Below are positions 1 through 64,000 of a stretch of DNA of 64,000 nt, one piece after another (the stretch's first letter is position 1; each line of letters starts with the position of its first letter). Origin of the DNA: an uncultured Clostridia bacterium. GTDB lineage: Bacteria > Bacillota > Clostridia > Oscillospirales > Ruminococcaceae. The position numbers and the translations under genes were made by a program. Below the pieces are notes generated by a model, which searched no databases, was not told where the DNA came from, and saw nothing but the letters and a program-made list of their open reading frames with translations. The DNA is taken from assembly GCA_944382845.1 (NCBI GenBank), contig CALWNN010000022.1, forward strand, positions 1-64,000. The letters run 5' to 3'.

Positions 1-203
1 GCAAGCTGCAGATAGGAGCTTTGCTCCTCATGGGTTCAGTATTGAATTCCTAAAAACCCCACTGAAAAACTGAATGGAACCCTGCCTCCTATGGGAGGCA
101 GGTCATCCAACAGGAGGCAGATCATCCCATAGGAGGCGGACCCGCCTAATATGAGGCAGACCTGCCGAATATTAGGCAGGGGGACATCGGCAACTTGATT
201 ATA
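1..203 (-). repeat. Interspersed mosaic repeat, copy 1 (window-truncated)
   Basis: Read on the minus strand, this copy starts with the family head at about 203 (aatcaagttgccgatgtccc-like). A string of short palindromes follows, with sequences such as gcctcctataggaggc. Next come the ttcagtttttcagtgggg arm, a ggagcaaagctcc hairpin and ctgcagcttgc, where the window begins. The loop side of the long hairpin is altered here (gaattcaatactgaaccc). The tail lies outside the window. I see no coding function. Confidence 0.85.
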
Positions 204-271
204 GTTTCTCGTATAGGCTTTTACGTTATCGCCCGGATTCATGTTCCTGCATAACTTATAAGCGGGCACAA

Positions 272-306
272 AAATATCCGCTACCACAAAGTGGTGACGG
301 ATATTT
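272..306 (-). other. Perfect-stem hairpin followed by T-run on minus strand
   Basis: Outer arms aaatatccg and cggatattt and inner arms accac and gtggt enclose a three-base loop. On the minus strand the hairpin is followed by a short T-run, so it could be an intrinsic terminator. It could also be a structured element in the 204-455 gap between repeat copy 1 and the tRNA terminator. I see no convincing gene in that gap. Confidence 0.45.
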
Positions 307-455
307 CCACGTATGGACTTAAGATCTGAACTTTTTTGTACGTTCTTTACCGACAGTGTTGCCGTAACTCCACCCAGCACAAACATTACACTTCGATAAA
401 AAAGGCGAAGAAGCATCTACGGTTTTAACCTTAAATCTTTCGGCTTAAAAAGCAC

Positions 456-482
456 AAAAAAAGCCCGCAAATACGGACTTTT
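456..482 (-). terminator. Intrinsic terminator of tRNA-Leu
   Basis: On the minus strand an 8-bp stem (aaagtccg with cgggcttt) and a six-base loop are followed by a run of seven T. It lies about 30 nt after the tRNA 3' end. Confidence 0.85.
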
Positions 483-513
483 CGGAGTGGACATCTATTT
501 CATTGTCCAAGTA

Positions 514-597
514 TGGTGCGGTAAATGGGACTTGAACCCATACGTCAAAGACACACGCCCCTCAAACGTGCCTGTCTGCCTATTCCAGCACTACCGC
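514..597 (-). tRNA. tRNA-Leu (anticodon GAG)
   Basis: The minus strand folds as a class II tRNA. The acceptor stem is GCGGTAG paired with TTACCGC, followed by discriminator A and an encoded CCA. The anticodon arm CACGT-TTGAGGG-GCGTG gives anticodon GAG, reading CUC and CUU. There is a long variable arm, and the T-arm is ATGGG-TTCAAGT-CCCAT. Its own promoter and terminator flank it, so it is a single-gene unit. Confidence 0.95.
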
Positions 598-636
598 AAA
601 ATAATTTGATTTTCTTTGTCGTTTGACGACTTTAAT

Positions 637-665
637 ATTATAGCATTAAATTTTGTAGTTGTCAA
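637..665 (-). promoter_or_regulatory. Consensus sigma-A promoter of tRNA-Leu
   Basis: On the minus strand TTGACA (660-665) and TATAAT (637-642) are separated by exactly 17 nt. This is a perfect housekeeping promoter, about 30-40 nt before the tRNA 5' end. Confidence 0.9.
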
Positions 666-739
666 CTTGTTAAAATAGCTAAAATTCAGCAGTGTAGTTC
701 CTTTGATTGTTGTTATATTGCATAAATTCGTGGTTGCTA

Positions 740-768
740 TTGAAAATAAGGATTATTTGTATTATAAT
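740..768 (+). promoter_or_regulatory. Sigma-A promoter for the 805-2046 operon
   Basis: TTGAAA (740-745), a 17-nt spacer and TATAAT (763-768) precede the caggaggaat ribosome-binding site and the ATG at 805. Confidence 0.8.
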
Positions 769-804
769 TAAATTAAGTATTCGGCCTTATCAGGAGGAAT
801 TTTT

Positions 805-1107
805 ATGAAAAATCGATTCATGCATTTTTACGCTGATTTCACCAGTTTTGCACCAAAAACAATTATCTTTCTGTTAATTGCAGGGCTTACCTTTATTTTT
901 TCGTCCGACAAATCTGCCAAATCAAAAAATGTCAGCAAACAATCCCGCAAAAAAAGCAATGGTTTTCTTTCAAAGACAAGGCGGAATTACAACTATGCCG
1001 ATTCAATAATTACCGCATTTTATCTGCATGATCTTAAAAAGAAAGCTGAAAAGCAGGACGAAAGCTTTCCCGTAAAGCTTGAAAACGCCGAAATAATTGA
1101 CCTTTAA
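805..1107 (+). CDS. Small membrane protein of unknown function
   Basis: This is a 100-residue protein with one hydrophobic segment near residues 17-32 (KTIIFLLIAGLTFIF). A lysine- and serine-rich, polar C-terminal part follows, so it is probably a single-pass protein with its tail in the cytoplasm. The start is set by a caggagg site at about 791. It is first in a three-gene unit, 11 nt before the next membrane protein. I do not recognise the family, and function cannot be inferred from position alone. Confidence 0.7.
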   Translation: MKNRFMHFYADFTSFAPKTIIFLLIAGLTFIFSSDKSAKSKNVSKQSRKKSNGFLSKTRRNYNYADSIITAFYLHDLKKKAEKQDESFPVKLENAEIIDL

Positions 1108-1118
1108 GAGGACTTATT

Positions 1119-1472
1119 ATGAAAAAATATCTTACGGATTACAGAAATTACATAAAACACTGTCTTGAAAAAGATAATGCCGATTGGAAAAAGCTTCTCG
1201 AAATGCACAAGGACAAGATATTATTTTTCCAGCACGAGCGCATTGTTCATCTGCTCGTTACAATTTTGTTTGCACTTATGACGCTTATGACGGTAATCGC
1301 CTTTGTTATCACAAGAATAATTGGCTTTGCACCGCTGATATTATGCTTTCTTGTGCTTATGGTGCCATATATAAAACATTACTACTTTCTGGAGAACCAG
1401 ACACAGGAATTATACAAGGATTACGACAAGATTTTAAGCAAGCTGGAAGGAAAAAGCGACAATGAGTTATAG
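1119..1472 (+). CDS. Two-pass membrane protein of unknown function
   Basis: This is a 117-residue protein with a polar, charged N-terminal third. Two adjacent hydrophobic segments (about residues 45-65 and 68-85) form a helical hairpin, and the C-terminus is charged and coiled-coil-like. The arrangement is typical of small uncharacterised clostridial membrane proteins. It overlaps the start of the following flavin reductase gene by 11 nt, so the two are likely translationally coupled. No family recognised. Confidence 0.7.
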   Translation: MKKYLTDYRNYIKHCLEKDNADWKKLLEMHKDKILFFQHERIVHLLVTILFALMTLMTVIAFVITRIIGFAPLILCFLVLMVPYIKHYYFLENQTQELYKDYDKILSKLEGKSDNEL

Positions 1473-2046
1473 CAAGGAAAAATGGAAGGGCGGAACGCTT
1501 CTTGCGCCTGTCCCCCCTGCCCTTGTGACTTGCAGGGACAATGGAAATGACAATGTTCTTACAATTGCGTGGACAGGGATAATCAACACTATCCCTCCAA
1601 AGACATACATTTCGGTGCGTCCCGAAAGATACTCTTATGATCTTATCAGGAACAGTGGCGTCTTTGCAATAAATCTTACTACCGAAGCTCTTGTGAAAGC
1701 CTGTGATTTCTGCGGAGTACGAAGTGGCGCAAAAGTTGACAAATTCAAAGAAACCGGACTTTGCGCAAGCGACGCTTTCTCAATTGACGCACCCATATTG
1801 GACGATAGTCCTGTTACCCTTGAATGCATGGTCACTGACGTTATTGAACTTGGAAGCCACCATATGTTTTTAGCGGACATAGTTTCTGTCGATGTTGCAA
1901 AAGAGCTTATCGATCCAAGCGGCAGACTTGCCTTGGAAAAATCAGGACTTTTAGCCTACTGCCACGGGGAGTATTACTCTTTGGGCAAGCGTCTTGGCTC
2001 TTTCGGCTTCTCGGTACGAAAAAAGAAAAAGAAACGCCGAAAATAA
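1462..2046 (+). CDS. Flavin reductase-like (flavoredoxin-type) FMN-binding protein
   Basis: This 194-residue protein matches the flavin reductase-like domain family (split-barrel FMN binders such as flavoredoxin). Visible family features are the N-terminal PVPPALVTC strand, the TIAWTGIINTIPP segment and SVRPERYSYDLIRNSG. The conserved CDFCGVRSGAKVDKF loop and the LECMV...HHMFLADI strands follow. Such proteins reduce FMN or carry it as an electron-transfer cofactor. The last 12 residues are a very basic KKKKKRRK tail that may bind nucleic acid or membrane. It overlaps the previous gene. The physiological partner is unknown. Confidence 0.85.
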   Translation: MSYSKEKWKGGTLLAPVPPALVTCRDNGNDNVLTIAWTGIINTIPPKTYISVRPERYSYDLIRNSGVFAINLTTEALVKACDFCGVRSGAKVDKFKETGLCASDAFSIDAPILDDSPVTLECMVTDVIELGSHHMFLADIVSVDVAKELIDPSGRLALEKSGLLAYCHGEYYSLGKRLGSFGFSVRKKKKKRRK

Positions 2047-2080
2047 TGTGATACAAAAACCCGCACTGATAATGGCAATT

Positions 2081-2143
2081 TAAAATCTGAACAAAGCCGA
2101 TTAAATATGCTTAAAATCGACCGGGACGATTGCAACTGTCGCA
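2081..2143 (-). repeat. Solitary tail of the mosaic repeat, reverse orientation
   Basis: On the minus strand a cgacagttgcaatcgtc motif is followed by ttttaagcatatttaatcgg and ctttgttcagattt. This matches the D and tail modules of the full repeats without the head. It lies upstream of, and opposite to, the esterase gene. Confidence 0.65.
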
Positions 2144-2226
2144 GGAAACGTTGCTCAGAGGGTCAAGTTAGAATTACCTGACTAACGACCTCCAATGAAA
2201 TTCCAAATGAAACGGTGGAAAGCTAT

Positions 2227-3048
2227 ATGGAAAAAATAAAATACGATATCGTTGAACATGCACCGGAGGACATCGTTACAGAGCGTGAAAACGTGGATTA
2301 TCCCACATTTATGCGCTATACATACTATTCTCAGACCGCAGAACGTGAAACCCCTGTAAATGTGTTGCTCCCCAAAAATTATTCAGAAGATAAGGAATAT
2401 CCCGTTCTTTATATTCTTCACGGCTACTATAGCGACGAAAACTGGATGGCAAGTGATCAGGTTCACCTTTCAACAATGCTTAACAATCTTATTGACAAAG
2501 GCGAGGCTGAAGAAATGATAATTGTTTTGCCTTACATTTTCTGCAATAAGGATATGCCCTACTGCACAGAAATGGATCTTGTAAATTCACTTAGCTACGA
2601 CAATTTTATAAACGATCTCAGAACCGACCTTATTCCCTTTATAGAAAGCAAATTTTCAGTGGCAAAGGGAAGAGGAAACACCGCAATAACAGGCTTTTCC
2701 ATGGGCGGAAGAGAGTCCTTGTTCATAGGATTTTCCATGCCGGATACCTTTGGCTATATAGGAGCCGTCTGCCCGGCGCCGGGCCTTGTACCCGTATCAG
2801 GGTCAGCCATGCACCCGGGGCAGATGCAGGAATGTGAAATGACTTTTACCGACAATCCGCCTTACGTTTTAATGATAAGCGCATCACAGATTGACGGAGT
2901 TGTGGGAAGCTTTCCAAACTCCTATCATGATATTCTGACAAAAAACGGAGTCCCTCACTTATGGCATCAGATGTCCTTGACAGGTCACGACCACACAAGC
3001 GTAATCCCGCATTTGTATAATTTTCTGAGAATAATATTCAAGCAATAG
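2227..3048 (+). CDS. Putative esterase (CE1/esterase D-like, alpha/beta hydrolase)
   Basis: This is a 273-residue intracellular serine esterase. It shows the order expected of the esterase D / feruloyl and acetyl-xylan esterase clan: VLLPKNYSE...YPVLYILHGY near the N-terminus, nucleophile elbow GFSMGGRES, and a C-terminal catalytic His region LTGHDHTS. There is no signal peptide. Likely substrates are acyl or feruloyl esters from imported plant oligosaccharides, or S-formylglutathione-like thioesters; the sequence does not decide. I chose ATG 2227 (ggtggaaag upstream) over the in-frame GTG at 2215. A terminator hairpin follows. Confidence 0.85.
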   Translation: MEKIKYDIVEHAPEDIVTERENVDYPTFMRYTYYSQTAERETPVNVLLPKNYSEDKEYPVLYILHGYYSDENWMASDQVHLSTMLNNLIDKGEAEEMIIVLPYIFCNKDMPYCTEMDLVNSLSYDNFINDLRTDLIPFIESKFSVAKGRGNTAITGFSMGGRESLFIGFSMPDTFGYIGAVCPAPGLVPVSGSAMHPGQMQECEMTFTDNPPYVLMISASQIDGVVGSFPNSYHDILTKNGVPHLWHQMSLTGHDHTSVIPHLYNFLRIIFKQ

Positions 3049-3069
3049 TCCGCAATAAAAATATAAATC

Positions 3070-3110
3070 AACCGCTCTTTGAACTTAGTTTCAGAGAGCG
3101 GTTATTTTAT
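3070..3110 (+). terminator. Intrinsic terminator between convergent genes
   Basis: A 9-bp stem (aaccgctct with agagcggtt, 3070-3103) is followed by a T-rich stretch. It lies between the convergent esterase and the 3146-3460 gene and may serve both strands. Confidence 0.8.
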
Positions 3111-3145
3111 ATAACTTGTAATAATTTTAAATTATGTTTAATGCC

Positions 3146-3460
3146 TCAATTTGATATCTTTGCATAGTAGCATATCACATGTCGGCGTTTATTTGTTTGA
3201 GAGTCAAATCCTTTTATATCGCAACCGTTTCCGCTCATAAGAGTACAAACAACAGCTCCCTTTGTAAGGCATCTGAACACCTGCGACCCGTCGCACACAA
3301 CGGATATCTCGCTGTCGGTAATTGAAATGCCTCCTTTTTTTCCAAGGGCTATCTCCTCTCCCCCTGCTCGTTCAACTGCGGAAGAAATGGATTTTCCGTG
3401 GTATTTCATTATTTCCTTATACGGAGTTTCCTCCTTTTTCTTCTTTGAAAACAGTCCCAT
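3146..3460 (-). CDS. Small conserved hypothetical protein
   Basis: This is a 104-residue soluble protein starting MGLFSKKKKEE. A gaggag site lies 7 nt upstream of this ATG, so the longer 117-residue reading into maf is unlikely. The body looks like a small beta-rich domain (GGISITDSEISVVCDG...KGAVVCTLMSGNGCDI) with several cysteines. It follows maf by 10 nt and is the last gene of the 5289-to-3146 minus-strand group. I do not recognise the family. Confidence 0.65.
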   Translation of the reverse strand: MGLFSKKKKEETPYKEIMKYHGKSISSAVERAGGEEIALGKKGGISITDSEISVVCDGSQVFRCLTKGAVVCTLMSGNGCDIKGFDSQTNKRRHVICYYAKISN

Positions 3461-3470
3461 TAAGTTCTCC

Positions 3471-4079
3471 TCAGTATAAATCCTTGGCAAATTCTCCAAG
3501 TTTAGAATTTATCATTGAAACAGGAAATCCCACAACGTTAAAGAAATCCCCCCTTATTCCGGTTACAAAAAGACAGCCTTGTCCCTGAATGGCATATGCT
3601 CCCGCCTTATCAGACGGTTCACCGCTTTTAACATACTCGTCTATTTCGTGTTCTTTTATATCACGGAATGTTACCTCAGTTTCACAACCAAAAGTCATCT
3701 CTTTTTCTTTAAAAGCAACGCATACTCCGCTTATAACCCTATGAGTTTTCCCCGAAAGAAGCCTTAACATTCTCTTTGCGTCCTCATCGTTTTCAGGCTT
3801 TCCGAGTATCTCATCATTTACAGCCACAACAGTGTCGCAACCGATAACTACCGATCTTTCGTTATCTTTCGCTACCCATTCGCATTTGATCTTAGCAAGA
3901 TAAACCGCCGTTTCAAAAGCTTTGTCGGTAAAACCATTGCGAATTTCATCGGGTATGAACTCGTCGACCTTGGAAGGAACAACAGAAAATTTATGGCATA
4001 AATACGCCATAAGCTCCTGCCTCCTTGGGGAAGCAGAAGCCAATATCACGTCTTTTCCTTTAAGAAATTCGTTCATCAC
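3471..4079 (-). CDS. maf: Maf-family nucleoside triphosphate pyrophosphatase
   Basis: This 202-residue protein carries the Maf signature ILASASPRRQELM at its N-terminus. The GCDTVVAVNDEILGKPEN region with the catalytic Asp and the RMLRLLSGKTHRVISGVC segment follow. The C-terminus has the usual DKAGAYAIQGQG and FFNVVGFPVSMI motifs. Maf proteins hydrolyse non-canonical nucleotides (dTTP/UTP or modified CTP, depending on subfamily) to monophosphates and are linked to septum control. Length is normal. The ATG overlaps the preceding tautomerase stop by 4 nt, which implies coupled translation. Confidence 0.93.
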   Translation of the reverse strand: MMNEFLKGKDVILASASPRRQELMAYLCHKFSVVPSKVDEFIPDEIRNGFTDKAFETAVYLAKIKCEWVAKDNERSVVIGCDTVVAVNDEILGKPENDEDAKRMLRLLSGKTHRVISGVCVAFKEKEMTFGCETEVTFRDIKEHEIDEYVKSGEPSDKAGAYAIQGQGCLFVTGIRGDFFNVVGFPVSMINSKLGEFAKDLY

Positions 4080-4309
4080 AACAAATCCTCAGGTTTATAA
4101 TCAGGAGTAATAACAATATCCGGATTTTCGGTTATTTCTTTTTTGAACTGTTCCTGCCATTCAAGAGGAGTATAATCGCTTACCGACACGGAAACATGAT
4201 TTTCAGTGCATCCAATCGCCTCAATAAGAGCTTCTTTTACCTTCTCGGCAGCAAGCTTTTTCTGTTCATCGGTTCTTCCTTTAAGCATTTTTATAGTAAT
4301 ATGCGGCAT
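4076..4309 (-). CDS. Tautomerase-superfamily small protein (4-oxalocrotonate tautomerase-like)
   Basis: This 77-residue protein begins MPHITIKMLKGRTDEQKKL. That is the 4-oxalocrotonate tautomerase pattern of Pro at mature position 1 as catalytic base, then beta strand and helix. The second half (HVSVSVSDYTPLEWQEQF) fits the second strand-helix unit. Members act as homo-oligomeric keto-enol tautomerases; substrate unknown. It lies between the zinc-ribbon gene (11 nt) and maf (4-nt overlap). Confidence 0.8.
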   Translation of the reverse strand: MPHITIKMLKGRTDEQKKLAAEKVKEALIEAIGCTENHVSVSVSDYTPLEWQEQFKKEITENPDIVITPDYKPEDLL

Positions 4310-4320
4310 ATTATTCCTCC

Positions 4321-5289
4321 TTAATCAAGCTTTGTTCCACATTGCGAGCAGAATTTAGTCCCTGCTTCTTCCTTATTCCCGCAGTTTGTACAGAACACAA
4401 AGCCGCCGCTTTTCGGCTCTTCCTTAAGGCTTGTGCCGCACTCGGTGCAGAAAGCCGAATCCTCCGGGACAAAGCTTCCGCAATTGGGGCAAGCCTTTCC
4501 CGAAACCTCAGCAGTTGCCTGAGGTTCATTTATTTTCTCAACAGGAGCAATGTCGTCTGCATCAAATTCTTGTGCGGGAACAAAATCCGGAACAACATCT
4601 TCCTCCGATTTATCAAACTCCGGAACTATCTCCGACTCAGGCTCAACCACCGGTTCGGGTTCAACCACAGGTTCAGATTCAATCAAAGGTTCGGGCTCAA
4701 CCACCGGTTCAGATTCAATCAAAGGTTCAGGTTCAATTACAGGTTCGGGCTTGATTATAACTTCCTCGGGGACAACAGGCTCCGGCTGGGGTACAGGTTC
4801 GGCAGAAGCAGGAACCGCAACAGGCTGAGCAGGAACAGGCGATTCGATATCAGGTTGTCTTGTTCCGCATTTAGCGCAGAATTTTGCGCCCTCTTCAAGA
4901 ACTGAGCCGCACTTTACACAGTTAGGAACAACTACGGACTGCTTTGCGCCGCAAATCGGGCAGAAAACGCTTCCGTTGTCAATAGGCTCGCCGCAGCTTT
5001 CGCACTTTTTAAGTCCCTTTATTTCGTTTATCTTATCCTTATTTGCTTCAATTTCTTCCAGAATTTTTCTGATTTCTGCGGACAAAGCGTTAAGCTCGCC
5101 AATCTGACCGTTTTCGCCGAATTTTTCAAAGTAAAACTTACCCATCTCAGCGTACTTTGACTCAATCTCGTTTTTCTGCTGGTTAATGGTGCTGTTTAAC
5201 TTCTGCACCTCGGTTAACTCCTTGGCCTTGCTTGCAGTGCCACTGACGCCGTTAGAAATTGTTTTTCCTATTTTGTTGAAAAAGTCCAT
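4321..5289 (-). CDS. Zinc-ribbon protein with coiled coil and Glu-Pro repeat linker
   Basis: This is a 322-residue protein. An N-terminal amphipathic/coiled-coil region (about 1-90) is followed by two zinc ribbons of CxxC...CxxC type. A low-complexity acidic linker of repeated EPEP(L/V)(I/V)ESEP units (about 150-235) leads to two more zinc ribbons at the C-terminus, the last ending CSQCGTKLD. Four double-cysteine modules on a flexible stalk suggest a scaffold or adaptor binding protein or nucleic acid. The start has a strong aggaggt site. No catalytic domain is visible. The linker repeats vary at DNA level and may be length-polymorphic. Confidence 0.8.
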   Translation of the reverse strand: MDFFNKIGKTISNGVSGTASKAKELTEVQKLNSTINQQKNEIESKYAEMGKFYFEKFGENGQIGELNALSAEIRKILEEIEANKDKINEIKGLKKCESCGEPIDNGSVFCPICGAKQSVVVPNCVKCGSVLEEGAKFCAKCGTRQPDIESPVPAQPVAVPASAEPVPQPEPVVPEEVIIKPEPVIEPEPLIESEPVVEPEPLIESEPVVEPEPVVEPESEIVPEFDKSEEDVVPDFVPAQEFDADDIAPVEKINEPQATAEVSGKACPNCGSFVPEDSAFCTECGTSLKEEPKSGGFVFCTNCGNKEEAGTKFCSQCGTKLD

Positions 5290-5310
5290 AATATACCTCC
5301 TGACAAATTA

Positions 5311-5550
5311 TTTAAATCGTAGCAAAGCGTTGATAATTACATCTCTTTCAGAGCTAAACATCTCTTTCAGAGCAAACATCTCTTTCAGAGCTGTGCTTAA
5401 TCACGTTGCGACGAAAAGCAACCCGTCGCTGACTGCAGCAAGCTGCAAATGGGAGCTTTGCTCCTCAGGGTTTCAGTGGGAGATTAAGACCCCACTGAAA
5501 AACTGAATGGAACCCTGCCGTTTAGGCAGGGGACATCGGCGACTTGGTTA
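5311..5550 (-). repeat. Interspersed mosaic repeat, copy 2 (full length)
   Basis: Read on the minus strand, the head taaccaagtcgccgatgtcc begins at 5550. It is followed by a minimal palindrome (cctgcctaaacggcaggg), the ttcagtttttcagtgggg hairpin, ggagcaaagctcc, ctgcagcttgctgcag and a variant D module. Three tandem units of about 19 nt (agctctgaaagagatgt) and the tail atcaacgctttgctacgatt close it. The head supplies the stop codon of the upstream 5548-6186 gene. Confidence 0.92.
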
Positions 5551-6186
5551 TTTCAAAATTAATTCTTCAAAATACGGCAGGCTCGTCACCCAGCTTGTAA
5601 AAGCCGACGACCATTCCGAAAGCTTATGATCCTTCCGTTGAAAATACATATTTACCGCATTTTCATAGTTCATGGAAATAGTTCTTGTCTGAAGCCAGCC
5701 TTCCGGAAGCCATCTTATAAGCTCTTTCCAGTATTTTTTATCCTTTGTTTCAAGATAGGCAACACGGAGCTTTTCCATGACGTCAATTATATTTTCATTT
5801 ACGATGGTTTCGATGCTTTTTCCTCCCACGTCAAGCTCCTTACAATAATCGTCTGTTTCAAAACAGTCGGGAGTTATAGGCGTTGTTGCAAGCTTATGCA
5901 TGGTGCTTGTTGAATTTGAGGTTGTACCCACCTTATATGTATCAAATTCCTTCCACCAGTATATAGGCGCAGTTATATCCACAGAAATAAATATCTGTCT
6001 TAAATATTTTCTGTGTTCTGTTCCGCCCTTGATAAGGCGTTTAGCAAGATCCATGTCATTAGGACCGAGAATATAATTTCCGTTTTCGTCATATTTACTG
6101 TCTGATCTTGCCCAGGAATTAAGTGGATTTCTCATTCCGCGGATTGCGTGTTCAAATCCCCACACCTGAGTATTTTCAAATTTCAT
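5548..6186 (-). CDS. Conserved hypothetical, possibly ThyX-like fold
   Basis: This 212-residue soluble protein begins MKFENTQVWGFEHAIRGMRNP and has a central segment GGTEHRKYLRQIFISVDITA. PIYWWKEFDTYKVGTTSNSTSTMHKL follows. The pattern of a charged EHRK followed by a Ser/Thr-rich STSTMH loop recalls FAD-dependent thymidylate synthase (ThyX) and the phage proteins annotated as distant ThyX homologues. I cannot confirm that the flavin-binding RHR motif is intact. Start ATG has gaaaggcgg upstream. Its stop codon is formed by the TAACCAAG head of repeat copy 2. Treat the function as unproven. Confidence 0.6.
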   Translation of the reverse strand: MKFENTQVWGFEHAIRGMRNPLNSWARSDSKYDENGNYILGPNDMDLAKRLIKGGTEHRKYLRQIFISVDITAPIYWWKEFDTYKVGTTSNSTSTMHKLATTPITPDCFETDDYCKELDVGGKSIETIVNENIIDVMEKLRVAYLETKDKKYWKELIRWLPEGWLQTRTISMNYENAVNMYFQRKDHKLSEWSSAFTSWVTSLPYFEELILK

Positions 6187-6318
6187 AAACTATCCGCCTT
6201 TCAATTGATGAACTTTTATATACACTTTAATTATAAAATATTTTCATCACTTTTTCAAGAGCAAATAAAACCTTTGTCATTCTCCACAATAAATCATTAT
6301 AAGATTTAGTTATAACCA

Positions 6319-6370
6319 CAAAAAAGAACGCCCATATAAAGCCATTAAGGCGCTGAGCGTTCTTTGTTTT
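6319..6370 (-). terminator. Intrinsic terminator after the SleB-type hydrolase
   Basis: On the minus strand aaagaacgc pairs with gcgttcttt across a 25-nt loop that itself contains complementary bases (gcgcctta / tggc). A T-run follows. Confidence 0.75.
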
Positions 6371-6373
6371 TTA

Positions 6374-7801
6374 TTATTTGAAGAATCTCTGACCGTCTAC
6401 TTCAAGACAGAATGTAAGGGATTCAAACCAGTTAGCGGTACTCTGTGAGCAATATCTCTTTGAATAGAAATAGATTGCGCCGTTTGAGTTATCCTCGCCT
6501 GCAAGAGCACGCTTTACACAATCCTTTGTGGAACTTGTAGGCGTTCTGCTCTTGTTATAATAGTTTTTTATTGCAGTAAACTGACCCTTTGCAGTAAGAA
6601 CACCCGTAAGGGTATTTGCAAATTTAGAACTCTGAACTCTATTGATAATAACGTTCGCAACAGCAAGCTTTGCCTTATCTGAACAGCCTCCCGCTTCGCC
6701 TTCAACAACATAGTAGAACATCTGAAGTTCTTCATCGGTATAGCTGATAACAGGTTTGCTTGACGCAGCCGTATCCTCAGCGTTCTGTGCAGGCGCATTG
6801 GTTGCTGTATCTGCCGGCTTAGCGGTAGTAGTTGTTGTCTGTGCAGGTTTTTTAGTGGTAAGATAATCATCTATGAGATAGCCTGTCTTATCACCCACAG
6901 TTACCTTATACCAGCCATTGCTGCACTTATGTGTAGCAGTAATTGCGGTACCTTTTTTAAGAGTAGTTATCTTATCGTAATTTGTTCCCGCACCCTTTCT
7001 GAGGTTTACATTATCAGTAAGGTAGAAAACTGTTTCATCGATCTTCTCTGTGGTATATTCTGTCTTCTTTGCGGTAGTCGTAACAGGAGCGGCAGTAGTG
7101 GTCTTTTCAGGTGTGGTTGTAGTTGCCGATGTAGTAGTTTTTGCCGTTGTAGTTGTTGTTTCTTCCGCAGTGGTTGTCGTCTTTTCAGTTGTCGTTTCCT
7201 CAGGTGTTGTTTTTTCCTGCGGTGCTGTTGTTACTGATGTTGTGACTGAACCTGAAGTTTCTTCATCATCGATAATGTCATTTTCATTAATTCCTGCCAT
7301 CCACCAGCTCATTGTAGCCGGAACTGCAGGATCGCTGTCCTCAGCCTCCATTTCGCTTAATGCGACAAAGCTTTCGCTTTCATTTTCAGCCTTGGTTTCA
7401 ACTCCACCGTTTACAAGTCCCATAAGACCCACAACGCCTGCTGTGAACACACATACAGCTCCTGCTGTAAGCATCATTCCAAGTCTTTTAGCGTTTATCC
7501 TATGTACCGTGGTTTCCGTTTCTTCAGCCTTTTCTTTTTCTTCTGCTTCCGAAACATCTCCGGTTTCAGACTTGCCCGATTCCATTTCGGAATCAATTGC
7601 TTTCCTGATCTCTGCAAGCTCGATCTCTCTTGTTATCTCTTCTACGATCTCATCAGCAGTTTCAGTACAAGCGTCCTTCAAAGGATTACTCCTCAGATCA
7701 GTCGTCAGCATGATTTCGTCGATCTCCTGGTCGGTAACAGTTACCTTAACCGTTTCAGGAACAGCCGGCATATCTGCCTTTAACTTCTCATTTTTGCTCA
7801 T
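6374..7801 (-). CDS. Membrane-anchored SH3 / SleB-type cell wall hydrolase
   Basis: This is a 475-residue protein. A charged cytoplasmic N-terminus (1-105) is followed by one membrane span (about 108-130, MMLTAGAVCVFTAGVVGLMG). A long Thr/Glu/Ala-rich spacer (about 180-250) resembles a glycosylated wall-spanning stalk. A bacterial SH3 domain comes next (NVNLRKGAGTNYDKITTLKKG), then a second Thr-rich linker. The C-terminal hydrolase_2 domain carries the SleB-type VVEGEAGGCSDKAKLAVANV motif with the catalytic Glu. The family cleaves peptidoglycan as a lytic transglycosylase in spore germination or growth. The N-terminal cytoplasmic region is unusual for SleB itself. A partner, YpeB, is encoded 5 kb away. 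Confidence 0.85.
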   Translation of the reverse strand: MSKNEKLKADMPAVPETVKVTVTDQEIDEIMLTTDLRSNPLKDACTETADEIVEEITREIELAEIRKAIDSEMESGKSETGDVSEAEEKEKAEETETTVHRINAKRLGMMLTAGAVCVFTAGVVGLMGLVNGGVETKAENESESFVALSEMEAEDSDPAVPATMSWWMAGINENDIIDDEETSGSVTTSVTTAPQEKTTPEETTTEKTTTTAEETTTTTAKTTTSATTTTPEKTTTAAPVTTTAKKTEYTTEKIDETVFYLTDNVNLRKGAGTNYDKITTLKKGTAITATHKCSNGWYKVTVGDKTGYLIDDYLTTKKPAQTTTTTAKPADTATNAPAQNAEDTAASSKPVISYTDEELQMFYYVVEGEAGGCSDKAKLAVANVIINRVQSSKFANTLTGVLTAKGQFTAIKNYYNKSRTPTSSTKDCVKRALAGEDNSNGAIYFYSKRYCSQSTANWFESLTFCLEVDGQRFFK

Positions 7802-7922
7802 AATTCACTTAACCTTTCCGCAAAACGCTTAAGCGATGGCGTTTCGCTCTTTGCAAGACCTCTCCAAGCCCCTGCAAAGCTTTATATATTAACTCTGCCT
7901 CACGGCAATGTTTGCAAAATTA

Positions 7923-9035
7923 TCAGTACCACCAGCCGTCGTATTTCTTTTTATTCCCCTCGGCATTTATCCATACCCGCGGGAAGTAGATATCCTCGTC
8001 AGCTTTTTCTTTATATGATTCAACGAGTTTATCTATGTCGTCTGATGGTTTTACTCTTCTTGCGGTTATGACCCATCTGAGTCTTCCGCTTCCCGCTTCA
8101 TTCGTGCAGGTAGAAAGAGTTATATAGTCGTCGTCCTCGTTACATTCAATATCACTTGAATACCAACTTCTTTTTTCTATTTCCGATATAAAAGTTTCAA
8201 AAGAATGTTCGTCGTCAAAGTTGCGGTATCTCCAATAGTCAAACAGATTTCCGTTATCCTGATCCTCTTCAATGCTCGCAACGTAGCAGCCAATTATTAT
8301 GAATTTCTGGTTTCTCGTATAAAGCGTATCAAAGGAAATAATGGGATTCTGTTTTAAAAATTCAACTCCCGACTTGTATTCCGCAAGTCTTGTAAACATA
8401 TTTCCCAGACGCCTCATGTGATGACCGTAAAGCACAATATTGTCTGCATGTTCGGTAGCCGACTGAATTTTTATTCTCCAGTCCGCATAAATCGTTCCCG
8501 ATTCATTCCAGTTTCCGTCGAAGTTGTGGTGAAGATACCAGTCCTCTGTTTCGCCGTTTGAAAGCTCATACTGCTTTTCTGTCTGCATAACGGGATAATT
8601 TATTATCATATTCCCGTCCTCATCTAAAAAAGTAGGTATCTTTATCCAGCCTATAACATCGCTGTTTTCAGCCAAAAGCTGATCCCACTGTTCTCCTACA
8701 GACGTCCCGTTCTCTCCATCGTCGCCTGTTATTATCTCCCCCGTCTGTTCATCTTTTTCGGGAGGAACATAAACAACATCGTCATCAGGGAAAACAGGTG
8801 CAAGATCTGCTATTTGTTCCTGCCTTTCAACCTCTTTTGTGTCCACCTTGTAATAACCAAGCACGCCCTGCACCGAGATACAGAAGCACACAACAGACGC
8901 TGCAAAAACAAATTTTCTGATTATCTCTCCCGCTCTGTCGCCCTTCCACGGAATGAAGTATTTCAAAACCCTGACAAAGAAATTTTCATCCTTCTTCGGA
9001 GCTTTGCTTCCCGAAAGCTCACTTGCCATTGACAT
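7923..9035 (-). CDS. Class B sortase
   Basis: This is a 370-residue membrane-anchored transpeptidase with one N-terminal span (IIRKFVFAASVVCFCISVQG). The catalytic domain has the class B features: His in NIVLYGHHMRR, Cys in TLSTCTNEAG and the catalytic Arg in GRLRWVITARR. WIKIPTFLDEDGNMIINYPVMQ is the usual start of the barrel. Sortases attach surface proteins to peptidoglycan. I take ATG 9035 (gcggaggg 8 nt upstream) rather than upstream in-frame ATGs lying inside cinA. It starts one base after the cinA stop. No protein in the window shows an obvious sorting signal. Confidence 0.9.
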   Translation of the reverse strand: MSMASELSGSKAPKKDENFFVRVLKYFIPWKGDRAGEIIRKFVFAASVVCFCISVQGVLGYYKVDTKEVERQEQIADLAPVFPDDDVVYVPPEKDEQTGEIITGDDGENGTSVGEQWDQLLAENSDVIGWIKIPTFLDEDGNMIINYPVMQTEKQYELSNGETEDWYLHHNFDGNWNESGTIYADWRIKIQSATEHADNIVLYGHHMRRLGNMFTRLAEYKSGVEFLKQNPIISFDTLYTRNQKFIIIGCYVASIEEDQDNGNLFDYWRYRNFDDEHSFETFISEIEKRSWYSSDIECNEDDDYITLSTCTNEAGSGRLRWVITARRVKPSDDIDKLVESYKEKADEDIYFPRVWINAEGNKKKYDGWWY

Positions 9036-9036
9036 A

Positions 9037-9591
9037 TCATCCCTCCGCTTCATTTTGTCCACACATTTTTTCAACCATTTCAAGGGCTTTAAGCACCGTA
9101 AGCTGCCTTACCTTTTCTCGTGTCAGATTCTTTTCCTCTTTATAAAGTGCAAGATCTCTTACATCAACGATTTCTTTTCCGTTTTCGTTTTTAATAACAC
9201 ACACAAAAACGGTTCCAACAGGCTTTTTCTCTGTGCCGCCTCCCGGACCTGCTATTCCGGTAACAGCAACCCCTATTTGTGAACCTGATCTGCTGACAGC
9301 ACCTTTTGCCATCAGCCGAGCGGTTTGTTCCGATACAGCTCCATATTCTTCAAGGATCTCTTCGGGCACACCCAGAAGCTTCGTCTTTATACGGTTTGAA
9401 TAAGAGACTATTCCCATCTCAAAAACCTCCGACGCTCCCGGAACCGACGTTATCTTTTCGCAAAGCATTCCGCCGGTACAGCTTTCGGCGCAAGCTATAG
9501 TTACGCCCTGCTGATATAATAATTTTACTACATTCTTTGTTACAAAGTCAATAGTTTCTGTAACCAAATTGTCATTTTTAGTGTTCTGCAA
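9037..9591 (-). CDS. cinA: CinA C-terminal domain protein, nicotinamide-nucleotide amidohydrolase
   Basis: About 184 residues form a stand-alone CinA C-terminal (PncC-type) domain. Motifs visible are CAESCTGGMLCEKITSVPGAS, GIVSYSNRIKTKLLGVP and GVAVTGIAGPGGGTEKKPVGTVF. The enzyme deamidates nicotinamide mononucleotide to nicotinate mononucleotide in NAD salvage. The N-terminal molybdopterin-like domain of full-length CinA is absent. A strong aggaggt site points to TTG at 9591; an ATG further upstream (9627) lies before that site and is rejected. It is cotranscribed with the sortase gene. Confidence 0.9.
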   Translation of the reverse strand: MQNTKNDNLVTETIDFVTKNVVKLLYQQGVTIACAESCTGGMLCEKITSVPGASEVFEMGIVSYSNRIKTKLLGVPEEILEEYGAVSEQTARLMAKGAVSRSGSQIGVAVTGIAGPGGGTEKKPVGTVFVCVIKNENGKEIVDVRDLALYKEEKNLTREKVRQLTVLKALEMVEKMCGQNEAEG

Positions 9592-9758
9592 CAAAATCAC
9601 CTCCTGATTTTTGAGCAATCTGCACATGATTTTGGCTGAAATATTGTATGAAATGTTAACACAAAGCTTTTGTTTAACCTTTTCTGATGTAAAACCCTGT
9701 AAATTACTTGTAACTTTTTATATAAGAAAATTAAACTCTGCCGCATTATTAAACCAAA

Positions 9759-10934
9759 TCAGCAAGCGTCAATATTATAAATTCTTGTTTCGTGAACAGC
9801 CTTGTCAACAAGCTCTGAAAAATCATATTTTTCCTCTTCTGCTTCAACGTTTTCCAGAATCGGTTTTGTTTTGGGGTGCTTAGGTGTAAACACGGTGCAG
9901 CAGTCCTCATAAGGTTCGATTGAAGTTTCAAAAGTGCCTATCTTTCTTGATATCTCAATTATCTCCTTTTTATCCATACCGATAACCGGTCTGAAAACAG
10001 GCATTTTGCATACTGCGTCGGTACATACCATAGCCGCCATAGTCTGGCTTGCCACCTGAGCGATGCTTTCACCCGTCACAAGCGCCGATATGTCATTTTC
10101 ACCGCACAGCCTCTGAGCCACCCTCATCATTAACCGTCTCATAATGATTGTAAAGTATTCCTCACTGCAATTTTCCCTTATCTTTTCCTGAATTTCCGTG
10201 AACGGAACACAAAAAAATTTGATCTGTCCGCAGTATCTTGCCATAATGGAAGCCAGTTTTTCAACCTTCATTCTTGCTCTTTCGGAAGTATACGGCGGAG
10301 ATTCAAAGTGAACGGCGCAAAGATGAACTCCTCTTTTGGCCATCATGTATCCTGCAACAGGTGAATCTATTCCTCCCGAAAGAAGAAGCATAGCCCTGCC
10401 GGAGCTTCCTACAGGCATTCCTCCTGCACCGTCAACCTTAACAGCGTGGATATACGCTCCCTTTTCTCTTATTTCAACAGTAACTGTCACATTTGGATTT
10501 TTAACATCAACTGTAAGATGCGGAAACCTTTCCAGAATAATTTCACCCAGTCGGCTACATATTTCAGGCGACTTCATGGGAAAACGCTTATCCGCTCTTT
10601 TAGCCTCGACCTTGAATGTGTCGGCATCTTCCAGCGCTTCCGAAACATATTCAATTCCCTTTTCGGCTATTTTCCCAAAATCCTTTTCAACTTCCACCGC
10701 TCGGCAAAGCTTTGCTATTCCAAAGATTTTTTCCATGGCCTCCATAACAAGATCCATGTCGATATTCTCGTCCTCCGGCTGTATGTAAAGAGTTGACTGG
10801 GCGCGAAAATATTCAAACTGCCCGAATTTTTTGAGCCGTCTTTTTACATTCTTAACAAGCATATCCTCAAAAGTGTGCTTGTTTAATCCCTTGAGGGCGA
10901 TTTCTCCGTATTTAGCAAGAATTATTTCTCTCAT
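9759..10934 (-). CDS. thiI: tRNA 4-thiouridine / thiamine thiazole sulfurtransferase ThiI
   Basis: This is a 391-residue ThiI. It has an N-terminal ferredoxin-like plus THUMP region (about 1-165), then a PP-loop ATP pyrophosphatase domain with LLLSGGIDSPVAGYMMAKRG. Further on are LVTGESIAQVASQT and MPVFRPVIGMDKKEI. It activates U8 of tRNA by adenylation and inserts sulfur to make s4U. As in Bacillus, the C-terminal rhodanese domain of the E. coli enzyme is missing, so sulfur must come from a cysteine desulfurase. That gene lies immediately upstream (24 nt). Confidence 0.95.
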   Translation of the reverse strand: MREIILAKYGEIALKGLNKHTFEDMLVKNVKRRLKKFGQFEYFRAQSTLYIQPEDENIDMDLVMEAMEKIFGIAKLCRAVEVEKDFGKIAEKGIEYVSEALEDADTFKVEAKRADKRFPMKSPEICSRLGEIILERFPHLTVDVKNPNVTVTVEIREKGAYIHAVKVDGAGGMPVGSSGRAMLLLSGGIDSPVAGYMMAKRGVHLCAVHFESPPYTSERARMKVEKLASIMARYCGQIKFFCVPFTEIQEKIRENCSEEYFTIIMRRLMMRVAQRLCGENDISALVTGESIAQVASQTMAAMVCTDAVCKMPVFRPVIGMDKKEIIEISRKIGTFETSIEPYEDCCTVFTPKHPKTKPILENVEAEEEKYDFSELVDKAVHETRIYNIDAC

Positions 10935-10958
10935 GTTTCATACCCTTTCATTGCATCT

Positions 10959-12095
10959 TTATTTCTTAATTTTAGCAAGATTATTCTGAGCCTTTTTGAT
11001 TTCTGTAACAAGTGCGTCAATATCCTCTTTTGTGTTAAACTCACAAAAGCTTACACGTATAGTTGAATCAAGATATTTTCCGGGAATCCTGAAGCTTTCA
11101 AGTACCGATGACCTTTTGCCTTTTGAACAGGCCGAACCGCTTGAAACATAAATTTCTCTTGCTTCAAGATAGTGAAGAAGTGTTTCCGCCTTAATATTTT
11201 CTACCCCCACGCTTACTATGTAAGGAGACGAGTTTTCTTTACTGTTAAGTTTAATACCTTTACAACTTTCGAGTTTTTCAGCAAGGTATTTCTTCAATTC
11301 AAGCGCCTGCTTATAACGCTCATCAATTGTCAAGGATAATTCCTTTACAGTAGCTCCAAAACCTGAAATAAGAGGTACGCATTCGGTGCCGCTTCTGAAA
11401 TTCTTTTCCTGACCTCCGCCTATTATATAAGGAGCAATGCGTACTCCTTTTTTTACATACAAAGCTCCGACGCCTTTTGAGGCATGGACTTTATGACCGC
11501 TTAAAGAAATACAGTCTGCGTAAAGGCTTTTAACTTTAAATGGAATTTTCAGAAATCCCTGTACTCCGTCGCAGTGGGTTATACATTCGGGATACTTTTT
11601 CTTTATACGTTTAAAGGCTTCTGAAACGGGAAGAATATATCCTGTTTCGTTATTCACAAGCATACATGAAACCAGAAAAGTATTTTCATCAACGGCGCTT
11701 ATTATTTCCTCAGCCTTTATTTCTCCCTTTTCATCAGGAGATATTCTGACCACTTCAAATCCCGCTTTTTCAAGTTTGTCAAAGCAGTGGGCAACAGATG
11801 GATGTTCAACAGTGGTAGTTACCGCTTTTTTCTTTCGCTTGCCGAAATTTTCAGCCGCTCCGAAAATCACAGTGTTTGAGCTTTCAGTAGCGCATGAAGT
11901 AAAATAGATTTCTCCCATGTCGCAGCCAAGGACTGCGGCTATATTTTCTCTTGCTTCGTTTATTGCTTTTTCAGCGTCTATCCCAAGACGATAAAGGCTT
12001 GAAGGGTTTCCGAAGTTTTCACAAAGAGCATGATTTACTGCTTTAACGCAAGCCACTGATGGCTTTGTTGTTGCGGCATTGTCAAGATAATGCAT
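10959..12095 (-). CDS. Cysteine desulfurase (NifS/NifZ type) partnering ThiI
   Basis: This is a 378-residue PLP-dependent class V aminotransferase. The N-terminus MHYLDNAATTKPS is typical, the cofactor Lys sits in SLSGHKVHASKGVGALY, and the persulfide-forming Cys in the mobile loop SSGSACSKGKRSS. The enzyme removes sulfur from L-cysteine. Adjacency upstream of a rhodanese-less ThiI matches the nifZ-thiI pair of B. subtilis and suggests dedication to tRNA thiolation rather than general Fe-S assembly. ATG 12095 has aaaaggag upstream. A repeat copy begins just 21 nt upstream of the start. Confidence 0.92.
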   Translation of the reverse strand: MHYLDNAATTKPSVACVKAVNHALCENFGNPSSLYRLGIDAEKAINEARENIAAVLGCDMGEIYFTSCATESSNTVIFGAAENFGKRKKKAVTTTVEHPSVAHCFDKLEKAGFEVVRISPDEKGEIKAEEIISAVDENTFLVSCMLVNNETGYILPVSEAFKRIKKKYPECITHCDGVQGFLKIPFKVKSLYADCISLSGHKVHASKGVGALYVKKGVRIAPYIIGGGQEKNFRSGTECVPLISGFGATVKELSLTIDERYKQALELKKYLAEKLESCKGIKLNSKENSSPYIVSVGVENIKAETLLHYLEAREIYVSSGSACSKGKRSSVLESFRIPGKYLDSTIRVSFCEFNTKEDIDALVTEIKKAQNNLAKIKK

Positions 12096-12116
12096 GATAA
12101 AGCTCCTTTTAATAAA

Positions 12117-12310
12117 TTATAACCAAGTCGCCGATGTCCCCCTGCCGAGTATTCGGCAGGTCTGCCGCAGTATTCGGCAGGTCTGCCGCAGTATTCGGCA
12201 GGTCTGCCGCAGTATTCGGCAGGTCTGCCGCAGTATTCGGCGCGTCTGCCGCAGTATTCGGCAGGTCTGCCTCCTATAAGGCGGTTTCCGTTCAGACTTT
12301 CAATGGAGGT
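12117..12310 (+). repeat. Interspersed mosaic repeat, copy 3 (expanded palindrome array)
   Basis: Head ttataaccaagtcgccgatg is followed by six tandem 21-nt palindrome units, then gcctcctataaggc and a degenerate hairpin arm (ggtttccgttcagactttc). D, cassette and tail modules are missing. It fills most of the space between the cysteine desulfurase start and ypeB. In the remaining stretch to 12496 I see only AT-rich sequence and probable promoter elements. Confidence 0.88.
12149..12274. repeat. Six tandem 21-nt palindromic units inside repeat copy 3
   Basis: Units start at 12149, 12170, 12191, 12212, 12233 and 12254. Each begins gtattcggcaggtctgcc. Units 1-4 are identical, unit 5 has one base change (gcgcg for gcagg), and the last diverges at its end into tcc. 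The near-identity implies recent slippage or unequal crossover. Confidence 0.95.
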
Positions 12311-12496
12311 ATAATAGTCCGATACGCAGCGTACTGCGAGGACACAATTCTTTAATAAACACTCTGTGTTCATTATACCATATATATTAAAAAACTTCAA
12401 CGGAAATTTTTTAACATATTCAAGGCACAAAAAGTATAACCAAAGCTTTTCAGGCAATAATAATTTCAAAAGAAAATTGAAAGGAATTTTAAGAAC

Positions 12497-13837
12497 ATGA
12501 CTGTTACAAAACGAGGGCTTGTGCGGATAATTTCTTTTGCGATTGCAATTTCCGCATTTTCCTTAGCCGGAAATATCAGTCTTGCAAGCCGCAATAAAAA
12601 CCAGGCTCAAACCATAGAATACAGCTATCTTCGTGCGGTAGAGGATCTCTCCGCCGCCGCAGACAACATTACTGCGACCTTGGAAAAAGGGATATATTCG
12701 GGAACGCCTGAGATGTTGAGTTCTCTTTCTTCAAAACTCTGGCGGGAATCCACCGCTGCAAAGGCTGCCCTTTCTCAGCTTCCCACGGCTGAACTTCAGC
12801 TTGAAAACACATACAAATTTTTATCCCAAGTAGGAAACTATGCTCTTAGTCTTTCCGAAAAAGTCAGAGACGGAGAAAAGCTTACCGAGGATCAATACAA
12901 AAAGCTTTCTTCCCTGTACGATTTTTCCAAGGAATTTTCTGCGGATATGTGGGAGCTTGAAGCAAGAGCAAATAACGGTCAGCTTTCTTTAGACAAGGTA
13001 ACAGGCGCTTCGGAAGGACTTGACGAGGAAACTCCTCCCACTGTTACGGAGGGCTTTACCGATTTTGAAGAAGGTTTTGACAGTTATCCTACTCTGATTT
13101 ACGACGGTCCTTTTTCAGATCATATTCTCGAAAAGAAAGCACTTATGCTTGAGGATGCAGAACCCGTTTCTGAGGACAAGGCAAAAAGCCGTGCTGCTAC
13201 TGCGGCAAATCTTAATATGACGGCCCTTGACCTTGAAAGCGAAGAAGAGGGAGTTACTCCGTCTTACGTTTTTTCAGGAAAAGGTGTAACAGTAAGCATT
13301 ACCAAAAACGGCTGTTATATAAATTATATGCTTAAAAGCCGTCAGCCCCAGGCCGCTGTTATAAGCAACTCCACCGGAGTAAATCTTGCCCTTGATTATC
13401 TTGACAAGCTTGGAATTGAAAATATGACCACCACCTATTATGAGGCTTACGACAATGTTCTTACAATTAATTTTGCCTGCAAAGAAGGTGACGTTATATA
13501 TTACACCGATCTAATAAAAGTATCGGTAGCCCTTGACAACGGCGAAATTTTAGGTTTTGACGCAAGAGGTTATATTGTCAATCATACAGAGCGTAAATTA
13601 AAAGCTCCCGAAATTTCTGAAGATGACGCAAGAAATCTGTTATCTCCGCTTCTTGAAGTACAAAAATCCAGACTTGCAGTCATTCCTTCCGATTCACAGA
13701 ATGAGGTTTACTGCTACGAGTTTACCTGCACTGCACAAAACGGAAGAAAGGTGCTTGTTTATATCGATACCCAGACCGGAAAAGAAGAACAGATCCTACT
13801 TTTATTTGAGTCAGACTCAGGAGTTCTTACAATGTAA
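12497..13837 (+). CDS. ypeB: Spore germination protein YpeB
   Basis: This 446-residue protein matches YpeB. It has an N-terminal uncleaved signal/anchor (about 7-28), then the characteristic helical region with SYLRAVEDLSAAADNITATLEKG and WRESTAAKAALSQLP. PepSY-like beta domains follow from about residue 230 to the end. In Bacillus YpeB is made in the forespore and stabilises the cortex hydrolase SleB, usually from an adjacent gene. Here no sleB is adjacent. The nearest candidate is the SleB-type hydrolase at 6374-7801 on the other strand. The ATG has a gaaaggaatttt site. Confidence 0.88.
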   Translation: MTVTKRGLVRIISFAIAISAFSLAGNISLASRNKNQAQTIEYSYLRAVEDLSAAADNITATLEKGIYSGTPEMLSSLSSKLWRESTAAKAALSQLPTAELQLENTYKFLSQVGNYALSLSEKVRDGEKLTEDQYKKLSSLYDFSKEFSADMWELEARANNGQLSLDKVTGASEGLDEETPPTVTEGFTDFEEGFDSYPTLIYDGPFSDHILEKKALMLEDAEPVSEDKAKSRAATAANLNMTALDLESEEEGVTPSYVFSGKGVTVSITKNGCYINYMLKSRQPQAAVISNSTGVNLALDYLDKLGIENMTTTYYEAYDNVLTINFACKEGDVIYYTDLIKVSVALDNGEILGFDARGYIVNHTERKLKAPEISEDDARNLLSPLLEVQKSRLAVIPSDSQNEVYCYEFTCTAQNGRKVLVYIDTQTGKEEQILLLFESDSGVLTM

Positions 13838-13858
13838 CTTATTGTTTTATTATAATAG

Positions 13859-14107
13859 TATAACCAAGTCGCCGATGTCCCCCTGCTGATTATTCAGCGG
13901 ACCAGCCTCCTATAGGAGGCTGGGTTCCATTCAGTTTTTCAGTGGGGGTTTTAATCCCCCACTGAAAAACTGAGGAGCTTTGCTCCTCGGCGACAGATTG
14001 CAATCGTCGCAACGTGATTAAGCACAGCTCTGAAAGAGATGTATAGCTCTGAAAGAGATGTATAGCTCCGAAGGAGATGTAAGTATCAACGCTTTGCTCC
14101 GATTTAA
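13859..14107 (+). repeat. Interspersed mosaic repeat, copy 4 (full length, archetype)
   Basis: This is the most complete copy. It has head tataaccaagtcgccgatg, palindromes ctgattattcagcgg and gcctcctataggaggc, then a perfect 18-bp hairpin (13931-13948 with 13956-13973, loop ttttaat). ggagctttgctcc, D module gattgcaatcgtcgcaacg and three 19-nt tandem units (14026-14082, agctctgaaagagatgtat) follow. The tail is atcaacgctttgctccgatt. It begins 21 nt after the ypeB stop, and the remaining 14108-14228 shows nothing I can name. Confidence 0.95.
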
Positions 14108-14228
14108 ATTCAAATTAAAAGTTACTATATATAACTATTCAAAGCTATAATAATATTCTTATCACAAGCTCCCGGCGCCGAGAAATAGTTTTTATCAGAT
14201 AAGTATAGCCTAAGCTTTGTTTTGCACA

Positions 14229-14266
14229 ACAATAAAACTCCCCTTCCATAATGAAAGAGGAGTTTA
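14229..14266 (-). terminator. Intrinsic terminator after GH74 gene
   Basis: On the minus strand aaactcc pairs with ggagttt, with the inner bases tcttt...aagg extending the stem. A TTTTATTG run follows, 20 nt beyond the xyloglucanase stop. Confidence 0.75.
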
Positions 14267-14285
14267 TGTCAATTAATTATTGTTC

Positions 14286-16589
14286 TCATTGAACAGTAGA
14301 GTCATTTCCCATGATGATACCTCTGCCGTTGGTGGAAATGTAGCATCTTCCGAATGTTTTCGGGTCGCCTGAGATCCGTGAGTTTACATTTCCCCACTTC
14401 TGGGTATCGTTATTAATACGCTTCCATGTTTTTCCGTTGTCTGTGGAGCGGTAAACTCCGTTTCCGTCGGTTTCTGTGCTTCCCATTACAAAAATTGTCG
14501 GGTCTTCCGAACCGTCGGCGGGTTTGCCAAGTCCGATAGAAGTTACTTCTATCCCTGATGAAAGACCGATAAGTTCTCCGTCGTCAATGTCAAGGAAGTA
14601 TACTCCGCCTGAACCTGCCGAGATATAAAGTTCGCCCTCGGCAAACGGGTTTGCTTCAAACTGGAAATTTGTAAGCAGGAACTTTGTCATAAACTCAAAA
14701 TTCCTTCCTCCGTCACGGCTTACATAGAACGAGCCGTCCGATACTCCGTAGAAAATATCAGGGTTAACAGCGTCTGATTCAAGCTTTGAATCTCCGGGAA
14801 GTCCCTCGCACTTTGTCCAAGTCTCACCAAAATCTGTTGTAAGATAAGCCTCGGAGCCGGGCTGTCCGGGCATTAATATAAGAGTCTTTCCGTCTGTTGA
14901 AAGAACTGCCTGACCGCCGTCTGAACGTTCAAGCCCGTTAGGAAGGGACGCTACCTCCTGCCATGTATCTCCTGCGTCAAGGCTGTACCAGACGCCTTTT
15001 CCGAACGATGTGTCGGCAGTGGTCCTTACAACTACCTTGTAATTGTCCATACCGCAGTCTATTGAGGTAGATCTGAAATCTCCATAGTGCTCTTCGGGAG
15101 CAACTGTTGCGTCGTCGTGTCTGAATCCGTAAATGTCAGCCATAATTGAATACAGGTCGGGTGCGCCCTCCTCGGTATCCTTTGGCGAAACGAAATTGTC
15201 AATGGCCGTTTCTTCAATTCCCTCGCACATTACAGTCACATTTACCTTTTCTCCCGTACCCAGAGCTGAAAGGTTTGTTGTGCCGAAAATAGTAGCTCCT
15301 GTGCCGTACATTATCTCATCTGAATTGAACGGATTCATTGCAACTCCGGTCATCCACCAGCCGAGTCTGAGTTGTCCATGCCAGTCAAGCCACCGGGAGT
15401 CTGAAATATCAAGCTCATATTGATCCTCTTCGGTTCCCGGTTGCCAGAAGCCGACCCAGCTTTCTCCGCCGTCATGGGTAACAAGAACGTTGTCCACCTT
15501 GCTCCAAAGACAAAGAGTTGTTACAACAACCGTCTGCGGATCGTTTGCGTCAAGTGCAAGTCCGCTGTAACCGCAGGCGTATGAGATAGGGGGTGTAATG
15601 TCGGTCCATGTTCCGTTTGCAATGTTATATTTCTGGACATAACCTTTGGTAACGTTGTTAGGTCCTACCTTGTCGCTGAAGGTAACATAGAGATATCCGT
15701 CGGAAGATATTTTTCCTTGAATAGGCTTCATTTTCACATTGCCGGGGTCTATGCCTGCAAATTCCGGAGATGCGACGGCAGTCCAGCTTTCTCCTGCGTC
15801 GTCCGAGCGAAAAATTATTTCATCGCTTTCGCCTCTCGGTGCGCCGACAAAGATGGTTTTTGTAGCTTCTCCTTTTTGAGAGCTTGACTTGTCAAAGGCT
15901 ATCCATGTAAGACCAATGGAAAAATCGTCCTCTATGTAGCCTCCTGTTGTGGGGAATGAAGAAACGTTTTCCCATGTCCTTCCGTAGTCGTCAGACCTGA
16001 ATAGGCCGTCCATTCTTGAAGCAAAGTAGAGAATACTGTTGTCGTTGGGGTCGATCATAAGACGCTCTCCCGCACCTCGGCCGACTTCATTTCCGCCCAT
16101 AGCCGTGTCAATCTCAGCCTTTACCCAGTTTTCACCGTAATCTTCAGAAATGAAAATCGCACCGTTGCCCTGATTGGTGTATGTTCCCGTGGCAAGATAG
16201 ACTCTATTTGGTTCAATGGGGTCTGTGGCAATGCTTTCAATGCCCATATAGTTCCAGTCGTCGCCTCCCACAAAGTCGGTGATACATTCCCATCTGCCTG
16301 TTTCCTTATTCATTTTGTATGCGCCGCCGATGTCTGTTCTTGCGTAAACAAGCCCTTCCTCGGATTCGTTATAAATAATGGCAGGAACAAATCCTCCACC
16401 TACTATTTCAACGTTTCCCCAATTGTAGCCTGTATCGGTGTGTTCTGCATTGTAGTAGGTCTCGTTTTCCCAGCCTGTGCCATCTCCGTCAGAGCCGCTT
16501 GAGGACGAATCATCCTTCGAGCAGGAAGCAAGACAGCCTGCAATAAGCGCCGCCGATGTGATAACCGCAATAATTTTTGTAATTTTCAT
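14286..16589 (-). CDS. GH74 xyloglucanase, surface lipoprotein
   Basis: This 767-residue protein starts with a lipoprotein signal (two possible lipobox cysteines, C19 and C23) and a Ser/Asp/Gly-rich spacer. Two beta-propeller lobes with repeated S-D-G-x-x-W bladed motifs follow, as in GH74. The conserved VYARTDIGGAYK holds the likely catalytic base (D86). The ESDAVNPDIFYGVSDG segment in the second half corresponds to the conserved SDxxNPxxFY region with the catalytic acid. GH74 enzymes cut the beta-1,4-glucan backbone of xyloglucan. No dockerin or carbohydrate-binding module is present, so it is probably held on the membrane outer face. A LacI-type box lies about 50 nt upstream. Confidence 0.93.
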   Translation of the reverse strand: MKITKIIAVITSAALIAGCLASCSKDDSSSSGSDGDGTGWENETYYNAEHTDTGYNWGNVEIVGGGFVPAIIYNESEEGLVYARTDIGGAYKMNKETGRWECITDFVGGDDWNYMGIESIATDPIEPNRVYLATGTYTNQGNGAIFISEDYGENWVKAEIDTAMGGNEVGRGAGERLMIDPNDNSILYFASRMDGLFRSDDYGRTWENVSSFPTTGGYIEDDFSIGLTWIAFDKSSSQKGEATKTIFVGAPRGESDEIIFRSDDAGESWTAVASPEFAGIDPGNVKMKPIQGKISSDGYLYVTFSDKVGPNNVTKGYVQKYNIANGTWTDITPPISYACGYSGLALDANDPQTVVVTTLCLWSKVDNVLVTHDGGESWVGFWQPGTEEDQYELDISDSRWLDWHGQLRLGWWMTGVAMNPFNSDEIMYGTGATIFGTTNLSALGTGEKVNVTVMCEGIEETAIDNFVSPKDTEEGAPDLYSIMADIYGFRHDDATVAPEEHYGDFRSTSIDCGMDNYKVVVRTTADTSFGKGVWYSLDAGDTWQEVASLPNGLERSDGGQAVLSTDGKTLILMPGQPGSEAYLTTDFGETWTKCEGLPGDSKLESDAVNPDIFYGVSDGSFYVSRDGGRNFEFMTKFLLTNFQFEANPFAEGELYISAGSGGVYFLDIDDGELIGLSSGIEVTSIGLGKPADGSEDPTIFVMGSTETDGNGVYRSTDNGKTWKRINNDTQKWGNVNSRISGDPKTFGRCYISTNGRGIIMGNDSTVQ

Positions 16590-16635
16590 ATGCCTATATG
16601 CTTTTTAAAAAAGCTTTCCTCCTTCTTTTTATAAG

Positions 16636-16645
16636 ATAACGTTTA
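16636..16645. promoter_or_regulatory. Candidate LacI-family operator upstream of GH74
   Basis: The sequence ataacgttta lies 47-56 nt before the GH74 start codon. It shares aacgttta with the boxes upstream of the GH36 and GH130 genes. Assignment is by motif similarity only. Confidence 0.5.
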
Positions 16646-16656
16646 CAATATCAATT

Positions 16657-16692
16657 CAAAAGACAGCCGGAAATACCGGCTTTGTCTTTTTT
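16657..16692 (-). terminator. Intrinsic terminator after GH36 gene
   Basis: On the minus strand aaaagacaaagccgg pairs with ccggctgtctttt, with a small bulge, around the loop tattt. It separates GH36 from the GH74 gene, giving GH74 its own promoter region. Confidence 0.75.
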
Positions 16693-16703
16693 GCTCAGTA
16701 GTT

Positions 16704-18914
16704 TCATGCTTTTATGAAATGAAGTATCTTAGATGAGAAATCTCCGTAGATACCGTCGCCGTTCCAGATCTTTGCAATATTTATTCCGGCGTTCATAAGA
16801 GCCGCTCCCGATATTTTTCTGTCAGGCTCGCTCTCTTCATAGTAGTAAGCGTCGGGGTCAAGTCCCTTTAGCTTTATTCTTCTTGAGCGGTAGTTTGGTC
16901 TTGCAAGAATCTGGACAAATTCAAACAGAGCCTCGCTCTTGTCCTTTGCAACAAACATCCATGCGTCCCATTCGATGTTTTCAAAGGTATTTCCGATGCG
17001 GTAGTGATCTCCCGTTCTTACAAGAGCGTTGTATTTGTTAAATTCCTCGATCTGTCCGGGAATTGAGTTCCTGTCCTCTTCGGGTATCTTTGTAACGTCA
17101 AGCTCGTATCCGAATGTTCCTACCATTGCGACGTGTCCTCTTGTTTTAAAAGGCGTGTTTCTGCCGACTGTATGGTTTGGACAGTCTGAAACATGGGCGC
17201 CCATTGCGGAACACGGATAGCAAAGGGAGGTTCCGTGCTGTATCTTGAGTCTTTCGATTGCGTCCGTATCGTCCGAGGTCCAGATCTGAGGGCTGTAATA
17301 AAGCATACCCGGATCGAATCTTGCCCCTCCGCCGGAACAGTTTTCAAGTAAGATATGGGGATAATCGGTTGTGAGCCTGTTCATAAGGTCGTAAACGCCC
17401 AGAACGTACCTGTGCCATATTTCCCTTTGCCTTTCGGGAGGAAGCGCCAGCGAGCCCGGCTCGGTCACCTGTCTGTTCATATCCCATTTTATGTACTCGA
17501 TATTTGCGCTGTCAAGGATATTTTTCATCATGGAGTACACATAGTCCCTGACTTCCTTTCTTGAAAAGTCAAGAATGTACTGTTCTCTGGACATGGTAAG
17601 TTCTCTGTTCTTTACCTGTATAGCCCAGTCGGGATGCGCCTTGTAAAGCTCCGAATCCGGAGAGACCATTTCAGGCTCAAACCATATGCCGAATTTCATT
17701 CCAAGCTTGTTTACCTCGTCAACAAGATATTTGAGTCCGCCTTTTATCTTTTTTTCATTTACAAACCAGTCGCCGAGAGAAGAGTTGTCCGACTCTCTGT
17801 GTCCGAACCAGCCGTCATCCATAACAAGCATTTCAATTCCAAGCTTTGAAGCTTCCTTTGCAATTGAAATAAGCTTATCGGTATCAAAATTAAAATATGT
17901 AGCTTCCCAGTTGTTTATAAGAACAGGTCTGCGCTTGTCCTTATATTCGCCTCTTATAAGGTTTTGTCTGTACAGGTCGTGGAAAGTTCTTGACATTTTG
18001 CCGATTCCGCTGTCTGAATGTACCATTACAACTTCGGGAGCGACAAATTCCTCGCCGCTTTCAAGCTTCCAGCCGAAATCAAGAGGGTTTATTCCCATTA
18101 CAAACCTTGTTTTCTTGTGCTGGGTAACCTCAGCCTGAGCGAAGAAATTTCCTGAATAAACAAAGTTGAAACCGAAAGCTTCGCCCATGTCCTCGTCTGC
18201 GTTGTGAGAAACAAGAGCCGCAAAGGGGTTGTTCTGGTGAGAGCTTTCTCCCTTTATTGAATCGATAGACTGCTTTCCGTGGTGGAGCGGAGCACGTTCC
18301 ATATGGCGTTCTCTTGCCCATGAGCCGTTTAAGGTTATCATGTCGTAGCAGTCGTCGTCAAAATCGACGCAGGCGGAAAGCACCCTTGTTATCTCGATGG
18401 GCTTTTCACCCGTATTTTTGAGAGTTATGCTTCTTGTGATAACGTCAAGATTTGTAAAAGCTGTGTAAAAAAGCGTTGCCTGCAACCCTGTGGGTTTGTC
18501 GATACAGGTTATTTCAAGGGTCGAAGCCTCGTCGTCGTTGTTCACAAAAGTCGCAGGAAGTCCCGCAAGTGCCGGCTTTCCTTTGTATATCCTGTGGGAA
18601 ACGTATCTTAAGTCAACTGTGGTACAGCCGTTTTGGTCAACTATTTTTATACAGGACTCTCTGTAATCGCCCAGTCCGAAGCAGGAATACTCAAAAGGAA
18701 GAGTATCCATGAAGGTTGCTTTATCGCGCATATTTTCCCTTGGAGTCTTGGGGCTTTCGTCAAGCCTTAAAAGGTATCCCAGATCCTCGTCGGGAACTTT
18801 TTTTCCGTAGTAGACATGACAGAGATATCCGTCATCAACAATCTTGAACATATAGGAGGTATCCTTTGCGTCAAGTCTGAAGGAACGCTCCTTTTCGTTA
18901 TAGTTTATATTCAT
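16704..18914 (-). CDS. GH36 alpha-galactosidase
   Basis: This 736-residue cytoplasmic enzyme has the layout of tetrameric GH36 alpha-galactosidases. An N-terminal beta-supersandwich (1-325) is followed by a (beta/alpha)8 barrel from NNWEATYFNFD, and then a C-terminal beta domain. Active-site motifs are MLVMDDGWFG, the nucleophile D478 in YIKWDMNRQ, ENCSGGGARFDPGMLYY, and the acid/base D548 in WTSDDTDAIERL. It releases terminal alpha-galactose from raffinose-type sugars or galactomannan. No signal peptide is seen, so the substrate is imported. An AACGTTTA box about 135 nt upstream suggests substrate-responsive control. Confidence 0.95.
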   Translation of the reverse strand: MNINYNEKERSFRLDAKDTSYMFKIVDDGYLCHVYYGKKVPDEDLGYLLRLDESPKTPRENMRDKATFMDTLPFEYSCFGLGDYRESCIKIVDQNGCTTVDLRYVSHRIYKGKPALAGLPATFVNNDDEASTLEITCIDKPTGLQATLFYTAFTNLDVITRSITLKNTGEKPIEITRVLSACVDFDDDCYDMITLNGSWARERHMERAPLHHGKQSIDSIKGESSHQNNPFAALVSHNADEDMGEAFGFNFVYSGNFFAQAEVTQHKKTRFVMGINPLDFGWKLESGEEFVAPEVVMVHSDSGIGKMSRTFHDLYRQNLIRGEYKDKRRPVLINNWEATYFNFDTDKLISIAKEASKLGIEMLVMDDGWFGHRESDNSSLGDWFVNEKKIKGGLKYLVDEVNKLGMKFGIWFEPEMVSPDSELYKAHPDWAIQVKNRELTMSREQYILDFSRKEVRDYVYSMMKNILDSANIEYIKWDMNRQVTEPGSLALPPERQREIWHRYVLGVYDLMNRLTTDYPHILLENCSGGGARFDPGMLYYSPQIWTSDDTDAIERLKIQHGTSLCYPCSAMGAHVSDCPNHTVGRNTPFKTRGHVAMVGTFGYELDVTKIPEEDRNSIPGQIEEFNKYNALVRTGDHYRIGNTFENIEWDAWMFVAKDKSEALFEFVQILARPNYRSRRIKLKGLDPDAYYYEESEPDRKISGAALMNAGINIAKIWNGDGIYGDFSSKILHFIKA

Positions 18915-19046
18915 AGCCGGTATTGCTGTGATTTAAAACAGCAATCTTTCCTCCTTTCAAACAGGTAAAATTATATTTGCCTATACGAATTAATTATAAC
19001 AATATTATCATCGCTTTGCAACAATTTAAAAAATTATTTTTGAACG

Positions 19047-19056
19047 AAAACGTTTA
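19047..19056. promoter_or_regulatory. Candidate LacI-family operator upstream of GH36
   Basis: The sequence aaaacgttta in the context gaacgaaaacgtttagat lies about 133 nt upstream of the alpha-galactosidase start. It is identical over ten bases to the box upstream of GH130 at 40113. Confidence 0.55.
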
Positions 19057-19142
19057 GATTTTTGTATATTTTCAGTGAATTTAAAAAGACTTGTTTATGA
19101 ACGAATAACGGACAACCTGAAGTTAATATAAATATATTACAT

Positions 19143-19326
19143 TACAACCATGTCGCCGATGTCCCCCTGCTGATTATTCAGCAGGTTTGCCTCATATTAG
19201 GCGGGTCCGCCTCCTATGGGATGATCTGCCTCCAATAGGAGGCAGGGTTCCATTCAGTTTTTCGGTGGGGGTTTTAATCCTCCACTGAAAAACTGAAGAG
19301 CAAAGCTCCTCGGCGACGATTTAAAC
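19143..19326 (+). repeat. Interspersed mosaic repeat, copy 5
   Basis: A slightly diverged head (acaaccatgtcgccgatgtc) is followed by palindromes (ctgattattcagcag, gcctcatattaggcggg, gcctccaataggaggc). The ttcagtttttcggtggggg hairpin with loop ttttaat and gagcaaagctcctcggcgac come next. It stops there without cassette or tail, 4 nt before the yabP ribosome-binding site. The rest of the 18915-19342 gap is AT-rich and holds the GH36 promoter and operator. Confidence 0.9.
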
Positions 19327-19342
19327 TTCAGAGGTGAGGATC

Positions 19343-19621
19343 TTGACAGAACAGAAAATTACAGGAAGCCACAATCTTATACTTGAAAACAGAAACCGTC
19401 TTGAACTTACAGGTGTGACCGATGTGGACAGCTTTGATGAAAATCTGATAAGGCTTTATACCCAGCTTGGAGAGCTTGAAATAAGAGGAAAGAAGCTTCA
19501 TGTAAATTCCATGGACGTAAGCTCGGGGAATCTTTCTGTGGAGGGAGATATAAACGCTCTTGTTTACGGGGACAAGGACAGGCGCAAAAAGCCGTCTTTT
19601 GTCGCAAAGATTTTCAGATAA
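19343..19621 (+). CDS. yabP: Sporulation protein YabP
   Basis: This roughly 92-residue protein has the YabP pattern: HNLILENRNRLELTGVTDVDSFDE, then LYTQLGELEIRGKKLHVN and LSVEGDINALVYGD. YabP and YabQ are mother-cell sporulation proteins made under sigma E and needed for spore maturation. TTG 19343 is preferred because gaggtgagg lies just upstream and overlaps the alternative GTG at 19334. It is followed 11 nt later by yabQ, as in Bacillus. Repeat copy 5 abuts its upstream side and may contain or displace its promoter. Confidence 0.92.
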   Translation: MTEQKITGSHNLILENRNRLELTGVTDVDSFDENLIRLYTQLGELEIRGKKLHVNSMDVSSGNLSVEGDINALVYGDKDRRKKPSFVAKIFR

Positions 19622-19632
19622 AAGGTGAGAAA

Positions 19633-20142
19633 ATGAGTACGGAGGCCTTTTTCAGTACCGGCGAGGAGCTTACTATTTTTCTGTATTCTCTTCTTTTAGG
19701 CGGCTTTTTCGGCGGAGTATATGATATTTTCAGATGCTTAAGAGGCGCTTTGCCTCACAAAAAGACAGTTGTTTTCCTTGAAGATGTTTTATATATGCTT
19801 TTCTGCGCTCTTTGTTTTTTTGTGTTTTCCGTGGAGCTTGTAAGGGGTCAGTTGAGATTTTTTGTCCTTACAGGCTCGGCGGCAGGCTTTTTTGTGTGGC
19901 ATTATACTCTGGGAAACGTCGCTGTTTTTGTGATTAAGGGAATAATTCGCCTTGTTAAGAAAATAATTTTTGTTCCTGCATTAAAATTATTGCTTTTCTT
20001 TCTGAAACCCATAAAATTTGTTAGTAAAAAATCAATAAAAACCGCAGACTATTTTAAGTTAAAATGCACAATGTTGAAAAAAAGCAAAAAAAGTCGCAAA
20101 AAAAACTTGAAAGATAAGCCCTCTGTGGTGTATAATGAATAA
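19633..20142 (+). CDS. yabQ: Spore cortex biosynthesis protein YabQ
   Basis: This is a 169-residue membrane protein with about four hydrophobic segments in the first 120 residues (FLYSLLLGGFFGGVYDIFRCL is characteristic of YabQ). A long, very lysine-rich cytoplasmic tail follows. YabQ is localised to the forespore membrane and required for cortex formation. ATG follows an aaaggtgag site. Position between yabP and divIC is the canonical Firmicute order. Confidence 0.9.
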   Translation: MSTEAFFSTGEELTIFLYSLLLGGFFGGVYDIFRCLRGALPHKKTVVFLEDVLYMLFCALCFFVFSVELVRGQLRFFVLTGSAAGFFVWHYTLGNVAVFVIKGIIRLVKKIIFVPALKLLLFFLKPIKFVSKKSIKTADYFKLKCTMLKKSKKSRKKNLKDKPSVVYNE

Positions 20143-20229
20143 TGTGTAATCGGATAATGGCGCAAACCGTGACCGCTTGCCAAAAAAAGAGATATAAAAG
20201 ACAGGAAACAACAAAAAGGAAGTGATATC

Positions 20230-20571
20230 ATGGCGCAAAGAACCGACGAAAATAAAGGGGAACAGACCGGGACTGTCAAATATAAGAAAATTAAAGAACG
20301 CAAGTCCCTTATAAGCTATATTTTTGCCGCGATCGTTATTTTTCTTGTTATATACGCCGTTATCGCTATTATAGCTCAGCAGGCGCAGATAGTCAGGGAA
20401 GAAGAAAATCTTAATAAGCTGAGAGAGGAGATCACCGAGGCTCGGCAGATAAACGACGAGTATACAAGAATACTCAGCGCGGAAGATGAAAAAGCTTATA
20501 TGGAGCGTATTGCGATAGAGAGAATGGGATACGGATATCCGGGTGAAAAGCGTTTTTATGCCATGGACTGA
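20230..20571 (+). CDS. divIC: Septum formation initiator, DivIC/FtsL family
   Basis: This 113-residue bitopic protein has a basic cytoplasmic N-terminus, one membrane span (about 28-51) and an extracellular leucine-zipper coiled coil (QIVREEENLNKLREEI). The conserved terminus AIERMGYGYPGEKRFY follows. It acts in the FtsB/FtsL-type divisome subcomplex. The start has ggaagtg upstream. The gene order with yabQ and yabR supports DivIC rather than FtsL. Confidence 0.9.
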   Translation: MAQRTDENKGEQTGTVKYKKIKERKSLISYIFAAIVIFLVIYAVIAIIAQQAQIVREEENLNKLREEITEARQINDEYTRILSAEDEKAYMERIAIERMGYGYPGEKRFYAMD

Positions 20572-20639
20572 AACTGATTTGGAGAGCCTATGCTCTTTAG
20601 ATATATTTATTTTATTATCAGAGGAGAAATATTAATTTT

Positions 20640-21173
20640 ATGCAGCTTGAAATCGGCAGGATCTATCAAGGTAAAGTCACCGAAATAACTAAGTTCGGCG
20701 CATTCGTTGAGGTTGAAGGAAAAACGGGAATGGTTCATATTTCCGAAATTGCAAACACCTACGTAAACGAGATCAAGGATCATTTAAAGATCGGTCAGGA
20801 GGTAAAGGTAAAGGTCATCAATATTACCGAAGAGGGGAAAATCAGCCTTTCTATAAAAAAAGCGCTTCCTAAGCCGGAAAGACCCCAGAAAAATTTCGGG
20901 GACAAGCCTAAGCGGGACAGGTCTGACGGCCCTGACTCAAACTTTAACGGTAAAAAGAACTTTTCAAAGGAACGCTCAAAAAATCAGGATTTCAGACAGA
21001 AGGCTATGGCAGGGAACGTTCCGCCACCGTTGTTTGACGATATTGAGCCTAAAAAGACCGACAGTAATTTTGAGGATATGCTCAGCCGTTTCAAACAGGC
21101 AAGTGAGGAAAAATTTTCAGACTTAAAGAAAATTAACGACAACAAGCGCAGGACGGGTGCTAGAAGAAGGTAG
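20640..21173 (+). CDS. yabR: S1 RNA-binding domain protein (YabR-like)
   Basis: This 177-residue protein has one S1 domain at residues 1-75 (GRIYQGKVTEITKFGAFVEV...GMVHISEIA...KVKVINI). A long disordered, basic, Asn/Lys-rich tail ends in RRTGARRR. YabR-type proteins bind RNA or ribosomes. The position directly after divIC is the one found in B. subtilis. Confidence 0.88.
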   Translation: MQLEIGRIYQGKVTEITKFGAFVEVEGKTGMVHISEIANTYVNEIKDHLKIGQEVKVKVINITEEGKISLSIKKALPKPERPQKNFGDKPKRDRSDGPDSNFNGKKNFSKERSKNQDFRQKAMAGNVPPPLFDDIEPKKTDSNFEDMLSRFKQASEEKFSDLKKINDNKRRTGARRR

Positions 21174-21234
21174 CTTTGCCGGCACGGCTGTTTGTGTTTC
21201 GATGTTATACCTGTTTACATAAGGAGAGGACAAA

Positions 21235-21501
21235 ATGGCTAAGAACCTAAAAAAAACCATTGCGTTTATATTTTTTATACTTGCAGGTTCCACCCTTGGC
21301 GCATTTATAAGCCATATATGCCAGGGGAAGAAATGGGTGGACTGGCTTGCGTGGGGCAAAACTGTAGGGATTTCTACCGTTAATGTTGACCTTGTGATAA
21401 TAAGATTTCCTATCGGGCTTGTTATCGATGTGACTATTGCTCAGATATTTACTATCGCTATCGCCATTTTTGTTTTCGCCAAGACCTGTAAGAATCTGTA
21501 A
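21235..21501 (+). CDS. DUF4321-type small membrane protein
   Basis: This 88-residue protein has two hydrophobic segments (about 8-28 and 60-82). They flank a conserved loop (WLAWGKTVGISTVNVDLVIIRFPIG) resembling the DUF4321 family of small clostridial membrane proteins. Function unknown. The ATG follows an aaggagagg site. It is the last gene before the ribosomal superoperon promoter. Confidence 0.75.
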   Translation: MAKNLKKTIAFIFFILAGSTLGAFISHICQGKKWVDWLAWGKTVGISTVNVDLVIIRFPIGLVIDVTIAQIFTIAIAIFVFAKTCKNL

Positions 21502-21535
21502 TGGGTAACTGCATATATACTATTTTTAAAATATA

Positions 21536-21572
21536 CTATAACCATGTCACAGTTGCCCCCCCTTGCAGCAGC
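21536..21572 (+). repeat. Degenerate head of the mosaic repeat
   Basis: The sequence actataaccatgtcacagttgcccc resembles the family head, especially copy 5, which shares aaccatgtc. It then loses similarity. Probably an old remnant; chance similarity cannot be excluded. Confidence 0.4.
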
Positions 21573-21697
21573 TTGTTCGGAGATTATCAGATTCAAACAA
21601 GTTGATATTTTGTCGGACTTTGTAAAATAATCGCCGTTTTGTACAAAGTGCATAAATTATATGTTATAAAAGCGGAAAAATTCTACACGCCTTGTGC

Positions 21698-21726
21698 TTG
21701 CGCAAGGTGTTTTTGTGTGTTATAAT
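21698..21726 (+). promoter_or_regulatory. Sigma-A promoter of the S10-spc-alpha superoperon
   Basis: TTGCGC (21698-21703), a 17-nt spacer and TATAAT (21721-21726) precede the leader. Transcription should start near 21733. Confidence 0.85.
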
Positions 21727-21732
21727 AATTCT

Positions 21733-22093
21733 TGCGTGACTGCTCCGGTGAAATTCACACCGGAAACATTAAGATATGCGATGAAGCGGAAGGTTGCTGA
21801 CGGTAGGTCAGGTAATTTCCGTGGAGTATGTCCGATTTCAAACCGGGCGACTGTAATACCGACACTGTGTTGTGCGAATGCTTCTTGCGAAGGGTCATAC
21901 TGCGTAGTCAGGGACTTTTGCGTTTGCCGATACTAATCGCTATAACGGTTTCCGAAAGACAAAAGGTTTTTCGGAATTTTTTATGATAACACAGGGAACA
22001 CACGGAAACGTTGAAACGAAAGTTCCGAAGCGAAAGAGATGGTATTCAAAGCCCTCCGACAAACTTAAATAAAAGCTATGGGAGGCGAAACAA
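21733..22093 (+). ncRNA. Structured leader of the S10 operon, putative r-protein-responsive attenuator
   Basis: A leader of about 360 nt precedes rpsJ. It contains a strong early hairpin (ccggtg aaatt cacaccgg, around 21745-21763) and several G/C-rich complementary segments. A full intrinsic terminator at 21948-21983 is followed by rpsJ only after another 110 nt. In other bacteria L4 controls the S10 operon through its leader. The same logic is inferred here; the specific RNA family is not identified. Confidence 0.6.
21948..21983 (+). terminator. Intrinsic terminator (attenuator) within the S10 leader
   Basis: Arms ttccgaaa (21950-21957) and tttcggaa (21969-21976) are followed by TTTTTT. It lies downstream of the promoter and upstream of rpsJ, so the operon can be expressed only by read-through or antitermination. 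Confidence 0.85.
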
Positions 22094-22408
22094 ATGGCAG
22101 TCAATGAAAAGATCAGAATCAAAATCAAGGGTTATGAGCATGCTGTGGTAGACGCAGCTGCCGCAAAGATCGTTGAAGCTGCAAAGCGTTCAGGCGCAAA
22201 GGTAAGCGGTCCTATTCCGCTTCCGACAGACAAGGAGATCATCACTATCCTTCGTGCCGTACACAAGTATAAGGACAGCAGAGAGCAGTTTGAAATGAGA
22301 ACTCACAAGAGACTCATCGACGTATTAAGACCGACAAGCGAAACAACTTCAGCGCTTGAAAACCTTGAACTTCCTGCCGGTGTTGACATCGTAATGGAGA
22401 TCAAGTAA
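22094..22408 (+). CDS. rpsJ: Small ribosomal subunit protein uS10
   Basis: This 104-residue uS10 belongs to the 30S head and also serves as NusE in transcription antitermination. The conserved [13 protein letters not shown] start and the [10 protein letters not shown] loop are visible. First gene of the superoperon; a gggaggcg site precedes the ATG. The 115-nt gap to rplC contains a small hairpin (gttggc tta acgccaac). Confidence 0.97.
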
Positions 22409-22523
22409 TCTCCAAAGGAAATTGCAGGACAATTTCAAAACGATACTTCACCCAGGTCATGTTGGCTTAACGCCAACCAATAACCTCGCTGAGAATAAAC
22501 GGCGAATTAAGGAGGAAAAATTT

Positions 22524-23159
22524 ATGCAGAAGGGAATCATCGGAAAGAAAATCGGAATGACTCAGATTTTCGATGAAGCGGGAAAGGTTATTCCTGTTAC
22601 AGTTGTAGAGGCGGGACCTTGCGTAGTCGTTCAGAAGAAGACCGTTGAAAACGACGGATACGAGGCTGTACAGCTTGGCTACGGCGATATCAGGGCAAAA
22701 AGAGTAAACAAGCCTCTTCAGGGTCATTTCAAAAAGGCAGACGTTGCAATGAAGAGAACACTCAAGGAATTCAGACTTGACGACATCTCGGCTTTGAACG
22801 TAGGCGATATCGTAAAGGCTGATACATTTGCTGAAGGCGACATCGTTGATGTTTGCGGAACAAGCAAGGGTAAAGGTTTTTCAGGAACAATCAAACGTCA
22901 CAACAACGCAAGACTTAAGGAAACTCACGGTACGGGACCTGTTCACAGACACGCAGGTTCAATGGGCGCCTGCTCATCACCGTCAAGAATCTTTAAGGGT
23001 AAGGGAATGCCCGGTCAGCTCGGAAATGAAAGAGTTACCGTTCAGAACCTTACAATCGTAAAGGTTGACGCAGAAAATAATCTTATTGCAATCAAGGGCG
23101 CTATTCCGGGACCTAAGGGCGGAACAGTGACTATCTGTGACTGCGTTAAGAAGGCTTAG
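22524..23159 (+). CDS. rplC: Large ribosomal subunit protein uL3
   Basis: This 211-residue uL3 begins [16 protein letters not shown]. It contains the conserved [24 protein letters not shown] region that reaches the peptidyl transferase centre. The in-frame upstream ATG at 22422 lies before the aaggagg site and is rejected. Confidence 0.97.
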
Positions 23160-23176
23160 TGGAAGGAGGAAGTAAG

Positions 23177-23800
23177 ATGCCAAAGGTTTCAGTTTATGAT
23201 ATGACAGGCAAACAGGTTGCCGACACTGAGCTTAACGATGCGATTTTCGGTATCGAGCCAAATAAGGCTGTTATGCACGCAATGGTAGTTAATTACCTTG
23301 CAAACCAGAGACAGGGCACACAGTCAACTCTTACAAGAACAGAAGTAAGAGGCGGCGGAAGAAAGCCTTGGAGACAGAAGGGAACAGGTCATGCAAGACA
23401 GGGCTCTATCAGAGCTCCGCAGTGGGTACACGGCGGCGTTGCTCTCGGTCCAAAGCCAAGAGACTACAGCTACTCCCTCAACAAGAAGGAAAAGAGACTT
23501 GCAATGAAGTCGGCTCTTTCTTCAAAGGTAATTGAAAACGAGATCGTTGTCGTTGATAAGATCGCTCTCGAGGAATACAAGACAAAGGCTATCGTTGAAA
23601 TGCTCAAGGCTCTCAACGTTTCCGGCAAGGCTCTTATCGTAATGCCTGAAGCTGACGCTAAGGTAATAAAGAGCGCGGCTAATATCCCCGGAGTTAAGGC
23701 AACTCTCGTAAACACACTTAACGTATACGACATTCTGAATTATGACAACTTTGTTGTTTCACAGGATGCGGTAGCTAAGATCGAGGAGGTATATGCGTAA
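23177..23800 (+). CDS. rplD: Large ribosomal subunit protein uL4
   Basis: This 207-residue uL4 has the exit-tunnel loop [18 protein letters not shown] and the typical [13 protein letters not shown] segment. In E. coli L4 is also the repressor of the S10 operon, so it is the natural candidate ligand for the leader upstream of rpsJ. Its stop overlaps the rplW start (TAATG). Confidence 0.97.
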
Positions 23801-24096
23801 TGACCAAGACAGCACAGGATATCATCCTCAAGCCCATAATCACAGAGGCTTCAATGGACGCTCTTCAGATGAACAAGTATACTTTCAAGGTTGCCAAGGA
23901 CGCTAATAAGGTTGAGATTGCCAAGGCAGTTGAAGAGCTTTTCGGAGTTAAGGTTGCCAAGGTAAACACAATCAACGTTAAGGGCAAAATGAAGAGAATG
24001 GGCAGATACCAGGGTTACAGACCTGACTGGAAAAAGGCAGTAGTAACTCTCGCTGAAGGCGAAAAGACAATCGAGTTCTTTGACGGACTTATGTAA
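23800..24096 (+). CDS. rplW: Large ribosomal subunit protein uL23
   Basis: This 98-residue uL23 sits at the polypeptide exit, the docking site for trigger factor and SRP. Typical motifs are [25 protein letters not shown] and the KKRM-like [20 protein letters not shown] loop. It is coupled to rplD by a 1-nt overlap. A 104-nt gap with several hairpins follows before rplB. Confidence 0.97.
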
Positions 24097-24200
24097 TAAG
24101 TACCCCGGAAAACACTTCCGGAAGACGCTTTTGGATAAAGCGTGTATGTATGGAGAAGCAAAGGGCTTCTTCGCAAAACCTTAAAAGGAGTGAAAATCAC

Positions 24201-25034
24201 ATGGCAATAAAGAGCTATAAGCCTACGACTGCCGGAAGAAGAGGTATGACAGTTACCGATTATTCTTCGCTGTCAAAGGTTGCTCCCGAAAAGAGCCTGC
24301 TTGAACCTCTCAAGAAGAATTCAGGCAGAAACAGCTACGGAAGAATCACCGTTCGTCACAGAGGCGGCGGAGTGAGAAGAAAATACCGTGTAATTGATTT
24401 TAAGAGAAACAAACTTGATATGGACGCTAAAGTCCTCACTATCGAGTACGATCCCAACAGATCGGCATTCATCGCACTTGTACAGTACGAAGACGGAGAA
24501 AAGAGATACATTCTCGCTCCTCACGGACTTTCGGTAGGCGATACAGTAAGAGCGGGAGCAGGGGCAGACATCAAGCCCGGAAACGCACTTGCACTTTCGG
24601 ATATCCCCACAGGTACTTTCATCCACAATATCGAGCTTTATCCGGGAAAGGGCGCACAGCTTGTACGTTCAGCCGGAAATATGGCTCAGCTCATGGGTAA
24701 GGAAGAAAACTACGCTCTCGTAAGACTTCCTTCCGGTGAAATGAGAAAGATCGCTATTAAATGCATGGCTACTATCGGACAGGTAGGAAACCTCGATCAC
24801 GAAAACGTGAATATCGGTAAGGCAGGAAGAAAACGCCATATGGGCTGGAGACCTACAGTAAGAGGTTCTGTAATGAACCCATGCGACCACCCACACGGAG
24901 GCGGTGAAGGTAAGTCACCTGTAGGACGTCCTTCCCCTGTTACACCATGGGGCAAGCCTACACTCGGATACAAGACCCGTGCTAAGCATCACCGTTCCGA
25001 TAAGTTTATCGTTAAACGCAGAAACGGTAAGTAA
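24201..25034 (+). CDS. rplB: Large ribosomal subunit protein uL2
   Basis: This 277-residue uL2 starts [17 protein letters not shown] after an aaaggagtg site; a longer in-frame reading from 24150 is rejected. The C-terminal [16 protein letters not shown] motif carries the functionally important His next to the peptidyl transferase centre. Confidence 0.97.
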
Positions 25035-25055
25035 TCGAAAGGAGGCAGATGTAAG

Positions 25056-25340
25056 ATGGGCAGATCTATTAAAAAGGGACCTTACGTACAGGAGGTTCTC
25101 CTGAAGAGAGTAAAAGCTATGAACGAAACAGGCGAGAAGAAAGTTCTCAAGACATGGAGCAGAGCTTCCACGATATTTCCTGATTTCGTTGGTCATACAT
25201 TCGCAGTTCACGACGGACGTAAGCACGTTCCGGTATATGTAACCGAGGATATGGTAGGACATAAGCTGGGCGAGTTTGCACCGACAAGAACTTTTAAGGG
25301 CCACGCAGGTTCAAAGACCTCAAATAATGGTAAGAAGTAG
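25056..25340 (+). CDS. rpsS: Small ribosomal subunit protein uS19
   Basis: This 94-residue uS19 has the conserved RSIKKGPYV start and the [16 protein letters not shown] end. It binds 16S rRNA in the 30S head with S13. It starts 21 nt after rplB with a gaaaggagg site. Confidence 0.97.
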
Positions 25341-25360
25341 GCCGGAAGGAGGATTTTTAA

Positions 25361-25696
25361 ATGGAAGCAAGAGCAATTCTCAGAAACGCTCGTATTGCTC
25401 CTCGTAAAGTTCAGATCGTTCTGGACCTTATTAGAGGAAAAGATTACGATGTTGCAATGGCAACAGTAAAGCACACACCTAAGGCTGCTTGTGAATATCT
25501 TGAAAAGCTTCTGAAGTCGGCCGCTGCAAACGCAGAGAACAATCACAATATGGATAAGGATAACCTCTATGTTGCTGAGTGCTACGTTTGTCCGGGACCT
25601 ATTATGAAGAGAATCATGCCAAGAGCACAGGGCAGAGCATACAGAATCCTTAAGAGAACATCTCACGTAACCGTGGTTCTCAAGGAAAAGGAATAA
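25361..25696 (+). CDS. rplV: Large ribosomal subunit protein uL22
   Basis: This 111-residue uL22 has [20 protein letters not shown] near the start and the beta-hairpin [18 protein letters not shown] that lines the exit tunnel, where macrolide-resistance changes occur in other species. It starts 20 nt after rpsS. Confidence 0.97.
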
Positions 25697-25716
25697 GCTG
25701 AAAGAGGAGGTAAACT

Positions 25717-26472
25717 ATGGGCCAGAAAGTAAATCCACACGGACTTCGTGTCGGAGTAATAAAGGATTGGGATTCCCGCTGGTTTGCAAATAAGAGCACT
25801 TTCGGCGATACACTTGTTGAGGACTACAATATCCGTAAATACATCAAGAAGAATTTGTATTCGGCAGGTGTTCCACGCATCGAGATCGAAAGATTTGCAG
25901 ATAAGGTGAAGATCCACATTCACTGCGCTAAGCCCGGTCTTGTTATCGGCAGAGGCGGAGCTGAGATTGAGAAGCTTCGTGCAGAGCTTGAAAAGATGAT
26001 CGGCAAGACAGTTGCTATCAATATTATCGAGGTTAAGTCCCCTGACCTTAACGCACAGCTTGTTGCGGAAAAGATCGCACTTGACCTTGAAAACAGAATT
26101 TCCTTCAGAAGAGCTACAAAGCAGTCCATCGGAAGAGCAATGAAGCTTGGAGCAAAGGGAATCAAGACAAGAGTTTCAGGACGTCTCGGCGGCGCTGAAA
26201 TCGCAAGAGCTGAAACTTATCACGAGGGTACAATTCCCCTTCAGACAATAAGAGCTGACATCGACTACGGTACGGCTGAAGCACACACAACCTACGGACG
26301 TATCGGAGTTAAGGTATGGATCTACAGAGGCGAAGTTCTCAAGGGCGAGGTTGCTCCTTCTTCAAACAGAAGCCAGAACGACAGACCTGACAGAAAACGC
26401 CGTAACAACAGAAACGACGACAGAAGACAGAACCGTCGTCCGAGAGAAAACAGAGAAGGAGGTAACAAGTAA
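25717..26472 (+). CDS. rpsC: Small ribosomal subunit protein uS3
   Basis: This 251-residue uS3 contains a KH domain ([19 protein letters not shown]) and a C-terminal S3 domain with [15 protein letters not shown]. An extended Arg/Asn/Asp-rich tail of about 35 residues is longer than in E. coli. uS3 lines the mRNA entry channel. Its stop overlaps the rplP start (TAATG). Confidence 0.97.
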
Positions 26473-26903
26473 TGCTGCTTCCTAAGAGAGTAAAGTACAG
26501 AAGAGTTCACAGAGGACGTATGACAGGTAAGGCTTCAAGAGGCAACACCGTAACATACGGAGAGTACGGACTTCAGGCTACAACACCGGCATGGATCACA
26601 TCAAACCAGATCGAGGCTGCCCGTATCGCTATGACAAGATATATCAAGAGAGGCGGTCAGGTATGGATCAAGATATTCCCCGATAAGCCTGTTACTGAAA
26701 AGCCCGCTGAGACCCGAATGGGTTCAGGTAAAGGCTCTCCTGAATACTGGGTAGCTGTTGTTAAGCCGGGAAGAGTTATGTTTGAAATTGCAGGAGTAAG
26801 CGAGGAAGTTGCCAGAGAGGCTATGCGTCTTGCAATGCACAAGCTCCCTGTAAAATGTAAGTTTGTTAAAAAAGAAGTTCAGGAAATGGGTGGTGAGCAG
26901 TAA
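26472..26903 (+). CDS. rplP: Large ribosomal subunit protein uL16
   Basis: This 143-residue uL16 starts [17 protein letters not shown] and contains [19 protein letters not shown]. It contacts the A-site tRNA elbow. Overlaps by 1 nt at both ends (rpsC and rpmC) indicate tight translational coupling. Confidence 0.97.
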
Positions 26904-27103
26904 TGAAAACGAACGAGATCAAGGATATGACTTCAGCAGAGCTTAACGAAAAGCTCGGCGAGCTCAAGCAGGAACTTTTCAACCTTCGTTTTCAGCACGC
27001 TGTAAATCAGCTTGACAATCCTATGAGAATGAAGGCTGTAAAGAAGGATATTGCTCGCATCAAAACATTTCTTCGCCAGCAAGAATCCGGCGTGCAGCAG
27101 TAA
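26903..27103 (+). CDS. rpmC: Large ribosomal subunit protein uL29
   Basis: This 66-residue helical-hairpin uL29 has [20 protein letters not shown] and an [11 protein letters not shown] end. It is located near the exit tunnel beside uL23. Coupled to rplP by a TAATG overlap. Confidence 0.96.
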
Positions 27104-27121
27104 CGAAGGGAGGATTTAACT

Positions 27122-27379
27122 GTGAGCGAAAGAAACCTCAGAAAAACAAGAGTGGGTGTTGTTGTTTCAAACAAGATGGACAAGACAATAGTTGTTGCTA
27201 TCAAGGACAACGTTTCACACCCTCTTTACAAGAAAACTATCAAGAGAACAGTTAAACTCAAGGCACATGACGAAAACAATGTATGCAATATAGGCGACAA
27301 AGTTGAAGTTATGGAAACACGTCCATTGTCCAAGGACAAGAGATGGCGTCTTGTAAGCGTTCTCGAACAGGCTAAGTAA
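27122..27379 (+). CDS. rpsQ: Small ribosomal subunit protein uS17
   Basis: This 85-residue OB-fold uS17 has [20 protein letters not shown], the [23 protein letters not shown] loop and a normal length. It starts at GTG behind a gaagggagg site. Confidence 0.97.
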
Positions 27380-27402
27380 TTATCAGTAAATTTCAATAAA
27401 GG

Positions 27403-27427
27403 GTCAGAGGGCAAAACGCCCTTTGAC
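27403..27427 (+). other. 10-bp hairpin between rpsQ and rplN
   Basis: gtcagagggc (27403-27412) pairs with gccctttgac (27418-27427) across a five-base loop. It sits in the only sizeable gap (72 nt) of the middle spc region. No T-run follows, so it is more likely an mRNA processing or stability element than a terminator. Confidence 0.6.
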
Positions 27428-27451
27428 AGATTTTGAAAGGAGGAACTCGCT

Positions 27452-27820
27452 GTGATTCAGATGCAGACTTACCTCAAGGTTGCCGACAACACAGGAGCTA
27501 AAGAGCTTATGTGTATCAGAGTTCTCGGCGGCACACGCAGAAAGTATGCAAATATCGGCGACGTAGTAGTTGCTTCGGTCAAGAAAGCAACACCAGGCGG
27601 CGTTGTTAAAAAAGGCGACGTAGTAAAAGCAGTTATAGTTCGTTCAGCTAAGGGTCTTCGCCGTGAAGACGGAACATACATCCGTTTTGACGAAAACGCA
27701 GCTGTAATAATTAGAGATGATAAAAACCCAAGAGGTACTCGTATCTTTGGGCCGGTTGCAAGAGAGCTTCGTGATAAGGATTATATGAAGATACTCTCAC
27801 TTGCTCCGGAAGTACTTTAA
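27452..27820 (+). CDS. rplN: Large ribosomal subunit protein uL14
   Basis: This 122-residue uL14 begins [21 protein letters not shown] at a GTG codon with aaaggagg upstream. It contains [16 protein letters not shown]. uL14 forms an intersubunit bridge and is the binding site of RsfS. Confidence 0.97.
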
Positions 27821-27837
27821 TGGAGGTGCCAAAGGTA

Positions 27838-28170
27838 ATGAATAATCTTCACGTTAAGACCGGCGACACCGTTGTTATCCTTTCCGGTAAGGATAAGGGA
27901 AAGCAGGGTAAGGTTCTTCAGGTTTCCCCAAAGGAAAAGAAAGTTATTGTTGAAGGACTTAATATGGTAACTAAGCATGTCAAGCCGAGAAGACAGGGCG
28001 AGGCAGGAGGAATTGTTAAAGCTGAGGCTGCTATGTATGCTTCAAAGGTAATGGCAGTTTGTCCTCACTGCGGCAAGCCTACAAGACTCGGTCACAAGCT
28101 TGTAACAAAAGACGATAAGACAAAGTCCGTAAGAGTTTGCAAGAACGAAAACTGCGGCAAGGAATTTTAA
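27838..28170 (+). CDS. rplX: Large ribosomal subunit protein uL24
   Basis: This 110-residue uL24 has the KOW motif TGDTVVILSGKDKGKQGKV. The clostridial zinc-ribbon-like cysteines CPHCGKPTR and CKNENCG lie near the C-terminus. The ATG at 27820 lies on top of the ggaggtg site that serves ATG 27838, so the shorter start is chosen. uL24 initiates 50S assembly. Confidence 0.96.
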   Translation: MNNLHVKTGDTVVILSGKDKGKQGKVLQVSPKEKKVIVEGLNMVTKHVKPRRQGEAGGIVKAEAAMYASKVMAVCPHCGKPTRLGHKLVTKDDKTKSVRVCKNENCGKEF

Positions 28171-28188
28171 TTAAGGAGGAGAAACGTA

Positions 28189-28728
28189 ATGGCTAGACTT
28201 AAGGATTATTATGTTAGCAGCGTAGCTCCTGCTATGATGAAAAAATTCGGCTACAAGAACGTTATGCAGATTCCTAAGCTTGATAAGGTTGTTATCAACG
28301 TAGGCTGCGGTGCAGATAAGGATAACTCAAAGGTTATCGAAGCTATCATGAACGACCTTTCAGCTATTACAGGACAGAGACCTGTTACCTGTAAGGCAAA
28401 GAAGAGCGTTGCTAACTTCAAGCTCAGAGACGGACAGATAATCGGCGTTAAGGTAACGCTCAGATCTGAAAGAATGTACGAATTCGTGGACAGACTCTTT
28501 AACGTGGCATTCCCAAGAGTTCGTGACTTCAGAGGCATAAATCCAAACTCTTTCGACGGAAGAGGAAACTACTCAACAGGTATCAAGGAACAGCTTATAT
28601 TCCCTGAAATCGAGTATGATAAAATAGACAAGGTTCGCGGAATGGATATCAACTTCATTACAACCGCCAAGACCGACGAAGAAGCAAAAGAGCTGCTCGA
28701 ACTTATGGGCGCTCCCTTTGCAAAGTAA
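28189..28728 (+). CDS. rplE: Large ribosomal subunit protein uL5
   Basis: This 179-residue uL5 has [31 protein letters not shown] and the conserved [18 protein letters not shown] and [15 protein letters not shown] segments. It binds 5S rRNA and contacts P-site tRNA. An aaggaggag site precedes it. Confidence 0.97.
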
Positions 28729-28750
28729 GACCACAAGGAGGATAAGTTAA

Positions 28751-28936
28751 ATGGCTAAGAAGGCTATGATAAACAAACAGCAGAGAACGCCAAAATATTC
28801 TACTCGTGCTTACAACAGATGCAAGATCTGCGGAAGACCTCACGCTTATCTGAGAAAGTTCGGCATCTGCCGTATCTGCTTCAGAGAATTGGCTCATGAC
28901 GGTCAGATCCCGGGAGTAAAGAAGGCAAGCTGGTAA
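28751..28936 (+). CDS. rpsN: Small ribosomal subunit protein uS14, zinc-binding type
   Basis: This 61-residue zinc-type uS14 carries paired cysteines CKICGRPH and CRICF and the terminal [12 protein letters not shown]. Many Firmicutes keep an additional zinc-free paralogue; none is in the window. Confidence 0.97.
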
Positions 28937-28965
28937 TAAATTCAGTAGAAGGAGGTTGACACAGC

Positions 28966-29364
28966 ATGCAGATTACTGATACAATAGCAGATTTACTGAC
29001 AAGAATCCGTAATGCAAGTACTGCTAAGCACGCAACAGTTGACGTTCCTGCATCAAACATCAAGAAGGCAATCACACAGATCCTCGTTGACGAAGGATAT
29101 CTCAAGAGCTTTCAGGTAATTGATGACGGAAAACAGGGTATAATCAGAATTACTCTTAAATACGATGAAAACAACGCTTCTGTAATTACAGGACTCAGAA
29201 GAGTTTCAAAGCCCGGTTTGAGAATTTACTCAAGCTGTGAAGATATGCCAAAGGTTATGAAGGGACTTGGAATTGCGATCGTTTCAACATCCAAGGGTAT
29301 CGTAACCGATAAGAAGGCAAGAGAGCTTAACGTTGGCGGCGAAGTTCTCGCATTCATCTGGTAA
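28966..29364 (+). CDS. rpsH: Small ribosomal subunit protein uS8
   Basis: This 132-residue uS8 has [19 protein letters not shown] at the start and the terminal [27 protein letters not shown]. In E. coli S8 represses the spc operon by binding mRNA near rplE; no comparable site was identified here. Confidence 0.97.
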
Positions 29365-29377
29365 GGAGGACAGGAAT

Positions 29378-29929
29378 ATGTCAAGAATTGGTATCAAGCC
29401 TATAAGTGTTCCTGCCGGAGTAGATGTTAAAATCGCTGACGGAAACGTAATTTCCGTTAAAGGTCCTAAGGGCACACTTGAAAAGACTTTCCATAAGGAT
29501 ATGATTATCAAAATGGAAAACAATGAGATCGTTGTAAGCCGTCCATCAGAGGACAAGATGCACAAGTCGCTTCACGGACTTACAAGAACTCTTATAGCTA
29601 ACATGATCGAAGGCGTAACAAACGGTTATTCCAAGACGCTTATTATCGAGGGAATCGGCTACAGAGCTGCAAAGCAGGGCAAGGATCTTGTAATGAACCT
29701 TGGATTCTCTCATCAGGTTGTAGTTCCTGAGACGGAAACTATCAAGATCGAAGTACCAAACGCAAACACAGTTGTTGTTTCAGGCGTTGACAAGCAGGAA
29801 GTTGGTCAGTTTGCTTGTGAGATCAGGGAAAAGCGTCCGCCGGAGCCTTATAAGGGCAAGGGAATCCGTTACGATGGTGAACACATCATCCGTAAGGAAG
29901 GTAAGGCCGGTAAGGGCAGCAAGAAATAA
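29378..29929 (+). CDS. rplF: Large ribosomal subunit protein uL6
   Basis: This 183-residue uL6 starts MSRIGIKPISVPAGVDV and ends with EPYKGKGIRYDGEHIIRKEGKAGK. The start is set by a taaggagga site; the upstream in-frame start inside rpsH is rejected. uL6 lies near the factor-binding site. Confidence 0.97.
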   Translation: MSRIGIKPISVPAGVDVKIADGNVISVKGPKGTLEKTFHKDMIIKMENNEIVVSRPSEDKMHKSLHGLTRTLIANMIEGVTNGYSKTLIIEGIGYRAAKQGKDLVMNLGFSHQVVVPETETIKIEVPNANTVVVSGVDKQEVGQFACEIREKRPPEPYKGKGIRYDGEHIIRKEGKAGKGSKK

Positions 29930-29948
29930 TTAAAGGAGTGAAATAACT

Positions 29949-30308
29949 ATGGTTAAAAAGCTTGACAGAGCAGCAGCAAGAGCTAAAAGACATACCAGAG
30001 TTCGAGCAAAGATTTCAGGAACACCTGAATGTCCGAGACTGAACGTATTCCGCTCCGCTAAGCATATATATGCACAGCTCATCGACGACGTAAACGGTGT
30101 AACGCTTGCATCCGCATCAAGCCTTTCAAAGGATTTTGAAGGAAACGGCGGCAACAAGGAAGGCGCAAAGAAGGTCGGAGAGCTTATCGCAAAGCACGCA
30201 GCTGAAAAGGGAATTTCCGAAGTTGTATTCGACAGAGGCGGATACCTTTACCACGGACGTGTTAAAGAGTTAGCAGAAGGAGCTCGCGAAGGCGGACTCA
30301 AGTTCTAA
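29949..30308 (+). CDS. rplR: Large ribosomal subunit protein uL18
   Basis: This 119-residue uL18 has [23 protein letters not shown] and the terminal [26 protein letters not shown]. It binds 5S rRNA with uL5. An aaaggagtg site precedes it. Confidence 0.97.
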
Positions 30309-30324
30309 TAAGGAGGGTATACTT

Positions 30325-30825
30325 TTGGCTTTAATAGATGCTTCTACACTGGAACTCAGTGAAAAGGTCGTTGCTATAAACAGAGTATCAAAGACCGTTA
30401 AAGGCGGACGAATCATGAAGTTTTCTGCGCTTATCGTTGTAGGCGACGGAAACGGAATAGTAGGATTCGGACTTGGAAAGAGCAGCGAAGTTCCTGACGC
30501 TATCCGCAAGGGTATCGAGGACGCAAAGAAAAACCTTATCAGAGTTTCTCTGAAGGGAACAACCATCCCCCACGAAATAATCGGTAAATTCGGAGCAGGC
30601 GAAGTTCTTATGAGACCCGCAGCCCCCGGTACCGGAGTTATCGCCGGAGGACCTGTCAGAGCAGTTATTGAGATGGCGGGAATCAAGGATATCAGAACAA
30701 AGTCACTTCGTTCAAACAATCCTTGCAATGTAGTAAGAGCTACGATAAACGGACTTGCATCTGTAAAATCTGCAGAAGAAGTTGCTGCAAAGAGAGGCAA
30801 GACTGTCAAGGAAATCTTAGGCTAA
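30325..30825 (+). CDS. rpsE: Small ribosomal subunit protein uS5
   Basis: This 166-residue uS5 starts at TTG behind a taaggaggg site. It shows [45 protein letters not shown] and the C-terminal S5 domain. It participates in decoding fidelity and mRNA unwinding. Confidence 0.97.
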
Positions 30826-30838
30826 GGAGGAAGCTTAA

Positions 30839-31018
30839 ATGGCAAATGTTAAAATCACATTGGTCAAGAGTCTTAACAACAAGACAAAGGATCAGGTTGC
30901 TACTGCTTATTCCCTTGGTTTAAAAAAGATCGGCAAGTCCACAATTCAACCGGACAATGCACAGACTCAGGGAAAGATCAAGAAAATATCTCACCTTATA
31001 AAAGTAACCGAAGCGTAA
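30839..31018 (+). CDS. rpmD: Large ribosomal subunit protein uL30
   Basis: Translating from ATG 30839 gives 59 residues starting MANVKITLVKSLNNKTKDQV. SLGLKKIGKSTIQPDNAQ and IKKISHLIKVTEA follow, the whole uL30 fold. A taaggagg site lies 7 nt upstream. It fits the canonical rpsE-rpmD-rplO order. Confidence 0.96.
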   Translation: MANVKITLVKSLNNKTKDQVATAYSLGLKKIGKSTIQPDNAQTQGKIKKISHLIKVTEA

Positions 31019-31039
31019 TGCAAGGAGGTGCACAAAGAG

Positions 31040-31480
31040 ATGAAATTGCACGAATTATCACCTGCAGCAGGTTCTAAGACCGCAGCTAAGAGAGTAGGCA
31101 GAGGACACGGTTCAGGCTGGGGAAAGACCGCAGGTAAAGGACATAAAGGTCAGAACGCACGTTCAGGCGGCGGCGTAAAGCCGGGTTTTGAAGGCGGACA
31201 GACAAGAATGAGCATGAGAATTCCTAAGAGAGGATTCAATAACATTTTCAGAAAGGAATACGCAATCGTGAACGTATCCGATCTTGAACAGTTCAACAGC
31301 GGAGTTACAGTTGACGCTGAACTTCTTAAGGCTGCCGGACTTGTTAAGAATTCTAAGGACGGAATCAAGGTGCTTGGCAACGGCGAGCTTACAAAGAGCC
31401 TTACAGTAAAGGCTGATAAGTTCTCGGATGCTGCTAAAGAGAAGATTGAAAAGGCAGGCGGGAAGGTCGAGGTGATGTAA
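31040..31480 (+). CDS. rplO: Large ribosomal subunit protein uL15
   Basis: This 146-residue uL15 begins [22 protein letters not shown] and has the glycine-rich [21 protein letters not shown] region. ATG 31040 has aaggaggtg upstream. Only 2 nt separate it from secY. Confidence 0.97.
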
Positions 31481-31482
31481 GC

Positions 31483-32796
31483 ATGTTCGAGACCTTTCGC
31501 AATGCGTGGAAAGTACAAGATCTCAGAAAAAAGCTTCTATTCACACTTTTCATTATTATAATCTTCAGAATAGGCGGAGCGATCCCCGTTCCGTTCGTAA
31601 ATCCGGAAACCATACAGAGCTGGTTCAGCGCAAACGCTGAGGGAACGATTTTTGGTTACATGAATATGCTTTCAGGTAACAACTTCTCTCAGGCAACGCT
31701 GCTCTCGCTTTCTATAGGACCGTATATCAACGCACAGATCATTATCCAGCTTCTTACCTTTGCGCTTCCTCCTCTTGAAAGACTTTCAAAGGAAGGCGCA
31801 GAAGGAAGAAAAAAACTTAATAAGATCACCAAGTATTTTTCACTTGCTATAGCTGTTTTTCAGGCGTGGGCTTATTATCTTACACTGAGAAGATCCGGAG
31901 CGCTTCTGTTTACAAGCGGATTTGAAAAAGTATTTTCCGAAATTGTAATAATCATGTGCTTCACAGCAGGTGCGTCACTTATTATCTGGCTCGGAGATCA
32001 GATAAACCAGAAGGGTATCGGAAACGGTATTTCCATTATCCTTTTTGCAGGTATCATCGCAAGAATGCCGACAAGCGTATACAGCCTTGTTGCATCGGCG
32101 ATAGAAACAAAACAGGCTTCAAGAATGATTCTCGTAGTAGTGGCGGGAGCTATCTTCCTTGCAATGATAATGTTCATTATTTTCATGAACAACGCTGAAA
32201 GAAGAATTCCTGTTCAGTACGCTAAGAGAGTTGTGGGAAATAAAATGTACGGCGGACAGTCCTCTTACATTCCAATCAAGATTGCAATGAGCGGCGTTCT
32301 TCCTATCATTTTCGCAAGCGCATTCGTTTCACTTCCCTCAACCCTCAGAATGTTCATCGACCCTGCTGCTCATCAGGACAGCTTTATGGGAAAGGTGTAC
32401 ATTAAGATTCTTGAGTGGTTCAGCTACACCAACACGGTTTATGCGGTAATATATTTCCTTCTTATTATTGCATTTAACTATTTCTATGTTTCGATGCAGT
32501 ACAATCCAATCGAGATTGCAAATAATCTCAGACAGAATAACGGTGGAATACCCGGAATCCGTCCCGGAAAACCGACATCGGACTTTATCGCAAGAGTGCT
32601 TTCAAAGCTTACGCTCTTTGGTGCGTTCTTCCTTGGAATAATCGCTATTATCCCGATATTCTACGCTAAGTTCACCAATATGAACATGGCTCTCGGCGGA
32701 ACGTCCATACTCATCGTTGTAAGCGTTGCACTTGAAACAGTAAGAGCTCTTGAATCTCAGATGATGATGCGTCATCACAAGGGATTTCTTGAATAA
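31483..32796 (+). CDS. secY: Protein translocase subunit SecY
   Basis: This 437-residue SecY has ten predicted membrane spans. Family hallmarks are [15 protein letters not shown], the plug and pore segments [21 protein letters not shown], the [19 protein letters not shown] loop and the C-terminal loop [15 protein letters not shown]. With SecE and SecG it forms the general secretion channel. It is the membrane-protein gene embedded in the spc operon in almost all bacteria. Confidence 0.98.
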
Positions 32797-32812
32797 GAAA
32801 GGAGCAGCGTTT

Positions 32813-33445
32813 ATGAATCTTATTCTTCTTGGCGCACCGGGCGCAGGAAAGGGAACACAGGCAGAGGTTATCTGCAAGGCTCTTAATATCCCGGCTATTT
32901 CAACCGGAAATATGCTTAGAGCTGCTGTTAAGGCAGGAACAGAATACGGTCTTAAGGCAAAGGCTGCTATGGACGCAGGAGATCTTGTTTCGGACGATAT
33001 CGTTATCGGTATCTTAAAGGACAGGATAAAAGAGCCTGACGCTCAGAACGGTTTTATCCTTGACGGATTTCCAAGAACAGTTCCTCAGGCAGAAGCCCTT
33101 GACGCAATGGGAGTTAAAATCGACAAGGTCGTAGAGATCCATGTTGATGATGAAAAGATTCAGCAGAGACTCTCAGGCAGAAGAGTCTGCGAGGTTTGCG
33201 GAAACTCCTACCACGTTGACTATAAGCCTACAAAAGTTGAAGGAATATGCGACGACTGCGGCGGTAAGACAGTTATCCGTAAGGACGACGAACCTGCTAC
33301 AGTCCTTGACAGACTTAAGACATACCACGAAAAGACCGCACCTCTCAAGGAATATTACGCAAAGCAGGGCAAGCTTGTTACCGTTGAGGGACAGGAAGAG
33401 GTAGCTGAAACCTCTAAGCTCACACTTGCAGCAATCGAGGCGTGA
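32813..33445 (+). CDS. adk: Adenylate kinase, zinc-binding LID type
   Basis: This 210-residue kinase interconverts ATP + AMP and 2 ADP. The P-loop [25 protein letters not shown] and [16 protein letters not shown] motifs are present. The LID has four cysteines (CEVCG ... CDDCG) for structural zinc, as in Gram-positive adenylate kinases. ATG 32813 follows gaaaggagc; the in-frame upstream start overlapping the secY end is rejected. Confidence 0.97.
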
Positions 33446-33451
33446 TCTTTA

Positions 33452-34198
33452 ATGGTTGTAATAAAATCAAAAGGCGAAATTGAAAAGATGCGCAAGGCAG
33501 GCATGATAACTGCCGGCGCACTTAAAGCCGCTGAAGAGGCGATACACACCGGAATGACTACTCATGAACTTGATACGGTCATCAGAAAGTATATCACCTC
33601 ACACGGCGCAAAGCCTTCTTTTCTTGGATATGCAGGTTTTCCGGCGTCGGCTTGTATCTCTATAAACGACGAGGTCATCCATGGAATACCTTCATCAAGA
33701 AAGATTCTTGACGGCGATATAGTTTCAGTTGACGTTGGAGCATATATCGGCGGCTACCACGGAGATTCGGCAAAGACTTTCCCTGTGGGAAATGTTTCTG
33801 AAGAAATTCTTGCGCTGTTGAAATCAACTGAGGAAAGCCTCTATGTTGCTATTGATATGGTAAAACCGGGGGTAAGACTTGGAGATATAGGCGCAGCAAT
33901 AGCAAAGCACAACGAAGCTAACGGCTATTCGGTAGTTAAGGAATTTGTAGGACACGGCGTTGGAAAGGACCTTCATGAGGATCCCGAAGTGCCAAACTAC
34001 GGAAAAGAAGGAAGAGGACTGAGACTTCAGCCGGGCATGGTCATCGCAATTGAACCCATGATAAATATGGGAACAGCAAAGATAAAAGTCATGCCGGATA
34101 AATGGACAGTCAAGACATCAGACGGAAAACCGTCAGCACACTTTGAGCATACAATCGCTGTCACCAACGAAGGCGCAGTCATTCTGACTCGTCTTTAA
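33452..34198 (+). CDS. map: Methionine aminopeptidase, type I
   Basis: This 248-residue enzyme removes N-terminal Met from nascent proteins. The pita-bread fold motifs carry the metal ligands: DVGAYIGGYHGDSAKTF (two Asp), GHGVGKDLHEDPEVPNYG (His), AIEPMIN (Glu) and the C-terminal HFEHTIAVT (Glu). It starts 6 nt after adk. Confidence 0.97.
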   Translation: MVVIKSKGEIEKMRKAGMITAGALKAAEEAIHTGMTTHELDTVIRKYITSHGAKPSFLGYAGFPASACISINDEVIHGIPSSRKILDGDIVSVDVGAYIGGYHGDSAKTFPVGNVSEEILALLKSTEESLYVAIDMVKPGVRLGDIGAAIAKHNEANGYSVVKEFVGHGVGKDLHEDPEVPNYGKEGRGLRLQPGMVIAIEPMINMGTAKIKVMPDKWTVKTSDGKPSAHFEHTIAVTNEGAVILTRL

Positions 34199-34209
34199 AG
34201 GTGAGGATT

Positions 34210-34467
34210 GTGAATAATATAGAGATCGGCGCCATAGTAAAGGCTCTTGCTGGTCGTGACAAGGATCGCTATTACGCAGTGGTCGGCGTTGACGACGGCT
34301 TTGTGAAGATTGCCGACGGGAGAAGCCGCAAAGCGGAAAAACCCAAAAGAAAAAACGCAAAGCACATTTCACCCACGCAGGAGAAGATTGCTGTGGAGGA
34401 GCTGACAAACAAAAGGCTGCGAAAGATATTGAGGGAGTTTGAAACCCGAAATTCCCGAAAGCCGTAA
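34210..34467 (+). CDS. KOW-domain RNA-binding protein (L14e-like)
   Basis: This 85-residue basic protein has an N-terminal KOW-like beta strand unit (IGAIVKALAGRDKDRYYAVVGVDDGFVKIADG). A basic linker and a helical C-terminus (EELTNKRLRKILREFE) follow. Similar L14e/L6e/L27e-like proteins occur between map and infA in many Firmicutes; their role, probably in translation, is not established. GTG 34210 is preferred because ggtgagg lies just upstream and overlaps GTG 34201. Confidence 0.85.
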   Translation: MNNIEIGAIVKALAGRDKDRYYAVVGVDDGFVKIADGRSRKAEKPKRKNAKHISPTQEKIAVEELTNKRLRKILREFETRNSRKP

Positions 34468-34494
34468 AACCTTACTATAAGGGAGGTACACTAA

Positions 34495-34713
34495 ATGTCA
34501 AAAGAAGATGTAATCGAAGTTGAGGGAATCGTAAAGGAAGCCCTTCCGAATGCGACCTTCAAGGTCGAGCTTGAAAACGGACATCAGATACTTGGCCATG
34601 TGTCGGGAAAGCTGAGAATGAATTACATTAGAATTGTTCCCGGAGATAAGGTTACGGTAGAAATGTCGCCGTATGACCTGACTAAGGGAAGAATTACATG
34701 GAGATCCAAGTAA
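34495..34713 (+). CDS. infA: Translation initiation factor IF-1
   Basis: This 72-residue OB-fold IF-1 starts [20 protein letters not shown]. It contains [20 protein letters not shown] and the [13 protein letters not shown] end. It occupies the 30S A site in initiation. A gggaggt site precedes it. Confidence 0.97.
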
Positions 34714-34773
34714 AATCCCCTGAAAAAAGATAAAACAACAAAACCCGGATAATAGATCCGCTTGTGAATTTAA

Positions 34774-34899
<126 letters not shown>

Positions 34900-34928
34900 C
34901 AAACCATTAATGGAGGTGCAGTAAAACT

Positions 34929-35297
34929 ATGGCTCGTATTGCCGGAATTGACCTGCCAAGAGATAAGAGAGTTGAGATAGGACTCACATATATCTACGGA
35001 ATCGGTCAGAAAACAGCAGACAAAATTCTCGCTGAAACAGGAGTAAATCCTGATACAAGAGTTAAGGACTTGTCAGAAGACGACGTAGCAAAGCTTCGTG
35101 AATATATCGACAAGCATCTTACTGTAGAAGGCGACCTCAGAAGAAATGTTGCTCTTAATATAAAGAGACTTCAGGAAATCGGCTGCTACAGAGGAATCCG
35201 CCACAGAAGAGGACTTCCTGTAAGAGGACAGAGAACAAAGACCAATGCAAGAACACGCAAGGGTCCTGTTAAGACAATAGCTAATAAGAAGAAGTAA
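34929..35297 (+). CDS. rpsM: Small ribosomal subunit protein uS13
   Basis: This 122-residue uS13 has [26 protein letters not shown] and the C-terminal [20 protein letters not shown]. It is a 30S head protein contacting uL5 in the intersubunit bridge. Confidence 0.97.
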
Positions 35298-35311
35298 GGA
35301 GGGTGTGAACA

Positions 35312-35710
35312 ATGGCTCAGGTTAAGAAGAAGACAGCTATTCGCCGTCGTCGTGAAAGAAAAAACATTGAACAGGGACAGGTTCATATCCAGTCTACTTT
35401 CAATAACACCATTGTAACAATTACAGATATGCAGGGAAATGCAATTTCTTGGGCGTCAGCCGGCGGACTCGGCTTCAGAGGCTCAAAGAAGTCAACTCCG
35501 TTCGCAGCTCAGACCGCTGCTGAAGTTGCTGCAAGAGCTGCAAAAGAACACGGACTCAAGACTGTTGAAGTATTTGTAAAGGGACCGGGTGCAGGAAGAG
35601 AAGCTGCTATCCGTGCGCTCCAGACAGAGGAACTTGAAGTTCGTCTTATCAAGGACGTAACTCCTATTCCGCACAACGGTTGCCGTCCGCCTAAGAGAAG
35701 ACGTGTATAA
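35312..35710 (+). CDS. rpsK: Small ribosomal subunit protein uS11
   Basis: This 132-residue uS11 has [22 protein letters not shown], the [15 protein letters not shown] turn and the conserved end [16 protein letters not shown]. It lies on the platform next to the Shine-Dalgarno helix. Confidence 0.97.
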
Positions 35711-35845
35711 TAATCAATTTGAGTTTTAAAAGTTTGCTCAAAGTCGGATAAGGGTGAGACTGTAACGGGGAAGCGTTTCAGACAGCCGACCCGCAGAATG
35801 CACAACAAAGATCCGATACTAAATTAGAAAACGGAGGAAAATATT
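35711..35845 (+). promoter_or_regulatory. Putative structured leader upstream of rpsD
   Basis: This 135-nt untranslated gap begins with caatttgagttttaaaa (35715-35731), also present before rpoA. It contains gtcgg...ccgac arms about 48 nt apart. S4 autoregulates its own mRNA in Bacillus and E. coli, so this could be an S4 target. That is inference; no known motif was matched. Confidence 0.4.
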
Positions 35846-36442
35846 ATGGCAGTAAACAGAGAACCAATCCTTAAGAGATGCAAGGCTCTCGGAATCAGCC
35901 CTATGGTAATGGGTATAGCTAAGGAAACAAAGCGCGACCCTAATGCAAACAAGAGAAAGAAAGTTTCTGAATATGGACTCCAGCTCAGGGAGAAGCAGAA
36001 GCTTAAATTCATCTATGGTATGCTTGAAAAGCAGTTCCATCACTATTTTGAACTTGCTGAAAAGCAGGAAGGTCAGGCTGGTGCAAACCTCCTTACCATG
36101 CTTGAAACAAGACTTGACAACGTAGTATTCAGAATGGGACTTGCTATGACAAGAAGAGAAGCAAGACAGCTTGTTGTTCACGGACATTTTGAAGTTAATG
36201 GCAAGAGAGTTGACATTCCTTCTTACAGAATCAAGGTAGGAGATGTTATCTCCCTCAAGGAAAATTCTAAGAAGAGCGTAAAGTTCAAGGAGATTATCGA
36301 AGCTACAAACGGAAGAGTAGTTCCTACATGGCTTGACATGAACAAGGAAGCTTCCAAGGCTACAGTTACAAGACTTCCTGTAAAGGACGACCTTGATTAC
36401 GAAATAGAAGAACACCTTATCGTCGAGTTGTACTCAAAATAA
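35846..36442 (+). CDS. rpsD: Small ribosomal subunit protein uS4
   Basis: This 198-residue uS4 contains the S4 RNA-binding domain (LDNVVFRMGLAMTRREARQLVVHGHFEVNGKRVD). It nucleates assembly of the 30S body. It belongs to the alpha operon, as in proteobacteria, whereas in B. subtilis rpsD is elsewhere. An aaacggagg site precedes the ATG. Confidence 0.97.
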   Translation: MAVNREPILKRCKALGISPMVMGIAKETKRDPNANKRKKVSEYGLQLREKQKLKFIYGMLEKQFHHYFELAEKQEGQAGANLLTMLETRLDNVVFRMGLAMTRREARQLVVHGHFEVNGKRVDIPSYRIKVGDVISLKENSKKSVKFKEIIEATNGRVVPTWLDMNKEASKATVTRLPVKDDLDYEIEEHLIVELYSK

Positions 36443-36557
36443 TAATGATCCATATAGCTGTGTTCCGGGGAGTAAGGTCATATTCCTTATCCCTTGGAAG
36501 TGCAGGCTATTCATTCGTTACAAAACCAATTTGAGTTTTAAAACGGGAGGGTTTTAA
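36443..36557 (+). promoter_or_regulatory. Untranslated spacer with hairpin upstream of rpoA
   Basis: This 115-nt spacer contains a hairpin around 36467-36495 (ggggagtaagg against ccttatccc). It ends with the same 17-nt caatttgagttttaaaa (36527-36543) found before rpsD. The function is unknown; a local promoter, processing site or r-protein target is possible. Confidence 0.4.
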
Positions 36558-37517
36558 ATGCTGGAAAAAATCGAAAAGCCTGAAATAGAAATACTCGAGC
36601 TTAAAAGCAACGGAACATACGGCAAGTTTGTTCTTGAGCCTTTAGAGCGCGGCTATGGTACAACTCTTGGAAACAGCCTCAGAAGGGTGCTCCTCTCCTC
36701 ATTGCCCGGTGTTGCAGTTACATCTGTAAAGATCGACGGAGTTCATCATGAGCTTTCAACAATTCCCGGCGTTAAGGAGGATGTAACTGAAATCGTCCTC
36801 AATCTCAAGGGACTTACAGCCAAGCTTTACGGAGAAGGACCAAAGACAGTTTATATTGAAGCTGAAGGCGAATGCGAAGTTACCGCCGGCGATATCAAGA
36901 CCGATTCAGAGGTAGATATACTTGTTCCCGATATGCACATTGCAACATTGGGTGCAGGAGCTAAGCTTTATATGGAAATCGTCATTGACAGAGGACGTGG
37001 ATATGTTTCTGCAGAAAAGAATAAAGCTGCAATGGCTAACGAACCAATCGGCGTTATTGCAATTGACAGCATTTATACACCTGTATTAAAGGTAAACTAC
37101 ACAGTTGAAAACACTCGTGTAGGACAGATTACCGACTTTGATAAGCTCACCCTCGAGGTATGGACAGACGGAACTATCTCGGCTAAGGAAGCAGTATCAA
37201 TGGCAGCCAAACTCCTCACTGAGCATCTGAATCTCTTTATTGACTTGTCTGAAGAGGCAAGCGTAGTTGAGATGATGGTAGAAAAGGATGACAAGGGTAA
37301 GGAAAAAATCCTTGAGATGACCATTGAGGATCTTGACTTGTCTGTACGTTCATTCAACTGTCTGAAGCGTGCAGGAATTAATACGGTGAACGACTTGATT
37401 GAAAAGTCTGAAGAGGAAATGATGAAAGTCAGAAACCTTGGAAAGAAGTCGTTTGACGAGGTTAAGGAGAAACTCAGATCACTGGGTTACGACCTTAGCT
37501 CGGAAGAAGATAATTAA
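36558..37517 (+). CDS. rpoA: RNA polymerase subunit alpha
   Basis: This 319-residue alpha subunit has the N-terminal assembly domain ([26 protein letters not shown]) that dimerises and binds beta/beta'. The C-terminal domain ([22 protein letters not shown]) binds UP elements and activators. Full length and normal order. Confidence 0.98.
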
Positions 37518-37532
37518 AAGGAGTGAATATCT

Positions 37533-37874
37533 ATGCCAGGTACAAGAAAGTTAGGAAGAGCAACCGACCACAGAAAGGCAATGCTCAGGGCTATGGTTAC
37601 CTTCCTTCTGGAAAACGGTAAGATTGAAACAACTGTAACAAGAGCTAAAGAGGTTAGCGCTATGACCGAGAAAATGATTACTCTTGGTAAGGCAGGCGAC
37701 CTCCATTCCAAGCGTCAGGTTCTTTCATACGTTACTAAAGAAAGCGTTGCAAAGAAGCTTTTTGATGAAATTGCACCTAATTACGCTGAACGTAACGGCG
37801 GTTACACAAAGATCGTAAAGATCGGACCACGTCGCGGTGACGCTGCTGAAATGGCTATTATTCAGCTTGTTTGA
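37533..37874 (+). CDS. rplQ: Large ribosomal subunit protein bL17
   Basis: This 113-residue bL17 is of the short Gram-positive form. [23 protein letters not shown] and [23 protein letters not shown] are visible. Last gene of the superoperon; a strong terminator follows. Confidence 0.97.
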
Positions 37875-37964
37875 TCGATATAATTTTAAAAAAAGCCTTC
37901 ATTTAGTCTGATGGCCATATGGATGCTTTAAAAAGCAAGGCAAAAAGACTATAAGATGGTATGA

Positions 37965-38006
37965 TAAAAGCCACCGTATCAAACGAGATGCGGTGGCTTT
38001 CGGTTT
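37965..38006 (+). terminator. Intrinsic terminator of the ribosomal superoperon
   Basis: aaagccaccg (37967-37976) pairs with cggtggcttt (37991-38000) in a 10-bp stem, followed by a T-rich stretch. Confidence 0.85.
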
Positions 38007-38010
38007 AATG

Positions 38011-38071
38011 ACGAGTTGTAATCACAGCAGTAAATTTTAAGCAAGTTTGATCGGCTTTGCTCAGATTTAAA
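38011..38071 (+). repeat. Solitary tail of the mosaic repeat upstream of punA
   Basis: acgagttgtaatcacagcag resembles a decayed D module. It is followed by ttttaagcaagtttgatcgg and ctttgctcagattt, the tail found in copy 8 and in the solitary tail at 54659. It ends 24 nt before the punA start. Confidence 0.6.
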
Positions 38072-38094
38072 TAATCAAAAGGGAGGAAAGAATT

Positions 38095-38928
38095 GTGATA
38101 ACAGCAGAGGATATTGTCAAAAAGATAGACAATTGCATGGAAAGCATTAAAGAGAATATTCCGTATGTACCAAAGACTGCTCTTGTCCTCGGCTCCGGAC
38201 TTGGGGATTATGCGGACGGCTTTGAAAAAATTGCGGAAATTCCTTACGGTGATATAAAAGGTTTTCCTGTTTCAACCGTTGCGGGACATAAAGGAAAATT
38301 TGTATTTGCTTATGTGGGCGGCGTTCCTACTGTAATGATGCAGGGAAGAGTTCATTGGTACGAGGGATACGAAATGAGCGACGTTGTGCTGCCTGTAAGA
38401 CTTATGAGGTCAATGGGAGCAGAGACTCTTATCCTTACAAATGCAGCAGGAGGAGTAAACTTTTCTTTTTCACCCGGAGATCTTATGCTTATAACCGACC
38501 AGATATCAAGCTTCGTTCCAAGTCCGTTAAGAGGAGAAAATCCGGAAAGACTGGGACTGAGGTTTCCGGATATGTCTGAAATTTATAACAAGCAGCTTTG
38601 TGACAAGGCAAGAAAAGCGGCAAAGCTGGCAGGAGTAGACCTTAAAGAAGGAGTTTACCTTCAGACAGCAGGACCTGCTTACGAAAGCCCGGCAGAGATA
38701 AGAATGTTTCGTGCCTTGGGAGCGGACGCTGTGGGAATGTCAACGGCAGTCGAAGCAATTGCCGCAAATCACATGGGCATGAAAATATGCGGAATTTCCT
38801 GTATTTCAAACCTTGCCTGCGGAATGACGGACAAGCCTCTCACTCACGAGGAGGTCAAGGAAACCGCCGACAGAACCGCTCCGCTTTTCAGAAAACTTAT
38901 TACGGGACTAATAACAGAAATAGGATAA
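38095..38928 (+). CDS. punA: Purine nucleoside phosphorylase
   Basis: This 277-residue enzyme of the trimeric PNP family cleaves purine nucleosides with phosphate. Motifs are LVLGSGLGDYADGF (phosphate loop), TVAGHKGKFV, MMQGRVHWYEGYEMSDVVLPVRLM, TNAAGGVNFSFSPGDLMLITDQI and GPAYESPAEIRMFRALGADAVGMST. It starts at GTG behind a gggagg site. Monocistronic between terminators. Confidence 0.95.
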   Translation: MITAEDIVKKIDNCMESIKENIPYVPKTALVLGSGLGDYADGFEKIAEIPYGDIKGFPVSTVAGHKGKFVFAYVGGVPTVMMQGRVHWYEGYEMSDVVLPVRLMRSMGAETLILTNAAGGVNFSFSPGDLMLITDQISSFVPSPLRGENPERLGLRFPDMSEIYNKQLCDKARKAAKLAGVDLKEGVYLQTAGPAYESPAEIRMFRALGADAVGMSTAVEAIAANHMGMKICGISCISNLACGMTDKPLTHEEVKETADRTAPLFRKLITGLITEIG

Positions 38929-38930
38929 CA

Positions 38931-38971
38931 AAAACCTCCGTAGCCGTTAAAGCTGCGGAGGAATTATTTTT
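38931..38971 (+). terminator. Intrinsic terminator between convergent punA and GH130
   Basis: cctccgtagc (38935-38944) pairs with gctgcggagg (38952-38961), followed by ATTATTTTTT. The upstream A-run makes it usable from the other strand too. Confidence 0.85.
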
Positions 38972-38984
38972 TGTATGTACATTA

Positions 38985-39983
38985 TCAGATAGAAGAATGT
39001 GACTTAACGTAATCAACAACTTCGTCAACGGTTGTGAATGCAAGTCCTACGCAGGTGTCAGCACATCCATAGTAGATTGCAATTCTTCCTGTGTCCTTGT
39101 CGCAAAGTGTTGCGCATGGGAATGTAACGTTCTGAACGTCTCCAACACATTCATAGATTTCCTGTGGGCTGATAAGATATTCAGCACATCTGTACTTAAC
39201 CTTCCAAGGTTCGTCAATGTCGAGAATGCAAGCTGAGAAGCTGTAAACAAAGCCGTTGCAGCTTTCAAGAACACCGTGATAGAAGCAAAGCCAGCCTTCA
39301 GATGTTTCGATCGGAATAGGACCTGCACCGATCTTCTTTGACTCCCATGACTTGTATGGACCCATAACGTGTCTGTGTTCGCCCCAGTACTTCATATCAG
39401 GCGACTGTGAAATATACATATCACCGAATGGAGTGTGACCTGAGTCGGAAGGTCTTGAGAACATAACATACTTTCCGTTGATCTTTCTTGGGAAGAGAAC
39501 ACCGTTTCTGTTAAATGGAAGGAAAGCGTTTTCAAGCTGATAGAATGTCTTGAAATCAAATGTGTATCCAACGCCGATAGTTGGCTTCCAACCGTAAGCG
39601 TTGCACCATGTTACATAATATCTGTCCTCGATAAAGCAAACTCTTGGGTCGTAGCCGTATCCCCACTGGTTTACCTCTTCTGTAGCTTTGTCAGCCTGAA
39701 CAAATACGATCCTGTCAGGGTCAAGCTTCCAGTTGATTCCGTCGTCAGAGAAACCTGCATGAAGCTCCATATTTCTCTGCTTGTCGTCAACACGGAAAAC
39801 GCCTGCAAATTTTCCTTCAAAAGGAACTACTGCAGAGTTAAATATCGAATTGGATGTAGGAAGAAGATTTCTTGGAATAATCGGGTTATTCTTATATCTC
39901 CAAACAACATCTGTGCAACCCTCCGGTCTGTCCTGCCATGGCATATTTGGCACTGAAACGCCATTGATGATTTCTACTGCCAT
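38985..39983 (-). CDS. GH130 beta-1,4-mannoside phosphorylase
   Basis: This 332-residue five-bladed beta-propeller enzyme shows [27 protein letters not shown] near the start. The GH130 motif WGYGYDPRV carries the proton-donor Asp, and [18 protein letters not shown] is also present. GH130 enzymes phosphorolyse beta-mannosyl linkages (mannosylglucose or mannooligosaccharides) to mannose-1-phosphate inside the cell. The length is closer to mannooligosaccharide phosphorylases of the RaMP2 type than to longer mannosylglucose phosphorylases; subfamily is not certain. ATG 39983 has aaaggtgg upstream. Confidence 0.92.
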
Positions 39984-40091
39984 TAATTTTTCCACCTTTC
40001 CAAACTTATATTAAGTTGATTATTGTTTGCATTACGCTATTACTTATTAAACCACAAACTTAAATAATTTTCAAGTCCTAATTTTATTAGT

Positions 40092-40122
40092 AATCGTTTA
40101 CCAATCAAAAAGAAAACGTTTA
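40092..40122. promoter_or_regulatory. Paired candidate LacI-family operators upstream of GH130
   Basis: Two boxes occur 13 nt apart: aatcgttta (40092-40100) and aaaacgttta (40113-40122). The second matches the GH36 box at all ten bases. They lie 110-140 nt upstream of the GH130 start. The rest of the 39984-40361 gap is AT-rich and holds the promoter of the divergent adaptor gene. Confidence 0.55.
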
Positions 40123-40254
40123 ACGGGGAGATTTAATATTTTTTTTACAATTTGCATGAGAAATTATTTTGCTGCAGTTTTATATTTTTGCATTTCAATC
40201 TTCATGTGCTTGGGCGCAGTTTGAATTGGAAATAAAAAAAGTACAAAAAAGCTA

Positions 40255-40283
40255 TAGACATTTGGATAAAAATTTGATAAAAT
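40255..40283 (+). promoter_or_regulatory. Sigma-A promoter of the efflux adaptor/permease pair
   Basis: TAGACA (40255-40260), a 17-nt spacer and TAAAAT (40278-40283) lie about 80 nt upstream of the adaptor start. Confidence 0.65.
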
Positions 40284-40361
40284 GACTATGGAGGAGTGTA
40301 CTGCCTTCATATAACCAAGAACATGAAAATGTTTATATATTGTGCCGAAAGGAAAATATTC

Positions 40362-41387
40362 ATGAAAAAAATCAGACTGCTTGCAGTTGCTCTTGCAGGA
40401 GCAATTGCTGTTGTGACATCAGGATGCTACTTTCTTCCCGATGAGGAAGAGATAATTGCGCCTCCGACGGTAAAAACCTCGGAAACGACCTACACTACTG
40501 TTACTGCGACCAAAAAAGACCTTGAGAAAAGAATAGTTGCATCGGGAACAATCGTTTCCGATAAGGTGACCGAGCTTGCTTATGAGAATCAGGGTGGTAC
40601 TGTAAAGAAAATTTACGTCCGTGCCGGAGATGAAGTCCGGAAGGGAGATATTATCTGCGAACTTGATACATACGACCTTGATTACCAGATAAGAGAAAAA
40701 GAACTTTATATAAAGCGTGCCCAGCTTCAGAAAGAGATACTTGAAGAACAAGGCGCTCTCCAGACTGAGATAGATAAACAGCAGGTGGAAATCGAGATAC
40801 TTGAAAACGAACTCGGCTTGCTTCAGGATCAGAAGGAAGAGGCTTTCCTCTACTCTGATGTGTCCGGAACAGTTTCCGCTCTCGGCGGTATCTCTGCCGG
40901 AGATAACGTTGCTGCCGGTCAGGTAATAGCTACTATAATCGACCCCGAAAGCGTTTATATGGAAATAAACCCTTCCGATATCTCAGCATATAAAATGGAT
41001 ATGGACGTGCTTATAAGAATCGACGGGGAATACTACGACGGCGTTGTATTTATGATACCAAGCGAAATACCGGAGGAGGATCCCGACGCCGAGGAAGATG
41101 AAAACACCATAAATTACAGCAGAAGGGCGGTTTATATAAGATTCAAGGACACACCTCCCGAAAATTGCGTAAACGTCCTTGCAGATACGATCCTTGTTCT
41201 TGACAGCAGAAAGGACGTTATAGTTATTGCAAATAACCTTATTAAAACCATCAACGGCGAAAAAGTGGTTTATGTTCTGAAAGACGGAAAGAGAGTTGCA
41301 GTGCCTGTGGAAACAGGTCTGGAAACAGGCTCTCAGTCTGAAATAGTTTCGGGAATTTCCGAGGGTGATGAGATAGTAATAAGATAA
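40362..41387 (+). CDS. Membrane fusion (HlyD/MacA-like) efflux adaptor lipoprotein
   Basis: This 341-residue protein has a lipoprotein signal (MKKIRLLAVALAGAIAVVTSGC). The split lipoyl/barrel-sandwich domain follows (GGTVKKIYVRAGDEVRKGDIICELD ... SDVSGTVSALGGISAGDNVAAGQVIATI), with a coiled-coil hairpin between the halves (about 105-155). Beta-barrel and membrane-proximal domains end in LETGSQSEIVSGISEGDEIVIR. It should bridge the permease encoded next to extracytoplasmic partners. ATG 40362 is chosen because it starts the signal peptide. Confidence 0.88.
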   Translation: MKKIRLLAVALAGAIAVVTSGCYFLPDEEEIIAPPTVKTSETTYTTVTATKKDLEKRIVASGTIVSDKVTELAYENQGGTVKKIYVRAGDEVRKGDIICELDTYDLDYQIREKELYIKRAQLQKEILEEQGALQTEIDKQQVEIEILENELGLLQDQKEEAFLYSDVSGTVSALGGISAGDNVAAGQVIATIIDPESVYMEINPSDISAYKMDMDVLIRIDGEYYDGVVFMIPSEIPEEDPDAEEDENTINYSRRAVYIRFKDTPPENCVNVLADTILVLDSRKDVIVIANNLIKTINGEKVVYVLKDGKRVAVPVETGLETGSQSEIVSGISEGDEIVIR

Positions 41388-41421
41388 CTCACCTATTACT
41401 TTTTATGAAAGGACGAAAGGT

Positions 41422-44352
41422 ATGCTGACCTTGCTTTTTCGCAAAATGCGCAACACCAAGTGGATGGTCATATGTCTGCTTGTGGGATTTGTAATGGCGT
41501 CTGCAATGATGAGTACGATCCCGATTTATATGAACGCTTCCCTACAGCGTATGCTTATAAAGGATATGGAAACATTCCAGATACAAAACAATGTCTACCC
41601 CGGACTTTATGTCTGCGAAAGAACTCTTTCCGGAGGGGCGGGTGCCGACCAGAGAGAGTATATAAATGCCTTTGAGGATATAGTATCTCAGAACTATAAA
41701 AGCCTCGGCATACCAATGCAGAATGAAAAAACCGTTGTTATGGACGAATATCTTTACGTTTCATCCATAGATATCTCCGGGGGAGGTTCTGCCGCAAGAG
41801 TTACCGTGGGAGCTATGAGTAATATTCAGGACCATATTACCATAACAGAAGGCAGAATGTTTGAAAGTGGAATGAAAGACGGAGTTATTGAAGTCATTGC
41901 AACCGAAAACGCTCTGAAGCTTTCAGGACTTGTTCTTGACACGGAATATGAAATAACAAATATTTTCGGTGAAATGCCTACAACTAAAATCGTCATAGTG
42001 GGAATGTACGAACCTTCTTCTGATACGGACAGCTTCTGGACAGAAGGCGTTGACGAGGCTTATGTAGGTACTGTTTTTGCGGATTACGATACTTTTATAA
42101 ATGATGGGCTCGATACCGGCGCATACTCTGTATCGTCTGTTGCAAAGCGTATAAACATGGATTATCCTAATATGGATATGACAAATCTTGATTCCATAAA
42201 CGATAAGCTTGAAGCTCAGCAGGAAGTCTATTCCGAAGCGTCAATAACATTTACAATTCCTGCGTCATACATTTTTGAGGACTACGCTCAGCGTGCTTCA
42301 CAGCTCAGATTGATATTGTGGCTGTTGCAGATACCTGTAATGCTAATGATAGTTTTCTATTTGTTTATGGTATCTCAGCTTAATGTTGAAAACGAGAAAA
42401 ATGAAATTTCAGTTTTCAGAAGCCGAGGAGCTTCATCATTCCAGATACTTTCAATTTATGCTCTGGAATCAGTATTCTTAGGGGTTTTAACGGCGATAAT
42501 AGGACCTTTTGTTGGGCTTCTCTTTTGTCAGGTTCTTGGAGCGTCAAACGGATTTTTAGAGTTTGTAAACAGAACGGCTCTTCCCGTTCATCTTTCCCTT
42601 ACAGCATTTATATACTCTGCTGCGGCGGCAGTGGTGTTCTTTATAACAACAATGGTGCCGATTTTTCCGGCAACAAAAGTTTCAATTGTTGCCCATAAGC
42701 AGTCCAAGGCGAAGAAAAAGAAAAAAGCCCTCTGGGAAAAAGGATTTTTTGATATAATTCTTATTGCAGGGTCTGTAACATGGCTTTATTTTTACAACCG
42801 CACCCAGCAGGAGCTTATAAGCGAAGGTCTTACCGACACTCAGGCGACAATAAATCCTTTGCTTTTTGTGGCGTCAACTGCATTTATACTCGGAGCAGGA
42901 CTTTTTATCGTAAGAGTTTATCCGTACATTGTAAGGCTTGTTTATTATATAGGAAAACGTGTGTGGAGTCCTGCGGCTTATGTTTCATTAAATAACATAG
43001 GACGTTCTTCAACAGGCAGAGAAAAATTCATTATGGTGTTTCTTATCCTGACGGTTGCTCTTGGAATTTTCTTTGCAAATACGGCAAGAGCTTTAAACGC
43101 AAATGCAGAGGACAGGATAAAATATTCCGTAGGTGCGGACGCCGTCATGACAGAGGAATGGTACAGCAGTGCAGACGATGAAGCGGCGGCTCAGGGTGCG
43201 CCTTCACCGGGCGAGGTCGAGGTGGTGGAGGAAGAGGAAGAATCCGACTCGTCAGAGCTTACATACATCGAACCTGCCTTTGAAAGATTTGAGGAGCTTG
43301 ACGGAGTAAAAGCTGCCACAAAGGTATTTAAAAGAGATGACGCGGTTATAAAAGGCGACAGTATTTCAAAGGCCAATTCCTCAGATTCGGATGACGACCG
43401 TGGAGATTGGGAACAGCAGGCTGCCGACCGTACAACCGACACTGTCACCGGAGTAAATCTCATGACGGTCATTCCGGGTGAATTTGCACAGGTCTGCTGG
43501 TTCAGAAACGACCTTCTTCCGACCCACATAAACAATTACCTCAACGCTCTTGCGGAATATCCATCAGGAATAATAGTTTCCTCGGACTTTCAGGACTGGG
43601 GGGTTGAGCTTGGCGATGAGATTTCGGTAAAATGGGGAAAGAACGATTATATTGACGCCACAGTAATTGCCTTTGTGGATTACTGGCCTGCCCTTAATCC
43701 TTATGAGCAGAACGACAACGGTGAATACAAGAGTTTTGCTGTGATGAATTACGATTATGCCCTTTTGCAGACTGCTGTTGAACCTTACGAGGTATGGGTT
43801 GATCTTGAGGATGACGCTACTGTTGAGGAGTTTTACAATTCGATTGAAAATTCGGATATTGAGCTTACCACTCTTACGGTTGCAAGTCAGAATATTATTT
43901 CCGAAAAAAACGACCCGATGCTTCAGGGCATGAACGGCGCGCTTACACTTGGTTTTATAACTATCATGATAATGTGTATAATCGGATTTCTAATATATTG
44001 GATACTTTCCATCAAGTCAAGAACATTGCAGTTCGGCATTCTGCGTGCGATGGGAATGAGCTACCGTGAGATAATTGCAGTAATAATTTACGAGCAGCTT
44101 CTGGTTTCCGGAGTCGCTATCGTAGCGGCAGTAGTTGTCGGCGGAGTGGCAAGCGACTTGTTTGTACCTCTTTTCCAGTCATTGTACAGTGCGATAGAGA
44201 GAGTTCCTCCGTTTGCGGTAACGCCTCTGAGAAGCGACTACATAAAGCTTTATATTGTGGTAGGGGCAATGCTTCTTATCGGATTTATCGTTCTTGGAAG
44301 AATAATAAGCAAGATAAAGATATCTCAGGCTCTCAAGCTTGGAGAGGATTAA
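41422..44352 (+). CDS. Large FtsX/MacB-type ABC transporter permease
   Basis: This 976-residue membrane protein has an N-terminal span (about 15-35), a roughly 240-residue extracellular domain, then three spans (about 295-420). A linker and two further spans (about 440-500) follow, another span (about 535-555), a second large extracellular domain with an acidic patch (EVEVVEEEEESDSSE), and three C-terminal spans. This duplicated FtsX layout is typical of export permeases that pair with a separate ATPase. No ATPase gene is adjacent; only the adaptor is upstream (34 nt). Substrate unknown. Confidence 0.85.
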   Translation: MLTLLFRKMRNTKWMVICLLVGFVMASAMMSTIPIYMNASLQRMLIKDMETFQIQNNVYPGLYVCERTLSGGAGADQREYINAFEDIVSQNYKSLGIPMQNEKTVVMDEYLYVSSIDISGGGSAARVTVGAMSNIQDHITITEGRMFESGMKDGVIEVIATENALKLSGLVLDTEYEITNIFGEMPTTKIVIVGMYEPSSDTDSFWTEGVDEAYVGTVFADYDTFINDGLDTGAYSVSSVAKRINMDYPNMDMTNLDSINDKLEAQQEVYSEASITFTIPASYIFEDYAQRASQLRLILWLLQIPVMLMIVFYLFMVSQLNVENEKNEISVFRSRGASSFQILSIYALESVFLGVLTAIIGPFVGLLFCQVLGASNGFLEFVNRTALPVHLSLTAFIYSAAAAVVFFITTMVPIFPATKVSIVAHKQSKAKKKKKALWEKGFFDIILIAGSVTWLYFYNRTQQELISEGLTDTQATINPLLFVASTAFILGAGLFIVRVYPYIVRLVYYIGKRVWSPAAYVSLNNIGRSSTGREKFIMVFLILTVALGIFFANTARALNANAEDRIKYSVGADAVMTEEWYSSADDEAAAQGAPSPGEVEVVEEEEESDSSELTYIEPAFERFEELDGVKAATKVFKRDDAVIKGDSISKANSSDSDDDRGDWEQQAADRTTDTVTGVNLMTVIPGEFAQVCWFRNDLLPTHINNYLNALAEYPSGIIVSSDFQDWGVELGDEISVKWGKNDYIDATVIAFVDYWPALNPYEQNDNGEYKSFAVMNYDYALLQTAVEPYEVWVDLEDDATVEEFYNSIENSDIELTTLTVASQNIISEKNDPMLQGMNGALTLGFITIMIMCIIGFLIYWILSIKSRTLQFGILRAMGMSYREIIAVIIYEQLLVSGVAIVAAVVVGGVASDLFVPLFQSLYSAIERVPPFAVTPLRSDYIKLYIVVGAMLLIGFIVLGRIISKIKISQALKLGED

Positions 44353-44356
44353 AAAT

Positions 44357-44395
44357 AAAGCCTTTTCTCAATCATAAAGAGAAAAGGCTTTTTTG
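44357..44395 (+). terminator. Intrinsic terminator after the permease
   Basis: aaagccttttctc pairs with gagaaaaggcttt in a 13-bp stem followed by TTTTTT. Confidence 0.9.
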
Positions 44396-44458
44396 TGCGT
44401 TGTCCGCTTTTTGACCTGAACTTTTAATCTTTGGCAATGATTTTTGCGTCAGGTTTTG

Positions 44459-45094
44459 TTATTGAACCTGATAATTGACCGTAAATTCAGCTCTTGGATT
44501 TCCGTCAGAGTCGTTGTCTATCATTTTTGCTGAAACAATGGTTATAGTTGATTTTGGCTTTGAAAGCTCTCCGTAATCGTTGAGCTCAATTCCTACGTCG
44601 AGAAAACCGTCAACTACTTCCATGCCCTCGGTAACTTTTCCGAAAGCGGCATACTCGCCGTCAAGAAATGAACAGTCGCCGTAGCAGATAAAAAACTGAC
44701 ATGAACCGCTGTCATAGCTGTCGCTGCGTCTTGCCATTGAAACGACGCCTCTTGTATGTGAAAGGTCGTTTTCAACCCCGTTTGCGGAAAATTCACCTTT
44801 TATGGTATCGGTTCCTCCCGTGCCGTCGCCGTTCGGGTCTCCTCCCTGCGCCATAAAGTCTTCGGATACCCTGTGAAATGTAAGCCCGTCGTAAAAGCCT
44901 TCGCTTACAAGCTTTTCAAAGTTTTCACAAGTTATTGGGGCAATGTCCGGATAAAGAGTTATAATAAAGCTTCGGTCGTTTTCACTGTTCATGCCTTCAG
45001 TCTGAGAGCTTTTGTCGTCATTTCCGCAGGCAGTTAAAATTCCTGCGGAAAGCACCGCTGCAAGACCGACTGACAGTAATTTTTTCAGTTTCAT
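44459..45094 (-). CDS. Cyclophilin-type peptidyl-prolyl isomerase lipoprotein
   Basis: This 211-residue protein has a lipoprotein signal (lipobox LTAC near residue 22) and a cyclophilin domain. Visible motifs are TLYPDIAPITCENFEKLVSEGFYDGLTFHRV, then FMAQGGDPNGDGTGG and GVVSMARRSDSYDSGSCQFFI. It isomerises Xaa-Pro bonds, probably assisting folding of exported proteins at the membrane surface. It is the last gene of a three-gene minus-strand unit with the CNNM protein. Confidence 0.92.
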   Translation of the reverse strand: MKLKKLLSVGLAAVLSAGILTACGNDDKSSQTEGMNSENDRSFIITLYPDIAPITCENFEKLVSEGFYDGLTFHRVSEDFMAQGGDPNGDGTGGTDTIKGEFSANGVENDLSHTRGVVSMARRSDSYDSGSCQFFICYGDCSFLDGEYAAFGKVTEGMEVVDGFLDVGIELNDYGELSKPKSTITIVSAKMIDNDSDGNPRAEFTVNYQVQ

Positions 45095-45134
45095 AAATTC
45101 ATATCCCTTTCTGTTCTAAAGTTTTAAATAAAAA

Positions 45135-45641
45135 TTATTCCTGACGGTATTTCCTTTCCTTTGAAAGCTTTACCGTTGAAAGAATTGCTAAGATACAGCT
45201 TATTAAAAAAGCTATAATAAGATATATCCACTGCCGGACTGCGGATGAAACAAAGGCGTCGGTGTCGCTGCCGGTTATTTTTTCCGCAAGGTTGTCCTTT
45301 CTGATTCCGTATAGGAAAATGACTGAAAAAAGCTTGATGTTTGTAAGAGTAAGGACACAGTCAATAAGGTGAAGTATTCCCTGTACAAGCAGATTTTCAT
45401 TTTTGGAAACCGCAAAAGCTGTAAATCCCATAATCGCACATACAAGACAAACCGCCGCAAAGGCGAAAAAGAAAACGCTGTAAAGGAGCATAACCCAGTA
45501 TGCGGTGGAGCTTCCGAACAAGGGAACAATAATTGCTGCGGAAATAAGCACGGCAAGAATAACATAAAATGATGCCGCCGTAAAGACACGATAGAGCTGT
45601 TCACTTTTGTAAAACGGGTCGCGCTTTAATTTGATTCCCAT
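45135..45641 (-). CDS. Four-pass membrane protein of unknown function
   Basis: This 168-residue protein has four hydrophobic segments (about 22-45, 50-75, 85-110 and 135-160) and short charged ends. A perfect aaggagg site precedes ATG 45641. It lies 12 nt after the CNNM gene and 40 nt before the cyclophilin. I do not recognise the family. Confidence 0.7.
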   Translation of the reverse strand: MGIKLKRDPFYKSEQLYRVFTAASFYVILAVLISAAIIVPLFGSSTAYWVMLLYSVFFFAFAAVCLVCAIMGFTAFAVSKNENLLVQGILHLIDCVLTLTNIKLFSVIFLYGIRKDNLAEKITGSDTDAFVSSAVRQWIYLIIAFLISCILAILSTVKLSKERKYRQE

Positions 45642-45653
45642 ATTAAATCCTCC

Positions 45654-46907
45654 TTATTCCTTGTTTTGGGGTGAGTCGGAAATATCTGTTTTTACTCGTA
45701 TTCTTGAAACCTTCTGCTCGTTCGCTTCAAGAGCTGTAAATGTGAAGATGCCCGATACTGCCACTTCGCCCTTTTCGGGAATATGTTCCAGCAGATCGGT
45801 AAAGAATCCTCCCACAGAATTGCGGTCAGTTTCGATAAGGTCCTCCGGAAGCTCCATCTTTTCAAGCATGTCCGCAATGCTCAGGTCGCCCGAAACCTCG
45901 AAAAGTCCGTCTGAAAGCTTGACAAACGTTCTGTCCTCTTCGTCGCCTTCGTCATATATATCTCCAACAAGTTCTTCAATTATATCTTCAAGGGTAACTA
46001 TTCCTTCGGTGCCGCCGTACTGGTCAACTACAACCGCCATATGGACCTTTGCTTTCTGCATTTCAAGCAGGCACTGAGATATGTGCTTGTGTTTTGAGGT
46101 GTAAAGAGGCTTGTTCATAATTTCCTTTATGCTTGAGCCGCCGTTGATATACATTTTATAAAAGTCGCTCTGATGGATTATTCCCACAATGTTGTCAATA
46201 TTGTTTTCGTAAACGGGCAGTCTTGAATAGTTCTCGAAGAAAAATACGTCCTTGATTTTTTCAATGCTGTCAGAAATTTCAACCGCAGCGATATTCACTC
46301 TTGGGACAAGTATCTCCTCGATTGTTATTTCATCAAATTGAAGAGCTGAGCGGACAAGGTCGGATTCCTGTTCTTCTAAAACTCCTTCATCCTCGATTTC
46401 TTCGACAAGGTACATAAGCTCTTCTTCGGTAACTGAAGGCTGGCTGTTTTTGTCTCCGATAAGTCCGGAAAGAGCTTTTTTCAGACAGGAAAAAAAGAAT
46501 ATTATGGGCGTGAACAGAACTATCAGCCCGTAAAGGGGAGCAGCCATAGCCATTGCAATAGACTCGGCGTGCTCGGAAGCAAGGCTTTTCGGCACAACTT
46601 CTCCGAAAACAAGGATAACCACAGTCATAACCGCAGTGGCGATACCTACGCTTCCTTCGCCCAACAATCTTGTAAAAGCGGCGGTAGCAATAGAGGTTGA
46701 AGCAATATTTACAATATTGTTACCCACAAGGATAGCGGTAAGAGCTTTATCAAAGCTATCCTTTATTTTCATTACAAGCGCGGCTTTTTTGTTGCCGGAA
46801 GCAGCAAGGTTTTTCATTCGTATTTTATTAACGGAAGAAAACGCTGTTTCCGTTGAAGAAAATATGGCTGAAAAGGCAATGAGAATAGCAATTATCACTA
46901 TTTCCAT
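45654..46907 (-). CDS. CNNM/HlyC-CorC family transporter-associated protein
   Basis: This 417-residue protein has an N-terminal DUF21 membrane domain (three to four spans, with SAIFSSTETAFSSVNKIRMK). A CBS pair from about 200 to 325 follows (LVPRVNIAAVEISDS; KVHMAVVVDQYGGTEGIVTLEDIIEELVGDIYDE) and a C-terminal CorC_HlyC domain (VSGDLSIADMLEKM ... TDRNSVGGFF). The family is implicated in Mg2+/Co2+ efflux or homeostasis; the older name haemolysin is misleading. First gene of the 46907-to-44459 unit. Confidence 0.93.
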   Translation of the reverse strand: MEIVIIAILIAFSAIFSSTETAFSSVNKIRMKNLAASGNKKAALVMKIKDSFDKALTAILVGNNIVNIASTSIATAAFTRLLGEGSVGIATAVMTVVILVFGEVVPKSLASEHAESIAMAMAAPLYGLIVLFTPIIFFFSCLKKALSGLIGDKNSQPSVTEEELMYLVEEIEDEGVLEEQESDLVRSALQFDEITIEEILVPRVNIAAVEISDSIEKIKDVFFFENYSRLPVYENNIDNIVGIIHQSDFYKMYINGGSSIKEIMNKPLYTSKHKHISQCLLEMQKAKVHMAVVVDQYGGTEGIVTLEDIIEELVGDIYDEGDEEDRTFVKLSDGLFEVSGDLSIADMLEKMELPEDLIETDRNSVGGFFTDLLEHIPEKGEVAVSGIFTFTALEANEQKVSRIRVKTDISDSPQNKE

Positions 46908-47082
46908 ATAAATTATGACCTCCAGAATAATTTGTCTTATTTATAATAGCACATTGTTTAAAAAAATGCAAATCAATTTGCATTTTCAGGCTTTGTTCAT
47001 GACAGACCTCACACGCCCAAATCCTCTGCCGGATATAACTGAACAATATTTAGAATTTCAGAGGTAAAATAATTAAAAAATA

Positions 47083-47111
47083 TAGACAAACGAAAAAATA
47101 TGTGCTATAAT
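47083..47111 (+). promoter_or_regulatory. Sigma-A promoter of the gtrA-speD unit
   Basis: TAGACA (47083-47088), a 17-nt spacer and TATAAT (47106-47111) lie about 45 nt before the first start codon. Confidence 0.75.
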
Positions 47112-47156
47112 GACACTGTGAATTGAAAAGACTATTTTTTTGTGACCGGTGAGATG

Positions 47157-47648
47157 ATGGAAAAGAATAATAATCCCGGAAAGGATATATTTGACAGGAT
47201 AATGGGACTTCCTCTGCTGAGGATATTTGAGCCGTTTTATAAAAAGAATAAAAGCATCCTTATGTATTTGTTTTTCGGCGCCCTTACTACGGCTGTGAGT
47301 ATTGGGGTGTTTTTTGCAGTGGGTACTGCTATGGGGCTTAACGAACATATTGCTAACTCTGTTTCGTGGATAGCTGCGGTGACATTTGCATTCTTTACAA
47401 ACAGAACATGGGTTTTTGACGGAAAGACAAATTCCACAAGGGAATTTTTTGCTCAGGCACGTGATTTTTACGGCGGAAGGCTTTTTACCTATTTCGTTGA
47501 AGAGATCATTATTCTTGTGTTTGTTACGATACTGAATCTTAATCAGAATGTGATAAAGACTGTGGCGCAGATAATTATTCTTGTGCTCAATTATGTTATA
47601 AGCAAGGCTTTTGTATTCAGAAAAAAGCCTTGTAAAAATAAAGATTAA
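47157..47648 (+). CDS. GtrA-family membrane protein
   Basis: This is a protein of about 163 residues with four spans and the GtrA pattern ([18 protein letters not shown], then [29 protein letters not shown] sequence and [15 protein letters not shown]). GtrA proteins are thought to flip lipid-linked sugars or assist cell-surface polysaccharide assembly. Start choice is ambiguous: ATG 47157 fits the ggtga spacing best, while ATG 47154 and GTG 47142 are in frame. speD follows after 23 nt. Confidence 0.88.
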
Positions 47649-47671
47649 AACTAAATTACCGAAAGGCTGTG

Positions 47672-48478
47672 ATGTTAGGGTTGACAAACAAGCTTGCTTT
47701 GTACGGGTTCAATAACCTTACAAAGACACTCAGCTTCAACATTTACGATGTTTGTTATGCAAAGAGTGAGAGGGAACAAAAGGATTATATCGCTTATATA
47801 GACGAGCAGTATAACTCTGAAAGACTGACAAAGATCCTGTGTGACGTTACTGAAACAATAGGTGCGAGGATACTTAATATTTCAAAACAGGATTATGAAC
47901 CTCAGGGGGCTTCCGTAAACGTGCTGATAGCTGAAAAAGAGCTTGCGGACGGAAGCATCGATCCGTCATGCAATCAGGGGGTCATTGACGGACAGACTGT
48001 TCATGCCCATCTGGATAAAAGCCATGTTACAGTGCATACCTTCCCCGAATATCATCCGGATAACGCTATTTCTACTTTCAGAGTGGATATAGACGTTTCG
48101 ACCTGCGGAACAATCTCTCCCTTGAACGCTCTCAACTATCTTATTTCAAGCTTTGACTCGGATATTATAACTATCGACTATCGTGTAAGAGGCTTTACAA
48201 GGGGAGTTGAAGGTAAGAAATATTTTATCGATCACGATATTAAATCTATTCAGGACTATATCGATAAGAAAACCCTGACGAAATATGATGCTATAGACGT
48301 AAACGTTTATCAGAGCAATATCTTCCACACAAAAATGCTTATCAAGGATATTGAACTTCAGAACTATCTCTTCAACAAGGACGTTTACGAGATTACTCCT
48401 GCAAAAAGGCTGGAAATAACAGACAGTCTGAGGCGGGAAATGATTGAAATATTCAGCGGAATGAACATATACGACTAA
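47672..48478 (+). CDS. speD: S-adenosylmethionine decarboxylase proenzyme, long E. coli type
   Basis: This 268-residue proenzyme carries the self-cleavage site [17 protein letters not shown]; cutting before Ser makes the pyruvoyl cofactor. [15 protein letters not shown] is also conserved. It makes decarboxylated AdoMet, the aminopropyl donor for spermidine synthase. The size and cleavage context match the E. coli class, not the short 120-residue Bacillus class. Start is ATG 47672; GTG 47669 and TTG 47681 are alternatives. A strong hairpin terminator follows before the decarboxylase gene. Confidence 0.94.
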
Positions 48479-48487
48479 CGCTACAAT

Positions 48488-48548
48488 AAACGCTTTGCTT
48501 TCGGAAGAACAGAGTTTCGAGAGCAGAGTGTTTTTCAGATTTTTTTAA
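48488..48548 (+). terminator. Long hairpin terminator or attenuator after speD
   Basis: aaacgctttgctttcg (48488-48503) pairs over 16 positions with cgagagcagagtgttt (48518-48533), including some G-U pairs. It is followed by TT-caga-TTTTTTT. It separates speD from the arginine decarboxylase gene. Confidence 0.75.
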
Positions 48549-48598
48549 TATATCTTTACGGAAGGTAAAGACTTAACGGCGGAGGAAGTTAGAAAAAA

Positions 48599-50041
48599 AT
48601 GAAAGACCAGAACCATGCGCCTATTTATGAAGCGCTTCAGAAGCATATTAAAAATAATGTTGTCCGTCTGGACGTTCCGGGACATAAGGGAGGACGTGGA
48701 AATAAGGAGCTGAGGGATTTTATCGGAGTAAACTGCATGAAGGCAGACGTAAACTCAATGAAGCCTCTTGATAACCTTTGTCATCCGGTGTCTGTTATAA
48801 AAGAGGCTGAGGAACTTGCAGCAGAGGCTTTCGGAGCAAAGCAGGCATTTTTTATTGTAAACGGAACAACAGCTTCCGTTCAGGCAATGATAATGAGCGT
48901 CTGCAAGACGGGAGAAAAAATAATCATGCCGAGAAACGTCCACAGAAGTGCAATCAACGCGCTTGTTGTGTGCGGAGCAATCCCTGTCTATATCGATCCC
49001 GGAACAAACAAACGTCTCGGTATACCTCTGGGAATGTCTGTTGAGGACGTTAAAAGGGCTATCATGGAAAACCCGGACGCTAAGGCTGTACTTGTGAATA
49101 ACCCTACCTACTATGGCATATGCTCAAATTTAAGAGAAATAGTAAGGATCGCTCACGAAAATAATATGCTTGTTCTTTGCGATGAAGCTCACGGAACACA
49201 TTTTTACTTCGGCGACGGACTTCCTGTAAGCGCAATGGCGGCAGGGGCGGATATGGCTGCGGTGTCCGTTCATAAAACAGGAGGAAGCCTTACCCAAAGC
49301 TCGTTCCTGCTTTGCGGAGAGAATGTTTCTCCGGGCTATGTAAGACAGGTGATAAACCTTACCCAGACAACAAGCGGATCGTATCTTCTTATGGTGTCCC
49401 TTGACCTTGCAAGAAAAAATCTTGCCCTTCACGGAAAGGATATTTTTGCAAAAACAATTGCGTATGCCGAATACGCAAGAGGTGAAATAAATAAAATGGG
49501 AGGATTTTACGCTTTCGGAAAGGAACTTTGCGACGGCGACGCTTTTTACGATTTTGACAGTACAAAGGTTTCTGTTCATACAAGAGAAATGGGACTTGCG
49601 GGAGTCGAGGTATACGATATTCTGAGAGACGACTACGATATACAGATCGAATTCGGGGATATTGGAAATATTCTTGCGGTGGTTTCCGCAGGAGACAGGG
49701 AGCTTGAAATAGAAAGATTTATTTCCGCTCTTTCGGAGATAAAAAGGCTTTATTCAAAAGATCCTGCGGGAATGTTTGACCACGAGTACATAAATCCCGA
49801 TGTGGTGATTCCTCCCAAGCAGGCGTTTTACAGCGATAAGATATCTCTTCCCATTGAAGAAAGCGCAGGAAGGATCTGCGGAGAGTTTGTTATGTGCTAC
49901 CCTCCGGGAATACCCATTCTTGCTCCCGGAGAGAGGATAACAGACGAAATTCTGAGTTATATTGCATATTCAAAGGAAAAAGGCTGTTTTATGACAGGAA
50001 CGGAGGACATGAAAATAGAGCGGATAAACGTTGTTGTATAA
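48599..50041 (+). CDS. speA: Orn/Lys/Arg decarboxylase, probably arginine decarboxylase
   Basis: This 480-residue fold type I PLP enzyme is of the short Bacillus SpeA/YaaO class. Motifs are RLDVPGHKGGRGN near the start, AFFIVNGTTASVQAMI, LVLCDEAHGTHFYFG, and the PLP Lys in VSVHKTGGSLTQSSFLL. ITDEILSYIAYSKEKGC closes the C-terminal domain. Arginine is the likely substrate because an agmatinase follows; lysine or ornithine cannot be excluded. Its stop codon TAA (50039-50041) is formed by the head of repeat copy 7. Confidence 0.9.
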   Translation: MKDQNHAPIYEALQKHIKNNVVRLDVPGHKGGRGNKELRDFIGVNCMKADVNSMKPLDNLCHPVSVIKEAEELAAEAFGAKQAFFIVNGTTASVQAMIMSVCKTGEKIIMPRNVHRSAINALVVCGAIPVYIDPGTNKRLGIPLGMSVEDVKRAIMENPDAKAVLVNNPTYYGICSNLREIVRIAHENNMLVLCDEAHGTHFYFGDGLPVSAMAAGADMAAVSVHKTGGSLTQSSFLLCGENVSPGYVRQVINLTQTTSGSYLLMVSLDLARKNLALHGKDIFAKTIAYAEYARGEINKMGGFYAFGKELCDGDAFYDFDSTKVSVHTREMGLAGVEVYDILRDDYDIQIEFGDIGNILAVVSAGDRELEIERFISALSEIKRLYSKDPAGMFDHEYINPDVVIPPKQAFYSDKISLPIEESAGRICGEFVMCYPPGIPILAPGERITDEILSYIAYSKEKGCFMTGTEDMKIERINVVV

Positions 50042-50269
50042 CCAAGTCGCCGATGTCCCCCTGCCCCTATTAGGCGGGTCCGCCTCCTATTGGAGGCAGG
50101 GTTCCATTCAATTTTTCAGTGGGGGTTTTAATCCCCCACTGAAACCCTGAGGAGCAAAGCTCCTATCTGCAGCTTGCTGCAGTCAGCGACAGATTGCAAT
50201 CGTCGCAACGTGATTAAGCCTGTCTGCTGAAAAGCAGACAGCCTTATCAACGCTTTGCTCCGATTTAAA
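50037..50269 (+). repeat. Interspersed mosaic repeat, copy 7 (full length)
   Basis: Head tataaccaagtcgccgatg overlaps the speA stop codon. It is followed by palindromes (ccctattaggcggg, gcctcctattggaggc), the long hairpin, ggagcaaagctcc, ctgcagcttgctgcag and the D module. The cassette is cctgtctgctgaaaagcaga in place of the 19-nt tandem units, and the tail is atcaacgctttgctccgatt. It fills nearly all of the speA-speE gap. Confidence 0.95.
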
Positions 50270-50311
50270 ATTTCAGCTTTAATTTCAATTCCAGATAAGG
50301 AGAAATACAGT

Positions 50312-51169
50312 ATGGAAAATATGGATCTGTGGTTCACCGAAAAGCATACCGATGATGTGAAGTTTTCAATAAGGATAAAAGAGCAGCTTTATACAGGTGA
50401 AAGCTACTATCAGAAGATCGACGTTTTCGATTCCTACGAATTTGGAAGGTTTCTTACCCTTGACGGATTTTTAATGCTTACGGAAAAGGACGAATTTGTA
50501 TATCACGAAATGATGGTCCATGTTCCTATGGCTGTAAATCCGGAAATCAAAAACGTCCTTGTGATCGGCGCGGGGGACGGCGGAACAATAAGAGAGCTTT
50601 GCAGATATGATTCTATCGAGCATATTGACATGGTTGAAATAGACAGCCAGGTCGTTGATGTCTGCAAGAAATATCTTCCTCAGACAGCCTGTTCTTTTGA
50701 CGATGAAAGAGTACATCTGTTTTTTGAGGACGGACTTAAATTTGTAAGGAGACAAAAGGATTTTTACGACCTTATAATAGTTGACTCAACCGACCCGTTC
50801 GGACCGGGAGAAGGGCTTTTCACAAAGGAATTTTACGGAAACTGCTTTACTGCACTTACCGATAAGGGAATATTGACAAACCAGCACGAAAGCACTTATT
50901 ACGATTCCTATACCGACATGGTAAGACGCACTCACAAACGTATAGGCAGCGTTTTTCCTGTGGCAATGGTATATCAGGCACATATTCCCACATATCCTTC
51001 GGGACACTGGCTTTTTGGCTTTGCCTCAAAAAATCTTCACCCTGTTTACGACTTTGACGAAAACAAGTGGAACGTACTGGGGCTTAAAACCAAATACTAC
51101 AACACTGAGCTTCACAAGGGATGCTTTGCTCTTCCCAATAACGTAAAGGAGGTACTTGAGGGTGAATAG
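50312..51169 (+). CDS. speE: Spermidine synthase (polyamine aminopropyltransferase)
   Basis: This 285-residue enzyme has GESYYQKIDVFDSYEFGRFLTLDG, the dcAdoMet-binding loop VLVIGAGDGGTIRELCR, the MVEID acidic strand and DLIIVDSTDPFGPGEGLF with the catalytic Asp. It transfers the aminopropyl group from decarboxylated AdoMet to putrescine, or possibly agmatine. ATG 50312 follows a taaggag site right after repeat copy 7. Its end overlaps the speB start. Confidence 0.95.
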   Translation: MENMDLWFTEKHTDDVKFSIRIKEQLYTGESYYQKIDVFDSYEFGRFLTLDGFLMLTEKDEFVYHEMMVHVPMAVNPEIKNVLVIGAGDGGTIRELCRYDSIEHIDMVEIDSQVVDVCKKYLPQTACSFDDERVHLFFEDGLKFVRRQKDFYDLIIVDSTDPFGPGEGLFTKEFYGNCFTALTDKGILTNQHESTYYDSYTDMVRRTHKRIGSVFPVAMVYQAHIPTYPSGHWLFGFASKNLHPVYDFDENKWNVLGLKTKYYNTELHKGCFALPNNVKEVLEGE

Positions 51170-52016
51170 ATTTTTGAATATCCAGACCTTTATAGGCTGT
51201 GATTGCGAATATGAGAACGCTGACATTGTTATTTTCGGCGCTCCTTTTGACTCAACTACTTCATACCGCCCCGGAACAAGATTTGCAAGTCAGGCGATGA
51301 GAAGTGAAAGCTTTGGAATAGAAACCTTTTCTCCATATCAGGGTAAGGACCTGCTCGATATGAAAATATGCGACTGCGGAGATGAGGAGTTTCCTTTCGG
51401 GAATCCCGATGCCGCACTCGAAATGATAGAAAAAACTGAAGACGAAATTCTTTCCGATGGTAAGACTCCCTGCATGATAGGGGGAGAGCATCTTGTTACT
51501 TTAGGTGCGGTAAGGGCTGCGGCAAGGAAATTTCCCGATCTTCACATAATTCATTTTGACGCTCATGCGGATTTAAGGGAAGACTATCTTGGAGTGAAAA
51601 ACTCCCATGCCTGCGTAATAAGAAGATGCCATGATATTTTAGGCGACGGGCGGATCTTTCAATTCGGCATAAGAAGCGGCGACAGAGAGGAATTTGAATT
51701 TGCAAAAGATCATACCTTTATGAACAGGTTTGATTTTGCTCATCTTGAAGAAACTGCCGCTAAGCTCAGAGGCAAGCCTGTATATTTCACCCTTGATCTT
51801 GATGTGATAGATCCGGGGGAATTTCCCGGAACAGGCACTCCCGAAGCAGGAGGAGTATCTTTTAAGGAGCTTATGAAGGCTTTTGAAATAATAAGCTCAC
51901 TTGATATTGTTGCATTTGATTTAAATGAGCTTTCTCCGCATTACGACCCCAGCGGAAAGTCTACCGCTCTTGCCTGTAAGACTCTGAGGGAAATGTTGTT
52001 GTTTTTCGGCAAGTAA
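51162..52016 (+). CDS. speB: Agmatinase-family ureohydrolase
   Basis: This 284-residue ureohydrolase has the binuclear Mn ligands in GGEHLVTLGAV, HFDAHADLREDYLG and FTLDLDVIDPGEFPGTGTPE. It splits agmatine, or aminopropylagmatine, to urea plus the amine. GTG 51162 is chosen because aaggagg ends 9 nt upstream; TTG 51156 is too close. The start lies within the last codons of speE, so the two are translationally coupled. Confidence 0.93.
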   Translation: MNRFLNIQTFIGCDCEYENADIVIFGAPFDSTTSYRPGTRFASQAMRSESFGIETFSPYQGKDLLDMKICDCGDEEFPFGNPDAALEMIEKTEDEILSDGKTPCMIGGEHLVTLGAVRAAARKFPDLHIIHFDAHADLREDYLGVKNSHACVIRRCHDILGDGRIFQFGIRSGDREEFEFAKDHTFMNRFDFAHLEETAAKLRGKPVYFTLDLDVIDPGEFPGTGTPEAGGVSFKELMKAFEIISSLDIVAFDLNELSPHYDPSGKSTALACKTLREMLLFFGK

Positions 52017-52035
52017 ATAGTTTTATCGGAAGCTC

Positions 52036-52070
52036 CGACCAGTTGCAATCGTCGCCGGCGTGATTTAAAC
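52036..52070 (+). repeat. Fragment of the mosaic repeat D module
   Basis: agttgcaatcgtcgccggcg and tgatttaaac match the D module of the full copies. Head, hairpin and tail are missing. Confidence 0.5.
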
Positions 52071-52149
52071 TAATGTTAAAACTTTAACAATTTACAAACG
52101 AAAGAGGTGGACTTTTCTGTAATTGTGATTTTTGCAGGAAAAGCATGGA

Positions 52150-53115
52150 ATGAACTACTATAAATTTATGGGGGAATTCTTGTCCTCAGACGGAAAAAGA
52201 AATATAACCTACTATATTTACGAGCCTAAGTGCGAAATCAAGGGGATTGTTCAGATATCTCACGGAATGTGCGAATATATTGAAAGGTATGAGGAATTTG
52301 CAGACTTTCTTACAAAAAACGGCTGGCTTGTGTGCGGAAACGATCATCTGGGACACGGAAGAAGCGTTCTGAGCGAAGAGGAGCTTGGCTATTTCAGTGA
52401 GGAGGACGGCTGGGAGCATTGCGTAAACGACCTTAACACCACTCGCAGGATAATAAGACAAAAATACATCGACAACCTTCCCTATGTTCTTTTGGGTCAC
52501 AGCATGGGAAGTTTTATTGCAAGAGCATATCTTATAAAATATCCGAGCAAGATAGATTCCGCAATAATCTGCGGTACGTCGGCAGGCTTTCCCAAATCTA
52601 TAGGAACTCAGCTTTTTATTGTTGACAAAATAAAAAAAGCAGAGGGTGAAAAACACCGCTCAAAACGGATTAATAACCTCATGTTCGGAAACTACAACCG
52701 ACGTATCGAAAACAGCGCTTCTCCTTTTGATTGGGTGTGTTCAAGAAAAGAGATAGTTGAAAAATACGGGCAGGACAAGTGGTGCAACTTCACATTTACG
52801 GTAAACGGCTTTGAAAACTTGGTAAAGGTGCTTGCATACGTGACTGTTGACAAGTGGTACGACTCAGTGAAAAAGGATCTGCCGATTTTCCTTGTTGCGG
52901 GAGACGGCGACCCGGTAGGAAGCTACGGCCATGGAGTATATAAGGTCTTTCAGAGGCTGTCAAAGAGAGGATGCAACGTAAGGATGAAATTGTACAGCGG
53001 TATGCGCCATGAGATATTAAACGAAGAAAACCGTATCGAACCGTATAAGGATATCCTGGCATTTTTAGAACTGACAGCTCAAAGCAAGGAGAATAATAAT
53101 GTTTGCAAGGATTAA
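52150..53115 (+). CDS. Alpha/beta hydrolase, monoacylglycerol lipase / lysophospholipase-like
   Basis: This cytosolic hydrolase of about 321 residues has QISHGMCEYIERYEEFADFL, GNDHLGHGRS and the nucleophile elbow LLGHSMGSFIARAYL. AGDGDPVGSYGHGVYKVF and MRHEILNE supply the Asp and His. It resembles the monoglyceride lipase group acting on short or medium acyl esters. Start uncertain: ATG 52150 follows aggaaaag, with a TTG at 52132 in frame. Its last 17 nt overlap comM. Its relation to polyamines is not apparent. Confidence 0.85.
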   Translation: MNYYKFMGEFLSSDGKRNITYYIYEPKCEIKGIVQISHGMCEYIERYEEFADFLTKNGWLVCGNDHLGHGRSVLSEEELGYFSEEDGWEHCVNDLNTTRRIIRQKYIDNLPYVLLGHSMGSFIARAYLIKYPSKIDSAIICGTSAGFPKSIGTQLFIVDKIKKAEGEKHRSKRINNLMFGNYNRRIENSASPFDWVCSRKEIVEKYGQDKWCNFTFTVNGFENLVKVLAYVTVDKWYDSVKKDLPIFLVAGDGDPVGSYGHGVYKVFQRLSKRGCNVRMKLYSGMRHEILNEENRIEPYKDILAFLELTAQSKENNNVCKD

Positions 53116-54628
53116 TACCATCGGACTTTTGGGTCTTAACGCTTTTCCCGTCTGGGCGGAGATAGAAGCGGGAAAAGGACTTCCTCTTCTTGAAATAGTA
53201 GGTCTTGCGGACGCAGCGGTAAAGGAAAGCCGAGAGCGTATTGCGTCGGCATTCAGAACAAGCGGAATCAGATTTCCATCACTTAAAATGCTTGTAAATC
53301 TTGCTCCTGCCGGAATGAAAAAGACGGGATCGGGATACGATTTTGCAATAGCGGTGGCTCTCCTGTGCGCTGGGGGAGTTTTTGAGGCGACAGACCGACT
53401 TGACAAAATGGCTTTTATTGGAGAAACCGCACTAAACGGCGAAATAAGAGGGATAAACGGCGTTCTGCCTATGACCATACTTGCAAAAAAACAAGGCATA
53501 GAAGAAATTTTTGTTCCATTTGACAATGGAAAGGAAGCCTCTGTTGTAAAGGGGATAAAGGTTTACCCGGTAAAGGATCTGAAGCAAGCGGCGCTTCACC
53601 TTTCGGGTATTGAGAAAATAGAACCGTTGTCTGAATATATTCCTGAGAGTGCGGATTATTTCGGAGATCTTGACTTTGCAGATGTAAAGGGACAGGAGTC
53701 TGCCAAGAAAGCGCTTGAGATCGCCGCAGGTGGAGGACATAACGTTCTTATGGTAGGCGCTCCCGGTTCGGGAAAAAGTATGCTTGCAAAGCGTATGCCA
53801 TCGATCCTTCCGCCAATGACCTTTGAGGAAGCTATCGAAACCACCAATATACATTCAGTTTCGGGACTTCTTGACAAGGATACCCCTCTTATAACAAAAC
53901 GTCCATTTCGCTCTCCTCACCATACTATCTCCACTGCAGGACTTTCGGGAGGAGGAACGATACCCAAGCCCGGGGAAATTTCCCTTGCGCATAACGGACT
54001 GCTGTTTCTTGACGAACTTGCAGAGTTTTCACGAAAAACTCTTGAAATTTTAAGACAGCCTCTTGAGGACTCAAAGGTGACTATTTCAAGAGCATCGGGA
54101 ACAGTAACTTACCCTTGCTCTATCATGCTTGTGGCGGCAATGAACCCATGCCCATGCGGATATTACGGACACCCTACAAGAAAATGTATTTGCTCGCAAA
54201 AACAGGTATCCACATATCTTTCAAAGATATCGGGACCTATGCTTGACAGATTTGACATTCATGTAGAGGTGGCTCCCGTTGAATTTGACGATATTTCTTC
54301 AACGGAAAAAGCCGAAAGTTCCCGGATTATAAGAGAACGGGTCTTGAAAGCAAGGCAAATCCAGATAGAGCGCTATAAAGGGACTGGCATTACCTGCAAC
54401 GCAAGGATAACATCTGATATTTTAAGCGAGGTCTGTCCTCTTACTGACGGGGCAAGAGAAATGCTCAGGGGGGTTTTTGATAATCTCGGACTTTCCGCAA
54501 GAGCATATGACAGGATATTAAAGGTAGCAAGGACAGTTGCCGATATGGATGGTGAAGAGGTCATCGACCGAAGGCATATTGCTTCGGCGGTTTCGTACAG
54601 AAGCCTTGACAGAAAATACTGGGGATAA
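53099..54628 (+). CDS. comM: ComM/YifB family Mg-chelatase-like AAA+ ATPase
   Basis: This 509-residue protein has an N-terminal S5-like ChlI domain (PVWAEIEAGKGLPLLEIVGLADAAVKESRER). An AAA+ module follows with Walker A GAPGSGKSMLAKRM, Walker B LLFLDELAEFSRKTLE, and the MNPCPCGYYGHPTRKC insertion. A C-terminal Mg_chelatase_C domain closes it (GLSARAYDRILKVARTVAD). In Gram-negatives ComM is a branch-migration helicase in natural transformation; the role in Firmicutes is less clear. It overlaps the lipase gene. Confidence 0.93.
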   Translation: MFARINTIGLLGLNAFPVWAEIEAGKGLPLLEIVGLADAAVKESRERIASAFRTSGIRFPSLKMLVNLAPAGMKKTGSGYDFAIAVALLCAGGVFEATDRLDKMAFIGETALNGEIRGINGVLPMTILAKKQGIEEIFVPFDNGKEASVVKGIKVYPVKDLKQAALHLSGIEKIEPLSEYIPESADYFGDLDFADVKGQESAKKALEIAAGGGHNVLMVGAPGSGKSMLAKRMPSILPPMTFEEAIETTNIHSVSGLLDKDTPLITKRPFRSPHHTISTAGLSGGGTIPKPGEISLAHNGLLFLDELAEFSRKTLEILRQPLEDSKVTISRASGTVTYPCSIMLVAAMNPCPCGYYGHPTRKCICSQKQVSTYLSKISGPMLDRFDIHVEVAPVEFDDISSTEKAESSRIIRERVLKARQIQIERYKGTGITCNARITSDILSEVCPLTDGAREMLRGVFDNLGLSARAYDRILKVARTVADMDGEEVIDRRHIASAVSYRSLDRKYWG

Positions 54629-54658
54629 TGTAATCATGACGCATATATGTCTGTAAGG

Positions 54659-54720
54659 TGACGGTTGCAGTAGTTGCAGCCAATTTTAAGCAAGCTTAAT
54701 CGGTTTTGCTCCGATTTAAT
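54659..54720 (+). repeat. Solitary tail of the mosaic repeat upstream of carboxynorspermidine dehydrogenase gene
   Basis: gacggttgcagtagttgcag, a decayed D module, is followed by ccaattttaagcaagcttaa and tcggttttgctccgattt. This is the same tail type as copy 8 and the 38011 fragment. It ends about 20 nt before the gene's ribosome-binding region. Confidence 0.65.
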
Positions 54721-54754
54721 ATTGATTCTGAAATAAGAAAGGAAGTTGATTTTT

Positions 54755-55957
54755 ATGGGAAAAGCACTTATAATCGGTGCAGGTGGAGTTGCGGGAGTTG
54801 TAATACACAAATGCTGTCAGAACAGCGAGGTATTTGACGCAATATGTATTGCAAGCCGTACAAAGTCAAAATGCGACAAATTCAAGGAAGAGCTTCAGGG
54901 GAAGACAAAGACGGAGATCACCACCGCACAGGTTGACGCAGACAACGTGCCTGAACTTGTGGAGCTTATTAAAAGCTACAAGCCGGATGTGGTTATAAAC
55001 GTTGCCCTTCCTTATCAGGATCTTCACATAATGGACGCCTGCCTTGAATGTAAGGTAAACTATGTTGATACCGCAAATTACGAGCCTGAGGACACGGCGA
55101 AATTTGAATACAGCTGGCAGTGGGCGTACAGAGAACGTTTTGAAAAGGCAGGCATAACTGCGCTTTTGGGAAGCGGCTTTGACCCGGGAGTAACAGGAGT
55201 TTTTTCCGCTTACGCTCAGAAGCACCACTTTGACGAAATACATTATATTGACATTCTTGACTGTAATGGAGGCGACCACGGTTACCCCTTTGCAACAAAT
55301 TTCAACCCTGAAATAAATATCCGTGAGGTGTCTGCGAAAGGCTCTTACATTGAAAACGGAAAATGGGTGGAAACTGAGCCGATGGAAATCAAGAGGGAAT
55401 ACGATTTCAAGGGAGTCGGAAAGAAGGATATGTACCTTCTTCACCATGAAGAGCTTGAATCTCTTGCAATTAATATCAAGGGAGTAAAGAGAATAAGATT
55501 CTTTATGACCTTCGGACAGAGCTACCTTACTCATCTCAAATGCCTTGAGGACGTAGGAATGACTTCTATAGAGCCTATAATGTACGAGGGAAGAGAAATC
55601 GTTCCGCTTCAGTTCTTGAAGGCTGTCCTTCCGGACCCTGCAAGCCTTGGACCGAGAACAGTCGGAAAGACAAATATCGGCTGTATTTTTACGGGAATAA
55701 AGGACGGCAAGGAAAAGCATTATTATCTTTATAACATATGCGACCATCAGGAATGTTATAAGGAAGTCGGTTCTCAGGCAATATCCTATACAACGGGAGT
55801 TCCTGCTATGATAGGCGCAATGATGCTTGTAACAGGAAAGTGGAATATGCCGGGAGTTCATAACATCGAGGAATTTGACCCGGATCCTTTCATGGAAGAG
55901 CTTAATAAATGGGGACTTCCATGGGAAGAAGATTTCAATCCCGTGCTTGTTGACTGA
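54755..55957 (+). CDS. Carboxynorspermidine/carboxyspermidine dehydrogenase (saccharopine dehydrogenase-like)
   Basis: This 400-residue NADPH-dependent enzyme has Rossmann motif IIGAGGVAGVVIHKC, then NVALPYQDLHIMDACLECKVNYVDTANYE and GSGFDPGVTGVFSAYAQKH. TYGVPAMIGAMM-like sequence lies near the end. Adjacency to nspC identifies it as CANSDH rather than lysine-pathway saccharopine dehydrogenase. It condenses aspartate semialdehyde with putrescine or diaminopropane and reduces the product to carboxy(nor)spermidine. A single nspC follows after 18 nt. Confidence 0.92.
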   Translation: MGKALIIGAGGVAGVVIHKCCQNSEVFDAICIASRTKSKCDKFKEELQGKTKTEITTAQVDADNVPELVELIKSYKPDVVINVALPYQDLHIMDACLECKVNYVDTANYEPEDTAKFEYSWQWAYRERFEKAGITALLGSGFDPGVTGVFSAYAQKHHFDEIHYIDILDCNGGDHGYPFATNFNPEINIREVSAKGSYIENGKWVETEPMEIKREYDFKGVGKKDMYLLHHEELESLAINIKGVKRIRFFMTFGQSYLTHLKCLEDVGMTSIEPIMYEGREIVPLQFLKAVLPDPASLGPRTVGKTNIGCIFTGIKDGKEKHYYLYNICDHQECYKEVGSQAISYTTGVPAMIGAMMLVTGKWNMPGVHNIEEFDPDPFMEELNKWGLPWEEDFNPVLVD

Positions 55958-55975
55958 TCTTAGGAGAAAAGGAAA

Positions 55976-57103
55976 ATGTTTGATATAACAAAGGTGCATA
56001 CTCCTTGTTATGTAGTTGACAAGGGACTTTTGAGAAAGAACCTTGAAATACTTCAGGGTGTGAAAAACCGCACGGGAGCGAAGATACTCCTTGCGCAAAA
56101 GGCTTTCTCAATGTATTCGCTTTATCCTTTTATAGGAAAATATTTAGACGGCACCGCCGCAAGCGGACTTTATGAGGCAAGGCTCGGCCATGAATGCATG
56201 GGAAAGGAAAATCACGTTTTTTGTGCGGCATATCGTGAAGATGAAATTGATGAAATAATTTCCTGCTGCGGGCATATTATTTTCAATTCATTTACTCAGC
56301 TTGAACGCTACAGAGAAAAAGTTCTTGCTGCCGGCAAAAAGATAGGACTGCGTATAAATCCCGAACATTCAACTCAGGAAGGACATGAAATTTACGACCC
56401 GTGTTCCCCGAAATCAAGACTTGGGATAACTTCAGAAAATTTTCAACCTGATAATCTGGACGGAGTTACGGGACTTCATTTTCATACCCTTTGCGAGCAG
56501 AATTCCGACGACCTTGAATCTACTCTTGAGGCAATTGAAGAAAGGTTCGGGAAATATCTCGGAGCATTGGAGTGGATAAATTTTGGCGGAGGTCATCATA
56601 TCACACGGAAGGATTATGATATTCCACGACTTGAAGGCTGTATAAAAAGAATGCAGGAGAAATATGGGCTTGAGGTGTACCTTGAGCCGGGTGAGGCTGT
56701 GGCTTTAAACGCAGGTTATCTTGTAACAAAAGTACTGGATATTACGTCAAACGATATGCCTATCGCCATACTGGATACATCTGCTGCCTGTCATATGCCG
56801 GATGTTCTTGAAATGCCTTACAGACCGCCTCTTTATAGTTCGGGTCTGCCGGGAGAAAAGAAGTACACATACCGCCTCGGGTCGCAGACCTGTCTTGCAG
56901 GGGACGTTATCGGTGAATATTCATTTGATTCTCCTCTTAAAATCGGAGATATTCTTGTTTTCTGCGATATGGCAATATACTCCATGGTCAAGAACAATAC
57001 CTTTAACGGAATGCCGTTGCCATGGATTTATGTTGCGGAGGAAAACGGAGAGGTTGAACTTATAAGGAAATTTTCTTACGAAGATTTTAAAATGCGGCTT
57101 TGA
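55976..57103 (+). CDS. nspC: Carboxynorspermidine decarboxylase
   Basis: This 375-residue fold type III PLP decarboxylase has the PLP Lys in KILLAQKAFSMYS, then RINPEHSTQEGHEIYDPCSPKSRLG, GLHFHTLCEQN, WINFGGGHHIT and CDMAIYSMVKNNTFNG. It decarboxylates carboxyspermidine or carboxynorspermidine, completing the AdoMet-independent route. SD taggagaaaagg. It forms an operon with the dehydrogenase and perhaps the next gene (23 nt downstream). Confidence 0.95.
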   Translation: MFDITKVHTPCYVVDKGLLRKNLEILQGVKNRTGAKILLAQKAFSMYSLYPFIGKYLDGTAASGLYEARLGHECMGKENHVFCAAYREDEIDEIISCCGHIIFNSFTQLERYREKVLAAGKKIGLRINPEHSTQEGHEIYDPCSPKSRLGITSENFQPDNLDGVTGLHFHTLCEQNSDDLESTLEAIEERFGKYLGALEWINFGGGHHITRKDYDIPRLEGCIKRMQEKYGLEVYLEPGEAVALNAGYLVTKVLDITSNDMPIAILDTSAACHMPDVLEMPYRPPLYSSGLPGEKKYTYRLGSQTCLAGDVIGEYSFDSPLKIGDILVFCDMAIYSMVKNNTFNGMPLPWIYVAEENGEVELIRKFSYEDFKMRL

Positions 57104-57126
57104 GTTTAAATGAAAGGACGAGTATT

Positions 57127-57810
57127 ATGAAAAATGTATATTTTGACCCTTCACAATGGAGCTTTGACAGAGGAGTAAAGTCCTGCGTAGGTTCTTTGAA
57201 GGTTGTCAAGGGCTTTGACGGAAACGATGTAACCGCATGGCAGATAGCCGACTGGATGTGGAGCTGGACGACTCTTGGCACAACAATGGAACTTGAGCCT
57301 GACTCAGAATATATTTTCACATTCTGGTTAAACGGCGGAGAAAACGACCGAAGCGACGAGGTGTGCAATCTTGATATCTGGTTCGGAGGGGACTGGGACA
57401 ACAGGATAACATTCAAGCTCAACAGAAATTATCTTATGCCTACCCTTGTGAAAAACGGCTGGTATCTGTTTTCTGTTCCATTTCAGACTGCTCAGTCGGG
57501 GACTGTTTCCATGGCATTCAACGTAATGGGAGCTGTGACGACTATCGCTCCTGCAAAATCGGCAGTAGAATATGCGTCGGTTGTCGGAGACGAGGACGAT
57601 CCGGACAGGATACAGCGTCCTAACATTGTTTTTGAAAACGGTTATCCTGAGGAGGAGCAGAGAAAATATCTCAGTGTAAACGTAGGCGGAAAGAAAATTT
57701 CGGCTACCGCTTCACAGCTTAAAAAGATATTTAAAGTGGCGGGAGCTGTTGCCGCAGGACTTGTGGTCGTATTTTCCATTGCAAGAAAAGCGAAAGGTAA
57801 GAAAAAATAA
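57127..57810 (+). CDS. Tail-anchored beta-rich protein of unknown function
   Basis: This 227-residue protein has an N-terminal region (1-150) that reads as a beta-sandwich, carbohydrate-binding-module-like, rich in Trp and Asp (TAWQIADWMWSWTTLGTTMELEPDSEY; FWLNGGENDRSDEVCNLDIWFGGDWDN). A linker and one C-terminal membrane span (AGAVAAGLVVVFSIA) capped by basic residues follow. There is no signal peptide, so topology is unclear; a cytoplasm-facing tail-anchored protein is possible. It follows nspC and stops directly before repeat copy 8. Confidence 0.7.
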   Translation: MKNVYFDPSQWSFDRGVKSCVGSLKVVKGFDGNDVTAWQIADWMWSWTTLGTTMELEPDSEYIFTFWLNGGENDRSDEVCNLDIWFGGDWDNRITFKLNRNYLMPTLVKNGWYLFSVPFQTAQSGTVSMAFNVMGAVTTIAPAKSAVEYASVVGDEDDPDRIQRPNIVFENGYPEEEQRKYLSVNVGGKKISATASQLKKIFKVAGAVAAGLVVVFSIARKAKGKKK

Positions 57811-58025
57811 TATAACCAAGTCGCCGATGTCCCCCTGCTGTATTATTCAGCAGGTCTTGTCGAGTATTCGGCAGGGATCCATTCAGTTTTTCAGTGGGGG
57901 TCTTAATCCCCGGTTGTTTTTATCTTTGATAAAAACAACTGTTGAAACTTCTGAGGAGCAAACTGCGACGCACTGCAATCGTAGCAACCAATTTAAAGCA
58001 AGCTTAATCGGCTTTGCTTCGATAA
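57811..58025 (+). repeat. Interspersed mosaic repeat, copy 8
   Basis: Head tataaccaagtcgccgatg begins at the base after the upstream stop codon. It has palindromes (ctgtattattcagcag, gagtattcggcaggg) and the ttcagtttttcagtggggg arm. The alternative hairpin cassette gttgtttttatc-ttt-gataaaaacaac replaces the usual right arm. A short ggagcaaactgcg, a decayed D module and the ttaagcaagcttaatcgg variant of the tail follow. Confidence 0.92.
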
Positions 58026-58070
58026 AAAACCTCGGAAAAAGCGGTTTTACCCGTTTGTCCGAGGTTCTTT
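58026..58070 (-). terminator. Intrinsic terminator of the FemAB-like gene
   Basis: On the minus strand aacctcgga pairs with tccgaggtt, with extra pairing inside (aaacgggtaaaaccg). It is followed by TTTTTTATC. It abuts the end of repeat copy 8. Confidence 0.8.
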
Positions 58071-58072
58071 GT

Positions 58073-59173
58073 TTAGTCCGCCGTCCTGTGCTTTAAAAGT
58101 CTCAGAGTTTTCAGTCTGTGAAGCTTGCGGTAACATTTTTCTGCAAAACCTACAAGCTTTTTCTTGAATGGAGAGAATGTGTAGAAAAATTCTCCGGCAT
58201 AAGTAACAACTTCTCCGTTAAATCCCTTTTTGAACTTGTAAACTCCGTAATTCGGGTGGCTTTCGTCCTTGTAAAAGGGTATGCCCTGAAAATCGTAAAT
58301 GAAATTCTTTCCCTCTATCGCCCACTTTATCATCGTCCACTGCATAAGGTAGTTGGGATAGGTGTTTCTGTGGTGATTTGCAGAAGCTCCGTAAACATAA
58401 CAGGTCTTTCCTGCATATTGAGTGGTAACAGCTCCTGAAACAGGGATGGGTTCTTTTCCTTCTTCCTCATAATAGCAAACAAAAAGCCTGCAATGCTCGG
58501 CTGTAAGTCCGTCAAGCATTTTTGCAAAGTATTCCTTTGAACGAATGGAAAATCCGTCACGCTTTCCTGTTTCTATCATCATGGGGTAGAAGTCGTCAAG
58601 AGCTTCTTTTCCGCATACCTTACAGACAACACCCTTTCGTGAAGCCTTTCTTATCCTGTTTCTCCAGTCGGGTTTGAATGAAGCCATAACCTCATCTTCT
58701 GTTTTGCCCTCGATATTTCTTAACATATAATTATTTCTTGCCTGAATTGTGGAAAGCTCCGGAGCGTTATCTATATGGGAAAATCCAAGTCCTCTCATAA
58801 GCTCCGTTATGTCCGTTTCCTTTTCTTCAAAACAAGGGTCCCACATGAATTCATAGCTTTTGTGCTTCTTGCCAAGGGCTTTTACACCGTCAAGAAGATC
58901 CTTTAAGGTCTCCTCGTCCCGGTAATCGCAAACAGGTCCGTGGGGTGCGTAAAGAAATGTACAGCCAAGAATAGGTATCTTTTTTATAAGTACAAGACAG
59001 GTTCCTTTTATCTTTCCGTCATTTCCTCTTGAGATAACAGCGTCCCAGCCCCAGTTCTGTTTTACCTTGGGCCACTTCAGTGACTGCATGAAAACTCCGT
59101 TTTTGTGAGTTTTTGCAAAGTTTTCAAACTCCTCACATAATACAGCGTTGTTTTTATCCAGTATCTCCAACAA
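58073..59173 (-). CDS. FemAB-family aminoacyltransferase (peptidoglycan bridge)
   Basis: This 366-residue protein is built of two GNAT-like lobes as in FemX/FemAB. MQSLKWPKVKQNWGWDAVISRG, FLYAPHGPVCDYRDEETL and NWRNRIRKASRKGV-like sequence (KPDWRNRIRKASRKG) are visible. YVYGASANHHRNTYPNYLMQWTMIKWAIEGK and YDFQGIPFYKDESHPNYGVYKFKKGF are typical. The family adds amino acids from aminoacyl-tRNA to lipid II stem peptides. Start is TTG 59173 with aaagga upstream; no ATG fits. Which amino acid is added is unknown. Confidence 0.9.
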   Translation of the reverse strand: MLEILDKNNAVLCEEFENFAKTHKNGVFMQSLKWPKVKQNWGWDAVISRGNDGKIKGTCLVLIKKIPILGCTFLYAPHGPVCDYRDEETLKDLLDGVKALGKKHKSYEFMWDPCFEEKETDITELMRGLGFSHIDNAPELSTIQARNNYMLRNIEGKTEDEVMASFKPDWRNRIRKASRKGVVCKVCGKEALDDFYPMMIETGKRDGFSIRSKEYFAKMLDGLTAEHCRLFVCYYEEEGKEPIPVSGAVTTQYAGKTCYVYGASANHHRNTYPNYLMQWTMIKWAIEGKNFIYDFQGIPFYKDESHPNYGVYKFKKGFNGEVVTYAGEFFYTFSPFKKKLVGFAEKCYRKLHRLKTLRLLKHRTAD

Positions 59174-59306
59174 TTATCAGTCCTTTTTATATTTAAATCA
59201 AACTTTATTATAACACAAATCACATGAAAAATCAACCGCTAAATTTTTTGTTTTAGTGATTAGAATTTAAAACACGGATAAAAATAATATTGTAGCAATT
59301 TTTTGT

Positions 59307-59334
59307 TGACAATAAAAAAGTGTGTGTTATAATA
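59307..59334 (+). promoter_or_regulatory. Sigma-A promoter of the VanY-like gene
   Basis: TTGACA (59307-59312), a 16-nt spacer and TATAAT (59329-59334) lie about 43 nt before ATG 59377. Confidence 0.85.
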
Positions 59335-59376
59335 ATCTTTAAGAACATCAGAAAGGCTATTTTTGGGAGATATTAC

Positions 59377-61032
59377 ATGGCGAGCAGTAAAAATGATAAG
59401 ATAAAAAAACTTTTACCCATTATTATATTGATATGCGGGGCTTTGATAGCTCTGACTGTGTTTTTTGCAGTAAGACGCGTATATTACCCTGAAAAAGTAT
59501 ATTTTTTAAATAACGAGATAGAGCTTTTTGCCGGAGAAACAAAAAAGCTTTCGGCTTTGACAAAACCTGTTCTTCCCTTCGGCAGCAACCTTATGTATGA
59601 AAGCTCAGATGAAAGCGTAGCAAAAGTATCGTCAAACGGTACAGTAACGGCTGTTTCCGGTGGGGAAGCCACCATTACCGCTTCTCACAGGCTTAATAAA
59701 AAATCGGCTCAGCTTAAAATAACTGTTCTGGAAAATCTTGTGAACGTCATTTTAAATGAAAAGGAAATCAAAATGAATAAAGGAGAAAGCTATACCCTTG
59801 ACGTAGAAACCGAGATACAGGGAAATATCGATCCCGACATAGGATTTTCTTCCTCTGACGAAAAGGTAGCGAAGGTTTCTCAGAACGGAATTATTACTGC
59901 TGTCGGCGACGGAAGCGCCCGGATTACCGTTTCTGATAAAAGTGGCGGGACAGCTTCGGTAAGAGTGTTTGTTGAAACTCCACTTGAAAGCATAGGCTTT
60001 GCGAAGGATTATTACAGAATATCCACAGGCGAAAGCGTCGAGTTATTACCTTCCTTTACTCCTGACGACGCTACCGACAAAAGTATTTCTTATTCAGTTT
60101 ATCCAAGCGGAATTGCAAAGGTGGAAAACGGAATTATAACAGGGATATCTCCCGGAACAGCCTATATTGTTGCAAAAAATGAAAAATCCGGACTTTCTTC
60201 AACAGTTACGGTTTACGTTTCTCAGGGAGTATCTTCTATTTCTCTTTCAAATACAAGCGTTACCGTTTACGAGGGAGAAAGCTTTACTGTAACGGCAACA
60301 GTTCTTCCCGAAAATGCCGGCAATAAAAATATAAACTGGTACACTTCAAACGGATATATTGCCTCTGTTTCTCCTGAAGGGTCGGCAGTCACCATAACGG
60401 GTGTAAAGCAGGGAAACTGTACAGTTACGGCTGTAAGCGCACAAAATGAAAATATAAAAGCCGAGATAAAGGTTACAGTCAAGGAAAAAATAACTCAGCC
60501 GGAGATCCGGCCGACCTATATTGACGGGATACTTGTTGTAAACAAGACCTATGGGCTTCCAAGAAATTATAACAGTGGCGGAGGGCTTACAAAGGAAACC
60601 TCAGAAGCTTTTGCGAAAATGCAGGCTGACGCAAAAAAGGACGGAATTAACCTTTATGTTGCGTCAGGGTATCGTTCCTACGAACGACAGCAACAGCTTT
60701 TTAACTACTATCTTTCACGCGGACAGGGGCAGGCGTATGTTGAAACATATTCTGCACGTCCCGGATATTCCGAGCATCAGGCAGGCGTTGCAATTGATGT
60801 GAATCTGGCGTCGAAGGCTTTTCTCGGAACTCCTGAGCAGATATGGCTTCACGAGCATTGCGTGGAGTACGGTTTCATAATAAGATATCCTGATGGTAAA
60901 TCCGATAAAACAGGGTTTATGTACGAGCCATGGCACATCAGGTATCTCGGAGTTGATACAGCTAAGAAGGTTGCGGACTCAGGTCTTTGCCTTGAAGAAT
61001 ATCTGGGAATTTCCTCGGTTTATGCTGATTGA
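59377..61032 (+). CDS. Ig-like (BIG2) repeat D-alanyl-D-alanine carboxypeptidase, VanY type
   Basis: This 551-residue protein has an N-terminal signal-anchor (about 9-33). Four bacterial Ig-like (Big_2) repeats span about 50-385, each with a (A)KVS.NG.(I/V)TAV.(G/S)G or similar signature. A C-terminal M15B peptidase follows: VASGYRSYERQQQLF, the Zn ligands in SEHQAGVAIDVN and EPWHIRYLG. It trims the terminal D-Ala from peptidoglycan stem peptides. The Ig-like stalk probably places the catalytic domain in the wall. ATG 59377 has gggag upstream. Confidence 0.93.
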   Translation: MASSKNDKIKKLLPIIILICGALIALTVFFAVRRVYYPEKVYFLNNEIELFAGETKKLSALTKPVLPFGSNLMYESSDESVAKVSSNGTVTAVSGGEATITASHRLNKKSAQLKITVLENLVNVILNEKEIKMNKGESYTLDVETEIQGNIDPDIGFSSSDEKVAKVSQNGIITAVGDGSARITVSDKSGGTASVRVFVETPLESIGFAKDYYRISTGESVELLPSFTPDDATDKSISYSVYPSGIAKVENGIITGISPGTAYIVAKNEKSGLSSTVTVYVSQGVSSISLSNTSVTVYEGESFTVTATVLPENAGNKNINWYTSNGYIASVSPEGSAVTITGVKQGNCTVTAVSAQNENIKAEIKVTVKEKITQPEIRPTYIDGILVVNKTYGLPRNYNSGGGLTKETSEAFAKMQADAKKDGINLYVASGYRSYERQQQLFNYYLSRGQGQAYVETYSARPGYSEHQAGVAIDVNLASKAFLGTPEQIWLHEHCVEYGFIIRYPDGKSDKTGFMYEPWHIRYLGVDTAKKVADSGLCLEEYLGISSVYAD

Positions 61033-61198
61033 TGCGAAAAAGTGGCAGTGGCTTTTTGGGATTCTCCTCTTTCATTGAATGTCTTGCCCGGACAAAAGCC
61101 CTCTGACAGGCGGATTTGTTGCAAATGATGATATTAAACCTCTGTCTGCGACTGCTGTGAACACTACCACGGCAGGGTTTTTAACAGAATGTAAAATG

Positions 61199-61240
61199 AA
61201 AAGCCGCTCTTTTTTGGGTTAAAGGGCGGCTTTGGCTTTG
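61199..61240 (+). terminator. Probable intrinsic terminator after the VanY-like gene
   Basis: aaagccgc (61200-61207) pairs with gcggcttt (61226-61233), with tttt/aaa pairing inside. The following T-stretch is interrupted. Between 61033 and 61199 I see nothing else. Confidence 0.55.
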
Positions 61241-61248
61241 ATCACTGA

Positions 61249-61277
61249 TTGACAATCGATAAAAGGGGTGATATAAT
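61249..61277 (+). promoter_or_regulatory. Consensus promoter upstream of repeat copy 9 and trkA
   Basis: TTGACA (61249-61254), exactly 17 nt and TATAAT (61272-61277) lie 16 nt before repeat copy 9. If active, it transcribes the whole repeat as part of a leader of about 340 nt for trkA-trkH. Confidence 0.8.
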
Positions 61278-61292
61278 ATTCTCTGGTATTTT

Positions 61293-61514
61293 AATAACTA
61301 AGTCGCCGATGTCCCCTTGCCGAATATTCGGCAGGGTTCCATTCAGTTTTTCAGTGGGGGTTTTAATCCCCGGTTGTTTTTATCTTTGATAAAAACAACT
61401 GTTGAAACTTCTGAGGAGCAAAGCTCCTCGGCGGCGATTGCAATCGTCGCAACGTGATTAAGCCTGTCTGCTGAAAAGCAGACATCCTTATCAACGCTTT
61501 GCTCCGATTTAAAT
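61293..61514 (+). repeat. Interspersed mosaic repeat, copy 9 (full length)
   Basis: Head aataactaagtcgccgatg is followed by one palindrome (ccgaatattcggcag) and the ttcagtttttcagtggggg arm. It has the same gttgtttttatc / gataaaaacaac cassette as copy 8. ggagcaaagctcc, the D module gattgcaatcgtcgcaacg, the cctgtctgctgaaaagcaga cassette of copy 7 and tail atcaacgctttgctccgatt follow. It combines cassettes seen separately in copies 7 and 8. Confidence 0.95.
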
Positions 61515-61621
61515 TTTTCCTGCTCTGAGTTTTACTACAGCATATTAAGAAATAAAAAAGGAGGCGTGCTTGAATTTTAAGGCGATAGTTGCGTGGCGTT
61601 GCCTTAAGCACGGCAGAGATA

Positions 61622-62980
61622 ATGAAGGTTGTTATTATAGGCAACGGAAAAGTGGGAAGCAATCTTTCCGCTCAGCTTGTAAGCGAGGGCCACGATGTAA
61701 CAGTCGTGGACACAAGGGCTTCTGCTCTTGAAAAATCAAAAAATACACAGGATATACTTTGTATCGAGGGAAACGGCGCCACTGCCGAGGTTCAGCTTGA
61801 GGCCGCTGTAAACAAGGCCGGACTTCTTGTTGCAACAACTCCGTACGATGAACTTAATATGCTTTGCTGCCTTATTGCAAAAAAGCTTGGAGCCAAGAAA
61901 ACAATTTCAAGAGTCAGAAATCCCGAATATTTCAAACAGACGGAGCTTATAAGAGAGGATCTGGGGCTTTCAATGATAATAAACCCGGAGCGTACTACTG
62001 CGGACGAGATATTCAGAGTTCTGGTTTTTCCATCTGCCGCAAAGCTTGAGGTTTTCGGCAAGGGACGGGTAGAGCTTGTTGAATATAAGCTTTCCGAAAA
62101 TTCAAAAATAATAAATATGAGCTTGGCTGAGATCTACAAGCAGACCAAGCTGAAAATACTTATATGCGCTGTTGTAAGAGATGGAGAAATCTTTATTCCC
62201 GGCGGCGATTTTGTGTTAAGGGCAGGGGACAGGATAAGCATTTCTGCTTCTCACAAGGATATTGAAAGTTTTTTCAGGGTTACAGGACTTTTAAAGGATA
62301 AGATAAAAACCGTTATGATCGTAGGCGGCGGAAGAATATGCTACTATCTTGCAATGCAGCTTCTTTCTATCGGAATGAGAGTGAAAATAATAGAAAATGA
62401 CTATGAACGATGCGAGGAGCTTGCCGAGCTTCTTCCGAAAGCGATTATAATAAACGGTGACGGCACCGATCAGGAACTTTTAATGGAAGAGGGAATTACA
62501 GACGCAGATTCTTTTGTTGCACTTACGGGAATAGATGAGGAAAACATGATAATGTCCCTTTATGCAAAAAACAATACCAACGCAAAGGTTGTTACAAAGG
62601 TGAACAGAGAAAGCTATATCGACCTTTCATCTCAGATAGGGCTTGACACGGTAATGTCGCCGAAATATCTTACCACAAGCAGTATATTAAGCTATGTTCG
62701 ATCAATGGCAAACGCTGCGGGAAGCAACATTGAATCTCTTTATCACATTGTTGGGAACAAGGTTGAAGCAATAGAATTTCGCATAAGTGAAAAAATTCCC
62801 GGACTTGTGGGAATCCCGCTTAAAGAACTTGAACTTAAAAATGATATGCTTATTTGTGCGATTATAAGAAAAAGAGACGCTATTGTTCCCGGCGGAAATG
62901 ACAGAATAGAGCTTGGTGATTCTGTCGTGGTTGTTTCTAAGGAACACAGGTTTTCCGATATAACAGATATTTTAGCGTAA
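61622..62980 (+). CDS. trkA: Trk potassium uptake regulatory subunit TrkA
   Basis: This 453-residue cytosolic protein has two RCK units. Each has a Rossmann NAD-binding domain (MKVVIIGNGKVGSNLSAQLVSEGHDVTVVD; TVMIVGGGRICYYLAMQL) followed by a TrkA_C ligand domain. It gates the TrkH channel in response to nucleotides. ATG 61622 is the protein-sequence start but has only a weak ribosome-binding site. The strong aaggagg (61558-61564) precedes a TTG at 61570 in another frame. Confidence 0.94.
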   Translation: MKVVIIGNGKVGSNLSAQLVSEGHDVTVVDTRASALEKSKNTQDILCIEGNGATAEVQLEAAVNKAGLLVATTPYDELNMLCCLIAKKLGAKKTISRVRNPEYFKQTELIREDLGLSMIINPERTTADEIFRVLVFPSAAKLEVFGKGRVELVEYKLSENSKIINMSLAEIYKQTKLKILICAVVRDGEIFIPGGDFVLRAGDRISISASHKDIESFFRVTGLLKDKIKTVMIVGGGRICYYLAMQLLSIGMRVKIIENDYERCEELAELLPKAIIINGDGTDQELLMEEGITDADSFVALTGIDEENMIMSLYAKNNTNAKVVTKVNRESYIDLSSQIGLDTVMSPKYLTTSSILSYVRSMANAAGSNIESLYHIVGNKVEAIEFRISEKIPGLVGIPLKELELKNDMLICAIIRKRDAIVPGGNDRIELGDSVVVVSKEHRFSDITDILA

Positions 62981-62998
62981 GACTCAAGGGGAAAAGTC

Positions 62999-64000
62999 AT
63001 GAACAAAACACTTGTATTTCATTACGTTTCAAAAACATTGCTTCTGGGCTCGGCGCTTTTTCTTGTTCCGTGTCTTGTAAGTATTGTTTACGGGGAAAAG
63101 GATACTGCTCTTGTTTTTCTTATAACCGCAATATGCGTTGCAATCGTTTCAACTCCTCTGGCGATAATAAGACCTAAAAACAAAACAATGTATGCAAGAG
63201 AGGGTCTTGTTATAGTAGCCTTTCTGTGGCTGATATTTCCTCTTGCGGCTTCGATTCCTTTTTATATCAGCGGAGAGATACCGCATTTTGCAGACGCTGT
63301 TTTTGAAAGCTTTTCAGGCTTTACAACAACCGGGGCGACTGTTGTTTCAGACGTTGAGGAAATGTCAAAGGGAATGCTGTTTTTCAGAAGCCTTACTCAC
63401 TGGGTAGGTGGCATGGGAGTGCTTGTGCTTGCTGTTGCCATACTTCCGTCGTCGAGCAATTCAATGTATCTTATGCAGGCTGAGTGTGCGGGTCCTCAGG
63501 TTGGAAAGATAGTTCCGAGAGGGAAAAATTCTGCTCTTTATCTTTATATAATTTACGGAGCGCTTACTTTTGTTACGTTTATCCTGCTGTGTATCGGGGA
63601 TATGCCTGTGTTTGACAGCGTATGCCATGCGATGGGAATTGCCGGAACAGGCGGATTTTCTGTAAAAAATGCAGGGATAGCCTTTTATGACTCGCCCTAC
63701 ATTGAGTCTGTAGTAACAGTTATGATGGGGCTTTTCGGAGTGAATTTCCGCCTTTATTATTTTCTGCTTATAAGACGATTCAAGGACGTTTTCAAAAATA
63801 CCGAATTTAAGGTATACGTTATAACAATGGCTGTGGCTGCAGCTGTTATGGCGGCAAACATTTACCCAATTTACCGTTCGGTCGGAATTTCAATACGTCA
63901 CGGAATTTTTCAGGCGGTTTCAATTATGACCTCTACAGGATTCTATACTGCGGACTATACATTATGGCCAACGCTTTCCCAGATGATAATTTTCATTTTA
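62999..64000 (+). CDS. trkH: Trk potassium uptake channel TrkH (5' part, runs off window)
   Basis: The first 334 codons from ATG 62999 are open to the window end; the 3' part is missing. Selectivity-filter regions of successive M1-P-M2 repeats are visible: ESFSGFTTTGATVVSD, GIAGTGGFSVKNAGI and IMTSTGFYTADYT. LTHWVGGMGVLVLAVAILPS is also typical of TrkH. It is the K+-conducting subunit partnering TrkA, 18 nt downstream of it with an aagggg site. Confidence 0.93.
   Translation, partial: MNKTLVFHYVSKTLLLGSALFLVPCLVSIVYGEKDTALVFLITAICVAIVSTPLAIIRPKNKTMYAREGLVIVAFLWLIFPLAASIPFYISGEIPHFADAVFESFSGFTTTGATVVSDVEEMSKGMLFFRSLTHWVGGMGVLVLAVAILPSSSNSMYLMQAECAGPQVGKIVPRGKNSALYLYIIYGALTFVTFILLCIGDMPVFDSVCHAMGIAGTGGFSVKNAGIAFYDSPYIESVVTVMMGLFGVNFRLYYFLLIRRFKDVFKNTEFKVYVITMAVAAAVMAANIYPIYRSVGISIRHGIFQAVSIMTSTGFYTADYTLWPTLSQMIIFIL

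What the first reader, a model, noticed from the sequence alone, without database searches (positions are those of the whole stretch)
1..61514. Family of modular interspersed repeats with exchangeable cassettes
Eight clear copies (1-203, 5311-5550, 12117-12310, 13859-14107, 19143-19326, 50037-50269, 57811-58025, 61293-61514), one degenerate head (21536) and four tail fragments share an ordered module set. The order is head (aaccaagtcgccgatgtccc), short palindromes, 17-18 bp hairpin, ggagcaaagctcc, D module (gattgcaatcgtcgcaacg), cassette, tail (atcaacgctttgctccgatt). No copy encodes a protein, none is flanked by a transposase, and both orientations occur. The density is about one per 7 kb outside the ribosomal operon. 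It looks like a MITE or REP-like family, or a structured RNA family, that I do not recognise.
Basis: seen in the sequence. Interest (0 to 1): 0.8.

Follow-up and report, generated by a model that had tools for sequence, protein, structure and literature searches.

The report
Orphan folded hopping DNA repeat family
This bacterial genome carries at least a hundred copies of a short non-coding DNA repeat whose paired stems change together from genus to genus, and which likely spreads as a mobile element using an enzyme supplied by something else, because several of the matching sites in related species lack it.

Summary
In detail: the eight copies are at the stated coordinates, and a head 14-mer occurs 117 times genome-wide against 0 for the reversed control. 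The unit is a sharply bounded element, TATAACCAAG...GATTTAAA. Four of eight window copies face orthologous sites without it, in two related genomes each. A covariance model finds relatives in 10 of 198 family genomes and 17 of 394 order genomes, in six families. A closing stem and the inner hairpins covary between genera; hairpin cassettes reassort between copies. Copies lie mostly in sense orientation after genes; in 17 of 58 the upstream stop codon is the TAA of the TATAA edge. No Rfam family matches above threshold. The five multi-copy family genomes searched have no intact IS200/IS605 transposase or TnpB; a further genome, G061, has two pairs. Verdict: a non-autonomous, structured mobile repeat, BOX/MITE/PATE-like in behaviour and not placed in any of them; its mover, exact junctions and RNA-or-DNA nature are unknown.

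The parts
1..203 (-). element copy, cut by the contig start (head, h1, h2 array, h3, h4, h5 start)
   Evidence: E 1.8e-14
5311..5550 (-). full element copy; upstream ORF stops at the TAA of its head; orthologous site lacks the element in G003 and G001
12117..12310 (+). 5' half of an element with a six-unit 21-bp array of the h1 hairpin; no canonical 3' end; orthologous site lacks it in G003 and G004
13859..14107 (+). full element copy, best match to the model; folding z -10.2
   Evidence: (E 6.3e-37)
13859..13863 (+). TATAA edge: inferred insertion target or left terminus
   Evidence: conservation boundary over 118 heads
13868..13875 (+). strand A of closing stem P1 (GTCGCCGA)
   Evidence: fold; covariation
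13883..13900 (+). hairpin h1
13902..13923 (+). hairpin h2 (optional module)
13931..13973 (+). hairpin h3, 18 bp; best-paired helix between genera
13974..13986 (+). hairpin h4 (GGAGCTTTGCTCC; inverted form GGAGCAAAGCTCC in other copies)
13987..13994 (+). strand B of closing stem P1 (TCGGCGAC), which can also pair with a downstream strand C
14002..14104 (+). 3' hairpin domain with tandem AGCTCTGAAAGAGATGT-type cassettes at its tip
14100..14107 (+). GATTTAAA right edge
19143..19326 (+). short element copy (head, h1, h2, h3, h4, TCGGCGACGATTTAAA); orthologous site lacks it in G001 and G004
50037..50269 (+). full element copy inside a polyamine gene cluster, between an Orn/Lys/Arg decarboxylase (stop = TAA of the head) and spermidine synthase; orthologous site lacks it in G062 and G002
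57811..58025 (+). element copy with nested h3 hairpin and the alternative tail
61293..61514 (+). full element copy with nested h3 hairpin; folding z -8.7; one of the model's training sequences
2080..2235 (-). decayed copy
   Evidence: E 1.4e-5
38017..38071 (+). tail fragment
   Evidence: E 0.0075
54506..54720 (+). tail fragment or decayed copy
   Evidence: E 0.011

Best explanation
The repeats are copies of one non-coding structured element that is missing from several of the matching sites of related species and likely spreads as a non-autonomous mobile element, inserting, it is inferred, just 3' of a TATAA sequence with an enzyme that would be supplied in trans. Shown: sharp ends (TATAA... 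and ...GATTTAAA); a 5' multibranch domain with a closing stem (strands A and B) that covaries between genera; a predicted 3' hairpin domain; orthologous sites without the element for 4 of 8 window copies; patchy occurrence across an order; reassortment of hairpin cassettes. Inferred: the folded single strand is what the enzyme recognises; TATAA is mainly host target, because tandem copies read GATTTAAA|CCAAG without a second TATAA; no target duplication is made; copies survive mostly where TATAA ends a gene (its TAA being the stop codon) or, in genome G173, where it is part of a promoter -10 box, so they ride in untranslated regions without breaking the gene. Once in place, slippage and gene conversion between copies would expand and swap the hairpins at stem tips.
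For: Copy number 117 heads against control 0. Sharp edges: the three bases before the searched head in 118 heads, and the eight after the searched tail in 66 tails, are conserved and the next ones are not. Sites without the element for 4 of 8 window copies, two related genomes each: flank gaps of 194-277 bases in the window against -16 to 48 in the relatives, and the model finds no copy in those relatives' stretches. Relatives in 10 of 198 family genomes and 17 of 394 order genomes. Closing stem: own strands reach 7 pairs or more in 18 of 24 copies versus 83 of 478 cross-genus pairings and 17% of shuffled heads; in a second set the best run holds 5.62 Watson-Crick pairs on average versus 4.45 when partners are permuted, 0 of 20,000 permutations reaching it. 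Inner hairpins over 19 copies of 11 genomes: 13 of 22 pairs with changes on both sides versus 6.3 shuffled, 87% of cells paired versus 38-53% when slid. Folding z -8.7 and -10.2. Stop codon exactly at TA[TAA] in 17 of 58 copies with a sense upstream ORF; of 20 long ORFs that reach the head 17 stop there; in six other genomes 12 of 17. Flanking ORFs codirectional: 28 sense, 6 antisense. Cassettes: all four combinations of h5 presence and h7 type, 10, 11, 11, 8. Recent spread in G207: 13 places at 97-100% identity.
Against: No mobilising enzyme identified; G061 does hold two intact IS605-type pairs, one beside a copy. Relatives are only about 60-80% identical, so no exact junction was read; an invariant short duplication would be invisible to the shuffle test, a few of whose 82 copies had an inner match taken as the end, and at the 5311 site 16 and 8 bases of the empty site align with both flanks, which could be a short duplication or AT-rich chance. 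The four other window copies gave no clear empty site. The 20-mer head is absent from all 60 relatives searched, but one of them, G009, holds diverged copies by model, so absence of the 20-mer is not absence of the element; of the four congeners only G003 is listed with zero by model. GT versus AC mispairs in stems, 71 to 51, do not decide RNA or single-stranded DNA. Promoter context is strong in G173 (5 of 11 with perfect TTGACA at spacing 16-18) but not enriched in G000, 2 of 108 at up to 1 mismatch versus 70 of 1409 control TATAA sites. G149 and a few others show no clear closing stem, hairpin h4 pairs in only 60% of cells, and the compared copies include several per genome.
Confidence: 0.66

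Rival explanations
1. It is a PATE/REP-like relic of IS200/IS605 elements: a Y1 transposase peels off the folded single strand at its terminal hairpins and inserts it 3' of a short AT-rich target without duplication.
For: Predicted hairpins near both ends, no detected target duplication, an AT-rich left edge resembling the right end, tandem copies sharing TTTAAA. PATEs are described as lacking terminal inverted repeats and target duplications and having near-terminal palindromes (PMC3119063, passages). G061 has two intact IS605-type tnpA/tnpB pairs.
Against: Y1_Tnp (PF01797) gave no match in G062/G192, G207 and G173, a copy with stop codons in G000 and a weak fragment with stop codons in G154; TnpB (PF07282) gave none in these five. 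Head and tail patterns were not found at the L202 pair of G061; at L204 they mark a separate copy. No element by model at three other Y1 loci. G162 has 7 Y1 copies but one element match.
Confidence: 0.2
2. It is a classical MITE of a DDE transposase, with short imperfect terminal inverted repeats (TWTAA...TCGCC) and a short fixed target duplication hidden in the AT-rich ends.
For: G061 copies have TATAACCAAGTCGCC at one end and, as reverse complement, TTTAAATCTTCGCC at the other (sequences); a near-palindromic mini-copy exists in G000 (L036); flank overlap of 8 and 16 bases at the 5311 site.
Against: No duplication signal over 82 copies; in G000 most tails of the main type read GCTCCGATTTAAA, without the right inverted repeat; no head followed by a transposase ORF was noticed among the copies read, but ORFs were not checked one by one and DDE families were not searched.
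Confidence: 0.2
3. It is a host-maintained RNA element (mRNA 3' or 5' structure, terminator or stabiliser, or regulator) kept by selection at its sites rather than a parasite.
For: Sense bias 28 to 6, position directly after stop codons, covarying fold, a copy between a promoter-like sequence and a tRNA-Leu gene in G173.
Against: Patchy distribution, absence at the orthologous sites of 4 window copies, wide variation in module content between copies.
Confidence: 0.12

Closest known systems
BOX elements of Streptococcus pneumoniae (with RUP and SPRITE; PMC3049150, abstract and two results sections read)
   Same: modular, with a middle module absent or repeated; 125 copies in one genome; folded if transcribed; judged parasitic from distribution
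   Different: no sequence comparison was made here; BOX is reported to have terminal inverted repeats and target duplications, not detected here; here a long-range closing stem covaries between genera, and copies start at TATAA, often a stop codon
PATEs and small mobile repeats (SMR) of Haloquadratum walsbyi (PMC3119063, passages read)
   Same: transposase-free mobile repeats; PATEs have near-terminal palindromes and no target duplication; the way SMRs move is called enigmatic
   Different: PATE palindromes resemble those of IS605-type transposons; no such partner was found in the five multi-copy family genomes searched
BrickBuilt MITE of Porphyromonas gingivalis (PMC4596501, abstract read)
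   Same: leader and tail around a variable tandem array of 23 bp, like the 12117 copy and the AGCTC cassettes
   Different: different host; sequence not compared; there the elements lie 49-591 bases from the nearest coding sequence, here often directly at the stop codon
REP/BIME elements with RAYT (Y1) transposases (recalled)
   Same: palindromic and intergenic
   Different: larger multibranch fold; no intact Y1 gene in the five multi-copy family genomes searched

Membership tests
MITE | short, non-coding, multi-copy | tested here: met
   roughly 55-330 bp, 117 head hits
MITE | terminal inverted repeats | tested here: inconclusive
   short imperfect TWTAA...TCGCC in G061 copies, lost at the right end of the main G000 tail type
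MITE | target-site duplication | tested here: inconclusive
   no excess identity between flanks over 82 copies, best z 1.8 of 567 offset and length combinations; an invariant duplication could not be seen; flank overlap at the 5311 site
MITE | full-length parent transposon with the same ends | tested here: inconclusive
   none noticed among the copies read; DDE families not searched
PATE (IS605-related) | near-terminal palindromes | tested here: met
   predicted folds
PATE (IS605-related) | no target duplication | tested here: inconclusive
   none detected, invariant one not excluded
PATE (IS605-related) | ends shared with an IS200/IS605 element of the same genome | tested here: not met
   no intact Y1 or TnpB in G000, G062/G192, G207, G154, G173; element ends not found at the L202 pair of G061
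REP/BIME | RAYT/Y1 transposase in the genome | tested here: not met
   none intact in the five multi-copy family genomes; intact Y1 in G061, G162 and G149; RAYT type not tested
BOX element | sequence similarity to boxA/boxB/boxC | not tested
   no BOX sequence was compared
Rfam structured RNA | match to a covariance model of Rfam 15 | tested here: not met
   no element match at gathering thresholds in the window; four matches far below threshold in three loci, best Erse 18.9 of 138 bits, E 0.055
host cis-regulatory RNA | conserved at orthologous sites | tested here: not met
   absent from the orthologous sites of 4 window copies; 4 not resolved

The most novel reading that the evidence does not exclude
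An order-wide class of transposase-free mobile element in Clostridia, defined by a folded single strand rather than by conserved ends: a covarying closing stem with a competing downstream partner strand, moved 3' of TATAA by an enzyme class not yet tied to such repeats, and growing by adding exchangeable hairpin cassettes at stem tips.
Probability: 0.3. Interest if true: 0.82.

Novelty: new variant of a known kind. Interest (0 to 1): 0.62.

Why it matters
Some small transposase-free repeats have no settled way of moving; the mobilisation of the Haloquadratum SMRs is called enigmatic in print (PMC3119063). This family offers a genome with near-identical, probably recent copies (G207), relatives in six families of one order with a fold that covaries between genera and so can be tested by paired mutations, and a defined edge (TATAA) that often places copies at stop codons. 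If transcribed, it would also add folded RNA to the untranslated regions of many operons, for example inside the polyamine gene cluster of this window.

Tried and rejected
IS605/TnpB origin: tested by PF01797 and PF07282 searches and by looking for the element at Y1 loci; not supported, though G061 has intact pairs. Integron attC sites: considered because attC often overlaps stop codons; set aside on recalled core-site rules, with no call made. Viral carriage: four viral contigs matched head patterns, none has the element by model, so chance. Phage records: no match for one copy. Promoter insertion as a general rule: true for part of G173 only, not enriched in G000. Strand asymmetry (GT against AC): not decisive. 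RNAalifold's own pairing of the head on A1 differs from stem P1 and was set aside after the cross-genus comparison; model R1 still carries it.

Limits of the counts: 119 heads were collected in G000, 118 used; these include the doubtful window 21540 and chance-like window 45249 and L182 heads, dropped but not. Two of 41 G061 heads (L078, L084 minus) are chance-like and were not dropped. One search scored at most 13 candidates per genome and at most 6, so copy numbers there are lower bounds; the model's E-values are rough. 21 of its 34 training sequences are from G061; 34 of the 45 copies listed were used. G062 and G192 are taken as one genome because contig numbers, lengths and hit coordinates agree. 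ORF contexts are mechanical (90 codons or more, 120), not gene models. In one search the automatic h3 finder missed the true hairpin in several copies, and some best runs are not the P1 pair. One search read seven of eight loci; L306 was cut at the wrong place and not used. At 57811 the G002 stretch aligns only on the right side of the copy in a direct comparison, so that site is unresolved.
Full report
Observation. A covariance model built from 34 copies of three genomes (21 from G061, 11 from G062, 2 from G000, one of these the window's 61293 copy) recovers seven of them in the window at E 4.2e-13 or better, plus decayed pieces at 2080-2235 (minus), 38017-38071 and 54506-54720. The 12117 copy has an exact head and a 21-bp array but no canonical 3' half. 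Genome-wide the 14-mer GTCGCCGATGTCCC with up to one mismatch occurs 117 times in 2,135,633 bases, the reversed control never. A number of copies lie at contig ends, so the true number may be higher.

Anatomy. Over 118 heads, conservation begins abruptly at TATAACCAAGTCGCCGATGTCCC; the TAT before the searched 20-mer is not forced by the search. Over 66 tails of the main type it ends abruptly at GATTTAAA. Lengths run from about 55 to 330 bp. The predicted fold of the best window copy (13859-14107, z -10.2) has a 5' domain closed by GTCGCCGA/TCGGCGAC (stem P1), which encloses hairpins h1, h2, h3 and h4, and a 3' hairpin domain whose tip carries the tandem cassettes. The 61293 copy gives the same closing stem (z -8.7). 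Modules vary: the h1/h2 hairpins and the h7 cassette can be repeated, h3 can carry a nested hairpin, h4 occurs in both orientations. Among 119 collected heads all four combinations of h5 (present, absent) and h7 type (two types) occur, 10, 11, 11 and 8 times; 79 lack a recognised h7, truncated copies and chance heads included. So cassettes reassort between copies.

Relatives and covariation. The exact 21-mer head found two other named assemblies in genome contigs, CAMMVF01 ('uncultured Clostridia bacterium', G061) and CALXIQ01 ('uncultured Ruminococcus sp.', G062). The head 20-mer at up to one mismatch is absent from all 60 relatives searched, four congeners included; one of the 60, G009, nevertheless holds diverged copies by model. 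The model finds relatives in 10 of 198 family genomes and 17 of 394 order genomes, in families f1, f10, f17, f20, f21 and f24. In the copies read the head strand changes together with the strand after h4, for example GTCGCCG/CGGCGAC, ACGACTG/CAGTCGT, AAGCGT/ACGCTT, TGCAAA/TTTGCA, CAGACG/CGTCTG, ACGTCG/CGACGT. Tested against mismatched partners, own strands reach 7 or more pairs in 18 of 24 copies and cross-genus pairings in 83 of 478; shuffled heads reach it in 17%. In a second set of 24 copies the best run holds 5.62 Watson-Crick pairs on average against 4.45 when partners are permuted, 0 of 20,000 permutations reaching it. Both sets contain several copies of some genomes, and G149 has no clear stem. 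Inner hairpins h1, h3 and h4 over 19 copies of 11 genomes show 13 of 22 pairs with changes on both sides (shuffled mean 6.3) and 87% standard pairs (38-53% when slid); h1 and h3 pair in 92% and 96% of cells, h4 in 60%. Strand B can also pair with a third, downstream strand C, so the fold may switch; that is inference.

Mobility. For four of eight window copies related genomes have the same two flanking segments without the element: 50037 in G062 and G002, 5311 in G003 and G001, 19143 in G001 and G004, 12117 in G003 and G004. The gap between the aligned flanks is 194-277 bases in the window and -16 to 48 in the relatives, and the model finds no copy in those stretches. The other four gave no clear empty site. 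In G207, 13 places match at 97-100%, which points to recent spread. No flank duplication was detected over 82 copies, but an invariant one would be missed, and at the 5311 site 16 and 8 bases of the relatives align with both flanks. Tandem copies read GATTTAAA|CCAAG or GATTTAAA|TCAAG (L022, L148, L018), as if TATAA belonged to the target.

Where it lands. Of 113 copies with usable flanks, 58 have a sense ORF upstream, 33 an antisense one and 22 neither; between codirectional ORFs 28 are sense and 6 antisense. In 17 of the 58 the upstream stop codon is exactly the TAA of TATAA; of 20 ORFs of 120 codons or more that reach the head, 17 stop there and 3 do not. Six other genomes give 12 and 5. At 50037 the host gene is an Orn/Lys/Arg decarboxylase followed by spermidine synthase and an arginase-family gene, with S-adenosylmethionine decarboxylase upstream; the stop sits at the same codon in G062 and G002 although they lack the element (by reading). 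In G173, 5 of 11 copies have a perfect TTGACA at promoter spacing before TATAA(T), and one lies before a tRNA-Leu gene; G000 shows no such enrichment.

Mechanism and rivals. The best reading is a non-autonomous mobile element recognised through its fold and inserted 3' of TATAA. The IS200/IS605 reading fits the hairpin-end style and the lack of a detected duplication, but Y1 and TnpB genes are absent or decayed in the five multi-copy family genomes searched. G061 has two intact pairs; the element's ends were not found at one (L202), and at the other (L204) a separate copy ends about 170 bases from the tnpB ORF. A DDE-type MITE remains possible and was not searched for. A host-kept RNA explains the sense bias but not the empty sites.

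Known families. BOX, RUP and SPRITE (PMC3049150: abstract and two results sections read), PATEs and SMRs (PMC3119063: passages) and BrickBuilt (PMC4596501: abstract and outline) are the nearest in behaviour. No description of this family came up in the literature searches (listings only for the other papers) or, above threshold, in Rfam. The order's name is not given by the tools; Oscillospirales is my guess from the deposited names and the S10-Clostridia leader.

Noticed in passing
window 21773-21853: S10-Clostridia ribosomal protein leader, the only Rfam match of the window at gathering score.
   Followed up: no
window 4619-4762: 18-bp minisatellite (TCAGGCTCAACCACCGGT-like, about six copies), by eye inside a coding region.
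   Followed up: no
L222 (G173) 513-757: An element copy lies between a perfect TTGACA at promoter spacing before TATAAT and a tRNA-Leu gene at 769-852.
   Followed up: partly
L036 / G000 C6 16110-16434: A near-palindromic mini-copy of about 63 bp abuts a full copy end to end, sharing TTTAAA; possibly the minimal form of the element.
   Followed up: partly
L204 (G061 C2 13900-17265): An IS605-type tnpA/tnpB pair; an element copy ends at locus position 67, about 170 bases from the tnpB ORF. The ends of the IS were not mapped.
   Followed up: partly
G162 C1: A one-contig genome of the family with seven Y1 transposase genes of equal or nearly equal score but a single element match.
   Followed up: no
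L145 and L148 (G000): Two truncated copies break off at the same point of h3 (CATTCAGTTTTTTAT...), which may mark a deletion or insertion hotspot.
   Followed up: no
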